Shown: piece after piece, positions 1 to 64,000 of the stretch
How the letters are laid out: every line of letters starts with the position of its first letter
Position numbering within the stretch: the first letter of the stretch is position 1
Assembly: GCA_937959265.1 (NCBI GenBank)
Contig: CALGMA010000020.1
Span: 1-64,000, forward strand
Length of the DNA: 64,000 nt
From: an uncultured Anaerolineae bacterium
GTDB lineage: Bacteria > Chloroflexota > Anaerolineae > J036 > Brachytrichaceae
Direction: 5' to 3'
The notes under the pieces: model-generated
Databases searched by the model: none
What the model saw: only the letters and a program-made list of their open reading frames with translations
What the model was told of the DNA's origin: nothing
Made by a program: the position numbers and the translations under genes

Positions 1-1
1 C

Positions 2-1027
2 ACCATTGCGCTGGCGCTGTTGGTCGGCTTTCTGGTGATGCTGATCGTCGGCAAGGATCCGCTGCTGGCCTACTCGTCGCTGCTCAGCGGGCCGCTCAGC
101 CGGAGCAACCGCACCGGCCGGTGGATCGAGGACGCGACGACGCTCATCATCCTGGGGCTGTCGGTGTCCATCCCGTTCCGCGCGCGGCAGTTCAGCCTGG
201 GCGCGCAAGGGCAGATGTTCATAGCGGCGATGATTGCGGCAGTCGTCGCCATTTACCTGCCGATGCCGCCGGTCGTGGCCGTCCTGTTGCCGTTGGCGGC
301 AGCGATGGTGGTTGGGTTTCTGGTGGGCCTGCTGCCCGGCTTGATGAAAGCGTATCTCAACGCCAACGAGATCGTCTCCACGCTGATGCTGAACGCCGTC
401 ATCGTGTTGTTGTATGACTTCTTGTTGACCAATGTGTTTACGCCGCCCGGGTCGCAGTCGCTGCGTTCAGAATTGATTCAACCCAACAGCATGTTGCTGC
501 GGCTCACAGCGATCTTCGGCGTGAACCTGGGCCGCGCAAATCTGGCGGTGTTATTTGTGGCGATCCTGGTGATCGCGGTGTGGGCTTTGCTGAATCGCAC
601 CCCGTTCGGTTACGAGATTCGCACCATCGGCGCGAATGAGAAATTTGCGCGCTATGGCGGCATCAACACGCGGCGGACGATCGCGTTGTCGTTCGCCATT
701 GGCGGCGCTATCGCTGCGGTGGCGGGCGCGCATCTCGTCCTGGGCGTGCATCAGCGCCTGATCCCGGGCATCGCGGCTGGGCTGGGTTTTGAAGGCATTG
801 TCGTGGCTTTGCTGGCGCGTAACAACCCGCTGTTCATTCCGATCACCGGCGTGTTCTACTCATATCTGCGCGTGGGCGGTGACATCATGGAACAAGAGGC
901 AGCCGTCGGCGCCGAGATTGTGCAGGTGATTCAAGCCGTGATTATTTTGCTGTTGACGGCGCAAGTATTGGTGGACTATGTGAAAGCCAGGAGCCGGCGC
1001 GCGCGAAGCGTGAGCTGCGCGGCCTAA
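2..1027 (+). CDS. BMP-type (nucleoside-like) ABC transporter permease, 5' partial
   Basis: Inner-membrane permease of the BPD_transp_2 family (branched-chain amino acid, ribose and nucleoside transporters). The reading frame is open back to the window edge (T-I-A-L-A-L-L before the first listed start), so the true start lies upstream. About eight hydrophobic segments are visible. The family core motif for coupling to the ATPase lies around G-L-L-P-G-L-M-K-A and N-E-I-V-S-T-L-M-L-N. The stop is 39 bp before a second permease, as in NupP/NupQ-type operons. The matching binding protein and ATPase are presumably upstream of the window. Substrate is inferred only. Confidence 0.85.
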   Translation, partial: TIALALLVGFLVMLIVGKDPLLAYSSLLSGPLSRSNRTGRWIEDATTLIILGLSVSIPFRARQFSLGAQGQMFIAAMIAAVVAIYLPMPPVVAVLLPLAAAMVVGFLVGLLPGLMKAYLNANEIVSTLMLNAVIVLLYDFLLTNVFTPPGSQSLRSELIQPNSMLLRLTAIFGVNLGRANLAVLFVAILVIAVWALLNRTPFGYEIRTIGANEKFARYGGINTRRTIALSFAIGGAIAAVAGAHLVLGVHQRLIPGIAAGLGFEGIVVALLARNNPLFIPITGVFYSYLRVGGDIMEQEAAVGAEIVQVIQAVIILLLTAQVLVDYVKARSRRARSVSCAA

Positions 1028-1066
1028 ATCCGAATCTTCCAACGTGCTAACAAGCTAACGTCAGCT

Positions 1067-2014
1067 ATGGAACAAGCGCTTCAAGTCATCTTTAGTGCGA
1101 CGTTCATCGCGGCGGTGCTCCGCGTGACGACGCCGATTTTGCTGCCGGCGTTGGGCGGCTTGGTCGCCGAGCTGGGCGGCGTGGCCAACATCGCGCTCGA
1201 AGGGATCATGCTGACCGCAGCGTGCGCCGGCGTGCTCATCAGCGTGGCGACGCAAAGTGAATGGTTGGGTTTGTTGGCCGGCGTAGCCATGGGCGTGCTG
1301 ATGGCGCTTGTGCTGGCTTTCTTTCATCTGAACCTGAAAGCCGATGTCATTCTGGCGGCCATCGCCATTAACATCCTGGCGTCGGGCGGCACGATCTTCG
1401 TGGTCTTTCTGCTCACCGGCGACAAGGGCAGCACCAGCGCCCTGGTGAGCAAGCAGATGCCATTCGTGGAGATCCCGCTCATCAGGGACATCCCGCTGCT
1501 TGGGCCGATCGTGAGCGGCCAGAATCTGCTGACCTACGTCGCGTTCATCGCTGTGGCGCTGGTGGCGGTGTTCCTCTATCGCACTCGCGCCGGCATTCAT
1601 CTGCGGGCGGTCGGCGAGAATCCAGAGGCGGCGCGCTCGGTGGGCATCAACGTGCGCGCGCAGCAGTATCTGGCGCTGGCGTTAAGCGGGTTGCTGGCCG
1701 CGCTCGGCGGGGTGTATCTGAGCATGGGCTACGTCAAGTTCTTCGCCCGCGACATGACTGCCGGCCGCGGGTTCATCGCGCTGGCGGCCATCTTCCTAGG
1801 CGGCAAAACGCCGCTGGGCACGATGATCGCCGCGCTGGTGTTCGGCGCGGCTGAGGCGCTCTCCGTGCAACTCGGCAACTTGCGCGTGCCGAACCAGCTC
1901 GTGCAGATGATCCCTTACGTCGCCACATTGGTCGCGCTGGTCGTTTATGCGCTCGCGCAGCGCCAGCGCGCCATCGCCCGCCAGCGCAAGTTCCGGCAGG
2001 CGCAAGCGACCTAG
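1067..2014 (+). CDS. BMP-type (nucleoside-like) ABC transporter permease 2
   Basis: Second inner-membrane permease of the pair, 315 aa, NupQ/YufQ-like. The N-terminal part carries G-G-V-A-N-I-A-L-E-G-I-M-L, the signature of this permease type, and T-A-G-R-G-F-I-A-L-A-A-I-F-L-G-G near residues 230-245. Both motifs recur almost identically in the permease at 5094-6383, so the two transporters are paralogous. About eight to nine membrane segments. Likely co-transcribed with the permease before it and the ADP-ribosylglycohydrolase-family gene after it. Confidence 0.87.
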   Translation: MEQALQVIFSATFIAAVLRVTTPILLPALGGLVAELGGVANIALEGIMLTAACAGVLISVATQSEWLGLLAGVAMGVLMALVLAFFHLNLKADVILAAIAINILASGGTIFVVFLLTGDKGSTSALVSKQMPFVEIPLIRDIPLLGPIVSGQNLLTYVAFIAVALVAVFLYRTRAGIHLRAVGENPEAARSVGINVRAQQYLALALSGLLAALGGVYLSMGYVKFFARDMTAGRGFIALAAIFLGGKTPLGTMIAALVFGAAEALSVQLGNLRVPNQLVQMIPYVATLVALVVYALAQRQRAIARQRKFRQAQAT

Positions 2015-2065
2015 GCGCAGCCGCCACCGACCATTTTGCCATTCCCTATGCACTACATTCACCCG

Positions 2066-3076
2066 ATGTCCTCACTGCGTTCCAAAATCTACGGCGGCGT
2101 GTATGGCCAGGCGTTGGGGGATGCCTTTGGTATGCCGGCGCTGCTCTCGCCGGCGCAAACCCGCGCGCGCTTTGGCCGCATCACCGGCCTGATTGCCGCG
2201 CCCGACGACCATCCCGTGCATGCCGGGTTGCCCGCCGGCCGCATCACGGACGACACCGAGCAAGCCATTTGGCTGGCCCGCGAAATCATCCGCGAGGGAG
2301 GCGTGACGCTCGAAGGGACGGCGCGCGCCATCCTCGGCTGGTATGACGCCATTGGCGGGGATAGTTGCATCTTTGTTGGCCCTAGCACGCGCCGCGGCGT
2401 GGCGAAGATCCGCTCCGGCCTGGATCTGCGGCAGACCGGCCTGGGCGGCGATACCAACGGATCGGCCATGCGGGCTTCGGTCGTGGGCCTCATTCACCCT
2501 GGGGATGTCGAAGGCGCTGCGCATGATGCCGCTCTGACTGCCATACCCACTCACAACACCGGCGTAGCCTGCGCGGCGGCGGCCGCCGTCGCTGGCGCCG
2601 TGGCGCGCGCGCTTGATCCAAGTGCTGACCTGCGCGACATCTTGGCGGCCGCCGTTGAGGCAGCCGAGATCGGCGAGGCGCTCGGCGCGCCGTCCTTGGG
2701 CGCTTCGGTGGCTCGACGGATCGAGCTGGCCGTCAGCCTGGCGCGCGATGAGTTAGGCGACGATGCCAGCCGAATTCAAGCGATCTATGACCTGATCGGC
2801 ACAGGGCTGCCGGCCAGCGAAGCAGCACCGGCGGCGATGGGCGTCGTCGCTCTGGCCGACGGCGACCCGGTGCGCGCGGCAATGTTGGCGGCTGAACTCT
2901 CCGGCGATGCGGACACGATCGGCGCGATGGCGTGCGCGATATGCGGAGCTTGGCGGGGCGTCGAAGCTATCCCCGAGGAGATGCGCGAAACGCTGCGCTT
3001 AGCCAATCCAGATTACGACTTCGATGCGATCGCTCAAGGATTGTTCGAGTTAGCACTGAGGAAAGCGGCAGGTTGA
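2066..3076 (+). CDS. ADP-ribosylglycohydrolase family protein
   Basis: DraG/ARH-like protein of the ADP-ribosylglycohydrolase fold. It has the dinuclear-metal motif T-D-D-T at residues 61-64 and the distal G-D-A-D-T motif near residue 282, both expected for an active enzyme. Start taken at ATG 2066 because the family's N-terminal K-I-Y-G-G-V-Y-G-Q-A-L-G-D begins a few residues later; ATG 2048 is an alternative. It follows two nucleoside-type permeases by about 50 bp. It may therefore hydrolyse an N-glycosidic bond in an imported nucleoside-like compound rather than reverse protein ADP-ribosylation; that role is inference. Confidence 0.85.
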   Translation: MSSLRSKIYGGVYGQALGDAFGMPALLSPAQTRARFGRITGLIAAPDDHPVHAGLPAGRITDDTEQAIWLAREIIREGGVTLEGTARAILGWYDAIGGDSCIFVGPSTRRGVAKIRSGLDLRQTGLGGDTNGSAMRASVVGLIHPGDVEGAAHDAALTAIPTHNTGVACAAAAAVAGAVARALDPSADLRDILAAAVEAAEIGEALGAPSLGASVARRIELAVSLARDELGDDASRIQAIYDLIGTGLPASEAAPAAMGVVALADGDPVRAAMLAAELSGDADTIGAMACAICGAWRGVEAIPEEMRETLRLANPDYDFDAIAQGLFELALRKAAG

Positions 3077-3226
3077 CAATCTTCGCGCAAGGCAGGATGT
3101 GTCACGCGCCTGGAGGGTCAGGCTCCAGCATAGAAACAGCGCGCCGAACTCGGCGGCCGTCAAGCCGAGGAAAGAAACGGTTCTGAGTAGGCGCAACCAC
3201 ATAGCAGCAACACGGCGGCGGCGCGT

Positions 3227-4576
3227 TCACATGCTTGCGACTCGCTTCCAGGCGCGGTCGGCGGCTTCGCCAGCTCTGGCCACGATTTCTGCCTCGTCCA
3301 GCGTGAGCAGGGTGCGATTGGCCATGATGACCTGGCCGTTGCAAATGGTATGGGTGACCATGCCGCCATGGACGCCGAAGAGCAAATGCCACGCTGCGTT
3401 CGCTTCGTTCAGCTCCGTAAACGGCTTGTAGTCCACGAAGATGATGTCGGCCGGCGCGCCGACCTCCAATGTGCCGCGCATTTCTGGCCAGAAGCACTGT
3501 GCGATTTTGGCGTTGTTCTGGTAAGTCATTCGAGCGACCTTGTCTGCGCCCATCGCGCGCGGGTCGAGCGCGTGCACCTTGTGCAGCAGGTCGCACACCT
3601 TCATTTCGGCAAAGGCATCGTTGGAGAACCCGTCGTTGCCCAGGCCAACGCAGATCCCGCGTTCGAGCATCGCATCCACACGCGCGACGCCCACACCGTT
3701 GTTCATGTTGCTGCGCGGCTGATGGGTGACCTTTGCTTGGTAGTTGGCTAGCACCTCCATCTCGCGCTCGCTGATGTGGACGCAATGCGCGCAGATGGTC
3801 TTCTCGCTCAGCGCGCGGTGGATGGCCAGCCGCTCGACCACCGATACGCGGTAGCGACGGTAACTGTCGTCTTCGTCGGCGATGTCCTCGGCCACGTGCA
3901 GATGGATTGGGATGCCGAGTTGCCGGGCTTTCTCGGCACAGGCATTGAGCGTATCGTTGCCGACGGTGAACGAAGCGTGGATGCCCATGGCCGCGGCGAG
4001 GTAGGGCGACCGGGCCTGCGAGGCTGAGAGGGCGAACCGGACGTTCTCTTCGATGCCGCGTTGGGCGCCGTCAAGGCCGTTGCGATCGGTGACTTCGTAG
4101 CACAGCGCAGCGCGTAGGCCGGACTGCTTCACGGCTTCGGCGATGGCGTCCAGAGAGCCTTCGATCGCGTTCGGGCTGGCGTGGTGGTCAATGAGCGTCG
4201 TCGTGCCATGCTTGATGGCGTCCACCAGACACACCAGCGCCGAATATTTCACGCCCTCCAGGTCGAGCGCCCGATCAAGTCTCCACCACAGCTTTCGCAG
4301 CACTTCCATAAAGTTGCGCGGCGGATCCCCGGGGATAGCCATGCCGCGCGCGAATGCGCCGTAGAAGTGCGTGTGCGCGCAAATGTTGGCCGGCAAAATC
4401 AACTTGCCTTCCGCGTCTAGAACCGGCCGGGTGCGCAACAGGTCGGCGTGCCGCAGTTGCAGCTTGTCGGTCGGGCCGATGTCGGTGATCATGCCATCCA
4501 ACACGAGCAGGGCGCCATTTTCGATCACGACGTTCGGTTCGGTCATCGTGATCATCGTTCCGTTTATGATGAGCAT
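3227..4576 (-). CDS. ssnA: SsnA-type aminohydrolase (amidohydrolase superfamily)
   Basis: About 449 aa, close to the usual SsnA length. Start at ATG 4576, with AAGGGA about 6 nt upstream. The metal-binding H-T-H is at residues 68-70. The SsnA-typical strings L-W-W-R-L-D-R-A-L-D, D-H-H-A-S-P, T-D-R-N-G and R-S-N-M-N-N are all present, followed by the late G-N-D-G Asp. In Enterobacteria ssnA lies in a purine-catabolism cluster, and here it ends a nucleoside-transporter operon, so deamination of a purine-like compound is plausible. The exact substrate is unknown for the family. It is convergent with the ADP-ribosylglycohydrolase-family gene. Confidence 0.85.
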   Translation of the reverse strand: MLIINGTMITMTEPNVVIENGALLVLDGMITDIGPTDKLQLRHADLLRTRPVLDAEGKLILPANICAHTHFYGAFARGMAIPGDPPRNFMEVLRKLWWRLDRALDLEGVKYSALVCLVDAIKHGTTTLIDHHASPNAIEGSLDAIAEAVKQSGLRAALCYEVTDRNGLDGAQRGIEENVRFALSASQARSPYLAAAMGIHASFTVGNDTLNACAEKARQLGIPIHLHVAEDIADEDDSYRRYRVSVVERLAIHRALSEKTICAHCVHISEREMEVLANYQAKVTHQPRSNMNNGVGVARVDAMLERGICVGLGNDGFSNDAFAEMKVCDLLHKVHALDPRAMGADKVARMTYQNNAKIAQCFWPEMRGTLEVGAPADIIFVDYKPFTELNEANAAWHLLFGVHGGMVTHTICNGQVIMANRTLLTLDEAEIVARAGEAADRAWKRVASM

Positions 4577-4644
4577 ACGGTTCCCTTGTCGAAAGCGAAT
4601 CTGTGCCAAGTATGCAGTCGAAAGAGAAAGTCGCCAACGCGCTG

Positions 4645-4746
4645 TCAGTCTGCATCGTCCAGGTCTTCCATCAGTTTCACGAAGCGATCGCTGTGTGACG
4701 TGAGGTCGCCGATTTCGAGGGCGTGCATCAAGCGATCGCCGGTGGT
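4645..4746 (-). other. in-frame continuation beyond the amber stop of the small hypothetical gene
   Basis: After TAG the same frame encodes T-T-G-D-R-L-M-H-A-L-E-I-G-D-L and continues to a TGA at 4645-4647. Its codon choice is GC-rich and its composition is protein-like. This suggests the amber codon is a recent nonsense change, a base-call error, or a read-through site. Confidence 0.5.
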
Positions 4747-5097
4747 CTAGATGAAGGTGATGCGGCGCCAGCGCAGCGATGGAATCGGGCGGGGGAGTCG
4801 CCGCAGCGGGCCGAGTTGCATTTTGTAATACAGCTCGTTGGCGCGGGGATGATCCGGCTCATCGGGGAACAAGTCCACTCGCCGCACCAGCTCGTGGCCA
4901 CGCACTTCGGCGTACTCGTGAATGGCCCACTTTTCATCGCCGAAGCGCTCGGTGAGGTAGAACGCTAGGTAGTCGGCCAGATACTCACTCGGCGCATGCT
5001 TGACCGGGATGCGATACCAGTGATCCCAGCGCGCGATCTCCAGGTCGCGCGGGTTATTGATCAGGCAGACGAGCACGCGCGCATCAGGGGCGATCAT
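4747..5097 (-). CDS. conserved hypothetical protein ending at an in-frame amber codon
   Basis: A 116-aa soluble protein rich in W, R and Y, with no family I can name. Its ATG overlaps the stop of the upstream permease by 4 bp (ATGA), so it is translationally coupled. The frame is stopped by TAG (4747-4749) straight after R-R-I-T-F-I, but reads on with coding character for 33 more residues. The natural protein is therefore probably about 150 aa. Placed between transporter and ssnA, so probably part of the same operon. Confidence 0.6.
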   Translation of the reverse strand: MIAPDARVLVCLINNPRDLEIARWDHWYRIPVKHAPSEYLADYLAFYLTERFGDEKWAIHEYAEVRGHELVRRVDLFPDEPDHPRANELYYKMQLGPLRRLPRPIPSLRWRRITFI

Positions 5098-6383
5098 GGC
5101 TTCTCATACGGTTTCCCATCTGCTGCCGGCGGCGTGGTGCGGCCGATCAAGCCGGCCAGTGCGATCATCGTCGCAATGTAGGGTGCCATCAGCAGGAACT
5201 GGGATGGAATGGGCACGTTGAGGATCGCCAACCGGCTTTGCAGCGAGTCGGCGAAACCGAAGATCAGCGCCGCACCGAACGCGCCGAACGGTGTCCAGTT
5301 GCCGAAGATCATCGCTGCCAACGCGATGAAGCCGCGCCCGGCAGTCATGCCTTCGTCGAAGCGACCGACCGAGCCTAGGGTGAAATAAGCACCGGCGAAG
5401 CCGGCCAGCGCGCCGCTTAGTAGCACGGCAGTGTAGCGCGTGCGAAAGACGTTGATGCCGAGGGTGTCTGCTGCTTTGGGATGTTCGCCAACTGCGCGGG
5501 TGCGCAGGCCCCAGCGCGTGTAGAAGAGTGCGATGTGGATTACGATCAGCAGCACGAACATCGCATAGGTGAAGAAATTGTTGTCGAAGAGGATCGGGCC
5601 GACGATCGGTATCGCCGACAACACAGGAATTGGCTCCGACCGGAAGGTGCCTGGGTTGTTCAGTCGCGGGAACTCGCTCAGGAACTTCGCCGAGATGAAG
5701 CTGGTGATGCCAACCGAAAAGATGTTGATCACCGTGCCACTGATGATTTGATCCACCTTGTAGCGGATGGACAACACACCGTGGAAGAGTGAGAGCAATA
5801 CCCCGGTGAGTATGGCAGCAGCTACGCCGGCCCACAAGCTGCCGGTCGCACTGCCGGCGATCGTGGCGACGAGTGCGCCGGATAGCATCATGCCCTCGAT
5901 GGCGATGTTAACCACGCCCGATCGCTCTGACATCACGCCGGATAGCGCGCCGAGTGTGAGCGGTACAGCCCGTAGCAACGTGCTGTTGACCATTGCCGCT
6001 AGGTTGATGGATTTATCGCTCGTCGCCCAAACCAGAAATGAGGCGATGAAGCACAGAATGATCAACCCCAAGATGGTATTGGTGGATTTGCCGAAGCCAC
6101 GGACGATTTGATAGCCGCCGATGAAGAGGCACAACGACGACAGAATGGTGATCGTTGCCTGCGTAGGTACGATCAGGTCACCTAACCGAATTACTGCGGT
6201 GCGGCCGGTGTTCAAACCAAAAGTGCTCACCGCGGCTGGATCGGCGTTAGTGGCGAATAGCGCAAAGCCAGCGAAGCCGAGCAGTGCCATAATGCCACCG
6301 ATGATGCGATGTCGCCGGCGCTCGGCCATTGCGGCTAGTTGCGCTTGTGTGTAGCGCGGGGTTTGCACCGTTGTCGCCGTCAT
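5094..6383 (-). CDS. BMP-type ABC transporter permease (NupQ-like)
   Basis: A 429-aa inner-membrane permease of the BPD_transp_2 family. It has the same S-G-V-V-N-I-A-I-E-G-M-M-L and T-A-G-R-G-F-I-A-L-A-A-M-I-F-G motifs as the plus-strand paralogue. It is longer than that 315-aa protein because of an N-terminal extension with two or three extra hydrophobic segments. It lies 23 bp downstream of the partner permease and overlaps the small hypothetical gene by 4 bp, so it is in the lipoprotein-ATPase-permease-permease operon. Confidence 0.88.
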   Translation of the reverse strand: MTATTVQTPRYTQAQLAAMAERRRHRIIGGIMALLGFAGFALFATNADPAAVSTFGLNTGRTAVIRLGDLIVPTQATITILSSLCLFIGGYQIVRGFGKSTNTILGLIILCFIASFLVWATSDKSINLAAMVNSTLLRAVPLTLGALSGVMSERSGVVNIAIEGMMLSGALVATIAGSATGSLWAGVAAAILTGVLLSLFHGVLSIRYKVDQIISGTVINIFSVGITSFISAKFLSEFPRLNNPGTFRSEPIPVLSAIPIVGPILFDNNFFTYAMFVLLIVIHIALFYTRWGLRTRAVGEHPKAADTLGINVFRTRYTAVLLSGALAGFAGAYFTLGSVGRFDEGMTAGRGFIALAAMIFGNWTPFGAFGAALIFGFADSLQSRLAILNVPIPSQFLLMAPYIATMIALAGLIGRTTPPAADGKPYEKP

Positions 6384-6406
6384 TTGATTTCTGAATGATC
6401 AGTTTT

Positions 6407-7855
6407 CTACCGTCCCCAGCCGCGCGTGAACACTATCTCACCTTCGCGCGGCTTGGCGATGCGGTAGATTGCTCGGATGATGCCCGGCGCAGCGATGAAG
6501 GCAATCACCAGTGCTTGCACCACAATAATGATGTCTATCGGTATTTGGGCGACGTTCTGCATGCGTGTGCCGCCGCTGCGCAACGTGCCGAACAACAGTG
6601 CCGCCAGTACCACGCCAAACGGATGGCTTCGCCCCAGTAGCGCCAACGCGATGCTGTCGAAGCCATAGCCCGACGAAAATGCATTGGCCAGGTTGTAGTT
6701 TACGCCAAGCACCTCGTTCGCGCCGGCCATCCCTGCCAACGCACCCGACATGCACATGGCCAGGATGATGTTGAACGCGATGTTCATGCCGGCGTAGCGC
6801 GCGGCATTCGGGTTTGCGCCCACGGTGCGGATCTCGAAGCCCCACCGTGATTTGAAAAGAAACCACCAAACGAAAACCGCCATGCCGAGCGCGATGAAGA
6901 ACCCCAAATGGAAGCGGATCGGGTCGGGGAAGAAGCGCGGTAACTGTGCCGACTCGGCAATGAACGGACTGACCGGCACCGCGCCGGGTCGCTTCATCGG
7001 CCCGGTTAATAACCATTCGCTCAGCCGGAAGGCGATGTAGTTCATCATGATCGTGTTGATCACCTCGTGCGCCCCCACTCGCGCCTTGAGGAAGCCGGGC
7101 ACGAAGCCCCACAGCGCGCCGCCCAGTGCTCCTGCGCCTAGCGCCAGTGGGATGTGCACGATCGCTGGTAGGCCGGTGAACGTGTAGCCGACGAAGACCG
7201 AAGTCAGCGCGCCGATGAACAACTGTCCTTCTGCGCCAATGTTGAACAAACCGCAGCGAAAGCCGAGTGCCACGGCCAGCCCAGCAAAGATATACGGCGT
7301 GGACGCGACCAGCGACTCGGAGATCGGATAGAACGCCAGCGCGATTGCGCGTGCGTCGCCGCTTTGTAGGGCAATCACGATTTGCGCCGGATTGCCGAGC
7401 GAGCCTTCGAGCAATGCGCCATACGCAGCGATGACTGCGCTCCATGCCAGTTCTAGCACATGCCCGAAGCCGATGATCACCAGTAACCCGATCACTGCAA
7501 CGATGGTCAGCGCGACGGCGATGAGGTTGAACCAGCGCGCCTGGCGGCCGGTGGCCGCGAATCCCAGTCGGCTGAGGATGATCTCCGGCCGGCGACTGAG
7601 GGCGACGCCGCCGATGAGCACGATGGCCGTCAGGATTAAGAGGGCATAGCCGATCGGATTCAACCGGCTAACTGTGTCGGCCAGTGCTTCGAGCACCTGG
7701 AAGTCGCTCAGCGCAATGATGAACCCGCCGACGATGAACGCCGTAAAGAGCGCCAATGCCGGCAACTGGATCGCTTCCCAGACACGACGCCACCACGACT
7801 GATGCTGCGCCTCGGTGACTGGTGGGATGATCTCTTTCAGGATGGACTCCGCCAT
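6407..7855 (-). CDS. BMP-type ABC transporter permease (NupP-like)
   Basis: A 482-aa permease. The last 300 residues carry the transport core: G-L-F-N-I-G-A-E-G-Q-L-F-I-G, G-F-L-K-A-R-V-G-A-H-E-V-I-N-T-I-M-M-N, and the coupling-helix region near R-T-V-G-A-N-P-N-A-A-R-Y-A-G-M. The first 150 residues are an extra hydrophobic region absent from the shorter paralogue at the window start. It lies 29 bp from the ATPase gene and forms the heterodimeric membrane part with the NupQ-like permease. Confidence 0.88.
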   Translation of the reverse strand: MAESILKEIIPPVTEAQHQSWWRRVWEAIQLPALALFTAFIVGGFIIALSDFQVLEALADTVSRLNPIGYALLILTAIVLIGGVALSRRPEIILSRLGFAATGRQARWFNLIAVALTIVAVIGLLVIIGFGHVLELAWSAVIAAYGALLEGSLGNPAQIVIALQSGDARAIALAFYPISESLVASTPYIFAGLAVALGFRCGLFNIGAEGQLFIGALTSVFVGYTFTGLPAIVHIPLALGAGALGGALWGFVPGFLKARVGAHEVINTIMMNYIAFRLSEWLLTGPMKRPGAVPVSPFIAESAQLPRFFPDPIRFHLGFFIALGMAVFVWWFLFKSRWGFEIRTVGANPNAARYAGMNIAFNIILAMCMSGALAGMAGANEVLGVNYNLANAFSSGYGFDSIALALLGRSHPFGVVLAALLFGTLRSGGTRMQNVAQIPIDIIIVVQALVIAFIAAPGIIRAIYRIAKPREGEIVFTRGWGR

Positions 7856-7884
7856 CAGTCGTTCTCCGTCGTATCGAATTCCTT

Positions 7885-9447
7885 TCAGGTGACTACCTCG
7901 ACGCGTTCGTGACGTCGCTCCGGGATCGGCGTCGTCGCCGGATCGGCGCCGGCCATCAGCAACCCGAGATATTCTTTCGTCGCAATGTCGGCGGACACGA
8001 TCGCAACGACGCGGCCGCGATACATGACTGCGATGCGGTCGGACAAGGCGAGAATCTCATCGAGTTCGGGTGAGACCAGCAACACCGCTGCCCCTTCGTC
8101 TCGCTTGCGCACGATTTGTTTGTGAATGTACTCGATCGAGCCGACGTCCAGACCGCGTGTTGGCTGTGAGGCGACCAGCAGTCTGATCGGGCGCGATAGC
8201 TCGCGCGCGACGATCACCTTCTGTTGGTTGCCGCCAGAGAGTGAGCCGGCCGGTGTCTGCACGCTGGGTGTGCGGATATCGAACTGCTGCACCAATTGCG
8301 CAGCTTCCTGTTGAATTGCCCGCTCGTCAATCACTACGCCCTTGGCGAAAGGCGGCTTGTAATACTCCTGAAGTGCGATATTGTCGGCGACAGGATAGCT
8401 CAGCACCAGCCCATCGCGCTGGCGGTCTTCGGGCACGTGAGCGACGCCCAGTTCGGTAATTCGGCGAGGTGCTGCTCCGGTCACGTCGTGGTCGAGGATG
8501 CGGATTCGCCCACTGACCGGCTGGCGTAGGCCGGTGATCACCTCGACCAGCTCAGTCTGGCCGTTGCCCTGCACGCCGGCCACGCCCAGGATCTCGCCGG
8601 CGCGTACATCCAGCGTCACATCGTCCACAGCGATATTGAGCCGGTCATCCAACACCTCGAGATGTTCCAGGCTGAGCACAACGTCGCCGGGCTTCGCTTT
8701 GGCTTTGTCCACTTCGAGGGACACCTCGCGCCCCACCATCATGGCCGCGAGTGAGGCTTCGGTCGCTTGCGTCGGCGTTGTGCTGCCGACTACTCTGCCG
8801 GCTCGCAACACGGTGATGCGATCCGCTGTCGCCAGCACTTCCTTCAACTTGTGCGTGATGAAGATGAGCGATTTGCCCTGATCCACCAGCGAGCGAATCA
8901 CCCTGAACAAATCGTTTACTTCTTGCGGCGTCAGCACTGCCGTTGGCTCGTCGAGAATCAGGATGTCGGCGTTGCGGAAGAGCAGTTTAATGATCTCCAC
9001 GCGCTGCTGTATGCCGACGGGCAAGTCCTTGATATATGCGTCGGGATCCACTTCCAACCCGTACTGCTTCGAGAGGTTACGAATGCGCTGCGCCGCAGCA
9101 CGGCGGTCGAGGAAGACGCCGCCGGTGAGCATCTCGTCGCCCAGCATGACGTTCTCGGTAACGGTGAGCACCGGCACGAGCATGAAGTGCTGATGCACCA
9201 TACCGATGCCGGCGCGGATGGCGTCGCTGGGGCTATGAATCTTGACTGGCTGACCGCGCACGATGATCTCGCCCTCGTCCGGCTGATACAGCCCGTATAG
9301 GATGTTCATGAGCGTGGACTTGCCGGCGCCGTTTTCACCCAGCAGGGCATGAATCTCGTTCCGCTCCAGCGTGAACGAGATGTGATCATTGGCCAGGACG
9401 CCGGGGAAGCGCTTTGTGATGTTACGCAGCTCGAGGACGGGGGCCAT
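7885..9447 (-). CDS. BMP-type ABC transporter ATP-binding protein (double ATPase, NupO/YufO-like)
   Basis: Cytoplasmic ATPase with two tandem ABC domains, 520 aa from ATG 9447. The first domain has an intact Walker A (G-E-N-G-A-G-K-S-T, residues 37-45), a Walker B (I-L-I-L-D-E-P-T) and signature V-G-I-Q-Q-R. The second has a Lys-less Walker A (G-V-Q-G-N-G-Q-T) and signature L-S-G-G-N-Q-Q-K. This asymmetry is usual for ribose/nucleoside ATPases. The frame extends upstream to 9543, but that part encodes the intergenic hairpin, so the internal ATG is preferred. Confidence 0.9.
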   Translation of the reverse strand: MAPVLELRNITKRFPGVLANDHISFTLERNEIHALLGENGAGKSTLMNILYGLYQPDEGEIIVRGQPVKIHSPSDAIRAGIGMVHQHFMLVPVLTVTENVMLGDEMLTGGVFLDRRAAAQRIRNLSKQYGLEVDPDAYIKDLPVGIQQRVEIIKLLFRNADILILDEPTAVLTPQEVNDLFRVIRSLVDQGKSLIFITHKLKEVLATADRITVLRAGRVVGSTTPTQATEASLAAMMVGREVSLEVDKAKAKPGDVVLSLEHLEVLDDRLNIAVDDVTLDVRAGEILGVAGVQGNGQTELVEVITGLRQPVSGRIRILDHDVTGAAPRRITELGVAHVPEDRQRDGLVLSYPVADNIALQEYYKPPFAKGVVIDERAIQQEAAQLVQQFDIRTPSVQTPAGSLSGGNQQKVIVARELSRPIRLLVASQPTRGLDVGSIEYIHKQIVRKRDEGAAVLLVSPELDEILALSDRIAVMYRGRVVAIVSADIATKEYLGLLMAGADPATTPIPERRHERVEVVT

Positions 9448-9507
9448 GAGGCGATCGGTAGATGGGGAGATCGGGTTCCCTTTGATACCGTTGGGTAGCC
9501 GAAAGCA

Positions 9508-9550
9508 TTGCCGGATGGGCGAGGGCAATATACCTTCGCCCACCCGGCAA
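9508..9550. repeat. palindromic intergenic element / mRNA hairpin between bmp lipoprotein and ATPase genes
   Basis: Near-perfect inverted repeat: TTGCCGG and TGGGCGA on the left pair with TCGCCCA and CCGGCAA on the right around a short AT-rich loop. There is no T-tract, so a stability or processing hairpin is more likely than a terminator. Such an element could raise binding-protein expression above that of the downstream genes. The core resembles elements at 41311-41365 and 50891-50979. Confidence 0.65.
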
Positions 9551-9558
9551 CGCCTGTG

Positions 9559-10677
9559 TTACGGCTTGGTTTTGATCGTGCCGTCAATGATTCCCTGGAT
9601 AATGCCGGGGAGATCATCCTTGACTTTCTGCGGGACGATCGAGTCGAGATCATGGAACGGCGCGATGCCGACGCCGTTATTTGCTAACGTGGCGACTTTG
9701 GTGCCGCCGCTGAATGTGCCGTCGGCGATGGCGCGGGCTGCCTCGACCACGCTCACGTCCAGCCGTTTGAGCACGCTGGTGAGCACGATGCTCTTGTATT
9801 CGGCGGCAGACTCATACCAGTCGCTGTCCACGCCGATCAGGTAGGCGTTGCCGCGTTCCAGGATCGCGGCAGCGGTGCCCAGACCCACCGGGCCGGCAAC
9901 CGGCATGATCACGTCGGCGCCTTCGTCCATGAGCGTCTCGCCCAGGCGGCGTCCGTCGTCAGTGCTTTCGAAGTTGCCGGTGAACAGGCCGTCGCCTTTG
10001 GCGCTGTCCCAACCCAACACTTGGACGTTGGCGTTGTTCTTCTCGTTGTAGTACTTGACGCCTTGCTCGAAGCCGATCATGAAGTCGGCGACGGGTGGGA
10101 TGTTGATACCGCCAAAGGTGCCGACTTTGCCGGTCTTCGACACGGATGCAGCGACGTAGCCGGCGAGGAATGCGCCTTGATCGGTGGCGTATACCTGGCC
10201 CCACACATTGGGAATCGCCGGATCGTAGGTGAAGTCGAGGATCTGGAACTTCTGATTAGGGTTTGCCGTCGCCGCGGCCTTCGTTGCGTCGCCCAGCAGG
10301 AAGCCGACGGTCACGATCAGGTCGCAGTTGGAGGCCAGGAATTCATTGATGTTCTTCTCGTAGTCGGTTTGCTGTTGCGACTCGAGGTAGCGCGCTTCGG
10401 CGCCAAACTCCTTGGTGACTTGTTGTGCGCCGGCCCAGGCAGTTTGGTTGAAACTTTTGTCGTCAATGCCGCCGACGTCGGTCACCTGGCAGACCTTACC
10501 GAGCTTGCCGGCAGCGGGTGCCTCGGTCGGTGCAGCAGGTGCCTCGGTCGGTGCAGCGGGTGCCTCCGTCGGTGCGGCGGGCGGTTGAGCTGGCGCGGCG
10601 GGTGTCGGTGGCGTAGTGCCGCAGGCAGCCAGAAGCAGCGCAGCCAACACAGGTGCTGTACTCAATGCCTTTCTCAT
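9559..10677 (-). CDS. BMP family substrate-binding lipoprotein
   Basis: Extracytoplasmic receptor of the basic membrane protein (BMP/PnrA/Med) family, 372 aa. The signal peptide ends in a lipobox L-A-A-C with the lipidated Cys at residue 19. A Pro/Thr/Glu/Ala linker of about 40 residues, made of three near-identical 21-bp repeats, follows. The mature domain starts K-V-C-Q-V-T-D-V-G-G-I-D-D-K-S-F-N-Q, the BMP hallmark that lines the nucleoside pocket. A good Shine-Dalgarno (AAGGAG) precedes the ATG. It is the first gene of the transporter operon. Confidence 0.92.
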   Translation of the reverse strand: MRKALSTAPVLAALLLAACGTTPPTPAAPAQPPAAPTEAPAAPTEAPAAPTEAPAAGKLGKVCQVTDVGGIDDKSFNQTAWAGAQQVTKEFGAEARYLESQQQTDYEKNINEFLASNCDLIVTVGFLLGDATKAAATANPNQKFQILDFTYDPAIPNVWGQVYATDQGAFLAGYVAASVSKTGKVGTFGGINIPPVADFMIGFEQGVKYYNEKNNANVQVLGWDSAKGDGLFTGNFESTDDGRRLGETLMDEGADVIMPVAGPVGLGTAAAILERGNAYLIGVDSDWYESAAEYKSIVLTSVLKRLDVSVVEAARAIADGTFSGGTKVATLANNGVGIAPFHDLDSIVPQKVKDDLPGIIQGIIDGTIKTKP

Positions 10678-10761
10678 AGTCTCTTCTCTCCTTCGTTCGT
10701 TAGAGTCTTCCGGCGGGCGATGGATGCGCGGATTTGCGCATCTGCGCTCATCTCGCCCCCG

Positions 10762-10789
10762 ATTCTATGGTAAAGGATGGTTTGAGCAA
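10762..10789 (-). promoter_or_regulatory. candidate promoter of the bmp transporter operon
   Basis: On the minus strand, TTGCTC (10784-10789) and TAGAAT (10762-10767) are separated by 16 bp, about 85 bp before the lipoprotein start. A 7-bp inverted repeat (GATGCGC / GCGCATC, 10723-10742) lies in the leader. I looked for a purine riboswitch core and did not see one. Confidence 0.4.
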
Positions 10790-10822
10790 ATTCGGGTCTT
10801 CTGCTCACTGCCACTGCGCTGC

Positions 10823-12205
10823 TCAACCGCGCAGCGCTGCAATCTTCCGGTTGAGTTCAGGGATCTTGGCTTGTTCGGCCAACCACCACTCAGGGTCGAG
10901 CTGGGCGTTGAGTTCCTCGACCGTCTTGCCCTGCTGTTCGACCCAGGTGTAGTACTTCAAGTTGTGCCACTGGCGGCGATTGTCGGGCGTGCCGTCTCTG
11001 ATCCAATCGGTCTTTTGGCGATGAAGCACCTCGCCCATGCAGGCTTCGGCTGCTGCCGGTGTCAACGGGTGTTGCGCCTCCCAGGCTTGCATCACGGAGC
11101 GGTAGCGATCTGGCCCGTCGGTGGCCACGGTCACGATGACGTCGCGCTTGCCCAGGCCGAAGTGTTTGGCCGTCTTGATCGCGCCGATCAGGTTGCACAC
11201 GCCGCTGATGCCGAACGTGCCGGCGATTTGGCAGGCCGTCTCGCCATCCACGCCGCAGCGCATCATCGCTTCGCCGCCGATCGGATGGGTGAAGACTTGT
11301 AACACGCGCAGGCATTCGATGTCGTCAATGCAGGCTAGCCCGTCCATGTTGGTGACGTGGTGGATCCAGGTCACGTGTTTGTCGCCGATGCCTTGGATCT
11401 CGTGGCTGCCGTAGCCGTTGTTGTAGAGGGTGGGGCACTGAACTGGCTCCAGGCCAATGACTTTGCAATCGGGGAAGACCTGCTTCAGCCGGTCGCCGGC
11501 GGCGATGGTGCCGGCGCTGCCCATCGCCGAGCAGAATGCGGCGATGCGATGCGCGCCGAGCGCTTCCTTGAGTTCGACGATGGTGTTGCCGGTGACGTAG
11601 TAGTGAAAGCGATAGTTCCCCATCTCGCTGAACTGGTTCATGATGCGCACCGTGTCGGGATGTTCGCGTATCAGTCGCTTGCACTCGTCGTAGATCTCTT
11701 TGACGTTGCTTTCGCTGCCGTAGGTTTTGATGTAGCTTGCGCCGTAGCTCTCGATTTTCTCGAACCGCTCTCGGCTCATGCCCTCGGGCAAGATCACCAT
11801 GCTCCTGAAGCCGGCGCGCGGCCCAACCCATGAGCCGCCGATGCCGTAGTTGCCGGTGCTGGGAAATACGAGCGTGTGCTTATCCGGCGCGATCTCTCCG
11901 TTGACGTACTTCTCGATGAGCACCGAATAAGCCGGCCCGACCTTGTGGCTGCCGGTAGGAAAGTCCTTCGCGATCAACACTATGATTTCGGCATCCACGT
12001 TGGTCAGCGCGCGGGGCATGACCAGGTAGTTGATCGGATGCTTGCCATCCCGTGGATCGGCGTCCGGCTTGAGCCAGTTGATGTTGAACAAGTTAATCGG
12101 GTCGAGCGGCGCTTCGGCGCGCGCGTGAGCCGCGCGTTCGCGGATGACGGGATCCACCTGTTGTGGATGCAACATCTCTTCGAAGGTAGGGAAGAGGGTC
12201 TTCAT
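10823..12205 (-). CDS. PLP-dependent enzyme, fold type II (tryptophan synthase beta / cysteine synthase superfamily)
   Basis: A 460-aa cytoplasmic enzyme. Schiff-base lysine is most likely K88 in G-S-H-K-V-G. The substrate-binding Asn loop is S-T-G-N-Y-G, and the phosphate-cup loop is G-S-A-G-T-I-A-A-G. The reaction is not clear: lyases (diaminopropionate, threonine/serine dehydratases), cysteine synthases and desulfhydrases share the fold. Length and motif spacing do not match a named member that I recognise. It lies upstream of the bmp operon on the same strand, 145 bp away and with a separate promoter candidate between them. Confidence 0.75.
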   Translation of the reverse strand: MKTLFPTFEEMLHPQQVDPVIRERAAHARAEAPLDPINLFNINWLKPDADPRDGKHPINYLVMPRALTNVDAEIIVLIAKDFPTGSHKVGPAYSVLIEKYVNGEIAPDKHTLVFPSTGNYGIGGSWVGPRAGFRSMVILPEGMSRERFEKIESYGASYIKTYGSESNVKEIYDECKRLIREHPDTVRIMNQFSEMGNYRFHYYVTGNTIVELKEALGAHRIAAFCSAMGSAGTIAAGDRLKQVFPDCKVIGLEPVQCPTLYNNGYGSHEIQGIGDKHVTWIHHVTNMDGLACIDDIECLRVLQVFTHPIGGEAMMRCGVDGETACQIAGTFGISGVCNLIGAIKTAKHFGLGKRDVIVTVATDGPDRYRSVMQAWEAQHPLTPAAAEACMGEVLHRQKTDWIRDGTPDNRRQWHNLKYYTWVEQQGKTVEELNAQLDPEWWLAEQAKIPELNRKIAALRG

Positions 12206-12252
12206 GTAAGGCTCCTGTGAGCTGAGATGTTAGCACGTGGGTGCGTTGCGGT

Positions 12253-13068
12253 TCATTTGTCGTCCAGCGTGAGGCTGAGGCCGGGGACCGGCGCGAACAC
12301 GTGGCCGTCGAACTCGCGCTGCGCTTCTTCGATGAGCACGCGTTCTTGGCCTTCGTACATCGCGTCAATGTGCACGAGCGCTAGGCGCTTGGCCCCGGCG
12401 GCTTTGGCGTTGCGCCCGGCGATTTGCGCGGTGCTGTGGCCGTAGATGCCTGCGGCGTACTCCGGATTGAGCGTGGCGCTGTAGGCCGCTTCGTGGACGA
12501 GCAGCTCGGCGTCGCGCGCCAGTAACGCAATGTGATCGTTGGGGCCGGTGTCGCCGGTGAAGGCGATGATGTGGTTCCCGAACTGATGGCGCGTTTCGAT
12601 GCGCAGGCCGAGCGAAGGCGCGAAGTCCGAATGCGCCATCGGCACGGTTGTCAGCATGATGTTGGGATGAATTTGCGTCTGGCCGATGCGCTCCTGCGGC
12701 ACAATGATGCGTGGTGCGCTCTCGGCCACGCCATCCATCGGCCCATAGCTCACGCCCATCAATGTGTCGAGGGCATCGAACGTCTGCGCGCTGGCAATGA
12801 GCGTAGGCACTTGTAGCTGTGCATCCGCGCTGATTTCATACCACAGCATCAGCATTGGATAGCCTAGCGCATGATCGCCGTGGCGATGGGTGAAGAAGAT
12901 GTGCGTGATTTCTGCCGGCGAGACGCCCACCGCGTCGAGTTGTTGCAGGATGGCCGGCCCGCAGTCAATCAGGATGCGTTCGTTGCCAATACAGATGAGA
13001 TAGGCGGTATTGGTGCTGTTGCGCATGGGGATCGCTGCCCCCACGCCAAGGAAGATGATTTCGATCAT
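12253..13068 (-). CDS. metallo-beta-lactamase fold hydrolase, ribonuclease Z-like
   Basis: A 271-aa MBL-fold protein with the metal-binding motif T-H-R-H-G-D-H (H61, H63, D65, H66), followed by A-F-T-G-D-T-G-P and a later H-E-A-A-Y motif as in the ElaC/RNase Z family. It lacks a recognisable long flexible arm, so it may be a small RNase Z-like phosphodiesterase rather than the tRNA 3' endonuclease. It lies only 4 bp from the glyoxalase-fold gene upstream, so the two are probably co-transcribed. Confidence 0.78.
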   Translation of the reverse strand: MIEIIFLGVGAAIPMRNSTNTAYLICIGNERILIDCGPAILQQLDAVGVSPAEITHIFFTHRHGDHALGYPMLMLWYEISADAQLQVPTLIASAQTFDALDTLMGVSYGPMDGVAESAPRIIVPQERIGQTQIHPNIMLTTVPMAHSDFAPSLGLRIETRHQFGNHIIAFTGDTGPNDHIALLARDAELLVHEAAYSATLNPEYAAGIYGHSTAQIAGRNAKAAGAKRLALVHIDAMYEGQERVLIEEAQREFDGHVFAPVPGLSLTLDDK

Positions 13069-13072
13069 AGCG

Positions 13073-13798
13073 TTAGTCTTTTGCGTTTTGTGGTCTCACC
13101 GGATACTGCCACAAGCCGCCACCGGCGAGCGCAACGGTGAGCGAGGCCGGCCCTGGCCCGCGCCAAGTCAGCGCCGGATATTCCGACAGCCGGCGCATGC
13201 GCAGCATGGTGCCGCCTACAGTGAATGTGTGCGGCTCATCAGTGCTAATTACCGCGCTGCTGAGTAGTATCGTCAGGTCGCGCGCGGCGCGGTCGGGATC
13301 GTTGACGGTGATAGTGAAGTCGGTGATCCCTCGCGCGCCGTTGGGATGGCTGCGTCGCTCGCCTTCAGGGACGCGCAGTTCGCGCGGCGTCAAGTCCTCG
13401 ATGAGGAAAGGCAATCCCTCGGTGTTTTGTGGCGGCCAACTCGTTCGCCAGCGGATGGTGACGCCATCGGGGCGTTGTCGCCCGCCTTCGATGGCTTGTG
13501 TGTAGTCGAGGCCGCGACCGTTGACCTGCTGCACGAATGCTGGCAGATCGTGCACAGTGATGGCGTAATCAATCGGCCCGGGGAAGGCGCGGAAGCGATC
13601 CCAGCGATGTGCCGTGCTGGTCTGGGTGCGAAAGGCAAGCAGCTCGATGTAGCTGCCGTCGGCGAAGCAGATCAGGGCGTTGTGAGTGAGGCCGTCGGCA
13701 TGCACACCGCCTGGGGTGATGTTGAAGCCGGCGTCGTGCCACTGCTGTTGAGCGGCATCGAGGTCTTCAACCAAGATGACGATATGGTCGAGTTCCAT
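13073..13798 (-). CDS. VOC / glyoxalase-like domain protein
   Basis: A 241-aa protein beginning M-E-L-D-H-I-V-I-L-V-E-D-L, the first beta strand of a vicinal-oxygen-chelate domain with His as the first metal ligand. It continues as a Glyoxalase_3-type (PF13468-like) double module, with a second ligand region at S-Y-I-E-L-L-A-F. The dioxygenase or lyase substrate cannot be told from sequence. It is divergent from the sugar ABC operon at 13975. Confidence 0.7.
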   Translation of the reverse strand: MELDHIVILVEDLDAAQQQWHDAGFNITPGGVHADGLTHNALICFADGSYIELLAFRTQTSTAHRWDRFRAFPGPIDYAITVHDLPAFVQQVNGRGLDYTQAIEGGRQRPDGVTIRWRTSWPPQNTEGLPFLIEDLTPRELRVPEGERRSHPNGARGITDFTITVNDPDRAARDLTILLSSAVISTDEPHTFTVGGTMLRMRRLSEYPALTWRGPGPASLTVALAGGGLWQYPVRPQNAKD

Positions 13799-13827
13799 CG
13801 CGCGCGAAGTATAGACTGCTCATGTGC

Positions 13828-13847
13828 CGTGCAAGAAGAAGTGCACG
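13828..13847. repeat. inverted repeat upstream of the sugar ABC operon
   Basis: CGTGCA and TGCACG flank an 8-bp spacer. Starting 7 bp earlier, the segment resembles the left part of the hairpin at 15403-15438 inside the same operon. It lies just upstream of the promoter, so it is a candidate operator. Confidence 0.4.
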
Positions 13848-13857
13848 CTTGCATCGT

Positions 13858-13886
13858 TTGACATAGTCAGCCGTGATGTGTATTCT
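13858..13886 (+). promoter_or_regulatory. sigma70-type promoter of the sugar ABC operon
   Basis: Perfect TTGACA at 13858-13863, a 17-bp spacer, then TATTCT at 13881-13886. It gives a leader of about 80 nt before the ATG at 13975, which has a strong Shine-Dalgarno (AGGAGG). Confidence 0.65.
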
Positions 13887-13974
13887 CCCCTCTGCCGTCG
13901 TCCTAGCAACTTTCTCTCATCGAGAAAGGGTGGCCGTCCCAGCGATCTATCTCGATTCCAGGAGGATAAATTCC

Positions 13975-15363
13975 ATGTCGAAGACAACCTCGCGTCGCCA
14001 GTTTCTCCGTATAGTGGGTGGCACTGTGGCCGCCGGCGCATTGGCTGCATGCGCTACACCTGCTGCACCGCCGATGACCAGCGCAGAGCAACAGCCGTCA
14101 GCGTCAGAGCCGTCCACGGTCTCCGAACCCACGACAGCCAAAGGTGAGAAAGTGCTCTTGAAGTGGGATACCTTTCGCGGTCCTGGTACCGGGTGGAATG
14201 AAGAACGCATCAAGACCTTTCAAGAACAGAATCCAAACGTCGAGATCGAATTTCGTCCACTCACAGGTGCCAGCCAGCAGGATAACTATGGAAAGATGTA
14301 TGCTCAGTTCGCTGCGGGTGACCTGGGTGATGTGATCGCATTCGACCCATCGCACTTTCATTTTTGGCGTGCAATTGACAAAGGCATCATCCGCCCGATA
14401 GACGACTTGGTCGCTGCTGACAAGACCGATCTAAAGCAGTGGTTCGATCAGTTCATCAGCTTGCAGTACCACAAAGGAAAATTGTATGGACTGCCGAGCT
14501 GGGGATGGGCGGGGCAGGACACCGTCGTCATCAACGCCTTACACTTGAAGGAAGCAGGTATCACGCCACCTGATCCAGTGAGCCATGACACGTCTATGGA
14601 GACCTATGCCGCGTGGGCACGTCAGCTCCACAAAAAGGACGAACGCTTCGGTCTGGGCATCGTTTATGACGAAGGGCATTTGGTGACGCTGACTCGCGCA
14701 TTTAACGGAGACCTCATTGATGTGGAAGGCAAAAAGTGTCTGTTGATGGATGACAAGAACGCGCAGGAGGCGCTGCGCTGGGCGTATAAGTTGGCGGTGG
14801 AGGAGAAGATTCTGCCACGGCCAGCCGATATGCAGAATATGGCCTCTGCTCTGCTCGATGGCAAGTTGTCCATGTATTGGGGTGGCTCGCTTAATGTGCG
14901 CAACTTCAAGCGCGATATCAAGGATCCGTCAGTTGCCGAAGCGACGCAAGGGTTGTTGCCCACGCGCACTGATGGTAGACCGCCGTCTCAGATACGCGGC
15001 GGTACTTGGAACATCCTCAAGAACTCAAAGTATCCACAGGAGGCATTTCAGTTCATCAAGCATATCGCTGGCTTTGAGGGCACGATGGGCTTCAACCTGG
15101 TCGCCGGTCAGGGTGCATTTGTGAGGCCGGATGTTCTGCAAGAGCTGGTTAAACGGGATTCAGTTCATGAGTGGTTCATTCCGAACCTGGAGAACGGGAT
15201 CCCTGCGCATGCTCCGGCTAATTCGCGAGGCCGAGAGTACACCGATGCCTGTCAGCAGTGGGCCACGCGGATGATGGATCCCAGTGAGAACATCCCCTTC
15301 GAACAGGGCCTGCAGGATCTGTATAACAACATCCAAAAGGTCTTGGATATGGAGCCGGCATAA
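13975..15363 (+). CDS. carbohydrate ABC transporter substrate-binding lipoprotein (family 1)
   Basis: A 462-aa extracellular solute-binding protein (MalE/UgpB type, COG1653). Start at ATG 13975, preceded by AGGAGG. The N terminus is a twin-arginine signal S-R-R-Q-F-L-R followed by a hydrophobic stretch and lipobox L-A-A-C (Cys 26), so it is predicted to be Tat-exported and lipidated. The mature domain has the family L-K-W-D-T-F and N-P-N-V-E-I-E-F strands. It is the first gene of a three-gene importer operon. The substrate is unknown. Confidence 0.88.
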   Translation: MSKTTSRRQFLRIVGGTVAAGALAACATPAAPPMTSAEQQPSASEPSTVSEPTTAKGEKVLLKWDTFRGPGTGWNEERIKTFQEQNPNVEIEFRPLTGASQQDNYGKMYAQFAAGDLGDVIAFDPSHFHFWRAIDKGIIRPIDDLVAADKTDLKQWFDQFISLQYHKGKLYGLPSWGWAGQDTVVINALHLKEAGITPPDPVSHDTSMETYAAWARQLHKKDERFGLGIVYDEGHLVTLTRAFNGDLIDVEGKKCLLMDDKNAQEALRWAYKLAVEEKILPRPADMQNMASALLDGKLSMYWGGSLNVRNFKRDIKDPSVAEATQGLLPTRTDGRPPSQIRGGTWNILKNSKYPQEAFQFIKHIAGFEGTMGFNLVAGQGAFVRPDVLQELVKRDSVHEWFIPNLENGIPAHAPANSRGREYTDACQQWATRMMDPSENIPFEQGLQDLYNNIQKVLDMEPA

Positions 15364-15402
15364 CCAGCAAGCGACTGCTGCGATGCCTGTATGAACATGG
15401 CT

Positions 15403-15438
15403 CATGTCGCGTGCAGAAGAATCCCTGCACGCGACATG
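15403..15438 (+). terminator. strong intercistronic hairpin (attenuator / mRNA stabiliser)
   Basis: Perfect 14-bp stem, CATGTCGCGTGCAG against CTGCACGCGACATG with an 8-nt loop, lying between the binding-protein gene and the first permease. There is no T-tract. It probably protects or partly terminates the binding-protein message, as known for malE-malF type operons. Confidence 0.65.
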
Positions 15439-15457
15439 CGCATATCAGGAGGCGCGC

Positions 15458-16399
15458 ATGACGATTGTGCCCGTTGCTAAGAAGAAAATAAGATTGGGGA
15501 GACGTGCTTTGGCTGCGCAGCACCGCCAAAACTTGTATGGCTATCTTTTCATGCTGCCCTGGCTGCTTGGATTTTTTGGCCTATTTATCGGCCCCGGACT
15601 CTATTCTTTCTACTTGAGTTTCACAAAGTACGATGTGTTGAGCCCTCCTGAGTTTATCGGTCTCAGGAACTATGTGAACATGTTCACCAAGGATAATCTG
15701 TTTTGGCCATCCCTGGGACGCACGGCCTATTACACATTGCTGAGCGTGCCGCTGAGCGTCATTGGTTCAATGTTTCTAGCCATTTTGCTGAATTCCAAGC
15801 TGCGCGGCGTCACCGTCTATCGCACATTGTTCTTCATGCCCTCCCTCGTGCCTTTGGTTGCATCGGTCTTGCTGTTCAAATGGCTGTTGAACAGCGACTT
15901 CGGCATCGTCAATCAGGCGTTGCGAGATATGGGCGTCGAGCGTCCGCCGGGCTGGTTCTCGGACAGTCAATGGGCGATTCCTTCGCTGGTATTACTACGC
16001 TTGTGGGGGGCCATTGGCGGGACGCAGATGATCATCTTCCTGGCCGGTCTGCAGGGTGTGCCCAGCGAGCTCTACGATGCGGCTGCTATTGATGGAGCCA
16101 ATTCTTGGCAGTCCACCCGGCATGTGACTATACCGATGTTAACGCCTACAATTTTCTTCAACACAGTGCTGGGCATCATCGGCGCTATGCAGACGTTTGC
16201 GGCTGCATTTGTCGCTACCGAAGGCGGTCCGGGATTTGCCACTTGGTTCTTTGCGCTGCACATTTGGAAGCAGGCGTTCGATTACTTCAACATGGGGTAT
16301 GGAGCAGCGCTGGCCTGGGTGCTCGCGGTCATCATCGTGATTTTGACCTTGATCCAAATGCGCTTGTCTAAGCGTCTCGTTTTCTATTACGGTGAATGA
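15458..16399 (+). CDS. carbohydrate ABC transporter permease (MalF/UgpA type)
   Basis: A 313-aa inner-membrane permease with six predicted membrane segments. Start at ATG 15458, directly after AGGAGG; the open frame extends back to 15404, but that region is the intercistronic hairpin. The ATPase-contacting EAA loop reads L-Y-D-A-A-A-I-D-G-A-N followed by I-P-M-L. It pairs with the permease starting 10 bp later. No cognate ATPase is encoded nearby. Confidence 0.9.
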   Translation: MTIVPVAKKKIRLGRRALAAQHRQNLYGYLFMLPWLLGFFGLFIGPGLYSFYLSFTKYDVLSPPEFIGLRNYVNMFTKDNLFWPSLGRTAYYTLLSVPLSVIGSMFLAILLNSKLRGVTVYRTLFFMPSLVPLVASVLLFKWLLNSDFGIVNQALRDMGVERPPGWFSDSQWAIPSLVLLRLWGAIGGTQMIIFLAGLQGVPSELYDAAAIDGANSWQSTRHVTIPMLTPTIFFNTVLGIIGAMQTFAAAFVATEGGPGFATWFFALHIWKQAFDYFNMGYGAALAWVLAVIIVILTLIQMRLSKRLVFYYGE

Positions 16400-16408
16400 G
16401 CATAAGCG

Positions 16409-17317
16409 ATGACAACAGCTTCGACTCGATCTTCTACACCGGCTGTTTCTGCTGATCGTGTCTCGGCGCGTGCAAGGCGATCCCATCGCATCAGGAAGTT
16501 CCTCACCTATGTCGTTCTCACCGTCTTTGGTCTGTTCTTCGCTTTTCCACTTTTCTGGACAGCGTCGAGTTCATTGCAGACCTGGCAGGAGTTGCGCTCC
16601 TATACACCGCACCTTTTGCCGGAGGTTCCCCAGTGGTCTAACTACGCCGACGTCTTCAGGCTGGTGCCATTCGCCCGCTGGATGCTGAATAGTTTCACCA
16701 TTGTGTTCATTACCATACCGGGGACGATTTTCACCGCCACAATGACCGCTTACGCTTTTGCCCGTTTCAACTTCTTTGCCAAAAATGTTTGGTTCATTCT
16801 TCTGTTGAGCACGATGATGATCCCGGCGATTGTCACATTTATTCCCCAGTATCTGCTGTTCTTCAACCTGAAGCTGATAGACACTTACGTTCCGTTGACG
16901 ATCGGTGCATGGCTGGGTGGCGGTGCTTTCATGATCTTTCTTCTCCGTCAGTTCATCATGAGCATCCCGAGAGATCTGGACGAAGCTGCCACGATAGACG
17001 GAGCCGGTCCATTCCGAATCTTGTGGAGCGTACTGGTGCCGCTCATGAAGCCAGCGTTGACTACCGTCGCTATCTTGCAGTTTCTAACAGACTGGAATGA
17101 CTTCTTTGGGCCGTTCATCTATCTCAACACTATGACGCGCTATACAGCAGCCTTGGGCTTACGCACCTTCCAAAACATGGCGCTAGAGACTACCGACCCA
17201 CGCGACCATCTGCTGATGGCCGGTGCCGCGATCATGACTATCCCAGTGTTGATCCTATTCGCTGTTGCGCAACGTCACTTCGTGTCCGGCGTGGTGCTGA
17301 GCGGGTTGAAGGTATGA
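16409..17317 (+). CDS. carbohydrate ABC transporter permease (MalG/UgpE type)
   Basis: A 302-aa inner-membrane permease, six membrane segments after a basic N terminus. The EAA loop is L-D-E-A-A-T-I-D-G-A-G with the downstream V-P-L-M-K-P. It is the last gene of the operon, and the secreted-protein gene on the other strand converges after 14 bp. An ATPase of the MsmK/UgpC type encoded elsewhere is presumably shared. Confidence 0.9.
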   Translation: MTTASTRSSTPAVSADRVSARARRSHRIRKFLTYVVLTVFGLFFAFPLFWTASSSLQTWQELRSYTPHLLPEVPQWSNYADVFRLVPFARWMLNSFTIVFITIPGTIFTATMTAYAFARFNFFAKNVWFILLLSTMMIPAIVTFIPQYLLFFNLKLIDTYVPLTIGAWLGGGAFMIFLLRQFIMSIPRDLDEAATIDGAGPFRILWSVLVPLMKPALTTVAILQFLTDWNDFFGPFIYLNTMTRYTAALGLRTFQNMALETTDPRDHLLMAGAAIMTIPVLILFAVAQRHFVSGVVLSGLKV

Positions 17318-17331
17318 GTGCTTGCCGCCCC

Positions 17332-18111
17332 TCATTTGATGCTCACCCGAACCGGAGGTGTGACGTTTGATGCGGAGCAACCAGTGTCTGTGCCGTCGCC
17401 GCTCACAGTGCACACGCGGTAGAGGTAATCACCGGCGTTTACGTTCGCATCAGTGCACACGTAGAGGGTACGACTGGTGATGGGCAGCGAGCAGGTGCGC
17501 ACCATGCGCCACGCTGCACCGTTGTTACTCGATCGCTCCACGAGAAACGCCCCATCGAAACGTATGTCGGTAAACAGCCAACTCAGACTCACCGAACGCG
17601 TATCGGTGAGCGTGCTGGTCGTCGCGCGTAGGGCGCATGGCATTTGAGTAGGGGGATAGTCCACCCGCACGACCCCACGCGCCGAACCCCGTCCATTCAC
17701 CGTGTTCACTGTGATTTTCCACCCGCTGACGCGATTGACGTCGGATGGAAATGCTGCATAGCTCACCCACAGCGGAACGGCGTTGCTCGCAGATCCGGTG
17801 ATGGAGACGTACGGCGTAGCACGGTCAGATCCGCTCAGGGCAAGCTGTAACTTGTCGGCTTTGGGACCGCCCCCTGTCGAACTCGTCCATGGCCGGATGT
17901 ATGCCTGGATGCATCCTGGCGTGGTCACTTTGAATTCGAACGCTTTGGCATTACCCGACTGTGTAGGCAGCTCGAAGGCGAAGTCAACTGATGTCGCCGG
18001 CGGTGCGGCAACGCCATGGTTCGTTGGGGCCAGCGTCGCAGTTAGGCCTAGCGCGGCTACCGTTGTGGCGCACGCGGTCAGGTATTTCATTCGGTAAGTC
18101 CACTGTGCCAT
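17332..18111 (-). CDS. secreted hypothetical protein with a C-terminal fibronectin III-like region
   Basis: About 259 aa. A signal peptide is visible after a second possible start at 18090 (K-Y-L-T-A-C-A-T-T-V-A-A-L-G), with a probable cleavage site near G-V-A-A-P. The middle region resembles a pre-peptidase-type beta domain. The last 90 residues (S-L-S-W-L-F-T-D then Y-L-Y-R-V-C) resemble an FN3 domain with paired cysteines. The open frame extends to 18198, but that part has no export signal at its N terminus. Probably cell-surface; function unknown. Confidence 0.6.
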   Translation of the reverse strand: MAQWTYRMKYLTACATTVAALGLTATLAPTNHGVAAPPATSVDFAFELPTQSGNAKAFEFKVTTPGCIQAYIRPWTSSTGGGPKADKLQLALSGSDRATPYVSITGSASNAVPLWVSYAAFPSDVNRVSGWKITVNTVNGRGSARGVVRVDYPPTQMPCALRATTSTLTDTRSVSLSWLFTDIRFDGAFLVERSSNNGAAWRMVRTCSLPITSRTLYVCTDANVNAGDYLYRVCTVSGDGTDTGCSASNVTPPVRVSIK

Positions 18112-18242
18112 CTTTTGATTGTCGCCACGCGCACAAAAGTCTACAAGATTTCTGTGTTCGCTCTCATCGGCCTGCTTCCCCCCAACGCAAACACACAAGC
18201 CAAATGCAGCGAACGGAGCCTGGTTTTCGATGCATGCGGCCG

Positions 18243-18258
18243 CTGCACATATGTGCAG
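18243..18258. promoter_or_regulatory. 16-bp perfect palindrome, candidate operator
   Basis: CTGCACATATGTGCAG is fully self-complementary. It lies 132 bp upstream of the secreted-protein gene in an otherwise featureless 258-bp gap. Its half-site CTGCAC also occurs in the hairpin at 15403-15438, so a common regulator is possible but unproven. Confidence 0.4.
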
Positions 18259-18369
18259 TATGGTCAGCGGCGCAAACGTTGATATTTTGCCTAACTTGGC
18301 TTAGAAGTCAAAGTGCATCGTTCTAAGCGCTCGAATTAGGCAGGATTGGCAAACGCGTAGTGCCATTCG

Positions 18370-19401
18370 TCATGCCGGCGAGGACAGTGGCAGGAACTGG
18401 TCGGCCAACATTTGCGCCCATTGCTCGTTGGCGTGCCGGGTACGGCCGGCGTTGTGTGGTGTGTGCACCACGTTGTGCCGGCCCAGCAGCGGATCGTCCA
18501 GCGGCAACGGCTCGACGTCGAATACGTCGGCAGCCAGTGCAACTTCGTCGTTCAGCACCCGTGTGCGAATGGCGACCATGTCGCAGATCGCAGCGCGCGT
18601 TACCAACACGATCAAACAGCCACGCGGGAGTGAATAGATGTGCTGGCGCGCGATCAACCCCCGCGTGCGGTCGGTGAGCGGCAGCATGGGCGCGAAGATC
18701 TCAGCGTCGTGCATCAGTTGGTTGAGGTGAAAGACGCGTCGTGCGCCGCTGCGGTGGAAACAGGGCTCGTCGGCGTATGGATCCCAGGCAGCCACATCGG
18801 CACCGAGCATCTTGACGAAGCTGGCATAGCGGCTGCCGATATTGCCAACGCCGACGATGCGTACGCGCTTGCCAGCAACGACGCCGTTAGCGAAGTGCGC
18901 ATCGTCGCCATACTGATGGCCGCGCTGACCGGGCACGCCCTGCCCACCGGGCGGCTGGTAGTTCCATACGTCGTGGCTGCGCATCATCTCGGCGTAGGTT
19001 TGTGGGATGCGCCGTAGCGCGCACAACGTGAGTGCCAGCGCAAACTCGGCGACGCTCTGACCCCAAAAACCCTCGCTCCGCTGTGCATAGGTCCGCACGC
19101 CATGCGCAGCCAGGATCGCTTTCAGTTCGACATCTTCTTCGGCGCCGTATTCGCGCAGGATCGCTGCCTCGCGTAGCATCGGCATGCGCCGTATGGTCTC
19201 GGGCGTGACGCGCACGTTCAACGCGATCAAGCGCTCGACAGTGGCCAGATCGAGCACGACTTCGTGCAGCGGCCGGTCGTCGCCGTGTTGCAGGCGCACG
19301 AAGCGCAGCGGCCCTTGTTTCTGCCAGAGCGCGCCGAGATGGTCAGCGGCGAAAGGCCATACGGCATCGAAGGTGGGGTGGACGGCGATCAGGCTGCTCA
19401 T
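18370..19401 (-). CDS. D-isomer-specific 2-hydroxyacid dehydrogenase family protein
   Basis: NAD-dependent 2-hydroxyacid dehydrogenase, 343 aa from ATG 19401. The Rossmann motif is G-V-G-N-I-G-S-R. The catalytic triad candidates are R in V-T-R-A-A-I, E in F-D-V-E-P-L-P, and H in H-T-P-H-N-A-G, all present. It sits just downstream of the apiose-like gene island on the same strand, but is separated from it by a gene remnant. It could reduce hydroxypyruvate-, glyoxylate- or tetronate-type acids. Confidence 0.83.
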   Translation of the reverse strand: MSSLIAVHPTFDAVWPFAADHLGALWQKQGPLRFVRLQHGDDRPLHEVVLDLATVERLIALNVRVTPETIRRMPMLREAAILREYGAEEDVELKAILAAHGVRTYAQRSEGFWGQSVAEFALALTLCALRRIPQTYAEMMRSHDVWNYQPPGGQGVPGQRGHQYGDDAHFANGVVAGKRVRIVGVGNIGSRYASFVKMLGADVAAWDPYADEPCFHRSGARRVFHLNQLMHDAEIFAPMLPLTDRTRGLIARQHIYSLPRGCLIVLVTRAAICDMVAIRTRVLNDEVALAADVFDVEPLPLDDPLLGRHNVVHTPHNAGRTRHANEQWAQMLADQFLPLSSPA

Positions 19402-19566
19402 CGGGTGCGGTTTTTGACTTCGGGCAAAGCTTTCGACTGCGCCTGTTGTAAACCAAATGCGCGCGAATGTAAACATGGGCTATGAGTGAACAGCGTTGGG
19501 CGTGGGCGCATGCTTAAACGTTCAGACCTCAGCGGCGGGCGAGATGATGCAGTCAAACTTCATGTC

Positions 19567-19826
19567 ATGACAAAACGAGCAGCTCTCTTTCGTTTGCCTG
19601 TTTTTGCGACCTTTGTCACGGTAGTGACTCTCATACTCGCCGCCTGCGCCGTGCCTTTGGCGCCTCATACATTTGCACCTAGACCGATAATCAAGATCGG
19701 CACTAAGGACTTTCCCGAGCAGTTCATCTTGGGCGAAGGCCTGCTCACTGTGCTGCGCGCTGCCCCTCCCACTGGGGACGACAATGACGTTGCTAAGGTC
19801 TTCGACGCCGTATCCAAGGGCTATTC
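19567..19826 (+). pseudogene. truncated OpuC/ProX-like osmoprotectant-binding lipoprotein
   Basis: The start at 19567 encodes a signal peptide with lipobox L-A-A-C, then I-K-I-G-T-K-D-F-P-E-Q-F-I-L-G-E, the first strand and helix of glycine betaine/choline-binding proteins (OpuAC family). After about 70 residues similarity is lost. The open frame (to 19914) then runs antisense into the 3' end of the DUF1537 kinase gene. Full-length relatives are about 300 aa, so roughly three quarters is missing. No permease or ATPase partner is nearby. Confidence 0.65.
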
Positions 19827-21272
19827 CTACGCGGATGATGCGTTGTGCTGGAGCAGGTCATATGCCTGCGCCAGCGCGTCTGGCCCACCCACGTTGCCAG
19901 GGAAGACGATGTAGATCGCGCCGGGGTAACGGCCTTCGGTGCCAAGACGCCATACCGGCACGCCGGGTAGCAGTTGGCCGAGCACCATTGCGCGCCCGAC
20001 GTTCAGCCCCTTCGTCGCAATATCACTCGAAGTGATGCCGCCTTTGGCCAGCAGGTAGCGCGGCTGGACAGCGATGCTGCGTACGATGGCGACCAAGCTA
20101 TCGGACACGCGCCGGCCGATGGCCAGGCTGGTCGTTGCGTCCGACCCACTGATGAGCCGGCGACTGGTATAGATCACGACGTCGTGACCTGATGCGAGCA
20201 ACGCTTCGGCGGTCTGCGTGCAGCGTGCAATTTCGCCCGATCTGGTGGTGTCATCGAGCAGTGCCTCGACGTTCGCCTCGATGGCGTTCATGCCGCGTCG
20301 CAGCAGCGCGTCAAGCTGCTCGGATGTCCTGGGCACATATGAGCCGACGATGATCAGCCCACCTGCGCGTGGGTTTCGAAAGCTCGTGAGGCTGCTCAGA
20401 TCTTGTGCGGACAACAGCGGCTTGGGCGCAATGCCGGCGCGTGCCCGTGCGAATGACGCAGCGGTGCGATATGAGAAACGGCTGCCTTCGGCCTCGGCCA
20501 TCATGCAGGCCAACGCCGTCACTTCGAGGTCGCGCTCGCTCGTGGCATTGACGATGCATGCGCTACCGGGTCGAACTGCTATCAGCCGATCACGCATGCG
20601 CTCCGGCCCGCCCAGGCGAACCTCGGCGATGGAGATGCTCATGACATCGTCTGCGCGGATCGCGCCATGTGTCTTCTCTTCCACCCATGTGCGCAGGTTC
20701 GAAGCGCGATAGCCGAATGCCGCATCGTGGGCGAATTCGGTCTCGCCTGCCGGCGTCAGATCGTCGCCATAGGCTACATAGTGCACGTCGTTGATCGTGT
20801 AACGACCACCGGTCAGGAAGGCGGGAATGATGAGGTAAGGGGGATTGCTTGTTGCGCAGTTTGCATCGCGCATGGCATTCACGAACGCATCTACTTCGCC
20901 GGGGAAGTGACCGCGCAGCGTGCTGTCGCTCCGGCTAATGACCGTGAACACACGCCCTACGGCGTGGCTAGCATCGCACAGGTTCCGCCCGATCTCCGCA
21001 TTCAGCGCTTGCGCCTCTGGCAGGGGCAGCGCGCGCGAGTTGGTGAGGATGTAGAAGACGGGTAGATCGTTCGACAGCTCGGCGCGCAGCGATTCCACTG
21101 ACCACTCGGTCAGCACAGGGATGTCATGCACGGTTTGCGTGCCGGTGGGGTCGTCGTCCAGCACGACGACTTTTTGTCCCGACTCACGCAGCCGGCGTTG
21201 GATCTCCGGCAACACGTCGCGCGGCCATTCCGGCGGCAAGCGGGCGAGTAGGTCACTTTTGCTGACGATCAT
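19827..21272 (-). CDS. four-carbon acid sugar kinase family (DUF1537; OiaK/OtnK/DtnK-like)
   Basis: A 481-aa cytoplasmic ATP-dependent kinase of the DUF1537 family. The N-terminal substrate-binding domain has L-D-D-D-P-T-G-T-Q (38-46). The C-terminal nucleotide-binding part has L-A-K-G-G-I-T-S-S-D and a later V-F-P-G-N-V-G. Known members phosphorylate D-erythronate, threonate or 3-oxo-isoapionate. With apnL- and apnO-like genes in the same run, 3-oxo-isoapionate kinase (OiaK) is the favoured guess. A tetronate kinase is the alternative. It is the last gene of the 18-kb run. Confidence 0.82.
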   Translation of the reverse strand: MIVSKSDLLARLPPEWPRDVLPEIQRRLRESGQKVVVLDDDPTGTQTVHDIPVLTEWSVESLRAELSNDLPVFYILTNSRALPLPEAQALNAEIGRNLCDASHAVGRVFTVISRSDSTLRGHFPGEVDAFVNAMRDANCATSNPPYLIIPAFLTGGRYTINDVHYVAYGDDLTPAGETEFAHDAAFGYRASNLRTWVEEKTHGAIRADDVMSISIAEVRLGGPERMRDRLIAVRPGSACIVNATSERDLEVTALACMMAEAEGSRFSYRTAASFARARAGIAPKPLLSAQDLSSLTSFRNPRAGGLIIVGSYVPRTSEQLDALLRRGMNAIEANVEALLDDTTRSGEIARCTQTAEALLASGHDVVIYTSRRLISGSDATTSLAIGRRVSDSLVAIVRSIAVQPRYLLAKGGITSSDIATKGLNVGRAMVLGQLLPGVPVWRLGTEGRYPGAIYIVFPGNVGGPDALAQAYDLLQHNASSA

Positions 21273-21281
21273 CTCAGCCTT

Positions 21282-21773
21282 TCACATACGGTCATTCGCT
21301 GCTACGTCGTCACGCTGCAGATGCGCCCAGGTGCGTTCCCAGGCGGCGATCAGCCGGTCGTCGAGTGGATCATTGTCGCTGTTCGCCACGCTTCCCTGTG
21401 TGTCGGGCCAGTCGGCCATCCGCTTTGTGCCCTCTTCCCATCTGATTGTGTAGCGGAAGCTCAGGTCACGTCGCGCAGCCGTGTTGTCAAAGATATTGTT
21501 GAACTGGAAGTGGGTGAGCGTCCAGTGTGCGGGATCGGCGAGGTTTTGGCTGGGCAGCAGTTGCGCCAATATCGCCGTAGGGATGTGCACCGGCGTCGGC
21601 TCCGGCGCGCCGATGGCCCACGCTGCGGTTTGGTGGTGCTGGTTCCAGGTGAGGAATTCCTCAACCGTGGGCTGGCCGCGATTGAAGTGCCACACGTCGT
21701 CGCCGCGTGCAGGGAGTTGCTCGGTGATCTGTGTGCTGATGAGCCCTGTGCCGCCGATGATGAGGATTTTCAT
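21282..21773 (-). pseudogene. internally deleted NAD-dependent epimerase/dehydratase
   Basis: The 163-aa frame begins with an intact nucleotide motif I-G-G-T-G-L-I-S and continues to F-N-R-G-Q. It then jumps to the C-terminal part typical of the family (E-F-L-T-W-N-Q, then V-H-I-P-T and F-D-N-T-A-A-R-R-D-L). Full members are about 320-340 aa. About 170 residues, including the S/Y-x-x-x-K active site, are missing while the frame is kept. It is probably inactive. It lies 9 bp upstream of the DUF1537 gene. Confidence 0.65.
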
Positions 21774-21785
21774 CTTCTCGATAGA

Positions 21786-22562
21786 TTACTTGACGTCGAA
21801 CCATTCCCCGGGCTTCAACACGTGTGCTGTGGGTGTGCTTTCGCCGCGCTTTCTCGCTTCGGCCAGTGCAGTGTGGAACTCGGCAAGGTCGCGTGCTGCG
21901 TCGGGGTGGTTCGGATCGCAGTAGTGACAGGGGAGCACCGTCGCCAGCCCCAGCCATTGCGCTGCCAGCGCCGCTTCGTACGGGCTCATCTCGCCGGTCA
22001 GAAATTCTCCTGCGCCCGGCACGCGCGACGCGACTTCCCAAGGCTCGGTGACGCCTATACAACCGATGGTCGGCCGGTGTAGTTCAGCAATCAGCTTCAG
22101 GTCGCTGAAGATCGCCGTATCGCCGTAGTGATAGAAGCGGCAATCGTCCAGATAGACGACGAACGACATGGGTACGCCGCTGGCGAAGCTGCCGTCCGGC
22201 ATTTGGAGCTGCGACCAGTGATGACACTCGACCGGATATACCTTGATGCCGGCGACGCGCACTGCAATGCTCCACGTCGTAGCGCGCACCTGCCCGGTGG
22301 GGATACCTTTGGCGATCAGGTAGTTCTTGATCTCGCCGCCGCAGACCACCGGCGCGTCGTAGCGTTTGGCGATCTGCTCCGTGTCGCCGAAGTGATCCCA
22401 GGCAGCGTGTGATACCAAGATGAGATCCACTCGTTCCAGTTCGTCGTGTTTGATCGGGCTGGCTGGATCGTCGTCGAGAAATGGGTCAATCAGGATGTGC
22501 TTGCCGTCGCCGGTGACAATCTCATACGCAGCCACGCCAAAGAAGCGAATGCGTGTTCCCAT
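21786..22562 (-). CDS. metallo-beta-lactamase fold hydrolase, UlaG-like
   Basis: A 258-aa MBL-fold protein from ATG 22562 (G-T-R-I-R-F-F-G-V-A-A-Y). The metal motif is present in variant form as S-H-A-A-W-D-H-F-G-D, with E-C-H-H-W and H-Y-G-D-T-A further on. The first His of H-x-H-x-D-H is shifted, which is common in UlaG/YtkL-like members. UlaG is L-ascorbate-6-phosphate lactonase, so a sugar-lactone hydrolase role would fit the surrounding acid-sugar genes. That substrate is inference. Confidence 0.75.
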   Translation of the reverse strand: MGTRIRFFGVAAYEIVTGDGKHILIDPFLDDDPASPIKHDELERVDLILVSHAAWDHFGDTEQIAKRYDAPVVCGGEIKNYLIAKGIPTGQVRATTWSIAVRVAGIKVYPVECHHWSQLQMPDGSFASGVPMSFVVYLDDCRFYHYGDTAIFSDLKLIAELHRPTIGCIGVTEPWEVASRVPGAGEFLTGEMSPYEAALAAQWLGLATVLPCHYCDPNHPDAARDLAEFHTALAEARKRGESTPTAHVLKPGEWFDVK

Positions 22563-22575
22563 GTAATCTGATCTG

Positions 22576-22647
22576 ACCACGAAGAGAAGAGATAAAGGCA
22601 CGAAGACAGTTGTTTAAGAAGACCTCGCGTCTTCGCACTTTCGTGGT
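22576..22647. repeat. imperfect palindromic repeat element with heptad structure
   Basis: ACCACGAAG at the left end is matched by CTTTCGTGGT at the right end, and the interior can be read in 7-bp steps (CACGAAG, AGAAGAG, ATAAAGG, CACGAAG). It fills the gap between the UlaG-like gene and the upstream dehydrogenase. A related element is at 32780-32844. Confidence 0.55.
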
Positions 22648-22655
22648 GAATCTCC

Positions 22656-23606
22656 TTAAGCAACGCGGTGCAACGGTGCTTGGCCGTTGAGCACGCGCAG
22701 GATGTTGTCCACCGTCACTTCGCCTAGCTTGCGCAGGCCGTCGTGCGTCTGGCCGGCGCTGTGCGGCGCAGCGATGAAGTTATCCAGTGCCAGCAACGGA
22801 TGATTCCCAGGCGGTTCTTTCTCGAAGACGTCGCACGCTGCGCCGGCGATGCGCCGTTCGTGCAGCGCTTGCGCCAGCGCAGCCTCATCCACCAGTTCGC
22901 CGCGTGCAGTGTTGATGAGGTAGGCCGTCGGTTTCATGCGCGCGAGCGCCTTGGCGTTGATCATATGGCGCGACTCATCCGTCACTGGCGCGTGAAGCGT
23001 GACAAAGTCCGACTCGGCGAGCAGCTCATCGAGCGGCAGATAGCGCACACCGTGTTCCTGGGCGAAATGCTCGTCTCGAAGCACATCGTGGGTGATGAGG
23101 CGCATGCCGAACGCTTTTGCCCGCACGACGACGGCGCGGCCGATCTGGCCCAGCCCAATGATGCCCAGCGTCTTATCGCGCAGCTCGACCCCGACCATGC
23201 GCGGCCACCGGCCTTCGCGCACGGCGCGATCACCCTGCGGAACTTGGCGTGCACACGCCAGCAACAGCGCCATTGCCATATCGGCTACGCTGTCGATGAT
23301 GGCGCTGCCGGCGATCGCCACCGGGATGCCACGCGCCTTGGCAGCGGCCAGGTCAATGTTATCGAAGCCAACGCCGTGTTTGGCGATGATCTTCAGCCTG
23401 GGCGCCGCATCGAGCACGCGCGCGGTGACCGGCTCGGTGCCGCTGATCAAGGCGTCAAAGTCGCTGATGGTGCCGGCTAGCTCTTCCTCGCTTGGCGCGC
23501 GTCCCCAGGGGTTGGCGACCAGCTCGACACCGGCGGATGTCAAACGTTGCACTGCGTCCGGGCAATTCGGCCCGAATGAGCGCGACGCGACTAATGCTCG
23601 GTACAT
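22656..23606 (-). CDS. 2-hydroxyacid dehydrogenase, phosphoglycerate dehydrogenase-like
   Basis: A 316-aa cytoplasmic NAD-dependent oxidoreductase. The Rossmann loop is G-L-G-Q-I-G-R-A. Catalytic residues are R in N-T-A-R-G-E, E in F-E-K-E-P-P, and H in A-P-H-S-A-G, all intact. There is no C-terminal ACT domain, so this is the short form used in glyoxylate/hydroxypyruvate/tetronate metabolism rather than regulated serine synthesis. In an acid-sugar cluster it may oxidise or reduce a C3-C4 acid. Confidence 0.87.
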   Translation of the reverse strand: MYRALVASRSFGPNCPDAVQRLTSAGVELVANPWGRAPSEEELAGTISDFDALISGTEPVTARVLDAAPRLKIIAKHGVGFDNIDLAAAKARGIPVAIAGSAIIDSVADMAMALLLACARQVPQGDRAVREGRWPRMVGVELRDKTLGIIGLGQIGRAVVVRAKAFGMRLITHDVLRDEHFAQEHGVRYLPLDELLAESDFVTLHAPVTDESRHMINAKALARMKPTAYLINTARGELVDEAALAQALHERRIAGAACDVFEKEPPGNHPLLALDNFIAAPHSAGQTHDGLRKLGEVTVDNILRVLNGQAPLHRVA

Positions 23607-23684
23607 GTTGATTCAGGTTAGGACAGAATGAACAGAATCTATAAGAGTTTCACCTTCGACACGGCCCTGCAAAACCATTCTGTC

Positions 23685-24356
23685 TCACAACAAACCCTCG
23701 ATTGCGAACGCGCGAATGGGCGATGCGTCCAAGCCGACGCACGGGATGGGTGCGCCGATGAAGAAGAAGCGCTGCGACGATATCGCGTCCAGGTTGCGCA
23801 GACATTCGACCACGGGGATGTCCACGTCGGCGCGAAAGAACAGGTGATGGTTGGGATGTTCGCTGCCGCGTTGACTGCGCACCTCGAAGCCCGACGAGTC
23901 GGTGCCGAGTAGCTTGATCCGCTTCTCGAGCGCCAGCCACTCGGCTGCATCCTCGGCAAGATACGGCCGCTGGTGCGAGGCCGACGTGCGATACTGCCCA
24001 TCGCGGCCTTCCCACAGGATGACGATGTCGCGCTCGCGCACATCGCCTGCCGCTCGGATGTCGGCCAGCGTAATCGGCTCGTTCACCTGCTTGTGCCGGA
24101 AGTCCAGCCGGATGGCCGGGCCGAGGAACGTGTCGAGCGGGTAGTTGGCGGTATCGCGCCCATCGGCGTAGAAGTGACGCGCCACCTCGATATGTGTGCC
24201 ACTGTGTGACCACATGTATATGTCGTGCATGATGTCGCCGGTCGGCGTCGTGCGCGGCGTCCCGCGCTGTTTGATCTCGACGGTGTATTGTTCCTCCCCA
24301 GGGATCAGGGTGTGCGTGAGGTCAATCAGTTTGTATGTGATATTTCCGTTTACCAT
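23685..24356 (-). CDS. cyclase family protein (kynurenine formamidase-like hydrolase)
   Basis: A 223-aa protein of the Cyclase fold (PF04199-like). It begins I-D-L-T-H-T-L-I-P-G and carries the metal-binding motif H-S-G-T-H-I-E (family consensus H-x-G-T-H-x-D), with a following H in A-R-H-F. Start at ATG 24356; the frame runs on to 24503 over the mevalonate kinase end. Family members hydrolyse N-formyl bonds or lactones, so a ring-opening role on a sugar-acid intermediate is possible. Confidence 0.8.
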   Translation of the reverse strand: MVNGNITYKLIDLTHTLIPGEEQYTVEIKQRGTPRTTPTGDIMHDIYMWSHSGTHIEVARHFYADGRDTANYPLDTFLGPAIRLDFRHKQVNEPITLADIRAAGDVRERDIVILWEGRDGQYRTSASHQRPYLAEDAAEWLALEKRIKLLGTDSSGFEVRSQRGSEHPNHHLFFRADVDIPVVECLRNLDAISSQRFFFIGAPIPCVGLDASPIRAFAIEGLL

Positions 24357-24420
24357 CTCATTTTTCCTTCGCCTTTTGTCTTCGGTAGTTCTGCGCGACT
24401 TGCCTATCTCCAATCTCCCA

Positions 24421-25464
24421 TTACTGGCGCGCCTCAATCCGCGCGCCGGGCACGGCGATATCTGGCATATACACCGCGTGTGCGCCGGCATTGCGCAATG
24501 CAACTGCTACGGCTTCGCGCGCCTCATCGGTGACCAGCGCAGTCATGATGCCACCGCCGCCGCTGCCGCTTAGCTTCGCACCTAGTGCACCGGCGCCGAT
24601 GGCTGCGTCAATCAGGCGCTCTAGCTCCGGGCAGCTCACGCCGATCTTATCCAACACAAGCTGATTCATGTTCATCAACCTACCCAACAATCTCCAATCG
24701 CCGATCTCCAACTTCTCTTGCGCTATGTCGCTCAAGGCTCCGATCATCTCAAAGTAGCGCATGCGTGCTACATCTACTGCGAGCCACGCGCGCACGTGTG
24801 CGTTCACTTCGCTGGTCTGTGCGCGCACGCCGGTGTCGCCGATCACGAGTTGGAGGCCCGGCGCAACTGGGATGCGCTCGCCCCATGCCTCGCGGGTGTA
24901 GCGAACGACGCCGCCGAGCAGCGATGTCTGTGTGTCCAGCGCCGAGGCGACGCCGCCGTGTGCGATCACATCGCCAGCATACGCCCACTCTCCGATCGTC
25001 CGGCGCTGTGCGGAGCTGTTCATGTCGAAGTCGGAAGCGAAAGCTGCGAGCGCCATCGCCAATGCTGTGTTGGCCGCGCCACCTGATCCCAGCCCGCCGG
25101 ACTTCGGGATTGCGCTCTGGAAGGTGATGTCCAACCCGTCTTTGATCGTCGGGATGTTGCGCAGCGCGTGCGCGATGATGTATTTCGCCGGTGCGAAGTA
25201 ATCTCGCGCAGCCAGTTCGCGGATCGCCTCGTAATGTGCCGCTTCGCGCCAGCGATCCACCTGCTCACCCAAGCTGATTACTTCGTCACGTGTGAAGGTC
25301 CGCGCATGGCCGGCAGTCTGCAGGTGGTATGGGTAACCGCCGCGCCGCACGGTGCAGCGCATGTGCAAGCCAACGCCGACAGCGATCGCGGCCTGCCCAC
25401 GATTGACGGCGTGTTCGCCGAACAAGATCGCCTTTGCTGGCGCGGTGGTCGTGACCTCGTCCAT
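24421..25464 (-). CDS. mvk: mevalonate kinase (GHMP kinase family)
   Basis: A 347-aa cytoplasmic GHMP kinase. Motif 1 A-P-A-K-A-I-L-F-G-E-H-A-V (8-20) and a C-terminal L-G-A-K-L-S-G-S-G-G-G-G match mevalonate kinase (ATP + mevalonate to 5-phosphomevalonate). The phosphate loop at 120-132 reads P-K-S-G-G-L-G-S-G-G-A-A with G for the usual second Ser. It is odd inside a sugar-catabolic run, so a different GHMP substrate cannot be excluded. DNA at 24674-24717 has the heptad repeat pattern but encodes an expected E-x-L-E-x-G-D-W-x-x-L-G-x-L-M-N helix. Confidence 0.8.
   Translation of the reverse strand: MDEVTTTAPAKAILFGEHAVNRGQAAIAVGVGLHMRCTVRRGGYPYHLQTAGHARTFTRDEVISLGEQVDRWREAAHYEAIRELAARDYFAPAKYIIAHALRNIPTIKDGLDITFQSAIPKSGGLGSGGAANTALAMALAAFASDFDMNSSAQRRTIGEWAYAGDVIAHGGVASALDTQTSLLGGVVRYTREAWGERIPVAPGLQLVIGDTGVRAQTSEVNAHVRAWLAVDVARMRYFEMIGALSDIAQEKLEIGDWRLLGRLMNMNQLVLDKIGVSCPELERLIDAAIGAGALGAKLSGSGGGGIMTALVTDEAREAVAVALRNAGAHAVYMPDIAVPGARIEARQ
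24674..24717. repeat. heptad-periodic repeat inside the mevalonate kinase coding region
   Basis: On the minus strand the sequence steps as GAAGTTG, GAGATCG, GCGATTG, GAGATTG, TTGGGTA, GGTTGAT. A related pair (TTGGAGA, TAGGCAA) sits just after the stop codon at 24396-24420. The 7-bp period crosses the codon period, so it is not simply a peptide repeat. Confidence 0.45.
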
Positions 25465-25491
25465 GTAGTTCAGAGGCGCGGCGATGCCCTG

Positions 25492-26301
25492 CTAGTCAGA
25501 GAAGTAGCGTGATCGCAAATACGCTATGCTTACAGCGGCCCATTGCTCCTCTAGTGCAATTGTCTCTTCGATCGTTGCCTGCTGTGGCACCCACTGTTCG
25601 AGGATCGCGTTGAAGTCGTGGCCGGCCAACTTCCTCAGCTTCGGCAGCAGCCAGTCGAGATCGCACATGCCCTGGCCGAACGGCGCGCCGTGAATGATGA
25701 ATCCGTGATGGCTCGGTAGGCGTTTGATCACATATTCTTTGATATGCAGGTTCACTGTATAAGGACCAAGCACTTCGGCGACGTGCGTCATTGGCTCTTC
25801 GCAGCCGAGCGAATTCGCTACGTCCAAGCAGATGCCGATCGGCGCGCCGCGCATCACGTGCATCAGGTTGGCGAGCGTCTTGGCGCGAAACCGGTCGTGG
25901 TTCTCGATGGCCAGCGTCACGCCGCAGCGCTCGAACTCCGGCAGTGCGGCCTTCAGCGAGGTGATGATCTCTTTGAAGTCCGGTTGGTGATCGGGCGTAT
26001 CAATCACACAGCGAAGGATTGGCGAACCGATGCGTTGCGCGATGCGGGCATACTGTTGCAGATGATTGTGACCGATGCCGCGCGTGCCGGCCTCCAGCGC
26101 GATGTCCAGCCGTCCGGCCTCTGCTGTCAATGCATCCAGATCGATTTCATGTAGCAGTATGTTGTTGGCGATCTGCACCACGCGCACACCAAAATCTGCA
26201 GCGCGCTGTAGCAACGTGCGCCAATCGAGCGGATTGGGCGGAGGAAAGCCGGTGATACCCACGCCCCATCCATAGGTATACGAGCCGATACCAAGTTTCA
26301 C
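25492..26301 (-). CDS. oiaC: sugar phosphate isomerase/epimerase-type TIM barrel, 3-oxo-isoapionate decarboxylase (OiaC)-like
   Basis: A 269-aa xylose-isomerase-like TIM barrel (AP_endonuc_2 fold). A GTG start at 26301 overlaps the stop of the upstream gene as GTGA. The N terminus is V-K-L-G-I-G-S-Y-T-Y-G-W-G. Metal-site acids appear at E-A-G-T-R-G-I-G, I-E-N-H-D-R-F and C-L-D-V-A-N-S. In apionate pathways such a protein decarboxylates 3-oxo-isoapionate to L-erythrulose. Tight coupling with the ApnO-like gene supports this; a plain sugar epimerase is the alternative. Confidence 0.7.
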   Translation of the reverse strand: MKLGIGSYTYGWGVGITGFPPPNPLDWRTLLQRAADFGVRVVQIANNILLHEIDLDALTAEAGRLDIALEAGTRGIGHNHLQQYARIAQRIGSPILRCVIDTPDHQPDFKEIITSLKAALPEFERCGVTLAIENHDRFRAKTLANLMHVMRGAPIGICLDVANSLGCEEPMTHVAEVLGPYTVNLHIKEYVIKRLPSHHGFIIHGAPFGQGMCDLDWLLPKLRKLAGHDFNAILEQWVPQQATIEETIALEEQWAAVSIAYLRSRYFSD

Positions 26302-27143
26302 GTCTCCCTCACTGTGTGCGCGATCTCGGCGACGCTGTGCCTTACACTCTCGATGCTCAGCACTTTCGCCTTCCAGTCTGGTTGCAGCATGGCGTGTTTC
26401 GCCTGGGCGATGGCGTAATTCGCGCCGTCGCTGAGTGGGAAGCCGCTCACGCCGAAGATGCTGGCGAAGATGGTGCGCACATGGCCGCTCAAGAATTCGT
26501 AGGCTGCTCCGGCCGGCACACCCATCGTGACGACAGCGTCGTAGGCTTCCTTCATTACGGCGATGCACGTGCCGGCGGTCGTCTCGACGAGGGCTGGCTC
26601 CAACAGCGCCATTTGCTCGGTGGTGACGCGATAGGCGTTCATCACCGGTGCGTAGATAGCGCGCGCAATGTGTTCACCGGTCGCATAGGCTTCTTCGCGT
26701 CCGTGGTGCAGTGCGCACACGATGTGTTGTTTGGCCTTTACGCCACCGAACCAATCCATGCGCGCCGCTTCTTCTACTTCGTCGTTGAACAGCGGCGGAT
26801 GGCATGGATGCGCGATGAAATGGTCGAGGTCATCGCGGATGGCCAGTGCGCCGGCATAGGCCGCGGCCGGATCGAGGGTGAGGACCAGCGCACCAGGCGC
26901 CAGCAAAGGGACGATGTCGTGTGTGATTTCGCCGAGCAGCGCATCTGGCACGGCGAGGATGACTGCTTCCGCGTGTGCAAGCGCCTCGGCTTGCAGCGTC
27001 GGCGATAGGCCGCGCTGTGCCAGCCGTTCAATCCCGGCCGGGCTTACCTCGACGTAGCGCACGTCGAAGTCGTCACATTTCAACAGGTTGTCGGCAATGC
27101 GGCAGCCCATTTTGCCGCCTGCGCCCATCAATGTCAGTTTCAT
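26298..27143 (-). CDS. apnO: D-apionate oxidoisomerase (ApnO)-like dehydrogenase
   Basis: A 281-aa NAD(P)-dependent enzyme from ATG 27143, with N-terminal Rossmann motif M-G-A-G-G-K-M-G and a phosphogluconate dehydrogenase C-terminal-type domain (PF16896-like). Highly characteristic strings are H-P-C-H-P-P-L-F-N-D (112-121), A-K-Q-H-I-V-C-A-L and V-T-T-E-Q-M-A-L-L-E-P-A-L. ApnO oxidises and isomerises D-apionate to 3-oxo-isoapionate. It is followed with a 4-bp overlap by the OiaC-like gene. I am sure of the family and less sure of the exact substrate. Confidence 0.72.
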   Translation of the reverse strand: MKLTLMGAGGKMGCRIADNLLKCDDFDVRYVEVSPAGIERLAQRGLSPTLQAEALAHAEAVILAVPDALLGEITHDIVPLLAPGALVLTLDPAAAYAGALAIRDDLDHFIAHPCHPPLFNDEVEEAARMDWFGGVKAKQHIVCALHHGREEAYATGEHIARAIYAPVMNAYRVTTEQMALLEPALVETTAGTCIAVMKEAYDAVVTMGVPAGAAYEFLSGHVRTIFASIFGVSGFPLSDGANYAIAQAKHAMLQPDWKAKVLSIESVRHSVAEIAHTVRET

Positions 27144-27194
27144 GTGCGAATTTGACTCGTGGCTAGGAATACCAGACATGGAGACATGACCTTG

Positions 27195-27974
27195 TCACCA
27201 TTTGCTTCCGGCGAAGAACCCGCCATCTACATAGATCGTCTGGCCGGTGAGGTAGCTGGAGGCGCGCGAAGCCAGCAACAGCGCCACGCCGGCCATCTCT
27301 TCGGGCAAGCCGGGCCGTCGCATGGGGATGCGGTCCAGCAACCACTTGCTGCGGCGCTCGTGGCCCCACAAGCCCTCGCGCGTGAGTTCGGTCATCAGAA
27401 AACCCGGCGCCAGACAGTTGACTTGGATGTTGTACTCGGCCCATTCCACCGCCATCGAGCGGGTGAGCGCGTCCAGGCCGGCCTTGGCGATACCGTACAC
27501 CGATACATTGGCCAGACCGGTGCGGATGGTTGCCGAGCCGATGTGGATAATCTTGCCGCCGCCCTGCGCGATCATGAATGGCGCGATCGCTTGGCTGAGG
27601 AAGAACGCCCCGCGCACATGCACGGCCATGATCTCTTCGTATTCGGCCTCGGTGAATTCCAGGATCGGCTTGCGATAGTTGATGCCCGCGCAGTTCACCA
27701 AGATGTCCACTCGTCCGAACGCTGTGACCACATCGTGCGCCAGCTTGCGCGCCGCTGTCACTTCGCTCACGTCGGCGGGGAAGACCTCGACGCGCACAGG
27801 CAATCCCGCGAACACCGCGCGCCGCGCTTCGAGCTTGTCGGCGTGCTTGCCGTTCAGCGCGATGTGCGCGCCGGCCTGTGCATATGCTGTAGCGATGGCC
27901 ATGCCGATGTCGCCGCTGCCGCCGGTGATCAGAGCCACTTTGTCCTTCAGCGAAAAGAGTTCGTCGTTCGTCAT
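27195..27974 (-). CDS. SDR family oxidoreductase
   Basis: A 259-aa classical short-chain dehydrogenase. The cofactor motif is T-G-G-S-G-D-I-G, the structural motif is N-C-A-G, and the active site is S in I-G-S-A-T with Y-G-I-A-K. C-terminal I-Y-V-D-G-G-F closes the fold. It resembles 2-deoxy-D-gluconate/gluconate 5-dehydrogenase-like SDRs, and in this cluster a polyol, ketose or lactol is the probable substrate. It lies between the transporter genes and the apnO-like gene. Confidence 0.88.
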   Translation of the reverse strand: MTNDELFSLKDKVALITGGSGDIGMAIATAYAQAGAHIALNGKHADKLEARRAVFAGLPVRVEVFPADVSEVTAARKLAHDVVTAFGRVDILVNCAGINYRKPILEFTEAEYEEIMAVHVRGAFFLSQAIAPFMIAQGGGKIIHIGSATIRTGLANVSVYGIAKAGLDALTRSMAVEWAEYNIQVNCLAPGFLMTELTREGLWGHERRSKWLLDRIPMRRPGLPEEMAGVALLLASRASSYLTGQTIYVDGGFFAGSKW

Positions 27975-27979
27975 GATCC

Positions 27980-28083
27980 TTCACGTTTCACGTTTACGTT
28001 TTGTGTTGGTGTAGCCAATCGTAAAGCGCGAAGCGTGAAACGTAAACCGTAAGACGTAAGACGCAGGACGCAAGACGCAACGA
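27980..28083. repeat. two facing heptad repeat blocks in an intergenic gap
   Basis: The left block reads TTCACGT, TTCACGT, TTACGTT, TTGTGTT. The right block (28021-28083) reads GTAAAGC, GCGAAGC, GTGAAAC, GTAAACC, GTAAGAC, GTAAGAC, GCAGGAC, GCAAGAC, GCAACGA, nine 7-bp steps. The blocks are roughly inverted relative to each other and could fold together. They fill almost all of the gap between the SDR and permease genes. Confidence 0.75.
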
Positions 28084-28088
28084 GTTGC

Positions 28089-28958
28089 TCATTTCACTGC
28101 TCCCAGCGTCAGGCCGGTCGCCAGGTAGCGCTGCATGAGCAATGTGGCGATCACAACCGGTAGCGTAGCGATGAGCGACACGGTCGCCGCCTCGCCCCAG
28201 AAAGCCGCCTCCGGCCCAAAGTAGGATGTGAGTTTGACCGGATAGGTAATCACGTTCGTGCGCGAGAGCACTAGCGCGAACAGGAATTCGTTCCAGTTGA
28301 AGATGAAGGTGAAGATGCCAGTGGCGATCAGTCCCGGAGACGCCAGCGGCAACGTGATCGAGACAATCGTGCGCAAGCGCGATGCCCCGTCTACCTGCGC
28401 GCTTTCTTCGACTTCGACCGGCACTTCGCGGATATACGAGCGCATCATCCAAACAACGAACGGTAGGCTGAACGTGGCATAGAGGATGATCAGCCCGTGG
28501 AAAGTGTCCACCCAGCGCAAAGCACGGAAGAGCAGAAAGACCGGAAACACCACCGACACCGGCGGCAGAAAGCGCTGGGAGAGGATCCAGAATGCGAAAT
28601 TGTTGCCGCCGGTGTTGAAGCGCGCCAGGCTGTATGCTGCTAGCGTGCCGACGATGAGGGCGATCGCGGTCGCGCCGGTAGTCACAATTAAGCTGTTGCC
28701 AATCGCGGTGAGCCCACCGGTGCGAATCACCTTATCCAGGTTTTGCACGATGTTCGGGTTGGCTGGGATCCAAACCGGTGGATTGCGGAAGTACTCGCTG
28801 GAGCTTTTGAAGGCGATCGTGGCGATCCAGAACGCCGGGAAGCTGAAGAAGATCAGCGCTGCGGCGAGCAGCGCATAGCGCCAGGCATAGTTGCGCACTA
28901 TGAGCTGGCGGCGATGTGCTGCGGCCGGCGTGAGTGGTTTGACGGCGCTTGTCGTCAT
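28089..28958 (-). CDS. carbohydrate ABC transporter permease (MalG type)
   Basis: A 289-aa inner-membrane permease, six membrane segments. ATG at 28958 overlaps the preceding permease stop (ATGA). The EAA loop is V-E-E-S-A-Q-V-D-G-A-S with L-P-L-A-S-P-G after it; the usual first Ala is Ser. It is part of the importer inside the putative apiose/apionate island, so it probably takes up apiose, an apioside or a related sugar acid. No ATPase gene is present in the island. Confidence 0.9.
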   Translation of the reverse strand: MTTSAVKPLTPAAAHRRQLIVRNYAWRYALLAAALIFFSFPAFWIATIAFKSSSEYFRNPPVWIPANPNIVQNLDKVIRTGGLTAIGNSLIVTTGATAIALIVGTLAAYSLARFNTGGNNFAFWILSQRFLPPVSVVFPVFLLFRALRWVDTFHGLIILYATFSLPFVVWMMRSYIREVPVEVEESAQVDGASRLRTIVSITLPLASPGLIATGIFTFIFNWNEFLFALVLSRTNVITYPVKLTSYFGPEAAFWGEAATVSLIATLPVVIATLLMQRYLATGLTLGAVK

Positions 28959-29854
28959 GCTATGCGCTCCTGATTTGCCGACATGCGCCGCCATAGCATG
29001 GTGATGGCGACCGATACGATAACGATGAGGATCAATGTCAGCGCAGCCATGTAGCTGATGCGGAAGTTGCGAAAGCCTACCGAGTAGGCGTAGAGCGAGA
29101 CCGTCTCGGTCATCGTTCCCGGACCGCCGTTCGTCAGTGCGAAGACGATGTCGAACACCTTGAAGGCGTCCAGTGCCCGGAAGAGAATCGCCACTGCCAT
29201 CACCGGCCATACCAGCGGCAGCGTGACGAAGCGCAGCGTTTGCCAGTTCGATGCGCCGTCCATCTCCGCTGCTTCACGATACTCTGGGTTGATCGCCGCT
29301 AGCCCGGCCAGCAGTGCCAAGAACATGAACGGCGTCCACTGCCAGATCTCGGTCATGAAGATCGCCGGCCATACCGTGATTGGGTTAGCTAGCCAGACGA
29401 TTTCGACCGGCCGGTCGGCGATCCAGCCCAGCACCTGGTTGATCGGGCCGTACTGCGTATCCCACAGCATCCGCCAGGTGTAGCCGACGATCAGCGGCGC
29501 GATCACGACCGGAAGGATCAAGAGAGGCGTGATGAAGCGCTTGCCCGGCAAATGCCCCACCAGCGTCTGCGCCAGGATGAAGCCCAGCAACAATTCGGCA
29601 GTCACGCACACGACCATGATCAACGCGGTGTTGCCCAGCGCGTTCCAAAAGCGCGCGTCGCGCAGCACGTCGAGATAGTTCTTAGGGCCGACGAACGTAC
29701 CGACCGGAGTGCGAACGTCAATGTTCTGGAAGCTGACGACGACCGAATAGAGCAGCGGGAATAGCGCGATGCACAAGATCATGATCGTCGCTGGCGCGAC
29801 GAGCGCGTATTTGCCGCTGAGTCGTCTGTGCCAGGTGCAGGGCTGGAGGGTCAT
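28955..29854 (-). CDS. carbohydrate ABC transporter permease (MalF type)
   Basis: A 299-aa inner-membrane permease, six membrane segments. The EAA loop is Y-R-E-A-A-E-M-D-G-A-S with L-P-L-V-W-P. It is translationally coupled to the MalG-type partner and separated from the binding-protein gene upstream by a 73-bp heptad repeat block that can fold into a hairpin. Confidence 0.9.
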   Translation of the reverse strand: MTLQPCTWHRRLSGKYALVAPATIMILCIALFPLLYSVVVSFQNIDVRTPVGTFVGPKNYLDVLRDARFWNALGNTALIMVVCVTAELLLGFILAQTLVGHLPGKRFITPLLILPVVIAPLIVGYTWRMLWDTQYGPINQVLGWIADRPVEIVWLANPITVWPAIFMTEIWQWTPFMFLALLAGLAAINPEYREAAEMDGASNWQTLRFVTLPLVWPVMAVAILFRALDAFKVFDIVFALTNGGPGTMTETVSLYAYSVGFRNFRISYMAALTLILIVIVSVAITMLWRRMSANQERIA

Positions 29855-29858
29855 GGTC

Positions 29859-29922
29859 GGTTACAGGTTACGGGTTACAGGTTGCAGGTTGCGCGTTACA
29901 GGATCACCTGCAACCTGTAACG
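29859..29922. repeat. heptad repeat block with inverted end, between binding protein and permease genes
   Basis: The plus strand reads GGTTACA, GGTTACG, GGTTACA, GGTTGCA, GGTTGCG, CGTTACA, then GGATCAC and the inverted CTGCAAC, CTGTAAC. The inverted units can pair with the direct ones, giving an RNA hairpin at the usual stabiliser position in a sugar ABC operon. Confidence 0.8.
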
Positions 29923-29927
29923 GTGAC

Positions 29928-31490
29928 TTACGGATATGCGTTTGTGCCCAGTTGCTTTTGCCAGTCTTCGTAAGCCGCTTTCTGGCTTCCTGCGCCGATG
30001 CGCTCGGTGATGGCGTTCCACTCCTCGGCGGCTTTGTCCAGCGCTGCCTTCGGGTCGCTGCCGGCGTAAGCTGCAGTGATGGCGCGGTCCAGCGCTTCCT
30101 CGTATTCACGTGCGCCAGGGATGCCCAAATCAGCCAGGCCGTTGGCGGCGCCTTCCTGGAGCACCTTCAGATACTCTGAGGCGTTCGGCCATAGCTTGGC
30201 ATACTCTGGATCGTTGAAATGGCTCATGCGATAGGGGTCGCGCAGCGCGAACGGGATCTTCACGCGCTGTCCGCTGATCTCCGGGCTGGTCAGCCACTGG
30301 ATGAACGCGTAGGCGGCTTCTTTGTTCTTGCTGTTCGATGAAATGCCGAGCATGAAGCCGACTGCCAATTCAGAATGACCGCCCGGCGACACGGCGTAGC
30401 CCACCTTGCCTGCGACGTTGGTCTTGGGTACCCATTCCAATTGTTTGCTCTCTAAGCCGTATCCCTCACTCCAGCGGCCGATCGGCGGCCAAGTGATGAT
30501 CATGCCCAGTTTGCCGTCCATCCAGGCTTGCAGCACCTCGACGAAGCCCCACTTCTCGATGCCCGGCGGCATGTGCTTGTTGGCGTTCACCATGTCGGTC
30601 AGCGTCTTCACGCCGATGTCGCTGTTGATGGCCGCCTTCATGTCGGCGTCGAAGAAGCGACCGCCGTTGCTGCGGAACTGCTCGTAGAACCACAGATAGG
30701 TGTTGCCGGCGGTGCGTTGGATGGCGCATCCGTATTCGTTATTGGCCTTGCTGCGCTCGGTGAAGAAGCTGCACACTTCGTCCCACGCCTGCCAGGTCTT
30801 CGGTGGAGCAAGCTCACGGTTGTACTTGGCCTTGAAGTCCGCCTTGTTCTTGTCGTCCTCGAACCAGTCGCGGCGGTAGTACATGACGAAGACGTCGCCA
30901 TCGTCCCACAAGCCGTAGGTTTTGCCTTTCCACTGCTGATACTTGGCGTAGGTGGAGTGCAAGTCGCTCAGGTCGTTCTTGTCCATATACTGCTCGATGT
31001 AGGCGTCGAGCGGTTCGAGCACGCCGCCGTCGGCCAGATCCGCTAGCCAGGTGGGTGCGAAGTTGAGCACATCGTAGGCGCCGCCGCCGGCTTGGTGATC
31101 GGCTACTGCTTTAGAGAACAGCTCAGTGAATGGTGTCTCGATCACGTTGACCTTCACGCCGGTCAGCCGTTCGAACTCCGGCGCGCTGAACAACAGCGGG
31201 TCCTGAGACTGCAACCCGGCCTCCCAAGTCACATTGAGCGTCACGCCGGCGTACTTCTTGGCTAGCTCGATGGCTCGCGCTGCAGAGCCTCCCGTTTTGG
31301 GCGGCATGGCGGTCATCACGGCTGCAGCAGCCACTTGTTCGGCCTGGCCTTCGATTTTGCCGACCGGATCTGCCGGGCGAGTTGCCTCGGCAGCCGGTGG
31401 CGGGGCAGCGGGCGGCGCGGCGCATGCTGTCGCAACGATCGCGCTAGCGATCGAAATGGCGAACATATGCTTCAGGGCGTTCATGTTCAT
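29928..31490 (-). CDS. sugar ABC transporter substrate-binding lipoprotein
   Basis: A 520-aa family 1 solute-binding protein, longer than the usual 420-460 aa. Start at ATG 31490 after AGAGGAG. The signal peptide ends A-T-A-C-A-A-P, giving a lipidated Cys near residue 23, followed by a Pro/Ala linker. The mature part has Y-D-V-L-N-F-A-P and a Trp-rich T-W-Q-A-W-D region expected of a carbohydrate cleft. As receptor of the importer in the island, apiose-type ligands are the working guess. Confidence 0.88.
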   Translation of the reverse strand: MNMNALKHMFAISIASAIVATACAAPPAAPPPAAEATRPADPVGKIEGQAEQVAAAAVMTAMPPKTGGSAARAIELAKKYAGVTLNVTWEAGLQSQDPLLFSAPEFERLTGVKVNVIETPFTELFSKAVADHQAGGGAYDVLNFAPTWLADLADGGVLEPLDAYIEQYMDKNDLSDLHSTYAKYQQWKGKTYGLWDDGDVFVMYYRRDWFEDDKNKADFKAKYNRELAPPKTWQAWDEVCSFFTERSKANNEYGCAIQRTAGNTYLWFYEQFRSNGGRFFDADMKAAINSDIGVKTLTDMVNANKHMPPGIEKWGFVEVLQAWMDGKLGMIITWPPIGRWSEGYGLESKQLEWVPKTNVAGKVGYAVSPGGHSELAVGFMLGISSNSKNKEAAYAFIQWLTSPEISGQRVKIPFALRDPYRMSHFNDPEYAKLWPNASEYLKVLQEGAANGLADLGIPGAREYEEALDRAITAAYAGSDPKAALDKAAEEWNAITERIGAGSQKAAYEDWQKQLGTNAYP

Positions 31491-31813
31491 ATCGCTTTCT
31501 CCTCTTCTTTCTGTAGACGGAATACGAGACGCAGACATCACTGCTCACGCAGGCGACGAGTTCAACGACCTGCATGAGGTTTGTGTTGCCCGCCTTGCGC
31601 AAATGAACGTTTGTGATTGCCCGGCAACTGAACCTGCGAGGAAGGTTCTCGGGCCGAGCATACTTTCATCGAGTCATGTCGCAGATCGTTTGCAGTGCAT
31701 CACCTCCTCAGAGAACCAGAAGTCAGACGTCAGATAACCGATCGCCATTCTCCGTTCTCAACTCTCAACCCTCAATTCTCAACTCTCAATTCTCAATTCT
31801 CAATTCTCAATTC
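31491..31813. other. 323-bp intergenic region with heptad repeats, otherwise no gene seen
   Basis: Between the PanE-like gene and the binding-protein gene. It holds the binding-protein Shine-Dalgarno, a minor heptad stretch (AACCAGA, AGTCAGA, CGTCAGA, TAACCGA at 31715-31742) and most of the long repeat block at 31755-31831. I see no convincing ORF or RNA gene in it. Confidence 0.6.
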
Positions 31814-31831
31814 TCAATTCTCAATTCCAAA
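31755..31831. repeat. long heptanucleotide tandem repeat (unit TTCTCAA)
   Basis: Ten consecutive 7-bp units: TTCTCAA seven times, CTCTCAA twice and CCCTCAA once, then a degenerate TTCCAAA. The last units overlap the 3' end of the PanE-like gene (stop at 31814-31816), so the repeat encodes its final residues. The same unit in opposite orientation occurs four times at 35054-35081. Confidence 0.92.
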
Positions 31832-32749
31832 CGTCTCCTCCAACGACTTGATCAACCACACCATTGTGTCGTTGTAGGGTGTGGGAATGCCGAAGCGCCG
31901 GCCGGCTTCGACGATCGCGCCGTTGATCACATCAATCTCGGTGCGACGCTTGTGCTCGATGTCGGTCGGCATTGAACCCTTGAGGGTCGGCGCGATGCGC
32001 TCCAGCAAGCCCGTGATCGCATACCATCGCTCGTCGTAATCCATCGGAATGCCCTGAGCGTGGGCCACTGTGACCGTCTCCCTGAGCAGCGCGGCCATCA
32101 AGTCTTTCATGCCTTGATGTTCGATCAGCTTGCACGCCTCCCAGGCGAAGATCGCTGCCGTGGGCAATGTGCAGGCGTTCAGCGCCAGCTTCGACCAGAT
32201 CTCTTTCATCACACTGTCCGATTCGGTCACCTCGAAGCCTGCCGTGCTGAGCGCCTTGGCGAAGGTATGCACGCGTGCGCTTGCGCCGGCGGGCAGCTCG
32301 CCGACATACGTCATGCCGGCACCGCCTTGCAGCACATGGCCGAGGCCTCGGAGTGCGCCGCTGTTGTAGGTCACACCGCAGAAGACTTTGTCGTCGCCGG
32401 CGATGGCTTGAATCCTGGACGCGTTCCCCCAGCCGTTCTGCAGCGACACCACGGCTGTGTTCGGCCCAATCATCGGTAGCGCTGCCCTCACAGCGTCCTC
32501 GGTGTGGTAGCACTTGGTGAACACCAGCACGTAGTCCTGCTCGCCGGTGCTCGCCGGGTCGGTTGTCGCGCGCGGCCTGGTGAGGATTCGGTCGCCCGAC
32601 TTGTCTTCGATGATCAAGCCTTGCGCATTGATGTGAGCGACTGCAGCCGCGTTCACATCCACCAGCGTCACGTCATAGCCGGCGTGGGCCAACCGTCCAC
32701 CGAACACAGCGCCCATCGCGCCAGCGCCGCCCAATACTGTAATTTTCAT
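31814..32749 (-). CDS. ketopantoate reductase family protein (ApbA/PanE-like)
   Basis: A 311-aa NADP-dependent reductase from ATG 32749. The N-terminal motif is L-G-G-A-G-A-M-G, the catalytic Lys region is L-A-L-N-A-C in the second domain, and Asn/Glu binding residues are in the C-terminal helix bundle. The true PanE makes pantoate for CoA. In a sugar-catabolic run a paralogue reducing a branched 2-keto or 3-keto acid is equally likely, so no symbol is given. The 3' end is formed by a heptad repeat. Confidence 0.8.
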   Translation of the reverse strand: MKITVLGGAGAMGAVFGGRLAHAGYDVTLVDVNAAAVAHINAQGLIIEDKSGDRILTRPRATTDPASTGEQDYVLVFTKCYHTEDAVRAALPMIGPNTAVVSLQNGWGNASRIQAIAGDDKVFCGVTYNSGALRGLGHVLQGGAGMTYVGELPAGASARVHTFAKALSTAGFEVTESDSVMKEIWSKLALNACTLPTAAIFAWEACKLIEHQGMKDLMAALLRETVTVAHAQGIPMDYDERWYAITGLLERIAPTLKGSMPTDIEHKRRTEIDVINGAIVEAGRRFGIPTPYNDTMVWLIKSLEETFGIEN

Positions 32750-32779
32750 GTCGCTTCCTCGCTCACAACAACGCTTTTC

Positions 32780-32844
32780 ATCACGAAGTGATGAAGACGC
32801 AGGGGAGTTTGGGAATAGCGCGTTCATGTCTTCGTGGTTTAACC
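32780..32844. repeat. palindromic CACGAAG-type repeat element
   Basis: CACGAAG and GATGAAGACG on the left face CATGTCTTCGTG on the right. It is related to the element at 22576-22647. It spans the gap between the PanE-like gene and the epimerase and overlaps the epimerase stop codon. Confidence 0.5.
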
Positions 32845-33837
32845 GTTAGCCGCGCTGTGATATCGCTGCGTCGTCTCGATATACTCCCTGATCCCTTCGC
32901 GGATGTCGCTGAACTTCACCCTGTAGTTCAGTTGCTCCTCCGCCGGCTTCATGTCGTGCACGCCACGATATTTGATGCCCAGCTTATCTTGCTCTGACAA
33001 CCCGCTATCTATCTCGATCTGTGCTTCGGGAATGAACTCTCGGATGATCTCTGCTACCTGGCCGGCAGTAGCCAGCTTTTGGCCGGTTGCGGCGTAGAAC
33101 ACGCGGTGTTTGAGCCGGTCAGCCGGCGCGTTGAGTGCTGCCGCAGCGATGCCGGCGATATCGTGCACGTGCGTGTAGTCACGCGGGAACTCGCGGCCGC
33201 TGGTGAAATGCACCGGCTCGCCGCGCACAGCCGCGTCTACCATCGTGTTGATGAAGATGGTCGGGTTGGTGGTGTAGAAGCCATACGCCGCCGAAGGCCG
33301 GATGATGACGAAATCCAGCCCGTAGCTGCCGTGATACGTCCAGCAAAACGCCTCGCCGGCTACTTTGGCTGCGCCATATGCACCACTGCCCGGTCCCTGA
33401 TCTGCCATCAGCACCGGATGGTTCGCATCTATCGGCTGATATTGGATCGCCGGCAATACGCCGATTGAGCTGAAGAACACCAGCCGCTCGATGTCAGAAA
33501 GCCGGCATGCCTCGAGCACGTTGATCGTGCCCACGACCATCACGTCGAACGCCATCTTCGGGTTGCGGTTCAGGCTCAGCAAGTCAATCGGCGCGGCGAG
33601 ATGCGCAATCTTGTTCGGCTTGTGCTTTTTGATCACCGCCATCAACTGCGGCCAGCTTTCGATGCCACCCGGTTCGAAGGCGACGCTGCCCTTGTAGGGG
33701 GTAATCAGCCAGTCGAGCTGTGGACCCCAAGGGCGCATGTCATAGTTGATTACGCGGTCGCCGCGCTCGACGACTTGCTTGGTCAGGTGCGTTCCGATAA
33801 AACCGGATCCGCCGATGATCAAAACTGTGTCTGCCAT
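32839..33837 (-). CDS. NAD-dependent epimerase/dehydratase family protein
   Basis: A 332-aa extended SDR from ATG 33837 (M-A-D-T-V-L-I-I-G-G). The cofactor motif is G-G-S-G-F-I-G, the active-site Y-x-x-x-K is Y-G-A-A-K, and an upstream Ser is in F-F-S-S-I-G. Extended SDRs act on nucleotide sugars, sugar acids or lactones, and in the apionate context a sugar-acid dehydrogenase is possible. It is intact, unlike the deleted homologue at 21282-21773. Confidence 0.85.
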   Translation of the reverse strand: MADTVLIIGGSGFIGTHLTKQVVERGDRVINYDMRPWGPQLDWLITPYKGSVAFEPGGIESWPQLMAVIKKHKPNKIAHLAAPIDLLSLNRNPKMAFDVMVVGTINVLEACRLSDIERLVFFSSIGVLPAIQYQPIDANHPVLMADQGPGSGAYGAAKVAGEAFCWTYHGSYGLDFVIIRPSAAYGFYTTNPTIFINTMVDAAVRGEPVHFTSGREFPRDYTHVHDIAGIAAAALNAPADRLKHRVFYAATGQKLATAGQVAEIIREFIPEAQIEIDSGLSEQDKLGIKYRGVHDMKPAEEQLNYRVKFSDIREGIREYIETTQRYHSAANG

Positions 33838-33860
33838 GGCTCGATGCAAACCTCATGCGA

Positions 33861-33937
33861 GTCGTATGTCGTATCGCGTATTTCGTCGGTGTGCGCATTG
33901 ACACAAGACGTAAGGCGCGAAACGCAAAACATGAAAT
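33861..33937. repeat. heptad repeat blocks upstream of the epimerase
   Basis: The left block reads GTCGTAT, GTCGTAT, CGCGTAT, TTCGTCG (33861-33888). The right block reads ACAAGAC, GTAAGGC, GCGAAAC, GCAAAAC, ATGAAAT (33903-33937). The right block resembles the GTAAGAC block at 28021-28083. It occupies the 122-bp gap downstream of the apionate lactonase-like gene. Confidence 0.65.
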
Positions 33938-33959
33938 GTGGATGCGATATCGTTGTTGC

Positions 33960-35858
33960 TCATGCGTCAATCCTTGCGATGGCACAGGGGGGCAGTGTGA
34001 TCGTCCGATCGCCAAATGGCGTACCTGTGTCGGCGCGCCAGGCTTCCGGTCGTTGCATGGCGCGATTTGCTGATGCCTCATCAAGCAGCTTGATTCGCGA
34101 ATTCGACGGCAGGCCGTGCAGCGTCACTGTCTGCGGCCTGTCGGTCAGGTTGGCCAGCAAGATGCGCAGGCGCTTCCCCCTGCATAACACCAAACCCTCT
34201 ACAGCCAGAGGGTCGCTCGACCGAGATGCAACGACCCGGCCGCCGAACTCGGCCACATCGGCAAAGATGTGATACGTTGGAAAGACGATGCGCCCATTCA
34301 TCACGCCGCGCTTGCCGGTCGTCTCGTAGATCGTGATGCTGCTCGCACCGCCGGCCTGTGCAATGTGCTTCAAGCTGGCGACCGTCCAGCCTGCGCCGAA
34401 CAGCGACATCTGCCGAGGATCGAACTCGCCGCGTCGGTCGTCCGGTTCCGGCCCGGGGTCGCCCAGCGTCCAGCGCGGCTTGAGCGTGATCGGTGTGATG
34501 GCGAGTGGGGCGCCTTTGGCGAAGGCCTTGTAGGTGCGAATCGTCTCCCCTTGTGCTTCGGGTGATTCGGCAAGCGAAGCGTGGTCGAACGCGTGCACCT
34601 GCGGGTTGAACGAGTAACACAAGCCGTCCACCAGATCCCGCATCGCACGGCTTGGGCGGTTGCAATTCAGCTCGGTGAAGAACTTGTTGGTGCCGCTGTA
34701 GATGACGGCGCGTTTACCCAAGCAGCGCCGCGCGAGCGCCAGCCAGCGTTCGCCGGTGCGGTTCTCGCTGCGATGGAAGACGAGATAACGGGCGATAGGC
34801 GCAGACGTGCTGTGGCGTGCCTCTTCAAAAGCTGTCAATTCTCCTTCCGCGTCGTCCGATACGAACAGACCGATCTCCAACGCTGCGCCGAGTGCCTTGG
34901 CCTGCTTCGCCGCACGCTTCAGCCTGGCCAGCCAGTCCTGCGCCCACATCGGTAGGTCCACACGTAGATGTGCCAGTTTCAACGCACGTAACCGCTCGAT
35001 CTGCCTCGCCGTGAGCGTCTTGCCATCGGCGGAGACGCACATGCCTACCTTTGGAATTGAGAATTGAGAATTGAGAATTGAGAAAGTAGTCCCCCCGCAC
35101 GGTCGTATCTTGATTCTTGACTCTTGGTTCTTGCTTCTATCAACTTCCAACGTCAGCGTGATCTTCTGCCGCAACCGCTCGCCGGCTTTCACTTCGATGG
35201 GGAAGGGCAGTCGCAGCGGCGTGCAGTAGGTCTTGTACGAGCCATCGGTCCAGTTGCGCTGGTCTTCCATCTCGAAGACCTCTCCTTCAAACGTGATGCG
35301 CAGCCACGCGCCTGGTGCGATCTCGTGGCTCAGCGCGCGCATCTCGTCGAACGGTGAGACCGGCTTGATGACGCCGTCAATCACCATCTGCGGCGCAATA
35401 CGACGGGGAAAGGTGGCCTCGGCGATCGTCCCGTCCACCTTCTCGATGCGCGCCCGCGCGCCGGCCAGACGCGTCGGATGCAGTACGCACAGGCCCAGCC
35501 TGTTGCGCCGGAAAGTGCAGCGCGCGACGCCGTCGAAGGTGAACGCGATCGTCCCGTTCGTGTCGCCGGTTAGATGCCCTTCCCAGACGAAGTCAATGTC
35601 GTTCAGCCGGTTCTCGCATATGTAGCGCGCCTCGAACACCTCTTCGCCCGTGTCCACATGGACGTCGCTGAGGACATTCGGCGCTGTGCCCCAGGCGCGG
35701 TCGCGTGTGGCGACATAGATGCGCCGCACGACCTCGCGCTCACCGTAGCGGACGTAGCGCAGGTCGCCGTTCTCATAGATCATCGTCAATGGCCCGGCGC
35801 GCAGCGGAATACGCTCCGGCACGGGTCGTTCGCTGCCAAACAGGATTCGGCTATCCAT
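33960..35858 (-). CDS. apnL: D-apionate lactonase (ApnL)-like protein
   Basis: A 632-aa protein matching the three-part ApnL family: A-G-P-L-T-M-I-Y-E-N-G-D-L-R-Y-V-R (21-37), R-D-R-A-W-G-T (52-58), L-G-L-C-V-L-H-P (121-128), M-E-D-Q-R-N-W (197-203), then a TIM-like middle domain and a small C-terminal beta domain. ApnL opens D-apionolactone to D-apionate. Residues 241-269 are an extra linker encoded by heptad repeats (35054-35137). It lies next to the Gfo/Idh/MocA dehydrogenase that would supply the lactone. No signal peptide, so cytoplasmic. Confidence 0.75.
   Translation of the reverse strand: MDSRILFGSERPVPERIPLRAGPLTMIYENGDLRYVRYGEREVVRRIYVATRDRAWGTAPNVLSDVHVDTGEEVFEARYICENRLNDIDFVWEGHLTGDTNGTIAFTFDGVARCTFRRNRLGLCVLHPTRLAGARARIEKVDGTIAEATFPRRIAPQMVIDGVIKPVSPFDEMRALSHEIAPGAWLRITFEGEVFEMEDQRNWTDGSYKTYCTPLRLPFPIEVKAGERLRQKITLTLEVDRSKNQESRIKIRPCGGTTFSILNSQFSIPKVGMCVSADGKTLTARQIERLRALKLAHLRVDLPMWAQDWLARLKRAAKQAKALGAALEIGLFVSDDAEGELTAFEEARHSTSAPIARYLVFHRSENRTGERWLALARRCLGKRAVIYSGTNKFFTELNCNRPSRAMRDLVDGLCYSFNPQVHAFDHASLAESPEAQGETIRTYKAFAKGAPLAITPITLKPRWTLGDPGPEPDDRRGEFDPRQMSLFGAGWTVASLKHIAQAGGASSITIYETTGKRGVMNGRIVFPTYHIFADVAEFGGRVVASRSSDPLAVEGLVLCRGKRLRILLANLTDRPQTVTLHGLPSNSRIKLLDEASANRAMQRPEAWRADTGTPFGDRTITLPPCAIARIDA
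35054..35137. repeat. heptad repeats inside the apnL-like coding region
   Basis: GAATTGA occurs four times in tandem (35054-35081), then a 28-bp spacer, then TTGATTC, TTGACTC, TTGGTTC, TTGCTTC (35110-35137). The two blocks use different units but the same 7-bp period. On the coding strand they specify a Ser/Asn/Gln/Ile/Lys-rich linker between conserved domains. Confidence 0.88.
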
Positions 35859-35904
35859 AGCTTCGTTTGTCTGTGATTCGGCGCTATTCCTGTGCGCGTC
35901 CCGG

Positions 35905-36933
35905 CTATACCAGTTGAATAACGCGGTTGTCTGCTGCAGCGTCGTAAGCTGTAAACACCAGCCGGACCGTGTTCAAGTTGTCCTCGCCGGTCGTCTCTGC
36001 TGCGCCTTCGCCGCGCAGCGCGCGCCGTAAGTTGGCATTGCACGGCACGATGCTGCTGTGCACAATGTCGTACGCCGGATCGGCCCAGGCATAGTGCGGT
36101 GGCGGCACGCGGCGTGCGAGTGTGCCATCTGCCGTCGTCACCCGCAGCCAGAAATCCGGCCCGACTTCGATCGAGCCGCGTTCACCTTCGATGAAGAAAT
36201 AGGTCTCCGGGAAGCGGTCGTGCTCCAGGTAGTTCTCGGCGTAGGCCATGTTCACGGCGACGATAGTGTTTGCCTCGCCCATCGCCATGATCATCGTTGC
36301 CACGTCCTCGCCTTTGATGTCCGGGTGAACCCGGCGCGTCTGGCAGTACATGCTGCGCGCCTCGCCGAATAGGAAGCGTGCCACGTCGAGTGTGTGGCTG
36401 CCCAGGTCGGTGATGATGAACTGTTCCAGCTCGGCCAGGAACGGCTGGTTCTTGAACACTGGGAAGCCGGAGATCATGTCGATGCGTGCCCGGAACGGTC
36501 GGCCGATGCGCCCTTCGTCCAGCGCGGCCTTTAGCGCGCGGATCGGCGTTTGCCAGCGCCAGTTCTCGTGGATGAAAAGCGGCACACCGGCCTCGCGACA
36601 CGCTCGCACCATCTCTTCCGCAACGGTGAGGGAAGAGGCCATCGGCTTCTGGCAGATCACCGGGATACGGCGCTGTGTTGCCAGCAGGGTGAACTTGGCG
36701 TGCGTGTCTACGTCGGTGATGATGTCAACGAAGTCGAGCCGCTCGGCGTCCAGTAGTGCCTCGGCGTCGTCGTAGACGCGCGGCACGCCGAAGCGTTGCG
36801 CCAGCTTCTCGGCCTTTGACCGGGTGCGGTTGTAGATGGCGACACATTCCACACCGCCAACCTCATACCAGCCGGCCAGTTGGAACTGCGCCCAGAACCC
36901 GGCGCCGAAGACGGCGAATTTCAGGTGGGACAT
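35905..36933 (-). CDS. Gfo/Idh/MocA family oxidoreductase, candidate D-apiose dehydrogenase
   Basis: A 342-aa NAD(P)-dependent dehydrogenase. The N-terminal Rossmann motif is G-A-G-F-W-A-Q, the catalytic Lys-Pro is C-Q-K-P, and the second-domain D-L-G-S-H-T-L-D-V-A motif carries the conserved His and Asp. D-apiose dehydrogenase (ApsD), which makes D-apionolactone, belongs to this family, and the gene sits directly before the apnL-like gene. The family is broad, so the substrate remains a context-based guess. It starts 4 bp after the gntR stop. Confidence 0.8.
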   Translation of the reverse strand: MSHLKFAVFGAGFWAQFQLAGWYEVGGVECVAIYNRTRSKAEKLAQRFGVPRVYDDAEALLDAERLDFVDIITDVDTHAKFTLLATQRRIPVICQKPMASSLTVAEEMVRACREAGVPLFIHENWRWQTPIRALKAALDEGRIGRPFRARIDMISGFPVFKNQPFLAELEQFIITDLGSHTLDVARFLFGEARSMYCQTRRVHPDIKGEDVATMIMAMGEANTIVAVNMAYAENYLEHDRFPETYFFIEGERGSIEVGPDFWLRVTTADGTLARRVPPPHYAWADPAYDIVHSSIVPCNANLRRALRGEGAAETTGEDNLNTVRLVFTAYDAAADNRVIQLV

Positions 36934-36937
36934 GATG

Positions 36938-37714
36938 TCATCGGGGTGTGCGCGCGGCCTTCACTCGTAACGACTTTGCAGCGCGACGCGATTTTGACTT
37001 CTCGTCTTGCATCGCCAGTGCCTTGCGCAGCGTGTCCTCCGCCTCGATCAGGTGGTCGCGCATCGCTTCGCGCGCACCTTCAACGTCACCGGCCTGCACC
37101 TGGTCGAAGATAGCCTTGTGATAGCGGTACGAACGCGCCGGCGCGCCCAGCGTGCGGAAGGCGAGCTGACGCACTTCGATCATCAGCTCGTTGACCGATT
37201 CGAGCAGTAGTGGGAAGAGCCGGTTGTGCGTAGCTTGGGCGAGCGCCTGGTGGAACGCCAAATCCCATTTCACATAGCGGTCACGGTTGTCGCCGACCTT
37301 TAGCGTTTCTTCGAGGATGTGTGCCATCTCCTGCAGGTCTTCCGACGTGCGACGTTGGGCAGCGAAGCCGGCGATGGCGACTTCCAGCACGCGCCGCACT
37401 TCGATCAGGTTCTCGTAGTCCAGCGTGCGCGCGTCGCCGCGCAGAAAGAGCGCCATCATCTCGCTCATCGTCTCGGCAGTGGGCAGGCGCACGATCGTGC
37501 CGCTGCGACCGGGCGTCACCTCCAGGAGACCTTTGGCCACCAGCCCGCGCACTGCCTCACGCACCACCGTCCGACTGACGCCGAACTGTTCGGCCAGGTC
37601 GCGCTCGGCGGGCAAGCGGTCGTTGGGCTTAAGCTGCCGTTCCGTGATCAAGTCCTGAATTTGCCGTCTGACGAGTTCAGATAGTGTCGCTTCGCGTTCG
37701 ATTTTCTGAAACAT
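36938..37714 (-). CDS. GntR family transcriptional regulator, FadR subfamily (FCD domain)
   Basis: A 258-aa DNA-binding regulator. The N-terminal winged helix (about 1-75) has the family strings L-P-A-E-R-D-L-A-E-Q-F-G-V-S-R-T-V-V-R-E-A. The C-terminal FCD domain, with His/Asp metal ligands such as D-L-A-F-H-Q-A-L, binds a small organic acid. It is the first gene of the 18-kb run, ends with a basic tail, and carries a palindrome over its own start, implying autoregulation and control of the apiose/apionate genes by an intermediate. Confidence 0.92.
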   Translation of the reverse strand: MFQKIEREATLSELVRRQIQDLITERQLKPNDRLPAERDLAEQFGVSRTVVREAVRGLVAKGLLEVTPGRSGTIVRLPTAETMSEMMALFLRGDARTLDYENLIEVRRVLEVAIAGFAAQRRTSEDLQEMAHILEETLKVGDNRDRYVKWDLAFHQALAQATHNRLFPLLLESVNELMIEVRQLAFRTLGAPARSYRYHKAIFDQVQAGDVEGAREAMRDHLIEAEDTLRKALAMQDEKSKSRRAAKSLRVKAARTPR

Positions 37715-37724
37715 GGTATACCAT
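37713..37724. promoter_or_regulatory. palindromic FCD-GntR operator candidate overlapping the gntR start codon
   Basis: ATGGTATACCAT is a perfect 12-bp palindrome; its core TGGTATACCA matches the T-G-G-T-n-n-n-A-C-C-A type of FadR-subfamily sites. The gntR ATG is part of it. Binding there would block the start of the whole run. Confidence 0.6.
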
Positions 37725-37832
37725 ATGATAATACGTTCTAAGTTGTAAACTTTTTGTGTAGCTTGTCAAGCAGGGAAGGACGGTGCTCTGTCGCGGAGGC
37801 TTCTATCCTTGTGAGTGCTACTTAGGTGACCT

Positions 37833-38357
37833 ATGTCGAATCCACAATCCCTTCAACTCATCATCTGCACGTTCGACGGTGCGGAGAAAGCCGAGGTTGT
37901 ACGTGAGGCAATCGAGGCGCTCGATGCACGGCTCGACGCGATCAAGCTCGGCAACATCGCCGTGGTCAAGAAGGACGAAGACGGCCGAATCGTCTTTCAC
38001 GAGACCGCCGAGCGGCGTGTAGAGGCAGTCAGCACGGCGGCGGGCGTCGCTGTCAAGGGCGTGACGTGGCTGCTTTACAACATTGCCGGCATGCTGGGGC
38101 CGGTAGCCGGGCCGCTGGCGGGGCAAGAGACCAAGGCCATGGTCGAGTCCATTGCGCCCGACGTCGGCTTCCCCAACGACGCGCTGCGTGGCATCGGGGA
38201 ACGCATGGATGCTGGCCAATCCGCGCTGATCACCCTGGTCAGGCCCGAGGAGTACCCGATCGTTGCGGCTGAATTAGAAAAGCTGGGCGGTCAGCTCGTC
38301 GGCCATTTGCTGCCCGAGGCGGTCATCGCTCGGTTGGGAGGCGAGCCGCCGGCGTAA
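37833..38357 (+). CDS. DUF1269-like protein
   Basis: A 174-aa protein resembling the DUF1269 family. The N-terminal half is a small alpha/beta domain (I-I-C-T-F-D-G-A-E-K-A) with V-V-K-K-D-E-D-G-R. The middle is a Gly/Ala-rich hydrophobic hairpin (about 70-100) that may insert in or lie on the membrane, and the C-terminal half is again alpha/beta (A-L-I-T-L-V-R-P-E-E-Y). Function unknown; stress-linked in some genomes. It is divergent from gntR and ends at a strong terminator. Confidence 0.7.
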   Translation: MSNPQSLQLIICTFDGAEKAEVVREAIEALDARLDAIKLGNIAVVKKDEDGRIVFHETAERRVEAVSTAAGVAVKGVTWLLYNIAGMLGPVAGPLAGQETKAMVESIAPDVGFPNDALRGIGERMDAGQSALITLVRPEEYPIVAAELEKLGGQLVGHLLPEAVIARLGGEPPA

Positions 38358-38362
38358 ACGGA

Positions 38363-38397
38363 AAGAGCGGGCACGCATCACACTGCGGCCCGCTCTT
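38363..38397. terminator. bidirectional Rho-independent terminator
   Basis: Perfect 10-bp stem AAGAGCGGGC / GCCCGCTCTT with a 15-nt loop, followed by a pyrimidine-rich tail. It lies between two convergent genes and can serve both. Confidence 0.8.
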
Positions 38398-38416
38398 CTT
38401 CCTTCTTCGCGTCCGT

Positions 38417-39865
38417 TTATCGCAGCGCCGCCTTCACAGTATCCTCATAAGCCTGAAGCGTCTCATCCACATCTGCTTCCGAGAGCGCGTAGCACAGGAA
38501 CCATGGTTCGCCGTAGTCCGGGTCGGGCATGATCCCACGCTCATACAGGCCTTCGAAGATTGCCTCCATCAGCGCTTCATCGGCAAACCGTTCTGCAGAG
38601 CGGTAGTCGTATGGTTTGCCAGTGGTATCGCCATCGCCGATGATCACGCCGAACATCGCCGGCACACCCATCACCGAATGGGGGATACCGAAGCGGTCGA
38701 GAATCTCGTGGATGCCGGTCATCAGTCGCAGCCCACGCGCGTTGATGGTCTCGAACACCGGCTCTTCCTCCATCACGCGCAGCACGGCGTCGCAAGCTGC
38801 AGCCGAGACCACGTTGCCGCAATATGTGCCGCCGTGGCCCACTGCGCCCGGCTCGATGGTCATCATGAATTCTTCCTTGCCGGCGATGGCGCCGACCGGG
38901 AAGCCATTGCCCATCGCCTTGGCATAGGTGACGAGGTCGGCGCGCACGCCGAAGAATTGCTGTGCGCCGCCGGGTGCGATGCGGAAACCCGTCTTCACCT
39001 CGTCCATAATCATCACGATTCCGTAGTCATCACACAATTTTCGAATGAATTCCAGCCAACCCTTGGCAGGCATGATCCCGGCCATGTTGCCCATCATCGG
39101 CTCGACCAAGATGGCCGCGATGTCGTGGCCATGATCGCGCACTGTGCGCTCTAACATCGCGAAGTCGTTGAAGGGCAGGGGAATCACCCACTTGCGCACA
39201 TCGTTGGGGATGCCGCTGCTGGTCGGCACGGGGATTGGGCTGCGGCGCGAGCCCATCGCGCTGACCGGGCTGTTGGGCGTACTCCACATCACATTGTCGT
39301 GCGCGCCGTGGTAGCACCCCTCGAACTTGATGAATCGCTCGCGGTTGGTGTGCGCCCTGGCGATGCGCAGCGCGTGCATGGTGCTCTCGCTGCCGCTGTT
39401 GGTGAAACGCACCTTGTCTACGCCGGTCATACGGCAGATGCGCTCCGCTGCGCGCACTTCGTATACGTTCGTGAGGGCAAATGTGTTGCCATTCTGCATG
39501 GCTTCGAAGACCGCTTGTGTGACGGTGTCACAGGCGTGGCCGAGGATGACCGGCCCGAAGCCGAGGCGGTAGTCAATGTATCTCTTGCCGTCTACATCCC
39601 AGATGTATGCACCTTTGCCGCCCGCAATTACTGGGGTGTCCGTGTCGCTCCAATAGCGGAAGTTGGACGAGACGCCCCACGGCATGACGGCGCGCGCGCG
39701 TGCATACCACAGATCGCGTTGCGTGGCCGGTCGAATGCCGGCGGATTCAACGCGCGGAGCTTCGCCTGCTGGTGCCATAGCGACCGAGTCGGCCGCCATA
39801 GAGCCCGCGGCAGGCTTCACTAAAGATTCCATCGGTAAGTCGGTTGGGTATTTGTCTCTAAACAT
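38417..39865 (-). CDS. class III PLP aminotransferase (glutamate-1-semialdehyde aminomutase-like)
   Basis: A 482-aa cytoplasmic PLP enzyme. Motifs are G-S-E-S-T (phosphate cup), C-Y-H-G-A-H (ring-stacking region), D-E-V-K-T-G-F-R (PLP N1 Asp), and Lys in T-Y-A-K-A-M-G-N-G. It resembles HemL but has an N-terminal extension of about 45 residues, and the family includes many other omega-aminotransferases. Haem synthesis is therefore not certain and no symbol is given. A good Shine-Dalgarno (AAGGAG) precedes the ATG. Confidence 0.82.
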   Translation of the reverse strand: MFRDKYPTDLPMESLVKPAAGSMAADSVAMAPAGEAPRVESAGIRPATQRDLWYARARAVMPWGVSSNFRYWSDTDTPVIAGGKGAYIWDVDGKRYIDYRLGFGPVILGHACDTVTQAVFEAMQNGNTFALTNVYEVRAAERICRMTGVDKVRFTNSGSESTMHALRIARAHTNRERFIKFEGCYHGAHDNVMWSTPNSPVSAMGSRRSPIPVPTSSGIPNDVRKWVIPLPFNDFAMLERTVRDHGHDIAAILVEPMMGNMAGIMPAKGWLEFIRKLCDDYGIVMIMDEVKTGFRIAPGGAQQFFGVRADLVTYAKAMGNGFPVGAIAGKEEFMMTIEPGAVGHGGTYCGNVVSAAACDAVLRVMEEEPVFETINARGLRLMTGIHEILDRFGIPHSVMGVPAMFGVIIGDGDTTGKPYDYRSAERFADEALMEAIFEGLYERGIMPDPDYGEPWFLCYALSEADVDETLQAYEDTVKAALR

Positions 39866-39903
39866 GGTTCTCCTTCACATCCGCGCTCCTTTCGCGGCAG
39901 CGC

Positions 39904-39945
39904 GGAAAAACTAACGTGCCATCCCGCCGCGCGAGATGGCACGTT
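39904..39945 (-). terminator. Rho-independent terminator downstream of the ytxH-like gene
   Basis: On the minus strand an 11-bp perfect stem AACGTGCCATC / GATGGCACGTT is followed by AGTTTTTCC. It ends the YtxH-type transcript before the aminotransferase gene begins. Confidence 0.75.
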
Positions 39946-40084
39946 ACTCACACTCACACCAAGAGCCGATTCAGCTCGACTTAACGTTCATCACTCAAAT
40001 CAAGCGTCCATTAGCATCAGCACCCAGCGCGGCGTTTCGCACGAGGCCAGCGTCCGCGGACAGGCTGAGGGTTTGGACGCGTCG

Positions 40085-40441
40085 TCAGCCCTCGCCCGAC
40101 GCTGCGGCGCGGTCGGCTGCTTCTTTAGCGTCTTGCGCGGTATGCTCGACAGACGCGCGCGCCTCCTGAATAATGCGCTCGGCGCGCTCACGCGCTTCTT
40201 CGACGATGCGCTCGGCCCGGCGGCGGGCATCGGCAATGGTTGCCTCGGCGCGTTCGCGGGCGTCTTCGAGCGAGTCCTGGGCGCGGTCGCGGACTTCGTT
40301 GCTGGTGCGGCTGATTTGCTTGCGCGTCTCTTCGCCGCTTTGCGGCGCCATCAGCAGCGCTGTCGCAGCGCCGATCAATCCGCCGATCAGCACCCCTGCG
40401 AAGAAGGAACCCATTTCGGCGCCTGAATCGTTATTAGCCAT
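40085..40441 (-). CDS. YtxH domain-containing protein
   Basis: A 118-aa small protein with one N-terminal membrane segment (F-F-A-G-V-L-I-G-G-L-I-G-A-A) and the YtxH hallmark L-L-M-A-P-Q-S-G-E-E-T-R. After this comes a long Ala/Arg/Glu amphipathic helix, likely a coiled coil, from about residue 50 to the end. Function unknown; the family is often linked to envelope stress. It has its own terminator and lies 45 bp from the DUF948-like gene upstream. Confidence 0.85.
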   Translation of the reverse strand: MANNDSGAEMGSFFAGVLIGGLIGAATALLMAPQSGEETRKQISRTSNEVRDRAQDSLEDARERAEATIADARRRAERIVEEARERAERIIQEARASVEHTAQDAKEAADRAAASGEG

Positions 40442-40486
40442 AAGTCATCACCTCTTCTTGGTCGGTAGCGCTCGTGAACCGCTGCA

Positions 40487-41023
40487 TTATCGGTGCCCCG
40501 CGCTGCCTTTTGCCTTCGTATTGACTGCCTGGGCCATCCTTTGCATTCTCGAGACGAAGCCGGCGGCTTTGATGGCCGGTTTAGCGACGCTGTCACTCAT
40601 GAATAGCGTCGTCCCGTACACGGCTTTAGCAGCCTTCTGAGTTTCCGTCAGGATCGGCACCAGTTCGGCGCGCAGAAAGTGCATCAGTTCTTGCAAGCGG
40701 TAAAGCAGGATCACGAGCAGCACGCTGATCACTAAGCTCATGACGATCAGCACGATGGCAGTCAGAATGACCACGATGTCGCGGATGTTCGCCGTGAGCG
40801 CCGGATTTTGTAGCAAAAGATAGACTACCAGGATCAGCGCAGCAAGTATAAGCACGCCGATCGCTGCGCCGACAAAGGCGGCCTTGCGATTCGCTTGCTT
40901 GACTCCGGGATCGTCATAAGCCGGCGGCGGTAGCGTCACGGGAGAAGTCTGCGTTGCTGTCTTACCGTCCGACTCTGCTGGCGTCCCGAAGTTTTGCTCT
41001 CGCAGTCGCGAATTTTCACTCAT
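40487..41023 (-). CDS. putative membrane protein, DUF948-like
   Basis: About 178 aa from ATG 41023. The N-terminal 50 residues are polar, then two hydrophobic segments (about 55-78 and 85-110), then a helical tail with E-L-V-P-I-L-T-E-T-Q-K-A-A-K-A-V-Y-G-T. This tail pattern resembles DUF948 proteins, which are often next to YtxH genes. The neighbouring YtxH gene fits that pairing. Likely envelope-associated; function unknown. Confidence 0.65.
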   Translation of the reverse strand: MSENSRLREQNFGTPAESDGKTATQTSPVTLPPPAYDDPGVKQANRKAAFVGAAIGVLILAALILVVYLLLQNPALTANIRDIVVILTAIVLIVMSLVISVLLVILLYRLQELMHFLRAELVPILTETQKAAKAVYGTTLFMSDSVAKPAIKAAGFVSRMQRMAQAVNTKAKGSAGHR

Positions 41024-41099
41024 GGGAACACCTGCACAAATCATTATAGCAAATGTGATGTTGGAAGCGTGTTACCGTACACACGAAGACCAACTCTGT

Positions 41100-41106
41100 G
41101 TATAAT
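41100..41106 (+). promoter_or_regulatory. -10 element of the tRNA-Pro promoter
   Basis: A perfect TATAAT lies at 41101-41106, about 11 bp before the mature tRNA 5' end, so the primary transcript would carry only a few extra nucleotides. I see no good -35 at standard spacing. Confidence 0.55.
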
Positions 41107-41117
41107 GTTGCTGCCCC

Positions 41118-41190
41118 CGGGGAATGGCGCAGATGGCAGCGCGCACGGTTTGGGACCGTGAGGTCCCGGGTTCAAATCCCGGTTCCCCGA
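41118..41190 (+). tRNA. tRNA-Pro (anticodon UGG)
   Basis: Folds as a cloverleaf: 7-bp acceptor stem CGGGGAA / TTCCCCG with discriminator A, D stem GCGC / GCGC, anticodon stem CACGG / CCGTG around TTTGGGA (anticodon TGG), and T arm with GGTTCAAATCC. No CCA is encoded. It is a single tRNA gene with its own promoter; I see no integrase or att duplication next to it. Confidence 0.95.
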
Positions 41191-41310
41191 TCTTTTCTGA
41201 AATTAGGATCCCTCGAGTCCAAGTTTGCAAAATGTATCCGTTTCTCGAGTGAAGTGCGCGAGTCCGTATGCGCGACGCGATTGGTAGGTCATTGCATGTA
41301 TCGTCTCTAA

Positions 41311-41365
41311 GAGCCTATCTGGGAATGCTCATTGGTTAGGCGAAGGCATTACCTCCGTTAACCCA
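41311..41365 (+). repeat. diverged intergenic palindromic element (copy 2)
   Basis: It aligns with the reverse complement of 50923-50978. About 30 of the first 45 positions match by eye, starting with AGCCTATC. It lies in the 273-bp gap between tRNA-Pro and glpX, in which I see no other feature. Confidence 0.5.
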
Positions 41366-41463
41366 GTGGAGTTCTCATGTGTTTCTGAGCGAGCCTCCGC
41401 ATCTGACGTTTTATCAACCGTTCTCGATTTCTGAAATTGCCCACAGTGGTAAACCGAACCCGT

Positions 41464-42480
41464 ATGGCTGATCAACACATGGCACACGACACCGGCGACA
41501 GCAGCAAGCCAGATCGCAACCTGGCCTTGGAATTGGTACGCGCGACCGAGGCAGCGGCGCTTGCAGCCAGCAAGTGGATGGGGCGCGGCGATAAAAACGC
41601 CGGCGACCAGGCCGCTGTCGAGGCAATGCGGCTGATTCTGAGCGAAGTGGACATGGATGGTGTTGTCGTCATTGGAGAGGGCGAAAAGGACGAGGCGCCA
41701 ATGCTCTACAACGGTGAAAGACTGGGCAATGGCTTGGGATTGCAAGTGGACATCGCCGTAGATCCAATAGATGGTACACGCCTGCTCAGCGTCGGCGGTG
41801 CCGGCTCAATTTCGGTCGTTGGACTGGCCGAGCGCGGCAAAATGTTCAAGCCGTGCACGTTCTACATGGATAAGATCGTGGTTGGTCCGGAATGCGCCGG
41901 CGTCATAGATATCGAAGCGCCGCCGGCGGCGAACATCCGCGCCGTTGCGCGCGCCAAAGGGATGCCGATCAGCGCTGTCACGGTGTGCATATTGGATCGC
42001 CCGCGCCATCAAAAGCTCATCGAGAAAGTGCGCGCCGCCGGCGCGCGCATTAAACTCATCACCGATGGTGATATCTCCGGCGCGCTGCAGACCGCCATCC
42101 CCGACTCTGGTGTCGACGTCCTCATGGGCATCGGCGGCACACCAGAGGGCGTGATTACTGCTGCAGCGATGCGTTGCCTGGGCGGCGAAATTCAAGGCAA
42201 GCTGTGGCCGCGCGACGACGCCGAGCGCGAGAAGGCACAGTCGCAGTGCAATCTAGACGAGATACTAACCACGGAGAAATTGTGTGGGGGCGACAACGTC
42301 TTCTTCGCTGCTACGGGCATTACGACGGGCGAATTGCTGGAGGGTGTACACTATAGTGGTAACATCGCTCGCACGTTCTCCCTGGTGATGCGGTCGAAAT
42401 CTGGTACAGTTCGCTACATCGAATCACGCCATCGTTTAGATAAGCTACGCACCTACAGTCAAGTCACCTACGTTGATTGA
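41464..42480 (+). CDS. glpX: class II fructose-1,6-bisphosphatase
   Basis: A 338-aa enzyme hydrolysing fructose 1,6-bisphosphate to fructose 6-phosphate in gluconeogenesis (or the Calvin cycle). The metal sites are G-E-G-E-K-D-E-A-P (71-79) and D-P-I-D-G-T (100-105), followed by G-I-G-G-T-P-E-G and the product-binding region. Start at ATG 41464; ATG 41479 is possible. Length and motifs match GlpX. It is followed by rho after 153 bp. Confidence 0.93.
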
Positions 42481-42588
42481 TGCGTCATTGGCGCGCCCCG
42501 CTGCTTTAACTGCGTTCGAAGAACTCCGAGGAGAGATAGAGGATTGGGCTGGAGAGGCCAACCAGAAAAGGTTGCATTGGTATGAGGC

Positions 42589-42621
42589 GCGGTTGCGGCA
42601 CTGGCAGAGCGTCGCAACCGC
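42589..42621 (+). promoter_or_regulatory. leader hairpin upstream of rho
   Basis: Perfect 9-bp stem GCGGTTGCG / CGCAACCGC with a 15-nt loop, ending 12 nt before the rho ATG. It overlaps the ribosome-binding region, so it may modulate rho translation or transcription. No T-tract follows. Confidence 0.45.
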
Positions 42622-42633
42622 ACGTGAGTAGTC

Positions 42634-44079
42634 ATGAAGAGACAAACACAACCACAAGAAGAATCCACCCAGAGCCCCTCGCCCGAAGCGATGAATGGCA
42701 ACGGCGCCGAGGTGTTGCCGGCGGTCGTCGAGGAAGCGGTGGCTGTAACGCCATCGCCGGCTCCGCCGCCGCAAGGCGGGCGCCAGCAACGGCGCAACAT
42801 GTTCGACATGGCGCGTCTGGAACACGAGACGCTGAGCGAGCTGCGGGAGCGCGCCAAAGAACTGGGTATCTCCGGTTATAGCCGGTTGAAGAAGGATGAT
42901 CTGATCATTCAACTCCTGCGCGCCCAGGCCGAGAAGAACGGCCTCGAACTGCGTGGTGGCGTCATTGACATCGTGGACGACAACATAGGTTTTCTACGGG
43001 CCGAGCACTACTTGCCAGGACCAGAGGACATCTATGTGTCGCCGTCGCAGATCAAGCGCTTTGGGTTGCGCACCGGCGACATGGTCGTCGGACAGGTGCG
43101 CCCGCCAAAGGAAAGCGAGAAATACTTCAGCTTGCTGCGCGTCGAAGCTGTCAATGGCCAGGATCCCGAGCAGGCTAAGAACCGCCCGCACTTCGAAAAG
43201 CTGACACCGATCTTCCCCAACGAGATCTACAACCTCGAGGCAAGCGGTAAACTCAGCATGCGCTTGCTCAATATCGTTGCACCCATCGGCAAAGGCCAGC
43301 GTGGCTTGATCGTTGCGCCACCTAAGGTGGGCAAGACCACACTGCTCAAAGACATCGCCAACGCCATCAGCAAGGGCTATCGTGATGTCCATCTGATGGT
43401 AGCCCTGATCGCTGAGCGGCCGGAAGAAGCGACCGACTTCGATCGCTCTGTGGACGCGGAGGTGATCTCATCCACATTCGACGAGCCGGTGCAAAGCCAC
43501 GTGCGCGTGGCGGAGATGGTGCTCAATCGCGCCAAGCGCCTCGTCGAATGCGGCCGCGATGTGGTGATCCTGCTGGACTCGCTGACGCGCCTCAGCCGCG
43601 CCTATAACCTCACCGTTCCTTCCTCAGGCCGGACGCTCTCCGGCGGCGTGGATCCGGCGGCGCTCTATCCGCCCAAGGAATTCTTCGGTGCGGCGCGCAA
43701 CATCGAAGAAGGCGGCAGCCTGACCATTATCGCCACCGTGCTGGTGGATACTGGCAGCCGCATGGACGACTTCATCTACGAGGAATTCAAAGGCACCGGC
43801 AATATGGAGATCCATCTCTCGCGCCGCCTGGCCGAGCGCCGTATCTTCCCTGCCTTCGATATCCTCGCCAGTGGCACGCGCCGCGAAGAATTGTTATTGG
43901 GCGAGAAGACTACCCAGCGTACCTACCTGATGCGCCGCATGCTCAGCCAGCTCATGGCACCTCAGCCGCAAGGCGCCGGCTACGACATCACCACGGCGAT
44001 GGAAGCCTTCCTGCAGCGATTCTCCAAGACCAAGAACAACGAAGAGTTTCTGACCTCGTTGACAAAGGATTTGACGTAA
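42634..44079 (+). CDS. rho: transcription termination factor Rho
   Basis: A 481-aa hexameric RNA-dependent ATPase. A low-complexity Pro/Ala/Glu N-terminal extension (1-55) precedes the Rho N domain ([13 protein letters not shown]) and the RNA-binding cold-shock-like domain ([12 protein letters not shown]). Walker A is P-P-K-V-G-K-T-T (229-236), Walker B is V-I-L-L-D-S-L-T-R, and the Q/R-loop regions are near S-G-G-V-D-P-A-A. All catalytic parts look intact. Confidence 0.96.
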
Positions 44080-44093
44080 TCGCACAGCAGGCG

Positions 44094-44900
44094 ATGGAAG
44101 ATTTCGATCTCGACAAGCTCGATCTCGATAAGTCCGATCGCATCACCCGCAGGATTGCGCACGGCGTCTATCGCATCCTCCACAACCGCAAGGTCGTAGG
44201 CGAGGAGCTATGGGGCGTCTTTGGTCTGCTCAGCGGTGGTTATCGGTTGATGACCGAGATTGACTTGAAGTGGCCGGTCCCGAATCAGCAACGGGCGCAG
44301 CTCGACCTGGATTCCGCCTGGCTGACTCGTAAGTTGTGGGTGCAGTTGGACCTCGAGGGCAAGCGGCGTGTTGCGCATTACGTGCCGGGCGATGGCGAGT
44401 TGGAGATTGCCGTCTATGAAGAGCCGCTGCGTTACGGCGACCCCAACCGCGCGCCGCGCGAGCAGCCATTACAGCTCTCGGTGATGGCGAAGGCCAAACG
44501 CGTCTATGCTGCAAAGATGTCTTACGGGCCGCACACCTTCCTCGACTACGGCTCAACGCTGCTCAACTTTGCTCACCTGCGACGCTTGCCTCTGAAGCCG
44601 GGCGCGCAGGTGCAGATCGAGGCGGTTGTGGTAACTCAGCCTTTGCTCGAACCGTTGGCGCTATCGCAGACATACTGTTACGTGCGCGACGAGCAGATCA
44701 CGTCTTTGGTGCAGCCGTTCATGATCACTCGGCGGTACACCATCGAGGAGCATATCGCTGGCGATGGCAAAAACGATGCGCCTTTTACGACCATTTGGGC
44801 CGACCAGTACGGCGTAGTCATTAAGCAAGATGTGCTGCTTGGCAAAGAGACGCATGGATGTGAGTTAGTAAGCTATCAGTGGGTGAGCCAGGAGACCTAG
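44094..44900 (+). CDS. conserved hypothetical protein
   Basis: A 268-aa predicted soluble protein starting 14 bp after rho, so perhaps co-transcribed with it. It begins with an Asp/Leu/Lys-rich repeat (F-D-L-D-K-L-D-L-D-K), then a beta-rich domain, and ends I-T-R-R-Y-T-I and Y-Q-W-V-S-Q. I do not recognise the family. The general layout (E-E-L-W near the N terminus, a beta core, a late D-Q-Y-G-V-V-I strand) loosely resembles the protein at 47334-47996. It overlaps the PhyH-like gene tail-to-tail by 4 bp. Confidence 0.7.
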   Translation: MEDFDLDKLDLDKSDRITRRIAHGVYRILHNRKVVGEELWGVFGLLSGGYRLMTEIDLKWPVPNQQRAQLDLDSAWLTRKLWVQLDLEGKRRVAHYVPGDGELEIAVYEEPLRYGDPNRAPREQPLQLSVMAKAKRVYAAKMSYGPHTFLDYGSTLLNFAHLRRLPLKPGAQVQIEAVVVTQPLLEPLALSQTYCYVRDEQITSLVQPFMITRRYTIEEHIAGDGKNDAPFTTIWADQYGVVIKQDVLLGKETHGCELVSYQWVSQET

Positions 44901-45733
44901 CTCACTCCGTCCGGCCCGGCCTGAATCGCGGCCAGTTCGATCGTCCTGCGTCCGTCGCGCTCTACCCACACGCCACATTCGCTGCCATCCGGGCTGCGGC
45001 CGAGTTCCAGCAATGTGCCATCCATCTTCAGCACCGGGTGATAGAAACGCGCGACGGTCTCGGCATGCCCTTCGATGTAGTGGCCGATCAGCGCGCGCCG
45101 GAAGCGATCCCGCGACCGGTTGGGCAGGCTGCCATGCACGATCTGACCGTTGAAGAAGAGCACGTCGCCGGCTTTCATGATGGCTGGGACAACCGGCGTC
45201 CCTGCCGGTAGGGGCACAGTGACTTCGGTGAAGCTCTGCGTCGTGTCGGCCGGGATGGTGCACAACACCGGCCAATGCTGGCTGCCCGGTACGAGCTGCA
45301 AGCACCCATTCTCTTCGTCGCAGTCGTCCAGCGCCATCCACGCGGCGATGCAGGTGCCCGGCTGGGCGCGCAGATAGTATTGATCCTGATGCAGTGCCTG
45401 ACCGCGCGCGCCCGGCGGCTTGAAATACAGCATTGTCTGCACAGCATACGGTTCGCGGCCGGTCAGCGCTGTTAGATAGGCGTTGAGGCGCGGATCTATC
45501 ATCCATTTCAGGCTGATCTCGTCCCAGCGGTGCATATGAATCATGCGCGGATATTTCTTCAAGGGGTCGGTGCTGGTGGTATCCACGCCAGCTAGGTCGC
45601 CTGGGTAGGCACCCTGTGCGCGCAGACGCATGTAATGTGCCTTGTAGAGGGCTACCTCCTCTGTGGAGAAGAGTTGGCGGACGATTAGATAGCCCTGTTC
45701 GTCATAGAAAGATCGCTGTTCCGGGGTCAACAT
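44897..45733 (-). CDS. phytanoyl-CoA dioxygenase (PhyH) family protein
   Basis: A 278-aa Fe(II)/2-oxoglutarate-dependent oxygenase fold from ATG 45733 (L-T-P-E-Q-R-S-F-Y-D-E-Q-G-Y). The iron triad is H and D in L-H-Q-D-Q-Y with a distal H in I-V-H-G-S, and a 2-oxoglutarate-binding Arg follows in N-R-S-R-D-R-F-R. It hydroxylates an unidentified small molecule. Neighbouring genes do not indicate the substrate. Confidence 0.85.
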   Translation of the reverse strand: MLTPEQRSFYDEQGYLIVRQLFSTEEVALYKAHYMRLRAQGAYPGDLAGVDTTSTDPLKKYPRMIHMHRWDEISLKWMIDPRLNAYLTALTGREPYAVQTMLYFKPPGARGQALHQDQYYLRAQPGTCIAAWMALDDCDEENGCLQLVPGSQHWPVLCTIPADTTQSFTEVTVPLPAGTPVVPAIMKAGDVLFFNGQIVHGSLPNRSRDRFRRALIGHYIEGHAETVARFYHPVLKMDGTLLELGRSPDGSECGVWVERDGRRTIELAAIQAGPDGVS

Positions 45734-45788
45734 ATCTGAACCTCCAGCAGCCGTGCACTTTGCGCAAGGCTCGAACCTCTGCATGCGA

Positions 45789-47252
45789 TCACCGGACGGC
45801 GCTCTGCACGCTGGCGGTGATCATACTGAGTAAGGGTGCCGGCAACAAACCGAAGATGAACACTGCGGCGACGCTGATAGCGGCCGCTAGCGACCGCGGT
45901 GCGTTGGCGGGAATCGGCTCACCCTCGGTTTGCGGCTCGCGCATGAACATCGTCATGACCAGCCGCAGGTAGAAATACGACGATATCACGCTGGTCAGCA
46001 CGCCGATCACGGCCAGCCAGGTGAGCCCGGCTGCGACCGCTGCGCCGAACAGGAAGTATTTGCCGACGAAGCCGGCCGTCGGCGGGATGCCGATCAGCGA
46101 GAACATCGCAACGGCCATCACGATGCCCAGCACTGGCCGGCGACGGCCGAGGCCGGCATAGGCGTCGAAGGTCTGGTTCTCTTCTGTGCCGCTGCCCATA
46201 GCGGTCATCACGGCAAACGCCGCCAGCGTGGTGAACGCATAGGCGGCCAGATAGAACAGCACGCCGGCAGCGCCAGCCTCGCTTCCGGCTGCGACACCGG
46301 CCAGTGCATAGCCGGCATGGGCAATGCTGGAGTAGGCTAGCATGCGCTTGACGTTATTTTGCACCAGCGCGGCAACGTTGCCCACGATCATGGTCAGCGC
46401 CGTGATCAGGGCGACAATCGGTTGCCACTCCGGCAGCAACGGCTGGAAGCCGAACATGAATACGCGTAGCACGGCAGCGAAGCCGGCTGCCTTGGTGGCC
46501 GTGGCCATGAACGCGGTCACGGTCGTCGGCGCGCCCTCATAGACGTCGGGCGTCCACATGTGGAACGGCGCAGCGGCGACCTTAAAGCCCAACCCGACCA
46601 GGATGAGCGCGGCCCCTGCGAAGAGCAGCGCCGGATCGTACTCAGGGCGCGCGCCGGCGCCGGCCGCGCTCAGGATGGCCGACAATGCCGGCAGCGACGT
46701 CGTGCCGGCGGCGCCATATACCAACGCGATGCCATACACTAAAAAACCCGAAGCGAACGCGCCCATCAGAAAGTATTTCATCGCCGACTCCTCGCTCTCC
46801 AGGCGCGGCCGGGCGATGCCGCACAGGATGTAGAGCGGGATCGAGAGCAGCTCGACCGCCAAAAACACCATCAGCAGGTTCATGGCGTGGCCCATCAGCA
46901 TCATGCCGCCGATGGAGAACAACATCAGCGCATAGAACTCGCTGCGCATGATGCCGCGCGCTTCGTTATAGCGCAGCGCCATCAGCACCGCCAGGACACC
47001 GATGACACCGAGCAGCGCGTCCAGGAAGAATGCGTAGCCGTCGGCCCGTACCATATCTTGAAACGCGTTGAACGGCGCGATGCCCATCAGGAGAAGCGCG
47101 GCTAGGCCGGCGATGCCCAATGTGCCGGCGGATAGCCAGGCCGTCACAGATTTCTGCGCGGCCGGCAGCGCCAGATCAATCAGCAGCAGCGCGATGCCGC
47201 CCACAGTAACGATGAGGAAGGGAAGGACTGCGATCAAGTCGTTAGCGGACAT
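45789..47252 (-). CDS. nuoN: NADH-quinone oxidoreductase subunit N
   Basis: A 487-aa proton-pumping antiporter-like membrane subunit of complex I, with about 14 membrane segments. Conserved L-A-V-E-L-L-S-I-P-L-Y (key Glu in the transmembrane region), H-M-W-T-P-D-V-Y-E-G-A-P-T and R-M-L-A-Y-S-S-I-A-H-A-G identify NuoN. No other nuo gene is in the window, although nuoN normally ends the nuoA-N operon. No clear Shine-Dalgarno. Confidence 0.93.
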   Translation of the reverse strand: MSANDLIAVLPFLIVTVGGIALLLIDLALPAAQKSVTAWLSAGTLGIAGLAALLLMGIAPFNAFQDMVRADGYAFFLDALLGVIGVLAVLMALRYNEARGIMRSEFYALMLFSIGGMMLMGHAMNLLMVFLAVELLSIPLYILCGIARPRLESEESAMKYFLMGAFASGFLVYGIALVYGAAGTTSLPALSAILSAAGAGARPEYDPALLFAGAALILVGLGFKVAAAPFHMWTPDVYEGAPTTVTAFMATATKAAGFAAVLRVFMFGFQPLLPEWQPIVALITALTMIVGNVAALVQNNVKRMLAYSSIAHAGYALAGVAAGSEAGAAGVLFYLAAYAFTTLAAFAVMTAMGSGTEENQTFDAYAGLGRRRPVLGIVMAVAMFSLIGIPPTAGFVGKYFLFGAAVAAGLTWLAVIGVLTSVISSYFYLRLVMTMFMREPQTEGEPIPANAPRSLAAAISVAAVFIFGLLPAPLLSMITASVQSAVR

Positions 47253-47333
47253 AGTGTGGTGTTGACAACACGTCGAATTGTAGCCTCTTTGTCAAAAAGG
47301 GCAGTGCTCGAGCATGTGAGATGCTCAAGATGG

Positions 47334-47996
47334 TCATACGTTCATCGCCGTCAACTGGAAGCGGGAGTGATCGGCAGCGATGAAGTCGTAGATCACGCCG
47401 TCGCTGTCGCACCAGAATTGCGCGACGTGGTTTGTTTGCCCATCGCGTTCGGTCGTGATCTCATAATGTTGCAGGGGTACTTCCCCGAAGCGTGTCACGT
47501 GGCTTGCGTCCGGCCAGCGGCGGTAGGTCTGTCGAACGGCAGTCGGTTTGAACGTCACTGCGTCAAGCAGGAAGGCGTCGCACGTCCGCGCCTCGCCTGG
47601 CTGCAGCCGGCTATGCCAGATGCCGACCATGATGCACAGCGGCGTCGTCCAGCCGATCTCGATGTCTTCTCGCCAGGCGACGCGCTTCTCGTGGATTTCG
47701 GCTTTGTGCCGCCAGCAGATCGTTGCCTGGTCGCGGTGCTCGCCTAGCACGCAGATGCGACTTTCACGCGTGCCGAACAGTCCATGAATCGTGAACTCGA
47801 TCAATCGGAGTTGCGAGTCGAGCAAGATTGTCATCGAATCGCTGCGCGGCTCGTCGAACGGCGCAACGCGCACGGTCTCGTTGTCTATCTGGACTGCGCC
47901 GTCGGGCAGGTAGATGGCCTGCCATCGCTCATCCGCGATCACATCACCGGATGGTGCGAAAGCCTGGTAAATGCCTTTGCGTTTGGTGCTTAGCAT
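47334..47996 (-). CDS. hypothetical protein
   Basis: A 220-aa predicted cytoplasmic beta-rich protein from ATG 47996, without signal peptide or membrane segment. Two Trp-containing strands (D-E-R-W-Q-A-I-Y, I-C-W-R-H-K) and a C-terminal V-I-Y-D-F-I-A-A-D-H strand suggest a lipocalin- or glycolipid-binding-like barrel. I do not recognise the family. It is upstream of nuoN on the same strand and divergent from the CNNM gene. Confidence 0.6.
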   Translation of the reverse strand: MLSTKRKGIYQAFAPSGDVIADERWQAIYLPDGAVQIDNETVRVAPFDEPRSDSMTILLDSQLRLIEFTIHGLFGTRESRICVLGEHRDQATICWRHKAEIHEKRVAWREDIEIGWTTPLCIMVGIWHSRLQPGEARTCDAFLLDAVTFKPTAVRQTYRRWPDASHVTRFGEVPLQHYEITTERDGQTNHVAQFWCDSDGVIYDFIAADHSRFQLTAMNV

Positions 47997-48084
47997 AGGA
48001 TGGCGGGTGCGAGATGGCGAACGCCGCCGTCGAGCAATGCACAATGAAAGCTACAATATGTGCGCGGCACATTACGCATTATAG

Positions 48085-49413
48085 ATGGATGTGGGTATCG
48101 TCGTCGGCGTCGCCAGCCTGTTCGTGCTGATCCTGGTCAACGCTTTCTTCGTCTTTGCGGAATACAGCGTGGCGGTCTCGCGCAAGACGCGCGTCGCCGA
48201 GTGGGCGGATAAAGGTCACACGCAGGCGAAGCTGGTCCTGAGCGTGATGCAGGATCCAGACCGATTCTTCGCCGCGACGCAGGTGGGTGTAACGATTACA
48301 TCGCTGGCCGTCGGCGCGTTGAGCGAGCCGGCGTTTAGCCGCCTGCTAGGCGGCTTTTTTGCCGCGTTGGGGGTAGCCGTTCCGTTCATGCGCGGTGCGG
48401 CGGCCTTTCTGGGTGCGGTCAGCGGCTTGCTGATCGCCTCATACTTCCAGATCGTGTTGGCCGAACTCGTGCCGCGTTCGATCACGCTGCGCGCGGCTGA
48501 GCGCGTTGCGCTCATCGTCGTCCCGCCGATGAATGCGCTGACGATGCTCTTTCGCCCCTTCGTCTGGCTGCTCAAGGGATCGTCGCGGGGGGTGTTGCGC
48601 GCGCTGGGCTTTCGGCCCGATACCGAGGCCGAACGGCTGCACACAATCGAGGAGCTGCGCATGCTCATCGAGGCCAGCGGACGTGGCGGCGCGATCGAGT
48701 CCGAGCAGGGTGAGATGCTCAGCAAGGTGTTCACGTTTGGTGACACCACCGTGCGTGAAGTGATGATCCCGCGCACCGAGATGATCTGCGTCAACGTCGA
48801 GGCATCGTTGCAAGAGGTCGGCCATCTTTTCTCCACCCATGCCTATAGCCGGCTGCCGGTGTACGAAGAATCGCTCGACCACATCGTCGGGGTCTTGCAT
48901 ATCAAAGACCTGTTGCGCGCGCTGCTGTCGTCCACGCGCATGCCTTCCATTCGCCAGCTCATGCGTGAGCCGTTCTTTGTGCCCGACACGCAGCGCGCCG
49001 ATGAACTGTTGCAGCAGTTCCGCGCCCGGCGCGAATACATGGCCGTCGTCTTGGATGAATACGGCGGCACGGCCGGCCTGGTTACGCTCAGCGACCTGGT
49101 CGCGCGCATCATCGGCGAGATCGGGGATACCGTCGCGCCTGCGTTGCCGGATATTCAACACACCAGCGATGGCAGCGTGCTGATCAACGGCCTGATGACG
49201 ATCGGCGACGTCAACGACGCTTTTGGGTTGAACCTGGAAGATCCCAACTACGACACGATCGGCGGCTTCGTGATGGGTCAGCTCGGCCGCATCCCTGTGG
49301 TAGGTGACTTCGTCGAGCTCAAGTCGCAGGGCGTGGTGCTCTCTGTGGAAGAGATGGACAAGCTGCGCGTGGCCCGGCTGCGCTTGCGCCGCATCGCCGA
49401 TCAGGCGCGCTGA
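48085..49413 (+). CDS. CNNM/HlyC/CorC family membrane protein
   Basis: A 442-aa inner-membrane protein: DUF21/CNNM membrane domain (about 1-190, three to four segments), two CBS domains (about 210-335, including V-M-I-P-R-T-E-M and Y-S-R-L-P-V-Y), and a C-terminal CorC/HlyC transporter-associated domain (final 80 residues with F-G-L-N-L-E-D). Such proteins are linked to magnesium and cobalt homeostasis; the older name hemolysin is misleading. Confidence 0.92.
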   Translation: MDVGIVVGVASLFVLILVNAFFVFAEYSVAVSRKTRVAEWADKGHTQAKLVLSVMQDPDRFFAATQVGVTITSLAVGALSEPAFSRLLGGFFAALGVAVPFMRGAAAFLGAVSGLLIASYFQIVLAELVPRSITLRAAERVALIVVPPMNALTMLFRPFVWLLKGSSRGVLRALGFRPDTEAERLHTIEELRMLIEASGRGGAIESEQGEMLSKVFTFGDTTVREVMIPRTEMICVNVEASLQEVGHLFSTHAYSRLPVYEESLDHIVGVLHIKDLLRALLSSTRMPSIRQLMREPFFVPDTQRADELLQQFRARREYMAVVLDEYGGTAGLVTLSDLVARIIGEIGDTVAPALPDIQHTSDGSVLINGLMTIGDVNDAFGLNLEDPNYDTIGGFVMGQLGRIPVVGDFVELKSQGVVLSVEEMDKLRVARLRLRRIADQAR

Positions 49414-49571
49414 CGATCCGGATGCCGGCACCGGTCGGCAAACGCCATGAGCCGGGCCGCAAACTGTGCTCGGCAAAGTTGACGAACGCGACTGCCCCAG
49501 CCGCATTTTGAAGACCGTGCCTGGTGTAGCATGCGATTTCCAATCGCCACGCGGCTTTGTCTGTGTTGCGT

Positions 49572-50855
49572 TCAACGCAACGCGATGGGCGCGTAGACCG
49601 ACCGGCCTCGAAATTTAAGCCGGTAGATGGTATTGTTCGTGTAGTCCACTACGTAGAGCTCGCCGTTTACGTCCTCGCCGAACGATGACACGTTGTAGCC
49701 GGTGTCTCGGATGAACGCCGTGGCGAACGATGAACCAGACGATGACTTCCACGCGGCGAATAGCTTGCCGGAGCCAAAGTCGGCGTAGAAGTAGACGCCG
49801 TTCAGCCAGGGAAAGCGCTGACCGCGATACACGTAGCCGCCGGTGATCGAGCTGCCCAGGCTGCGACCATAGTCTGTGATTGGCACGGTAGGCGTAATGC
49901 CGCTGGGCGGACAGTCGAACGGCCCGGCGTTGCTCGATCCATCGCTGTAGGGGATGCTCCCTTCGTACTGACTCCAGCCGAAGTTCAGGTCAGCAGGCGA
50001 GTTGGCCGGCGCGAAGTTGACCTCTTCGCGCGCATTTTGCCCGACGTCGGCGATGTAGAGGTCGCCGGTTTGCCGGTCGAACGAATTGCGCCACGGGTTG
50101 CGCAACCCAATCGCCCACACCTCCGGCCGCTGTGTCGTTGTAAAGACATTGCCGGCGGGGATGGTGTAGGTCACTTGACCAACGACGTTTAGGCGCAGGA
50201 TTTTGCCGCGCAGGTCGGCAGGGTCCTGCGCTGCGCAAAATGGATCGCCGCCCCCTCCGCCGTCACCGACGCCGGCATATAGGTTGTTGTCTGGACCGAA
50301 GCCCAACCAGCCGCCGTTGTGGTTGCCATAGTTGGGATGGGGAATGGTCAGCAGAATTTGTCCGCTGCTGGGATCGGCAACATCCGGGTTACCGGAGACC
50401 TGATAACGCGCGATCACTTGGTCACCCGATTTGTTGGTGTAGTACACGTAAAAGCGGTCGGTCGTTGCGTAGTTCGGCTCGAAAGCCAAACCGAGCAACC
50501 CTTCCTCGCCACAGCACTGCACCAGCGTCGTCAGGCTCAAGAATGGTGTGCTGAGCACGGCGCCGTTCTTGATGATCTTGATGACGCCGTTTTGCTCGAC
50601 GACGAACAAGCGCGCGTCGCCAGCATGGGTGACGAACACCGGCCGGTTTAAGCCGCTCGCCACCTCCTCGAAATCCACGCTTACGCTCGGCGAGTTGGAC
50701 GGGATGACCAAGGGCGATGCGTCCGCACGGCCGAGCGCTGCGGCAGCGCGGGGCAGCGTTGTGTAAAGGACGAGCGCGCAAACGGCCAAGGCGACTGTGA
50801 TCGGTGAGGACGGTTTGCGCGTAAAGCGCTTCGCTAGAGGGTGATAAACTGACAA
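49572..50855 (-). CDS. PQQ-dependent sugar dehydrogenase (glucose/sorbosone dehydrogenase family)
   Basis: A 427-aa secreted or membrane-anchored beta-propeller. One N-terminal hydrophobic segment (about 19-38) acts as signal or anchor. Family strings are G-L-N-R-P-V-F-V-T, E-E-G-L-L-G-L-A-F, H-N-G-G-W-L-G-F-G, G-D-G-G-G-G-G-D and L-R-N-P-W-R. The catalytic-type His is in H-N-G-G. It oxidises sugars with a PQQ-type cofactor in characterised relatives; many family members have no proven activity. Confidence 0.87.
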   Translation of the reverse strand: MSVYHPLAKRFTRKPSSPITVALAVCALVLYTTLPRAAAALGRADASPLVIPSNSPSVSVDFEEVASGLNRPVFVTHAGDARLFVVEQNGVIKIIKNGAVLSTPFLSLTTLVQCCGEEGLLGLAFEPNYATTDRFYVYYTNKSGDQVIARYQVSGNPDVADPSSGQILLTIPHPNYGNHNGGWLGFGPDNNLYAGVGDGGGGGDPFCAAQDPADLRGKILRLNVVGQVTYTIPAGNVFTTTQRPEVWAIGLRNPWRNSFDRQTGDLYIADVGQNAREEVNFAPANSPADLNFGWSQYEGSIPYSDGSSNAGPFDCPPSGITPTVPITDYGRSLGSSITGGYVYRGQRFPWLNGVYFYADFGSGKLFAAWKSSSGSSFATAFIRDTGYNVSSFGEDVNGELYVVDYTNNTIYRLKFRGRSVYAPIALR

Positions 50856-51164
50856 ACGTGATCTCCTTGAATCAAGGTTACGGCGTGCTTGAGTCTATCC
50901 GAAAGGCGCAGCACAAAGTGCGTTCGGGTAGGTGAAGGCATTGCTTTGCCTGCCCGATGGGCATCTCCGGATAGGCTTCTTAGTGTGATATCGAAGCGTG
51001 CTGGATTATAGGGATGCACCAGGCCCCCGCCCGACGACCGGCATACATTCGCCGGCGTGAGTCGGTCGTCGTCTTCACGTTTGCTCGGTGCGCGCTGGCT
51101 ATAATCTCGTAGTTTGAACATCGCGCCAGCACAACCTACGAGATCCACGAACTAGAACCTCGCT
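50856..51164. other. 309-bp divergent intergenic region
   Basis: Between the PQQ-type dehydrogenase and transketolase genes. It contains the palindromic element at 50891-50979 and a TATAAT at 51100-51105, 60 bp before the tkt ATG, with no clear -35 at standard spacing. No ORF or RNA gene is supported. Confidence 0.6.
50891..50979 (-). repeat. intergenic palindromic element (copy 3, longest)
   Basis: The outer arms AGTCTATCCG (50892-50901) and CGGATAGGCT (50968-50977) enclose a second imperfect inverted repeat (TCGGGTAGG against CCTGCCCGA). The right half aligns with 41311-41365, and the inner hairpin resembles 9508-9550. No transposase is present, so it is REP/MITE-like. Confidence 0.6.
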
Positions 51165-53153
51165 ATGAGCAATTACACATCCTTCGATCAAGCCTGCGCC
51201 AACGTTATCCGCACGCTGACGCTTGATGCCGTGCAGACGGCGAATTCCGGCCATCCCGGTATGCCGCTGGGCATGGCCGATGTGGCCTACGTGCTATACG
51301 CCAAATTCATGCGCTTCAGCCCGCGCAACCCGAAATGGTTCAACCGCGACCGCTTCATCGTCTCCGCCGGCCATGGCTCGATGTTGCCCTATGCCATCCT
51401 GCACCTGACCGGCTACGAGGCAATGACGCTGGACGAGATCAAGCGCTTCCGGCAGTATGGCAGCATCACGCCCGGTCATCCGGAGAACCATCTCACGCCG
51501 GGCATTGAAGTGACCACCGGCCCACTCGGCAGCGGCACGGCCAACAGCGTCGGCATGGCGCTGGCCGAGGCGTGGCTGGCGGCAAAGTACAACCGCGACG
51601 GCTTCAACGTCATCGATCACTACACCTATGCCATTGTCAGCGACGGCGACTTGATGGAAGGGGTGAGCCATGAGGCAGCCTCGCTGGCCGGCCATCTCGG
51701 CCTGGGCAAGCTGATCTGGTTCTACGACGACAACGCCATCACCATTGACGGACCGACTTCGCTGACCTACAGCGACGATGTGCCGAAGCGGTTCGAGGCT
51801 TACGGCTGGCATACCATCACGATTGACGCGCACAACATGGCCGAAGTCGAAGCGGCTATTCACGAGGCACAGGCAGTGACCGACAAGCCGACGCTGATCT
51901 CGTGCAAGAGCATCATCGGCAAAGGGATGCTGCATCGCCAGGGCACGCGCGAGGCGCACAGCGACGCGCCGGGCTGGGAGGAAGTGCGGGCGGCCAAGCT
52001 GGCCTACGGCGCCGACCCCGACAAGACGTTCTACGTCCCCGACGACGTGCTGCAGGCGTGGCGCGCGATCGGCGAACGCGCCGCGCGGGCCGAGGCCGAA
52101 TGGCGGGCGACCTTCGAGGCCTATCGTCGCGCATATCCCGACTGCGCCCGTGAGTTGGAGGACGCCATCGCCGGCCGGCTGCCCGACGGCTGGGCCGATG
52201 CTATGCCAGAGTTCGACTCGACGGCCAAACCGATGGCGACGCGCGCCGCCAGCGGCGCTGTGATCAATGCGCTCGTCAGCAAGCTGCCGACGTTGCTTGG
52301 CGGCTCGGCCGACCTCACGCCGTCGAACAATACGCTGCCCAAGGACGCGGCGTCCCTTCGCAAGGGCGACTTCAGCGGCCGTTACATTCGCTACGGCGTG
52401 CGCGAGCACGGCATGGCCGGCATCATGAACGGCATGGCGCTGCACGGCGCGATCATCCCCTACGGCGGCACGTTCTTCTGCTTTAGCGACTTCATGCGCC
52501 CGGCTATCCGCCTGGCGGCGTTGAGCGAAGCGCATGTGATCTTCGTCTTCACGCACGACAGCATCGGCCTGGGCGAGGATGGGCCGACGCACCAGCCGGT
52601 CGAGCAACTGGCCAGCCTGCGCGCCATGCCGAACTTGCTCACCCTGCGCCCGGCCGACGCCAACGAGACGGTCGCCGCATGGAAGGTAGCCATCGAGTGG
52701 AAGCACGGGCCGGTGGCTTTGCTGCTCACCCGTCAGGCCGTGCCGATCCTGCCAAAGAAAGCCGGTTTCGAGCGCGGCGCATACGTGGTGCACGATGTGG
52801 ACGACCCACAGATCGCGCTGGTGGCCAGCGGATCCGAGGTGAGCCTGGCGCTTGACGCCGCGAAGGCGCTGGCCGAGAAGGGCATACGCGCCCGCGTGGT
52901 GTCCTTCCCATCCTGGGAGCTGTTCGACCGACAGGATGACGCCTATCGTCAGTCGGTGCTGCCCTTTGACCTGCCGAAGGTCGTGGTCGAGGCGGGCGTG
53001 TCGCAGGGATGGGAGCGCTACACCGGCCCGATTGTGCGTTTCGTCGCGCTCGACAATCGCTTCGGCGCGTCGGCGCCTTTCAAAGACGTTTACAAGCACC
53101 TCGGCTTCACCGTCGAACGCGTCGTGGAAGAAGCCATAAAGCTGTTGAGCTGA
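51165..53153 (+). CDS. tkt: transketolase
   Basis: A 662-aa thiamine diphosphate enzyme moving C2 units in the pentose phosphate pathway. Conserved parts are A-N-S-G-H-P-G-M-P-L-G (26-36), the ThDP motif G-D-G-D-L-M-E-G (ending at 166), H-D-S-I-G-L-G-E-D-G-P-T-H-Q-P-V-E-Q, and the C-terminal Y-T-G-P-I-V-R. Full length. It is the first gene of a likely operon with the NAD(P)HX repair and HAD genes. It could also feed on tetrose or pentose phosphates from sugar catabolism. Confidence 0.96.
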   Translation: MSNYTSFDQACANVIRTLTLDAVQTANSGHPGMPLGMADVAYVLYAKFMRFSPRNPKWFNRDRFIVSAGHGSMLPYAILHLTGYEAMTLDEIKRFRQYGSITPGHPENHLTPGIEVTTGPLGSGTANSVGMALAEAWLAAKYNRDGFNVIDHYTYAIVSDGDLMEGVSHEAASLAGHLGLGKLIWFYDDNAITIDGPTSLTYSDDVPKRFEAYGWHTITIDAHNMAEVEAAIHEAQAVTDKPTLISCKSIIGKGMLHRQGTREAHSDAPGWEEVRAAKLAYGADPDKTFYVPDDVLQAWRAIGERAARAEAEWRATFEAYRRAYPDCARELEDAIAGRLPDGWADAMPEFDSTAKPMATRAASGAVINALVSKLPTLLGGSADLTPSNNTLPKDAASLRKGDFSGRYIRYGVREHGMAGIMNGMALHGAIIPYGGTFFCFSDFMRPAIRLAALSEAHVIFVFTHDSIGLGEDGPTHQPVEQLASLRAMPNLLTLRPADANETVAAWKVAIEWKHGPVALLLTRQAVPILPKKAGFERGAYVVHDVDDPQIALVASGSEVSLALDAAKALAEKGIRARVVSFPSWELFDRQDDAYRQSVLPFDLPKVVVEAGVSQGWERYTGPIVRFVALDNRFGASAPFKDVYKHLGFTVERVVEEAIKLLS

Positions 53154-53190
53154 CGCGCCTGCGCTCGAGGGACATGCAAGCTCTCCGTGT

Positions 53191-54795
53191 ATGGAGATCC
53201 TCTCGGTCGCCGAGATGCGCGAGGTTGAGCGCCTCGCCGACGCGCATGGGTTGAGCTATGCGCAGATGATGCAGAACGCCGGCAACGGCGCAGCGGCAAC
53301 CATCGTGCAACGCCTGGGTGCGTTGCCGATGGCTCAGCCGCGCGTGCTGGTGCTGGTTGGCCCAGGAAACAACGGCGGCGATGGCCTGGTGTGTGCGACG
53401 GCGCTGGCGAAGGCCGGCGTGACGGCGCAGTGTTACCTGCTCAGGCCGCGCGGCGATGACGACCTGGTCTATGCCGCTGCCCGTGCGGCGGGCATCTTCA
53501 TGGTCGACGCGCAGAACGACATGCGCTTGCGCGCCCTGCGCCAGATGGTCGCGCAGGCCGACGTGATCGTGGACGCCCTGCTCGGCACTGGTGTCTCGCG
53601 GCCGATCGAGGGCGTCCTACGCGAGATGTTGCGCCTGGTGGGTGCGCGGCACCCGCGTCCGTTCTTGATCGCGCTCGACGGACCGACCGGCATGAACTAC
53701 GACACCGGCGCGCTCGACCCGGCGACCGTGCCCGTTGATCTGACCATTACCTTCCATGCGCCGAAGCGCGGGCACTATTGCTTCCCGGCGGCGGGCGCGC
53801 GCGGCGAGTTGGAAGTTGTGCTGATCGGCATCGAGCACTTGGGGATGAAAGATTGGAGGTTGATGAGCGATCTTCAACCTCCGATTGCCCATCTTCAACT
53901 CGCCGATGACGCGCTGATTCGCCCGCTGCTGCCCGCGCGCAGCCCCGACGCGAACAAAGGCACGTTTGGGCGGGTGGCCGTCATCGGCGGGTGTGGCGAT
54001 TACCTCGGTGCGCCGGGGTTGGCTGCGCGCGCCGCCTACCGGGCCGGCGCGGGGCTGGTCGCGCTGGCCGCGCCGGAGGCGATCAAGCCGAGCCTAGCCG
54101 TCGCGTGCAGCGAGGCGACTTTCATCTCGTTGCCCGGAACGCAGGAACGGCACGCGCCGGCGGGGTTGCCACATCTCGTCGCATGGCTCGCCGCGGTCAA
54201 GAGCGGCGCGGCATTGGTGCTTGGGCCGGGTATCGGTCAGGCGCCGGAGACGGCGGCGTTCGTCGCCGATCTGCTTGACGCGCTGTCGTCGCGCCGCGTC
54301 GAATCGAGAGGGATGGTGTGCGACGCCGACGCGCTCAACCTGCTGGCGCGGATGCCTGATTGGCCAGCGCGCCTGCCGGCGCCGGCTATCCTCACGCCGC
54401 ACGCCGGCGAGATGGCGCGCCTAGCCGGGACGACGATTGACGCGATTCAGTCCGATCGGATTGGCAATGCGCTGAACTATGCCGATGCCTGGGGGCACAT
54501 CGTTGTGCTGAAGGGGGCGCACACCGTGATCGCTGCGCCGGGGCATCGCGGCGTCGTGTTGCCGTTTGCTAACCCGGCCATGGCCACGGCAGGGACGGGC
54601 GACGTGTTGGCCGGCTGCATCGCTGGCCTGCTGGCGCAGGGCCTGGCTCCGTTCGACGCCGCGGTGTGCGGCGCTTACTTGCACGGCGCGGCGGGCGAGC
54701 GTTGGCGCAGGGCGCACGGCGACGCCGGCATGTTGGCCGGCGACCTGCTCCCGCTATTGCCCGAAGCGCGCCATCACATCATGAAAGGCGGCTGA
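53191..54795 (+). CDS. nnr: bifunctional NAD(P)H-hydrate epimerase / ADP-dependent dehydratase
   Basis: A 534-aa fused metabolite-repair enzyme. The N-terminal YjeF_N domain (1-215) has V-G-P-G-N-N-G-G-D-G (56-65) and L-L-G-T-G. The C-terminal carbohydrate-kinase-like domain (about 240-530) has L-T-P-H-A-G-E-M and T-A-G-T-G-D-V-L-A-G. It restores hydrated NAD(P)HX to NAD(P)H. The interdomain linker (about 221-237) is encoded by heptad-type DNA (53855-53905). Its stop is 2 bp before the HAD gene. Confidence 0.93.
   Translation: MEILSVAEMREVERLADAHGLSYAQMMQNAGNGAAATIVQRLGALPMAQPRVLVLVGPGNNGGDGLVCATALAKAGVTAQCYLLRPRGDDDLVYAAARAAGIFMVDAQNDMRLRALRQMVAQADVIVDALLGTGVSRPIEGVLREMLRLVGARHPRPFLIALDGPTGMNYDTGALDPATVPVDLTITFHAPKRGHYCFPAAGARGELEVVLIGIEHLGMKDWRLMSDLQPPIAHLQLADDALIRPLLPARSPDANKGTFGRVAVIGGCGDYLGAPGLAARAAYRAGAGLVALAAPEAIKPSLAVACSEATFISLPGTQERHAPAGLPHLVAWLAAVKSGAALVLGPGIGQAPETAAFVADLLDALSSRRVESRGMVCDADALNLLARMPDWPARLPAPAILTPHAGEMARLAGTTIDAIQSDRIGNALNYADAWGHIVVLKGAHTVIAAPGHRGVVLPFANPAMATAGTGDVLAGCIAGLLAQGLAPFDAAVCGAYLHGAAGERWRRAHGDAGMLAGDLLPLLPEARHHIMKGG
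53855..53905. repeat. heptad-periodic inverted repeat in the nnr interdomain linker
   Basis: AGATTGG, AGGTTGA, TGAGCGA, TCTTCAA, CCTCCGA, TTGCCCA, TCTTCAA in 7-bp steps. GGAGGTTGA pairs with TCAACCTCC. It is related to the block in the mevalonate kinase gene and falls exactly between two conserved domains. Confidence 0.55.
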
Positions 54796-54797
54796 AG

Positions 54798-55469
54798 ATG
54801 GGGGTTGTCGTATCAGACCTGGAAGGCACGCTGACGACCGGGGAAACCTGGCGGGTCGTGGGCGAGTATCTCAAAGCGCACGGGCGCGGTGGGCGCTACC
54901 GCCTGTTCTTTTATTCGCATCTGCCGGGCGCGATGGCGGCGCGCGCCGGGCTGATCAACGCGCAGCGCTATCGCGAGCGCTGGTTCGAGGATATGACGCG
55001 GCTGCTGGCCGGCCTCTCCCGTGCACAGGTCGAAGACCTGGCGCGCGTGATTGCCGATGAACTATGGCGTGCGCGGCGCGCTGATGTCGTCGCCGAGCTG
55101 GAGGAACACCGCGCTGCTGGCGCGCGCCTGCTCATCGCGTCGGGCACGTATAGCCAGGCTGCCGAAGCCTTCGCCAACCGCATTGGGGCCCAGGCCATCG
55201 GCACGCCGATCCAGTTCGACGACGCGGGCCGCGCCACCGGCCGGCTGGATGGCGTCGTCTCCACCGGCGAAGTGAAGGCGGCGCGCGTGCGCGCCTGGCT
55301 GGGCGACGATGTGCTGCTGGCCGCCTATGGCGACACCGAAGGCGATATCCCGATGCTGCGCCTTGCCCAGCAGCCGGTCGCCGTCTTTCCCGATGCGGCG
55401 TTGCGCGCCGAGGCGGTCAAGCGCGGCTGGCGCATCATCGAGGGCCCCACCGGTCGGCCCGGCGCTTGA
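54798..55469 (+). CDS. HAD superfamily (subfamily IB) phosphatase
   Basis: A 223-aa haloacid dehalogenase-like hydrolase. Motif I is D-L-E-G-T (residues 7-11), with Glu in place of the usual second Asp. Motif II is the Ser of L-I-A-S-G-T-Y. Motif IV is G-D-T-E-G-D-I-P-M-L. A PSP-like helical cap lies between. The substrate is unknown; phosphoserine-type acids are typical. The start at 54798 is 2 bp after nnr, with AAG-rich upstream sequence, so it is the third gene of the tkt-nnr run. Confidence 0.8.
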   Translation: MGVVVSDLEGTLTTGETWRVVGEYLKAHGRGGRYRLFFYSHLPGAMAARAGLINAQRYRERWFEDMTRLLAGLSRAQVEDLARVIADELWRARRADVVAELEEHRAAGARLLIASGTYSQAAEAFANRIGAQAIGTPIQFDDAGRATGRLDGVVSTGEVKAARVRAWLGDDVLLAAYGDTEGDIPMLRLAQQPVAVFPDAALRAEAVKRGWRIIEGPTGRPGA

Positions 55470-55488
55470 TCGGACTGCAACGCCTCGC

Positions 55489-56463
<975 letters not shown>

Positions 56464-56493
56464 TCGGCCATTATCGGCCATGCGCGGCCAATG

Positions 56494-57630
56494 TCACGGC
56501 GGGTCGCCCCAGTCCGGCACTTTCAACAGCTCGCCGCCGCGCAGCGCGGAGCGGTGCGCGGTCACGCCGGCCGCCATGTAGCGCACCGCCTCCCATGCGT
56601 TGATCTTCGGGAGGCGTCCTTCGGCGCAGGCGCTGACGAACTCGTGCACCAGGTAGGCGTGCGACCCGCCGTGTCCGCCCAGGTCGTCCATCAGCGCATT
56701 CGGCAACGGGTCGCGATACGCGCATGGGTCAATTGGCTGCGCAGCCGTCTTGGTGAACCACATCCCGCGGTACTCATCGCGGGCGTCGTGCACGTACGAC
56801 GCTTCGCTGCCGATGATCCGGACGATGCCCTCGTGGCCGGTATGGCCGTTCCGCCGCGACTCGGTGATGATGGCCAGGGCGCCGTTGCTCATGCGGAACA
56901 TCCCCACTTCGTGGCTGAAGACGTTGCCGGTCTTCGAATCGGCGCGGAAGTAGGGATCATCGGGATAGGTGTAGCCAAAGGCCGAGACTTCTACGGCATG
57001 CGCGCCTGTGATCGAAATCGGCGCGGCAGTGGAGTGGGTGGGGTAGTGCATTGGCGCATCGCCGCCGAGCCGGATCACCTCGGCTTCGCTCAGGCCGGTG
57101 CGCGCCATCTGCACCGCGATGAGGTTGCACGCCGGCAGCCAGGTGTCGTGCAGGTACTCCGCCTCCAAGTGGATGAACTGGCCGAATTCGGCGGCGCGCT
57201 TCCGGCACATCACCGTTTCGGGTCGGTAGTAGGTCGTCTCGCCCATCATATAGTGCTGGCCGGTGCGCCGGCAACAGGCGATGAGCTTGTCGCACCACGC
57301 GAGGATCTCGTCGCCGTCGCCGCTGAGCGGCATGATGATCGGCACGGCGGTATAGACGTGTTTGCCGGCTTCCATTGCCTGGATCGCCTGTGGCGCGTGC
57401 AACCATGGCTGCGTGATGATGGCGAGCGCGTCGAGGTTGCTTTTGCAAATCTCGTCCAAACTGGCGTAGGTCTCGCGGATGCCGAATCGCCGGGCGGCGC
57501 GCGCCAGTTTGTCCGGCGCGAGGTCGCACAGCGCGACGCGCTTCACGAGCGGATGCTTCTGAAACAACTCGACGAAGTGCACGCCGAATTGGCCCAGGCC
57601 GACAATGCCGATGCTAATGGGTTGCGTCAT
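56494..57630 (-). CDS. Gfo/Idh/MocA family oxidoreductase
   Basis: A 378-aa NAD(P)-dependent sugar dehydrogenase family member. Rossmann motif G-L-G-Q-F-G-V, then a region T-A-V-P where the usual catalytic E-K-P Lys is not conserved. The second domain has H-L-E-A-E-Y-L-H and a late H-G-G-S-H-A-Y. The replaced Lys-Pro suggests a non-standard or non-dehydrogenase member. It is separated by 3 bp from the upstream ALDH gene, hence co-transcribed. Confidence 0.83.
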   Translation of the reverse strand: MTQPISIGIVGLGQFGVHFVELFQKHPLVKRVALCDLAPDKLARAARRFGIRETYASLDEICKSNLDALAIITQPWLHAPQAIQAMEAGKHVYTAVPIIMPLSGDGDEILAWCDKLIACCRRTGQHYMMGETTYYRPETVMCRKRAAEFGQFIHLEAEYLHDTWLPACNLIAVQMARTGLSEAEVIRLGGDAPMHYPTHSTAAPISITGAHAVEVSAFGYTYPDDPYFRADSKTGNVFSHEVGMFRMSNGALAIITESRRNGHTGHEGIVRIIGSEASYVHDARDEYRGMWFTKTAAQPIDPCAYRDPLPNALMDDLGGHGGSHAYLVHEFVSACAEGRLPKINAWEAVRYMAAGVTAHRSALRGGELLKVPDWGDPP

Positions 57631-57633
57631 GCG

Positions 57634-59172
57634 CTATATCTCGAACTGGATGCCCTGCGCCAGCGGCAGCTCGCGCGAGTAGTTAATGGTGGTGGTCTGC
57701 CGGCGCATGTAGGCCTTCCAGGCGTCTGAGCCGGATTCGCGCCCGCCGCCGGTGTCCTTCTCGCCGCCGAATGCCCCGCCGATCTCGGCGCCCGACGTGC
57801 CGATGTTGACGTTGGCGATGCCGCAGTCCGATCCGGCAGCCGAGAGGAATTGCTCGCCGGCGCGCAGGCTGTTGGTGAAGATGGCCGACGATAACCCCTG
57901 CGGCACTTCGTTGTTCAGGTGAATCGCGTGGTCGAGCGTCTCGTACTCGATCAGATACAGGATGGGCGCAAAGGTCTCGCGCCGCACGACCGGCGTCTGC
58001 CAGGGCATCTTGATGAGGGTTGGCTCGACGAAGTTGGGGCCGATGTCCGGCCTCGCCCGCCCGCCGGCCAAAACTTCGCCGCCCTGGTTCAGCGCCTCTT
58101 GCAGCGCCTCGCAGTAGCGCCCCACAGCCTGCGGCGTGACCAGCGGGCCGACCAGCGTGCCCGGTGCGAGCGGGTCGCCTAGTCGCTGGGCTGCCTGCGC
58201 ATAGGCGCTCTGCAGACGGCGGATCAGCTCCGGCGCAATGGACTTGTGGACGATCAATCGGCGGGTGGTCGTGCAGCGCTGGCCGGCCGTGCCAATCGCG
58301 CCGAACACGATCGCCCGCGTGGCCAGGTCTAGGTCGGCGTCCTCGGTCACGATGATGGCGTTGTTGCCGCCCAGCTCCAGGATGGTGCGCCCCAGGCGGC
58401 GCGCTACGGCCTCCGCCACGTGTCGGCCGACCTCGGTGGAGCCGGTGAACGAGATCAGCGGCAGCCGCGCGTCGTGGAGCATCGCCTCGCCGATCGTTTC
58501 GTTCGGCCCGATGACCAGGTTGAAGACGCCGTGGGCGTTGTGATCGGCGGCCACACGGTTGCAGATGTGTTGCACGGCGATGGCGCACAGCGGCGTGAGC
58601 AACGACGGCTTCCACACCACCGGGTCGCCGCAGACTGCGGCGATGGCAGCGTTCCACGACCACACCGCCACGGGGAAGTTAAACGCGGTGATCACGCCGA
58701 CCGGCCCGAGCGGGTGCCACTGCTCGTACATGCGGTGCGCCGGCCGCTCCGAGTGCATCGTCAGGCCGTAGAGCTGACGTGAGAGGCCGACGGCGAAGTC
58801 GCAGATGTCAATCATCTCTTGTACCTCGCCGTGCCCTTCGACGCGAATCTTGCCCATCTCCAGCGAGACCAGGTCGCCTAACGGCTCCTTCAGCTCGCGC
58901 AGCGCGTTGCCCAGGTCGCGGATCAGCTCGCCGCGCTTGGGGGCCGGGCGCAGCCGCCATTCCAGGAAGGCGTTTTGCGCCTGCCGGACGATCACGTCGT
59001 AGCTGGCCGGCGTGGCCTGGAGCACGCGGGCGATCGGCTCGTTGGTGGTCGGGTCGTAGGAGATTAACTCGCTGCCGTCGCGGTCGTTGATCCAATGGCC
59101 GTCGCCGCATGCGCCGAAGTTCACCTCGCGCAGCCCGAGTGTGTCGAGCAGGGAAGCATGTCTGGCTATCAT
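57634..59172 (-). CDS. aldehyde dehydrogenase, ALDH7 (antiquitin / piperidine-6-carboxylate dehydrogenase) type
   Basis: A 512-aa NAD-dependent dehydrogenase. The catalytic Cys is in G-Q-R-C-T-T-T, the general-base Glu in L-E-L-G-G-N-N, and the substrate-loop signature is N-I-G-T-S-G-A-E-I-G-G-A-F-G-G-E-K-D-T-G-G-G written across residues near 450-475. These fit ALDH7, which oxidises alpha-aminoadipic semialdehyde in lysine breakdown. Lysine genes are not visible here, so another aldehyde is possible. It is the first gene of a two- or three-gene unit. Confidence 0.9.
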   Translation of the reverse strand: MIARHASLLDTLGLREVNFGACGDGHWINDRDGSELISYDPTTNEPIARVLQATPASYDVIVRQAQNAFLEWRLRPAPKRGELIRDLGNALRELKEPLGDLVSLEMGKIRVEGHGEVQEMIDICDFAVGLSRQLYGLTMHSERPAHRMYEQWHPLGPVGVITAFNFPVAVWSWNAAIAAVCGDPVVWKPSLLTPLCAIAVQHICNRVAADHNAHGVFNLVIGPNETIGEAMLHDARLPLISFTGSTEVGRHVAEAVARRLGRTILELGGNNAIIVTEDADLDLATRAIVFGAIGTAGQRCTTTRRLIVHKSIAPELIRRLQSAYAQAAQRLGDPLAPGTLVGPLVTPQAVGRYCEALQEALNQGGEVLAGGRARPDIGPNFVEPTLIKMPWQTPVVRRETFAPILYLIEYETLDHAIHLNNEVPQGLSSAIFTNSLRAGEQFLSAAGSDCGIANVNIGTSGAEIGGAFGGEKDTGGGRESGSDAWKAYMRRQTTTINYSRELPLAQGIQFEI

Positions 59173-59368
59173 GGCTGATGGAAGTTTACAATCGCTCCAT
59201 AATCCGCGCTATGCCAAAGCTGGCGTGGATTACCTCCGGCGCAACGCTTTCGACGCTGCGACAAAGAATAGGGTAAGACAGCGCGCAGGCCGCCTTTGCC
59301 CCATCTGTGCTACTCTGTATACACTTCGTCCAACTTGCAGGTACGCCAACTTCATCGAAGGATAATGC

Positions 59369-60565
59369 ATGAAACCCCGCCTTATCAATTCGCCTTGGAC
59401 GTATGCGCTGGGCATGCTGGCGCTGATGATCCCCGGACAGGCCTTCAGCACCTACTACGCCTACTTCTACGTAGATACGCTGGGGCTAGCCGTGGGGCTG
59501 GCGACCGTTGCCCGCACAATCTACATGGCCTGGGACGCGATCAACGATCCGGTCTTCGGCTACTGGTCGGACGGCACGCGCTCGCGCTGGGGTCGCCGGC
59601 GGCCGTGGTTGATGGCGACGTTGCCGTTGTATGCGCTGTTCTTCGTAATCGTCTTTTCGCCGCCGGCAGCATTCGAAGGCCAAAGCCTGTTCGTCTGGTT
59701 CACGCTGGCGCTCATCCTGTATGAGACCACTGCGGCAATCCAGTGGACGAATTTCGGCGCGCTCTTCCCGGAGATCTTCCGTGGTGACGCACGACGTGCC
59801 CATGCCGCTGCCATCCAGCAGGGCTATCAGATCGTCGGCATCTTGATCGGCACGGCGGCGACGCCGGTCGTGTTCGCCGCCCTGGGCTTTCAGCGCATGG
59901 CGCTGCTGTTCGCAGTGATCTATGCCGTATTGATGGTGATTATGATCCTCACGGTGCGTGAAAGCGCTGAAGAACAGCAAAAGTCCCCGCTGCGCTTCGC
60001 CGAGGCGTTTCGAGAGACGCTGAGCAACCGCCCGTTCTGGACCTTCAACCTCGCCAACTCGTTCGGCCAGACGGTCAACGGCTTGCTTGGCTCGATCGTG
60101 CCTTTCTACGCCAAATACGCGCTGCAGATCCCTGAGGCGCAGGTTTCGCTCCTGCTGGCGGCGATCTTTATCCCGGTCGTGCCGCTGGTCTCGGTGTGGG
60201 CATGGCTGATCCGCCGGGTGGGGGCGAAGCGGGCCTGGCAGATTGCCATCGTTACCTATGCGCTCTCGGTAATCCCGATGGCTTTCGTGCAAGGCGCAGC
60301 CGGCGGCGTGATCGGTGGCTTGCTGGTCAGCTTCGGCCTATCCGGTTTTCTGGTCACGCCCAGCGTGGTCAGTGCGCACATCATTGACCCGGACGCGGAA
60401 CGCACCGGCCGGCGACGTGAGGCGATCTACGGCGCGGTCGGCGGCTTCATCACGCGCTCCAGCGCGTTCATCTCGGCGCTGGCTTTCTGGGGGGTGGACG
60501 AATCTTCGGCTATGAAAGCGGGCAAAACCCCGGCCCCAACCCGGAAGGCGCGTTCCGCTTCCTGA
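59369..60565 (+). CDS. MFS/GPH-family sugar transporter, frameshifted near the C terminus
   Basis: A 398-aa inner-membrane carrier of the glycoside-pentoside-hexuronide (MelB-like) type. Twelve segments would be expected; conserved W-D-A-I-N-D-P-V-F-G-Y-W-S-D and S-R-W-G-R-R-R-P-W are in the N half. After F-W-G-V the frame changes: the last 22 residues are unrelated and end early. The proper C terminus (F-G-Y-E-S-G-Q-N-P-G-P-N-P-E-G-A-F) is in another frame up to 60696. A one-base loss in the G run at 60489-60494 explains it. Confidence 0.75.
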   Translation: MKPRLINSPWTYALGMLALMIPGQAFSTYYAYFYVDTLGLAVGLATVARTIYMAWDAINDPVFGYWSDGTRSRWGRRRPWLMATLPLYALFFVIVFSPPAAFEGQSLFVWFTLALILYETTAAIQWTNFGALFPEIFRGDARRAHAAAIQQGYQIVGILIGTAATPVVFAALGFQRMALLFAVIYAVLMVIMILTVRESAEEQQKSPLRFAEAFRETLSNRPFWTFNLANSFGQTVNGLLGSIVPFYAKYALQIPEAQVSLLLAAIFIPVVPLVSVWAWLIRRVGAKRAWQIAIVTYALSVIPMAFVQGAAGGVIGGLLVSFGLSGFLVTPSVVSAHIIDPDAERTGRRREAIYGAVGGFITRSSAFISALAFWGVDESSAMKAGKTPAPTRKARSAS

Positions 60566-60696
60566 TGAGCGCTGTGCCGCTAGTGCTCCTGCTCATCGCG
60601 TTTGCGATCATCTTTTTGTATCGTGAGGAGCGCCGCCGGCCGATGCTCGGTGAGGTGCCATCTCCCGCTGCTGCTCAAGTAGCTGAGCCATCGTGA
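60489..60696 (+). other. frameshift point and out-of-frame C-terminal part of the sugar transporter
   Basis: From 60502 the alternative frame reads I-F-G-Y-E-S-G-Q, then a full hydrophobic segment (V-P-L-V-L-L-L-I-A-F) and a basic tail, ending in TGA at 60694-60696. Seven G instead of six at 60489-60494 would restore one ORF from 59369 to 60696, about 442 aa, the usual family length. Confidence 0.7.
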
Positions 60697-60762
60697 GTCG
60701 CTCATACTTTCATCTGGAAGCAGCCATCCGGATCTGGTCAGTGTTGGTTATACCGCTGAACT

Positions 60763-62295
60763 TTATCGTCGCAGATAGAGGACTGCATCGCCACTGAATG
60801 GGGCACTTAGCTTGTGGAATGCGTTTGCGGTTATGTTTGACCCAGTAATAGCTTGACCGTTGGCGGGATTGAACCATTCCACACGCAATGAGCCTGAGAT
60901 GTTGCGCAAGTCCACCGTTACCACGCCACCTGCAGGAATATACACGAGGAACTCGGGGTTATCGTTGGACACGTTGGCCAAGCAGTATGTACTGGATGCT
61001 AACTCAGGTCGCGGTTCCATATGCGCAAGGTTCATCCTATTGGCATATCGTAATGTGTATCCCATATTGACTCGGAGGTCATCCCACTTAGCATCGTCTG
61101 GGTTAAAGGACCAATAACTACCATCATGATCCTCACCGTCCATAAAGATAGGATTCAGGCCGCGTACAAAGCTCTTCCATACCCAACTCCGATCGGCCCC
61201 TTGTGTGGGCGCGGTGGAAGTCGAGCCCCAAATGTGATCAGAGTCGAGTATGATTACTTTGTTGCCATCGCTTGCAGGTGGGTCGTTCAGGTAAGCGTCT
61301 CCGTTTGTGGGACCGGCACCTGGTGAAATCCAGTCTGCGTTGCTCATAAAGAGTGCGTCGTTGCTATACCACCAGTCACCAGTGAAGCCAACCGGGTGTT
61401 GTTTGGGTTTGTTAGCTTCGTATTGCTTGACGAAATCAATAAAATGATTCTGCCAATCAATAGAATTAGGTGGGCATTCGTTGCAAATATCCCATAGTAC
61501 GTTGTCGAGATCGTTTAACGTATCTATCAATTTGCGGACATATGCTTTCTGCAACGCAGTGACTGATGGGTTTGCTAATGTGAAGATGCCAGTGCCGCTA
61601 TTGTCTTTCTTTGTGTCACCGTCAATGCTGTTGACATTGTTCGCCGCATTGAAGGGATGTCCTCTCCAGGCGTTGTTGCGCAGTGTGATATTCGGCTTCT
61701 GAATGCTCCATCCTTGGAAGAACATCACTGAGACGTAGATGCCTCGCCTGCCTGCTTGTGCAACGCGGTTTCTGAGGCGGTTAAAATACGCTTGATTGAA
61801 CTTCGTCAGATCAAATTTCGGTTCACCATCTAGAGCATTCCCGGGGCCAGTGCGCCGGTAAATAGTCGGTGAAAACCAGAAATCGTCTGCGGTTTGATCT
61901 GGCGTCCAACGCGCTTGTTCCCATACCCAAAGGCGAAAAAAGTTGTGATTGTGCTTCTTGAGAAAGTCGAGGTATCCCGAATAGTCGAAGGGCATAGGTG
62001 GGTTGGTATTTCCGAAATCTTGCATGCTAGCCCAGACGTGTGAGCCCGTCAGATAGACTATTCGCCCCGATGGCTCTGCGAAGTAGCGTGGGTTAGCTGA
62101 GCTGACGCGCAGCGGACCTGGAGCGGATTCAACGGCACGTGCAGTTAGCGGTAAATAAACTGCTGAACTGGACACGGCAGGCCTGGGAGGTGCTGGTTGG
62201 TCTGATAGCTCAGATGGAGGCGTTTGCAAATGTATGAGCACTAGTGATGTGCACGCAGTCACTCCAGTGAGTGCGAACCTAAGTGATGTACGCAT
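60763..62295 (-). CDS. secreted glycoside hydrolase-like protein, apiosidase-like (DUF4038-type) architecture
   Basis: A 510-aa exported protein: signal segment (about 5-24), a linker, a (beta/alpha)8-type domain from N-P-R-Y-F-A (68-73) with acid/base candidate in C-N-E-C (E273) and I-L-D-S-D-H-I-W-G (D351/D353), and a C-terminal small beta domain (final 90 residues) like the collagen-binding-type domain that follows DUF4038. GH140 apiosidases share this order. Its AT-richer codons differ from neighbours, suggesting transfer. Exact family is uncertain. Confidence 0.65.
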   Translation of the reverse strand: MRTSLRFALTGVTACTSLVLIHLQTPPSELSDQPAPPRPAVSSSAVYLPLTARAVESAPGPLRVSSANPRYFAEPSGRIVYLTGSHVWASMQDFGNTNPPMPFDYSGYLDFLKKHNHNFFRLWVWEQARWTPDQTADDFWFSPTIYRRTGPGNALDGEPKFDLTKFNQAYFNRLRNRVAQAGRRGIYVSVMFFQGWSIQKPNITLRNNAWRGHPFNAANNVNSIDGDTKKDNSGTGIFTLANPSVTALQKAYVRKLIDTLNDLDNVLWDICNECPPNSIDWQNHFIDFVKQYEANKPKQHPVGFTGDWWYSNDALFMSNADWISPGAGPTNGDAYLNDPPASDGNKVIILDSDHIWGSTSTAPTQGADRSWVWKSFVRGLNPIFMDGEDHDGSYWSFNPDDAKWDDLRVNMGYTLRYANRMNLAHMEPRPELASSTYCLANVSNDNPEFLVYIPAGGVVTVDLRNISGSLRVEWFNPANGQAITGSNITANAFHKLSAPFSGDAVLYLRR

Positions 62296-62538
62296 TGCGA
62301 GAATGATTATCTCTTAACTCACTTGACGAATTTGCTAAAACGGAAGTCAAGATTAAGTGTGAGCAGAAGGTCATGCTTGACCCGCGACGAACGATCCATG
62401 ACGACAGCTTGCTTTCATCAATGCGGGTTCCGTATAGGGGGTAGCGTTGGTATTTCGTTAGTTGCCCGTCTTGCAAGCGTTATCTCAAGTGTGGGCTGAA
62501 GTGTGCTTGTTTTGCATGATTCGGGGGCGCGAGGGCTT

Positions 62539-64000
62539 TTACATCTGCGCCCGGCGCAGGCGCAGGCTGTTGCCGATCACGAAGAGCGAGCTAAAGGCCA
62601 TGGCGCCGGCGGCTAGGATCGGCCCGTATTGCTGGAAGACGCCGAACGCTGCCGCCGGGATGAGCAACACGTTGTAGAAGAAAGCCCAGAACAGATTTTG
62701 GCGAATACCGCGCACGGTCAGTCGGGCGAGATCAATCGCCTGGGCCACGCTGCGCAGGTTGCTGCGCATGAGGGTGACGTCGGCGGCCTCGATTGCCACG
62801 TCTGCGCCGGCGCCGATGGCGATGCCGACGTCGGCCTGCGCCAGTGCCGGGGCGTCGTTGATCCCATCGCCGACCATCGCCACTTTGCTGCGCTCGGCTG
62901 CCTGCAACGCCATGACCTGGGCGGCTTTGTCGGCCGGGAGCACTTCGGCGACTACCTCATCCACGCCGACGTCGTGTGCCACCGCCTGGGCCGCTCGTGC
63001 GTTGTCGCCGGTCAGCATGAGGGTGAAGATACCGCGCCGCTTGAGTTCGGCGACGCCGGCCCGGGCTTCCGGTCGCGGTGTATCCATCAGCCCGATCACG
63101 CCAATCAGCCTGCCGTCTGTCGCTACCAGCATCACTGTTCGGCCCTCCGCCTGCAACCGCGCGATGTCATGGCCGGCTTGCGCATCCACGGTGACGCCCT
63201 GCGCCTGCATCAACTTGAGGTTGCCCACGGCAACGAGATGCTGTGCTGCGCCCGGTGCCGAACCATTCGTCGTGATCGCTGTGACGCCGCGGCCGGGCAA
63301 CGCCTGGAAGCGATCCACCGGCGCGATGGGGAGCCGGCGTCCCTCGGCGGCCTCGACCACGGCCTGCGCCAGAGGGTGCTCGCTGTTCCGCTCGGCGCTC
63401 GCGGCCAGCGCCAGCACGGATTCGGCCGCCGCGCCGCCGAAGCTAATCACCTCGGTCACTGCTGGCTTGCCCTGGGTGAGCGTGCCGGTTTTGTCGAGCA
63501 CGACGACGCGGACCTGAGCTGCCTGCTCTAGTGCCGCGCCGTTCTTGAACAAAATGCCGAGTTCTGCGCCCTTGCCCATACCGACCATGATCGCGGTGGG
63601 CGTCGCTAGGCCGAGCGCGCAGGGGCAGGCGATGACCAGCACGGCCACGGCGTTGATCATGGCGCGCTGGAAGTCATCGCCCAGCAACAGCCATGCCGCG
63701 AAGGTGAGGACGGCGATCGCCAGCACCGCCGGCACGAAGACGGCCGAGATGCGGTCGGCCAGCGTTTGGATGGGCGCTTTGCTGCCTTGTGCCTGTTCGA
63801 CCAGCCGGATGACCTGCGCCAGCGTGGTGTCCTTGCCGATGCGCGCTACCTCGTAGCGTAGCACACCTTCCTTGTTCAGCGTGCCGGCGGTCACCGGGTC
63901 GCCCGGCTGTTTGTCGCGCGGCACGCTCTCGCCGGTGATCATACTCTCGTCCACCGCAGAGCGGCCGGCGATGACCACGCCGTCCGCCGCGATGCGCTCG
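62539..64000 (-). CDS. copA: copper-type P1B ATPase, 5' partial
   Basis: Inner-membrane metal pump running off the window; 486 residues seen. Present are the actuator loop D-E-S-M-I-T-G-E-S-V-P, the metal-site C-P-C in I-A-C-P-C-A-L-G, the phosphorylation site D-K-T-G-T-L-T, the P1B-specific H-P dipeptide in S-E-H-P-L-A-Q-A-V, the hinge M-V-G-D-G-I-N-D-A-P-A-L, and a last pair of membrane segments with Y-N and M-x-x-S-S. C-P-C plus the Y-N and M-S-S residues indicate Cu(I). The N-terminal metal-binding region lies beyond the window. Confidence 0.92.
   Translation of the reverse strand, partial: ERIAADGVVIAGRSAVDESMITGESVPRDKQPGDPVTAGTLNKEGVLRYEVARIGKDTTLAQVIRLVEQAQGSKAPIQTLADRISAVFVPAVLAIAVLTFAAWLLLGDDFQRAMINAVAVLVIACPCALGLATPTAIMVGMGKGAELGILFKNGAALEQAAQVRVVVLDKTGTLTQGKPAVTEVISFGGAAAESVLALAASAERNSEHPLAQAVVEAAEGRRLPIAPVDRFQALPGRGVTAITTNGSAPGAAQHLVAVGNLKLMQAQGVTVDAQAGHDIARLQAEGRTVMLVATDGRLIGVIGLMDTPRPEARAGVAELKRRGIFTLMLTGDNARAAQAVAHDVGVDEVVAEVLPADKAAQVMALQAAERSKVAMVGDGINDAPALAQADVGIAIGAGADVAIEAADVTLMRSNLRSVAQAIDLARLTVRGIRQNLFWAFFYNVLLIPAAAFGVFQQYGPILAAGAMAFSSLFVIGNSLRLRRAQM

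Follow-up and report, generated by a model that had tools for sequence, protein, structure and literature searches.

A probable D-apiose/D-apionate gene island of Candidatus Roseilinea type, with an ApnO/OiaC branch and a GHMP-kinase branch

The gene run at positions 19827-37714 of the window (the whole stretch of DNA that was analysed, 64 kb) raises the question of whether it serves the breakdown of apiose, a sugar that occurs in the boron-crosslinked pectin RG-II and in many plant glycosides, and by which route it would do so. The oxidative D-apiose pathways of Carter et al. 2018 reportedly run through ApsD, ApnL and ApnO, with either OiaC or OiaK/OiaX/OiaT. Judged by its sequence, the cluster very probably breaks down this branched plant sugar, apiose being suggested as the substrate by the neighbouring genes. 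We consider it likely that this is a D-apiose/D-apionate island of Candidatus Roseilinea type, which would combine an ApnO/OiaC branch and a GHMP-kinase branch behind one entry.

All named reading frames of the run are open and lie on the minus strand, and the largest intergenic gap is 311 bp. The families and coordinates given in an earlier sequence-only reading were borne out by this check and by profile searches, as was the likely Chloroflexota host: it belongs to the class Anaerolineae, with a Candidatus Roseilinea MAG as the closest record found (ApnO identity 93%). Gene order is largely kept in three genomes of the same genus (nearly the whole island in G006, up to the contig end in G001, without the Gfo gene in G004), and the arrangement is therefore not due to chance. 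Linkage was counted, with bit thresholds set by eye, over the 37 ApnL-carrying genomes in a class sample of 396 genomes of Anaerolineae and over 14 loci with the GHMP kinase. Some genomes are incomplete, and because at most the best few candidates per genome were scored (three for ApnL, five for the GHMP kinase, seven for PF04199), absences in these searches are not proofs. The features are as follows.

19827..21272, minus strand: DUF1537 acid-sugar kinase (PF07005, PF17042)
21282..21773, minus strand: NAD epimerase gene remnant, shortened by an internal in-frame deletion (by comparison with G006 and G016)
21786..22556, minus strand: UlaG-like metallo-beta-lactamase-fold hydrolase (NF001911 148 bits, cut-off 144; adjoins ApnL in 6/37)
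22656..23606, minus strand: D-2-hydroxyacid dehydrogenase, module member (PF02826 220 bits; in 11/14 GHMP loci)
23685..24365, minus strand: PF04199 cyclase-family metal hydrolase, module core (90 bits)
24421..25464, minus strand: GHMP kinase, mevalonate-kinase paralogue, module core (TIGR00549 179.7 bits)
25492..26301, minus strand: OiaC homologue, AP_endonuc_2 barrel (predicted decarboxylation to L-erythrulose)
26298..27143, minus strand: ApnO homologue, PGDH_C (PF16896 174 bits; predicted D-apionate to 3-oxo-isoapionate)
27195..27974, minus strand: SDR oxidoreductase, gluconate 5-dehydrogenase-like, module member (PF13561 200 bits; in 11/14 GHMP loci)
28089..28958, minus strand: ABC importer permease (PF00528; 4-bp overlap with its neighbour)
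28955..29854, minus strand: ABC importer permease (PF00528)
29928..31541, minus strand: ABC importer substrate-binding protein (PF01547 137 bits)
31814..32746, minus strand: PanE/ApbA-type ketoacid reductase (PF02558, PF08546; TIGR00745 238 bits, cut-off 141)
32839..33849, minus strand: NAD-dependent epimerase/dehydratase-family protein (PF01370 128 bits; adjoins ApnL in 8/37)
33960..35858, minus strand: ApnL homologue (NF049900 270 bits, full length; predicted apionolactone to D-apionate)
35905..36933, minus strand: Gfo/Idh/MocA dehydrogenase, ApsD-like (predicted D-apiose to apionolactone)
36938..37714, minus strand: FadR/FCD-type GntR regulator (PF07729 98 bits, PF00392 66 bits)
37713..37724, no strand: perfect palindrome ATGGTATACCAT, candidate operator, spanning the regulator gene's start codon

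The dehydrogenase is 40% identical to the product of the Gfo gene that overlaps the curated ApnL gene of Sinorhizobium meliloti, and its gene adjoins ApnL in 12 of the 37 class genomes. Family and ApnL linkage agree with its earlier assignment as an ApsD-like enzyme with a predicted substrate; no curated ApsD model was matched by either the window protein or the S. meliloti reference. The ApnL homologue has 30-31% identity to its references. Its 270 bits lie far below the NF049900 cut-off of 750, so that it cannot be equated with the assayed enzyme on this score; the S. meliloti control reached 835 bits, and none of the 396 class genomes attained the cut-off. In an alignment of 35 ApnL sequences, 33 of them from Chloroflexota, the window protein deviates at none of the 87 columns that 33 or more sequences have in common, which include F-E-x-E-D-Q-R-N-W-x-D-x-S-x-K, and the curated S. 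meliloti ApnL shares 72 of these columns and differs from the consensus of the other sequences at the remaining 15. The ApnL-like lactonase proposed earlier thus stands on its full-length match and its family-conserved residues, but not on the curated cut-off. The structure model of ApnL, built from a three-sequence alignment, was poor (mean pLDDT 40).

The ApnO homologue is 52% identical to the ApnO-type protein near the curated ApnL of S. meliloti and keeps 55 of the 56 residues that are nearly invariant among ApnO-type proteins of apn loci, the exception being H108 in place of Tyr; ApnO adjoins ApnL in 18 of the 37 class genomes. The PF16896 match, these residues and this linkage uphold the ApnO-like oxidoisomerase of the sequence-only reading; no curated ApnO model was matched by the window or reference proteins. 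In the ApnO tree, the Roseilinea clade has no resolved placement next to OiaK/OiaX-linked sequences, and the Erwinia sequence sits on a very long branch. The ApnO and OiaC genes overlap by 4 bp, as had been noted for an OiaC-like decarboxylase of predicted activity. The OiaC homologue is 37% identical to Rhizobium/Shinella relatives and 31% to an Erwinia relative, whose gene adjoins an ApnO-type gene and a Dha-type kinase gene. Among the 30 plasmid records listed out of 41, the OiaC-type group is set apart by a drop in score from at least 135 to 87. OiaC adjoins ApnL in 20 of the 37 class genomes, and ApnO-OiaC adjacency recurs in the class.

Apiosidase-family genes (PF13204, a family broader than proven apiosidases) were found within 6 kb of ApnL in 8 of 41 matches in 27 genomes, as compared to 0.13 expected. 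This search covered 27 of the 37 ApnL genomes and left out the other 10, the 6-kb limit was chosen after the table was seen, and from the 49 rows of the table three over the cut-off (genomes without ApnL) and five under it were dropped. In the window's genome no PF13204 match lies within 6 kb of ApnL, and those over the cut-off are at C6:137561 and C20:109505.

The divergence of the ApnL- and ApnO-like proteins could also mean that they have other substrates and that the sugar used by the island is a different branched or C5 one, analogous to apiose. The ApnL score (270 against 750 bits), its 30% identity and the breadth of PF13204 are in keeping with this, as is a Mesorhizobium ApnL homologue that occurs with aldolase-family and 2-hydroxyacid dehydrogenase-like genes. 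We judge such a substrate unlikely, given that the ApnO-ApnL-Gfo linkage and the conserved residues are common to the curated S. meliloti locus and that ApnL is linked to apiosidase-family genes and, in four Anaerolineae, to OiaK/OiaX-type genes. The core of the apiose/apionate island as first proposed, with ApnL-, ApnO-, OiaC- and ApsD-like genes linked here and in relatives, is retained, but its OiaK and its complete importer are not.

The second branch centres on a GHMP kinase that the sequence-only reading had left unnamed. Its 179.7 bits pass the curated TIGR00549 cut-off of 163, so it would be named mevalonate kinase. A housekeeping mevalonate kinase (MVK) was ruled out, because a separate, higher-scoring MVK lies elsewhere in the window's genome (G000:C8:541831, 234.7 bits), the module's GHMP kinases form their own clade with respect to MVKs (support 100/100), and N21 and R22 occupy, in 14 of 14 module kinases, the position of the Val-Tyr found in 10 of 10 MVKs. 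Counted from the substrate-binding His of MVK, these are the third and fourth residues that follow, and Lys11, His18, Ser174 and Asp177 are kept in all 14 module kinases. The structure model of the kinase was poor (mean pLDDT 36, three-sequence alignment).

Of the 396 class genomes, 10 yielded a member of this kinase subfamily, each time with ApnL in the fetched neighbourhood, and close PF04199 relatives occur in the same ten genomes and in G129. Four further genomes, from a phylum-wide sample, have an apiosidase-family gene (4/4) and ApnL (3/4), and all 14 loci hold one or the other. Among the best few candidates scored per genome, six of the ten class genomes gave no ApnO-family match genome-wide, and five of these six gave none for OiaC either. 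Mutual exclusion of ApnO and the GHMP kinase has a P of 0.0045 outside Roseilinea, 0.019 with the genus as one and 0.14 counting all four Roseilinea; it is significant only outside Roseilinea. Some relatives' modules include an Rpe-type epimerase, which is absent from the Roseilinea island. In plasmids, the sole match to the kinase was one distant annotated mevalonate kinase. The linked GHMP module exists as a unit. The interleaved genes, suggested at first to be a possible new variant, are not incidental, since the GHMP/cyclase/2-hydroxyacid dehydrogenase/SDR module recurs with ApnL, also without ApnO/OiaC in other genomes.

Homology and linkage suggest the following scheme. Uptake of apiose or of an apioside would fall to the ABC importer, the Gfo/Idh/MocA dehydrogenase would convert apiose to apionolactone, and ApnL would open the lactone to D-apionate. 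On the first branch, ApnO would yield 3-oxo-isoapionate, from which OiaC would form L-erythrulose by decarboxylation; Dha-type kinases with genes outside the island could then phosphorylate the L-erythrulose. With regard to L-erythrulose assimilation of the LerK, LerI and RpiB/DerI kind, the window's genome (G000) carries two DhaK/DhaL pairs together with an RpiB-type gene. A TIM-type L-erythrulose-phosphate isomerase candidate lies beside the Dha kinases in G006, but the corresponding region of the window's genome gave none; the RpiB-type protein of G006 scores 176 bits for the DerI model (cut-off 240). On the second branch, the GHMP kinase, the PF04199 hydrolase, the 2-hydroxyacid dehydrogenase and the SDR would carry the ApnL product onward without ApnO/OiaC, by a predicted chemistry that in relatives may also use the Rpe-type epimerase. 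D-apionate and mevalonate are both 3-hydroxy acids that branch at C3 and carry a terminal CH2OH group. By this analogy the GHMP kinase may phosphorylate D-apionate, which we put at somewhat under an even chance, and the next step would be oxidation of the phosphorylated 2-hydroxy acid by the 2-hydroxyacid dehydrogenase. More tentatively still, these four enzymes with the Rpe-type epimerase might make up a full D-apiose pathway of Chloroflexota that does without ApnO, entered through an apionate kinase evolved from mevalonate kinase, and Roseilinea might run both routes.

Alternatively, there would be one ordinary oxidative pathway (Gfo, ApnL, ApnO, OiaC), with the GHMP kinase as an L-erythrulose kinase replacing the Dha-type enzyme and the other genes auxiliary. 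The kinase gene follows OiaC in the window, after a 27-bp gap, and GHMP, Rpe-type and SIS genes (SIS in two loci, G329 and G108) would fit a tetrulose route with its kinase, epimerase and isomerase steps. In five GHMP genomes neither OiaC nor ApnO was matched anywhere among the best few candidates scored, so that no known enzyme would make L-erythrulose there; moreover, the kinase gene directly adjoins ApnL in G329, G108 and G121, and the window's genome already has its two DhaK/DhaL pairs. These points make an L-erythrulose kinase improbable in our view.

That both OiaC and OiaK routes lie in one island, with the DUF1537 kinase as OiaK, is highly improbable: the island does hold a DUF1537 kinase, whose relatives occur with ApnL in 6 of the 37 class genomes, the window's included, but this kinase scores 30 bits for the OiaK model NF042436 (cut-off 700) as compared to 505 and 536 bits for OiaK-type proteins of Halalkalicoccus and another Chloroflexota, themselves below 700, no OiaX-type RuBisCO-like match was found in the window, and in G041 the same DUF1537 group adjoins an HpcH-type aldolase gene. 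OiaK identity, claimed at family level by the earlier reading, and OiaX in the island were ruled out on these results. For the D-threonate kinase model the protein scores 54 bits (cut-off 450). The sole PF00016 match of the window's genome (453 bits) lies on another contig.

The island shares with the oxidative D-apiose pathways homologues of the dehydrogenase, lactonase, oxidoisomerase and decarboxylase, all within a single run, and differs in its ApnL identity of about 30%, the lack of OiaK, the added GHMP-kinase module and the Chloroflexota host. PMC6302742 cites Carter et al. 2018, and PMC11747546 contains a growth-tested cluster. The S. meliloti pSymB locus (CP140948.1, L027) has genes of ApnO, Gfo and ApnL type in a span of 8.3 kb, with an ApnL over the cut-off (835 bits), whereas its importer is of ribose type and its 26-kb stretch gave no OiaC or GHMP-module match. 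The plasmid of Erwinia sp. E602 (NZ_CP046581.1, L031) shares adjacent OiaC- and ApnO-type genes; it differs in a Dha-type kinase, a TIM-type isomerase and RpiB, with no ApnL, Gfo or GHMP-module match in its 21-kb stretch. Mevalonate kinase (TIGR00549; 6mde, 2hfu) shares the protein family and Lys11/His18/Ser174/Asp177 with the module kinases, which differ in their separate clade, in Asn21-Arg22 for Val-Tyr and in their ApnL/apiosidase-family neighbours. According to PMC13001218, a non-oxidative D-apiose pathway of Escherichia and Pectobacterium uses AplK and the transketolases AptA/AptB; the same sugar is handled there by an isomerase, kinase and transketolase instead of a lactonase and oxidoisomerase.

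A literature search with most subscription journals outside its range found no work pairing apiose with Anaerolineae, and for apiose with GHMP kinase its listing gave plant or nucleotide-sugar work. The GHMP-kinase branch may be an undescribed route. If true, a second apionate route would explain apiose use in genomes with ApnL and apiosidase-family genes and without ApnO, and would give clear enzyme substrates for testing, while an apionate kinase would correct a mevalonate kinase misannotation. Apiose use would also be extended to a deep, mostly uncultured phylum.

The FCD-GntR regulator would control the run, probably via the candidate palindrome over its own start codon. Its PF07729 and PF00392 matches confirm the FadR type named earlier, and it scores under the cut-off of every curated subfamily listed. 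Allowing up to one mismatch, ATGGTATACCAT has this sole match in the 64 kb (0.06 expected). The palindrome is at the same place in G004 and G006, and in G001 about 5 kb further upstream, preceding inserted permease genes and a PF13204 gene. In 603 kb of ApnL loci other than the window, perfect TGGTATACCA occurs at four places (0.2 in shuffles), three in Roseilinea and one in G303, and the shorter GGTATACC is not enriched there (7 vs. 7.1); by these counts, an operator motif as a general feature of ApnL loci was ruled out. The palindrome presumably resembles UxuR/ExuR operators, a likeness that the one paper searched did not confirm.

The island's own importer, also proposed earlier, holds as a binding protein and two permeases but is incomplete, with no ATPase gene in the island. 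The epimerase/dehydratase-family protein at 32839..33849 is possibly a second sugar dehydrogenase. As to the epimerase remnant, the G006 protein aligns with that of G016 over about 345 residues in one frame, and the window keeps only the two ends.

The island (19827-37714) consists of 17 reading frames, all on the minus strand, and the gene limits given by the sequence-only reading agree with them. Its two ends are occupied by the following genes:

36938-37714, minus strand, FCD-GntR regulator (upstream end of the run)
19827-21272, minus strand, DUF1537 kinase (downstream end of the run)

Two pairs of genes overlap by 4 bp, namely those of the D-apionate oxidoisomerase (ApnO) and 3-oxo-isoapionate decarboxylase (OiaC) homologues and the two permeases, and all intergenic gaps but one are shorter than 115 bp (the largest is 311 bp). 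The nearest record found was a Candidatus Roseilinea MAG, with 93% ApnO identity; therefore, the phylum guessed from the sequence, Chloroflexota, was right. In three genomes of the same genus (G001, G004 and G006) the gene order is largely kept, with 65-95% protein identity. The G001 copy is broken off by the contig end, inside the PF04199 gene; in G004 the Gfo gene is missing and a different SDR precedes the D-apionate lactonase (ApnL) gene; and extra permease genes are found close to the regulator in all three. The palindrome ATGGTATACCAT covers the start codon of the regulator. It has no second copy in the window (0.06 expected), three relatives retain its core, and we regard it as a candidate operator. 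In G001, a weaker gene of the apiosidase family (PF13204, 80 bits) and two permease genes lie between palindrome and regulator gene.

The ApnL model (NF049900) gave a full-length match of 270 bits at 33960-35858 (curated cut-off 750), and the control, ApnL of S. meliloti pSymB, gave 835 bits. On pSymB the Gfo gene is overlapped by ApnL, and the end of an ApnO-type gene lies 5.5 kb upstream; identity to these counterparts is 40% for the window's Gfo, 52% for ApnO and 30% for ApnL. In the curated profile search, neither the window nor the reference proteins matched any ApnO, OiaC or ApsD model. Thirty-five ApnL sequences were aligned (33 from Chloroflexota plus those of S. meliloti and Mesorhizobium), and 87 columns are conserved in 33 or more of them. 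The window protein deviates at none of these columns, the S. meliloti protein departs from 15, and both contain the stretch F195-E-x-E198-D-Q-R-N-W203-x-D205-x-S207-x-K209. ApnO keeps 55 of the 56 residues that are near-invariant among 26 ApnO-type sequences, the exception being H108 in place of Tyr; the closest PDB chain by sequence was 5t57 (251 bits). For the OiaC-like barrel, identity is 37% with Rhizobium and Shinella proteins and 31% with a protein of Erwinia encoded amid ApnO-, TIM- and Dha-kinase-type genes. Among the plasmid matches listed (30 of 41), scores drop from at least 135 to 87 past the OiaC group. On a Mesorhizobium ciceri plasmid (L026, 5359-13950), an ApnL homologue of 617 bits, under the cut-off, is accompanied by an aldolase-family gene, a 2-hydroxyacid dehydrogenase-like gene and an importer, with no ApnO or OiaC match in that stretch.

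The DUF1537 kinase had been assigned to the family of OiaK (3-oxo-isoapionate kinase). Its scores were 30 bits for the OiaK model (cut-off 700), 54 for D-threonate kinase and 34 for 3-oxo-tetronate kinase, as compared to 505 and 536 bits with the OiaK model for OiaK-type proteins of Halalkalicoccus and of another Chloroflexota, both also under 700. Such a low score speaks against OiaK identity. The Halalkalicoccus gene adjoins ApnO- and OiaX-type genes, and the other Chloroflexota gene adjoins ApnO- and OiaC-type genes.

NF049900 matches were found in 37 of the 396 genomes of the class, none reaching the cut-off. Neighbourhoods were read for all 37, many of them one-sided at contig ends (the shortest 3.1 kb), and neighbours were counted with fixed tblastn thresholds. 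ApnL was accompanied by ApnO in 18 genomes, OiaC in 20, Gfo in 12, an epimerase-family gene in 8, and OiaK- and OiaX-type genes together in 4. PF16896 is present in 22 of the 37 genomes (7/10 + 15/27) and OiaC-type proteins in 24. In 27 ApnL genomes, 8 of 41 above-cut-off PF13204 matches lie within 6 kb of ApnL, with 0.13 expected; six of the eight exceed 230 bits and two score 81 and 36. The window's own genome has PF13204 genes of 405 and 239 bits, neither beside ApnL. Taken together, these observations point to apiose as the most likely substrate of the island. In L132, L121, L118 and L128 (G140, G343, G388 and G308), an apiosidase-family gene lies 0.4-1.5 kb from ApnL, and searches of these genomes gave no match for ApnO or the GHMP kinase. 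G041 (L016, 13950-17048) has a second ApnO copy grouped with genes for an HpcH-type aldolase, a window-type DUF1537 kinase and a 2-hydroxyacid dehydrogenase, possibly a further apionate-like branch.

With 179.7 bits, the GHMP kinase (24421-25464) exceeds the mevalonate kinase cut-off of 163, and the same genome encodes a better-scoring mevalonate kinase elsewhere (234.7 bits). In a class-wide search with the island kinase, 10 genomes scored at least 214 bits; the next matches, mevalonate-kinase-like, were at 146 or less. All 10 belong to the 37 with ApnL (hypergeometric P 1.5e-11, four being of one genus), and in 10/10 the kinase gene is inside the neighbourhood read for ApnL. Close relatives of the PF04199 protein (23685-24365), at 231 bits or more or broken by the contig end (G001), occur in the same genomes and in G129, which gave no ApnL match in the class-wide NF049900 search. 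One stretch of G129 (L196, 7086-10647) holds SIS, Rpe-type and PF04199 genes of the module, with no ApnL or kinase match. The typical order, as in G329, is ApnL-GHMP-PF04199-Rpe-SIS-2-hydroxyacid dehydrogenase-SDR-regulator-zinc ADH; in G049, Gfo and an apiosidase-family gene (272 bits) lie within the run.

The genome-wide search for PF16896 gave no match in six of the 10 kinase genomes (G016, G040, G049, G108, G121 and G329; 90-98% complete), five of which gave no OiaC match at E 1e-15; G016 has an OiaC relative at 35% identity. Among the 37 ApnL genomes, 18 have ApnO only, 6 the kinase only, 4 both (all Roseilinea) and 9 neither. Fisher P for this exclusion is 0.0045 outside Roseilinea, 0.019 with Roseilinea as one and 0.14 with all four counted.

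When 400 genomes sampled from the phylum were searched, the kinase (E <1e-44) was found in six; four of these (G535, G597, G659 and G660) are new genomes that do not belong to the class. A PF13204 gene over the cut-off is present in all four new loci (229, 229, 68 and 76 bits) and ApnL in three (329, 284 and 342 bits), with no ApnO or OiaC match within the four stretches. The G660 locus, a 10.9-kb contig without ApnL, carries Gfo, SDR, dehydrogenase, Rpe-type and PF04199 genes. G535 has a single run: regulator-Gfo-apiosidase-importer-GHMP-PF04199-Rpe-dehydrogenase-SDR-ApnL-zinc ADH. Over the 14 GHMP loci, ApnL occurs in 13, PF04199 in 12, 2-hydroxyacid dehydrogenase and SDR in 11 each, Rpe-type and Gfo genes in 8 each, OiaC in 5, ApnO in 4 and PF13204 over the cut-off in 7 (G001, G016, G049 and the four new); G121, G329 and G040 gave no PF13204 match over the cut-off anywhere in their genomes.

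The oxidative apiose pathway class is already known. The Chloroflexota version with ApnO/OiaC is a new member of it, and the linked GHMP-kinase module, which elsewhere accompanies ApnL and apiosidase-family genes on its own, represents a new variant, of which no description was found in the literature searched on apionate and apiose use.

D-Apionate resembles mevalonate in its 3-hydroxy group, C3 branch and primary alcohol. Because of this likeness, and because the kinase gene adjoins ApnL in G329, G108 and G121, our first guess, a tentative one, is that the island enzyme is an apionate kinase; L-erythrulose kinase is the second guess. A tree of the 14 island kinases and 10 mevalonate kinases of ApnL genomes separates the two sets by a branch with full support. 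K11, H18, S174 and D177, kept in all, align with Lys9, His16, Ser135 and Asp138 of the Methanosarcina mevalonate kinase, as named in PMC6283576. Positions +3/+4 after the His are Val-Tyr in 10/10 mevalonate kinases and Asn-Arg in 14/14 island kinases. Judged from the alignment, an altered pocket rim with an unaltered catalytic set would fit a more polar acid substrate.

Two DhaK/DhaL pairs lie together with an RpiB-type gene in a single stretch of contig C8 of the window's genome, a set that would be suited to L-erythrulose. A TIM paralogue is present in G006 and was not detected in the C8 stretch. A RuBisCO large-subunit match in the window's genome (contig C7, 17679-18602, 453 bits) is of interest because the lineage is described as photoheterotrophic in PMC8446752.

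Near the island, at 13873-17317 on the plus strand, lie genes for another sugar ABC importer, comprising a binding protein and two permeases. Within the island, 21282-21773 is what remains of an NAD epimerase gene after an in-frame deletion in its interior, and uninterrupted copies are found in G006 and G016. Metallo-beta-lactamase-fold enzymes usually contain the motif H-x-H-x-D-H; the UlaG-like protein (21786-22556) and its G041 relative have H-A-A-W-D-H at this position, and therefore its metal binding may differ from that of usual fold members. Between the binding-protein and PanE genes (31747-31827) there is a tandem repeat with a 7-bp unit (ATTCTCA / GAATTGA). It recurs inside the ApnL frame (35054-35084), where it encodes FSILNSQFSIP, a peptide also encoded by the ApnL genes of loci L013 and L014.
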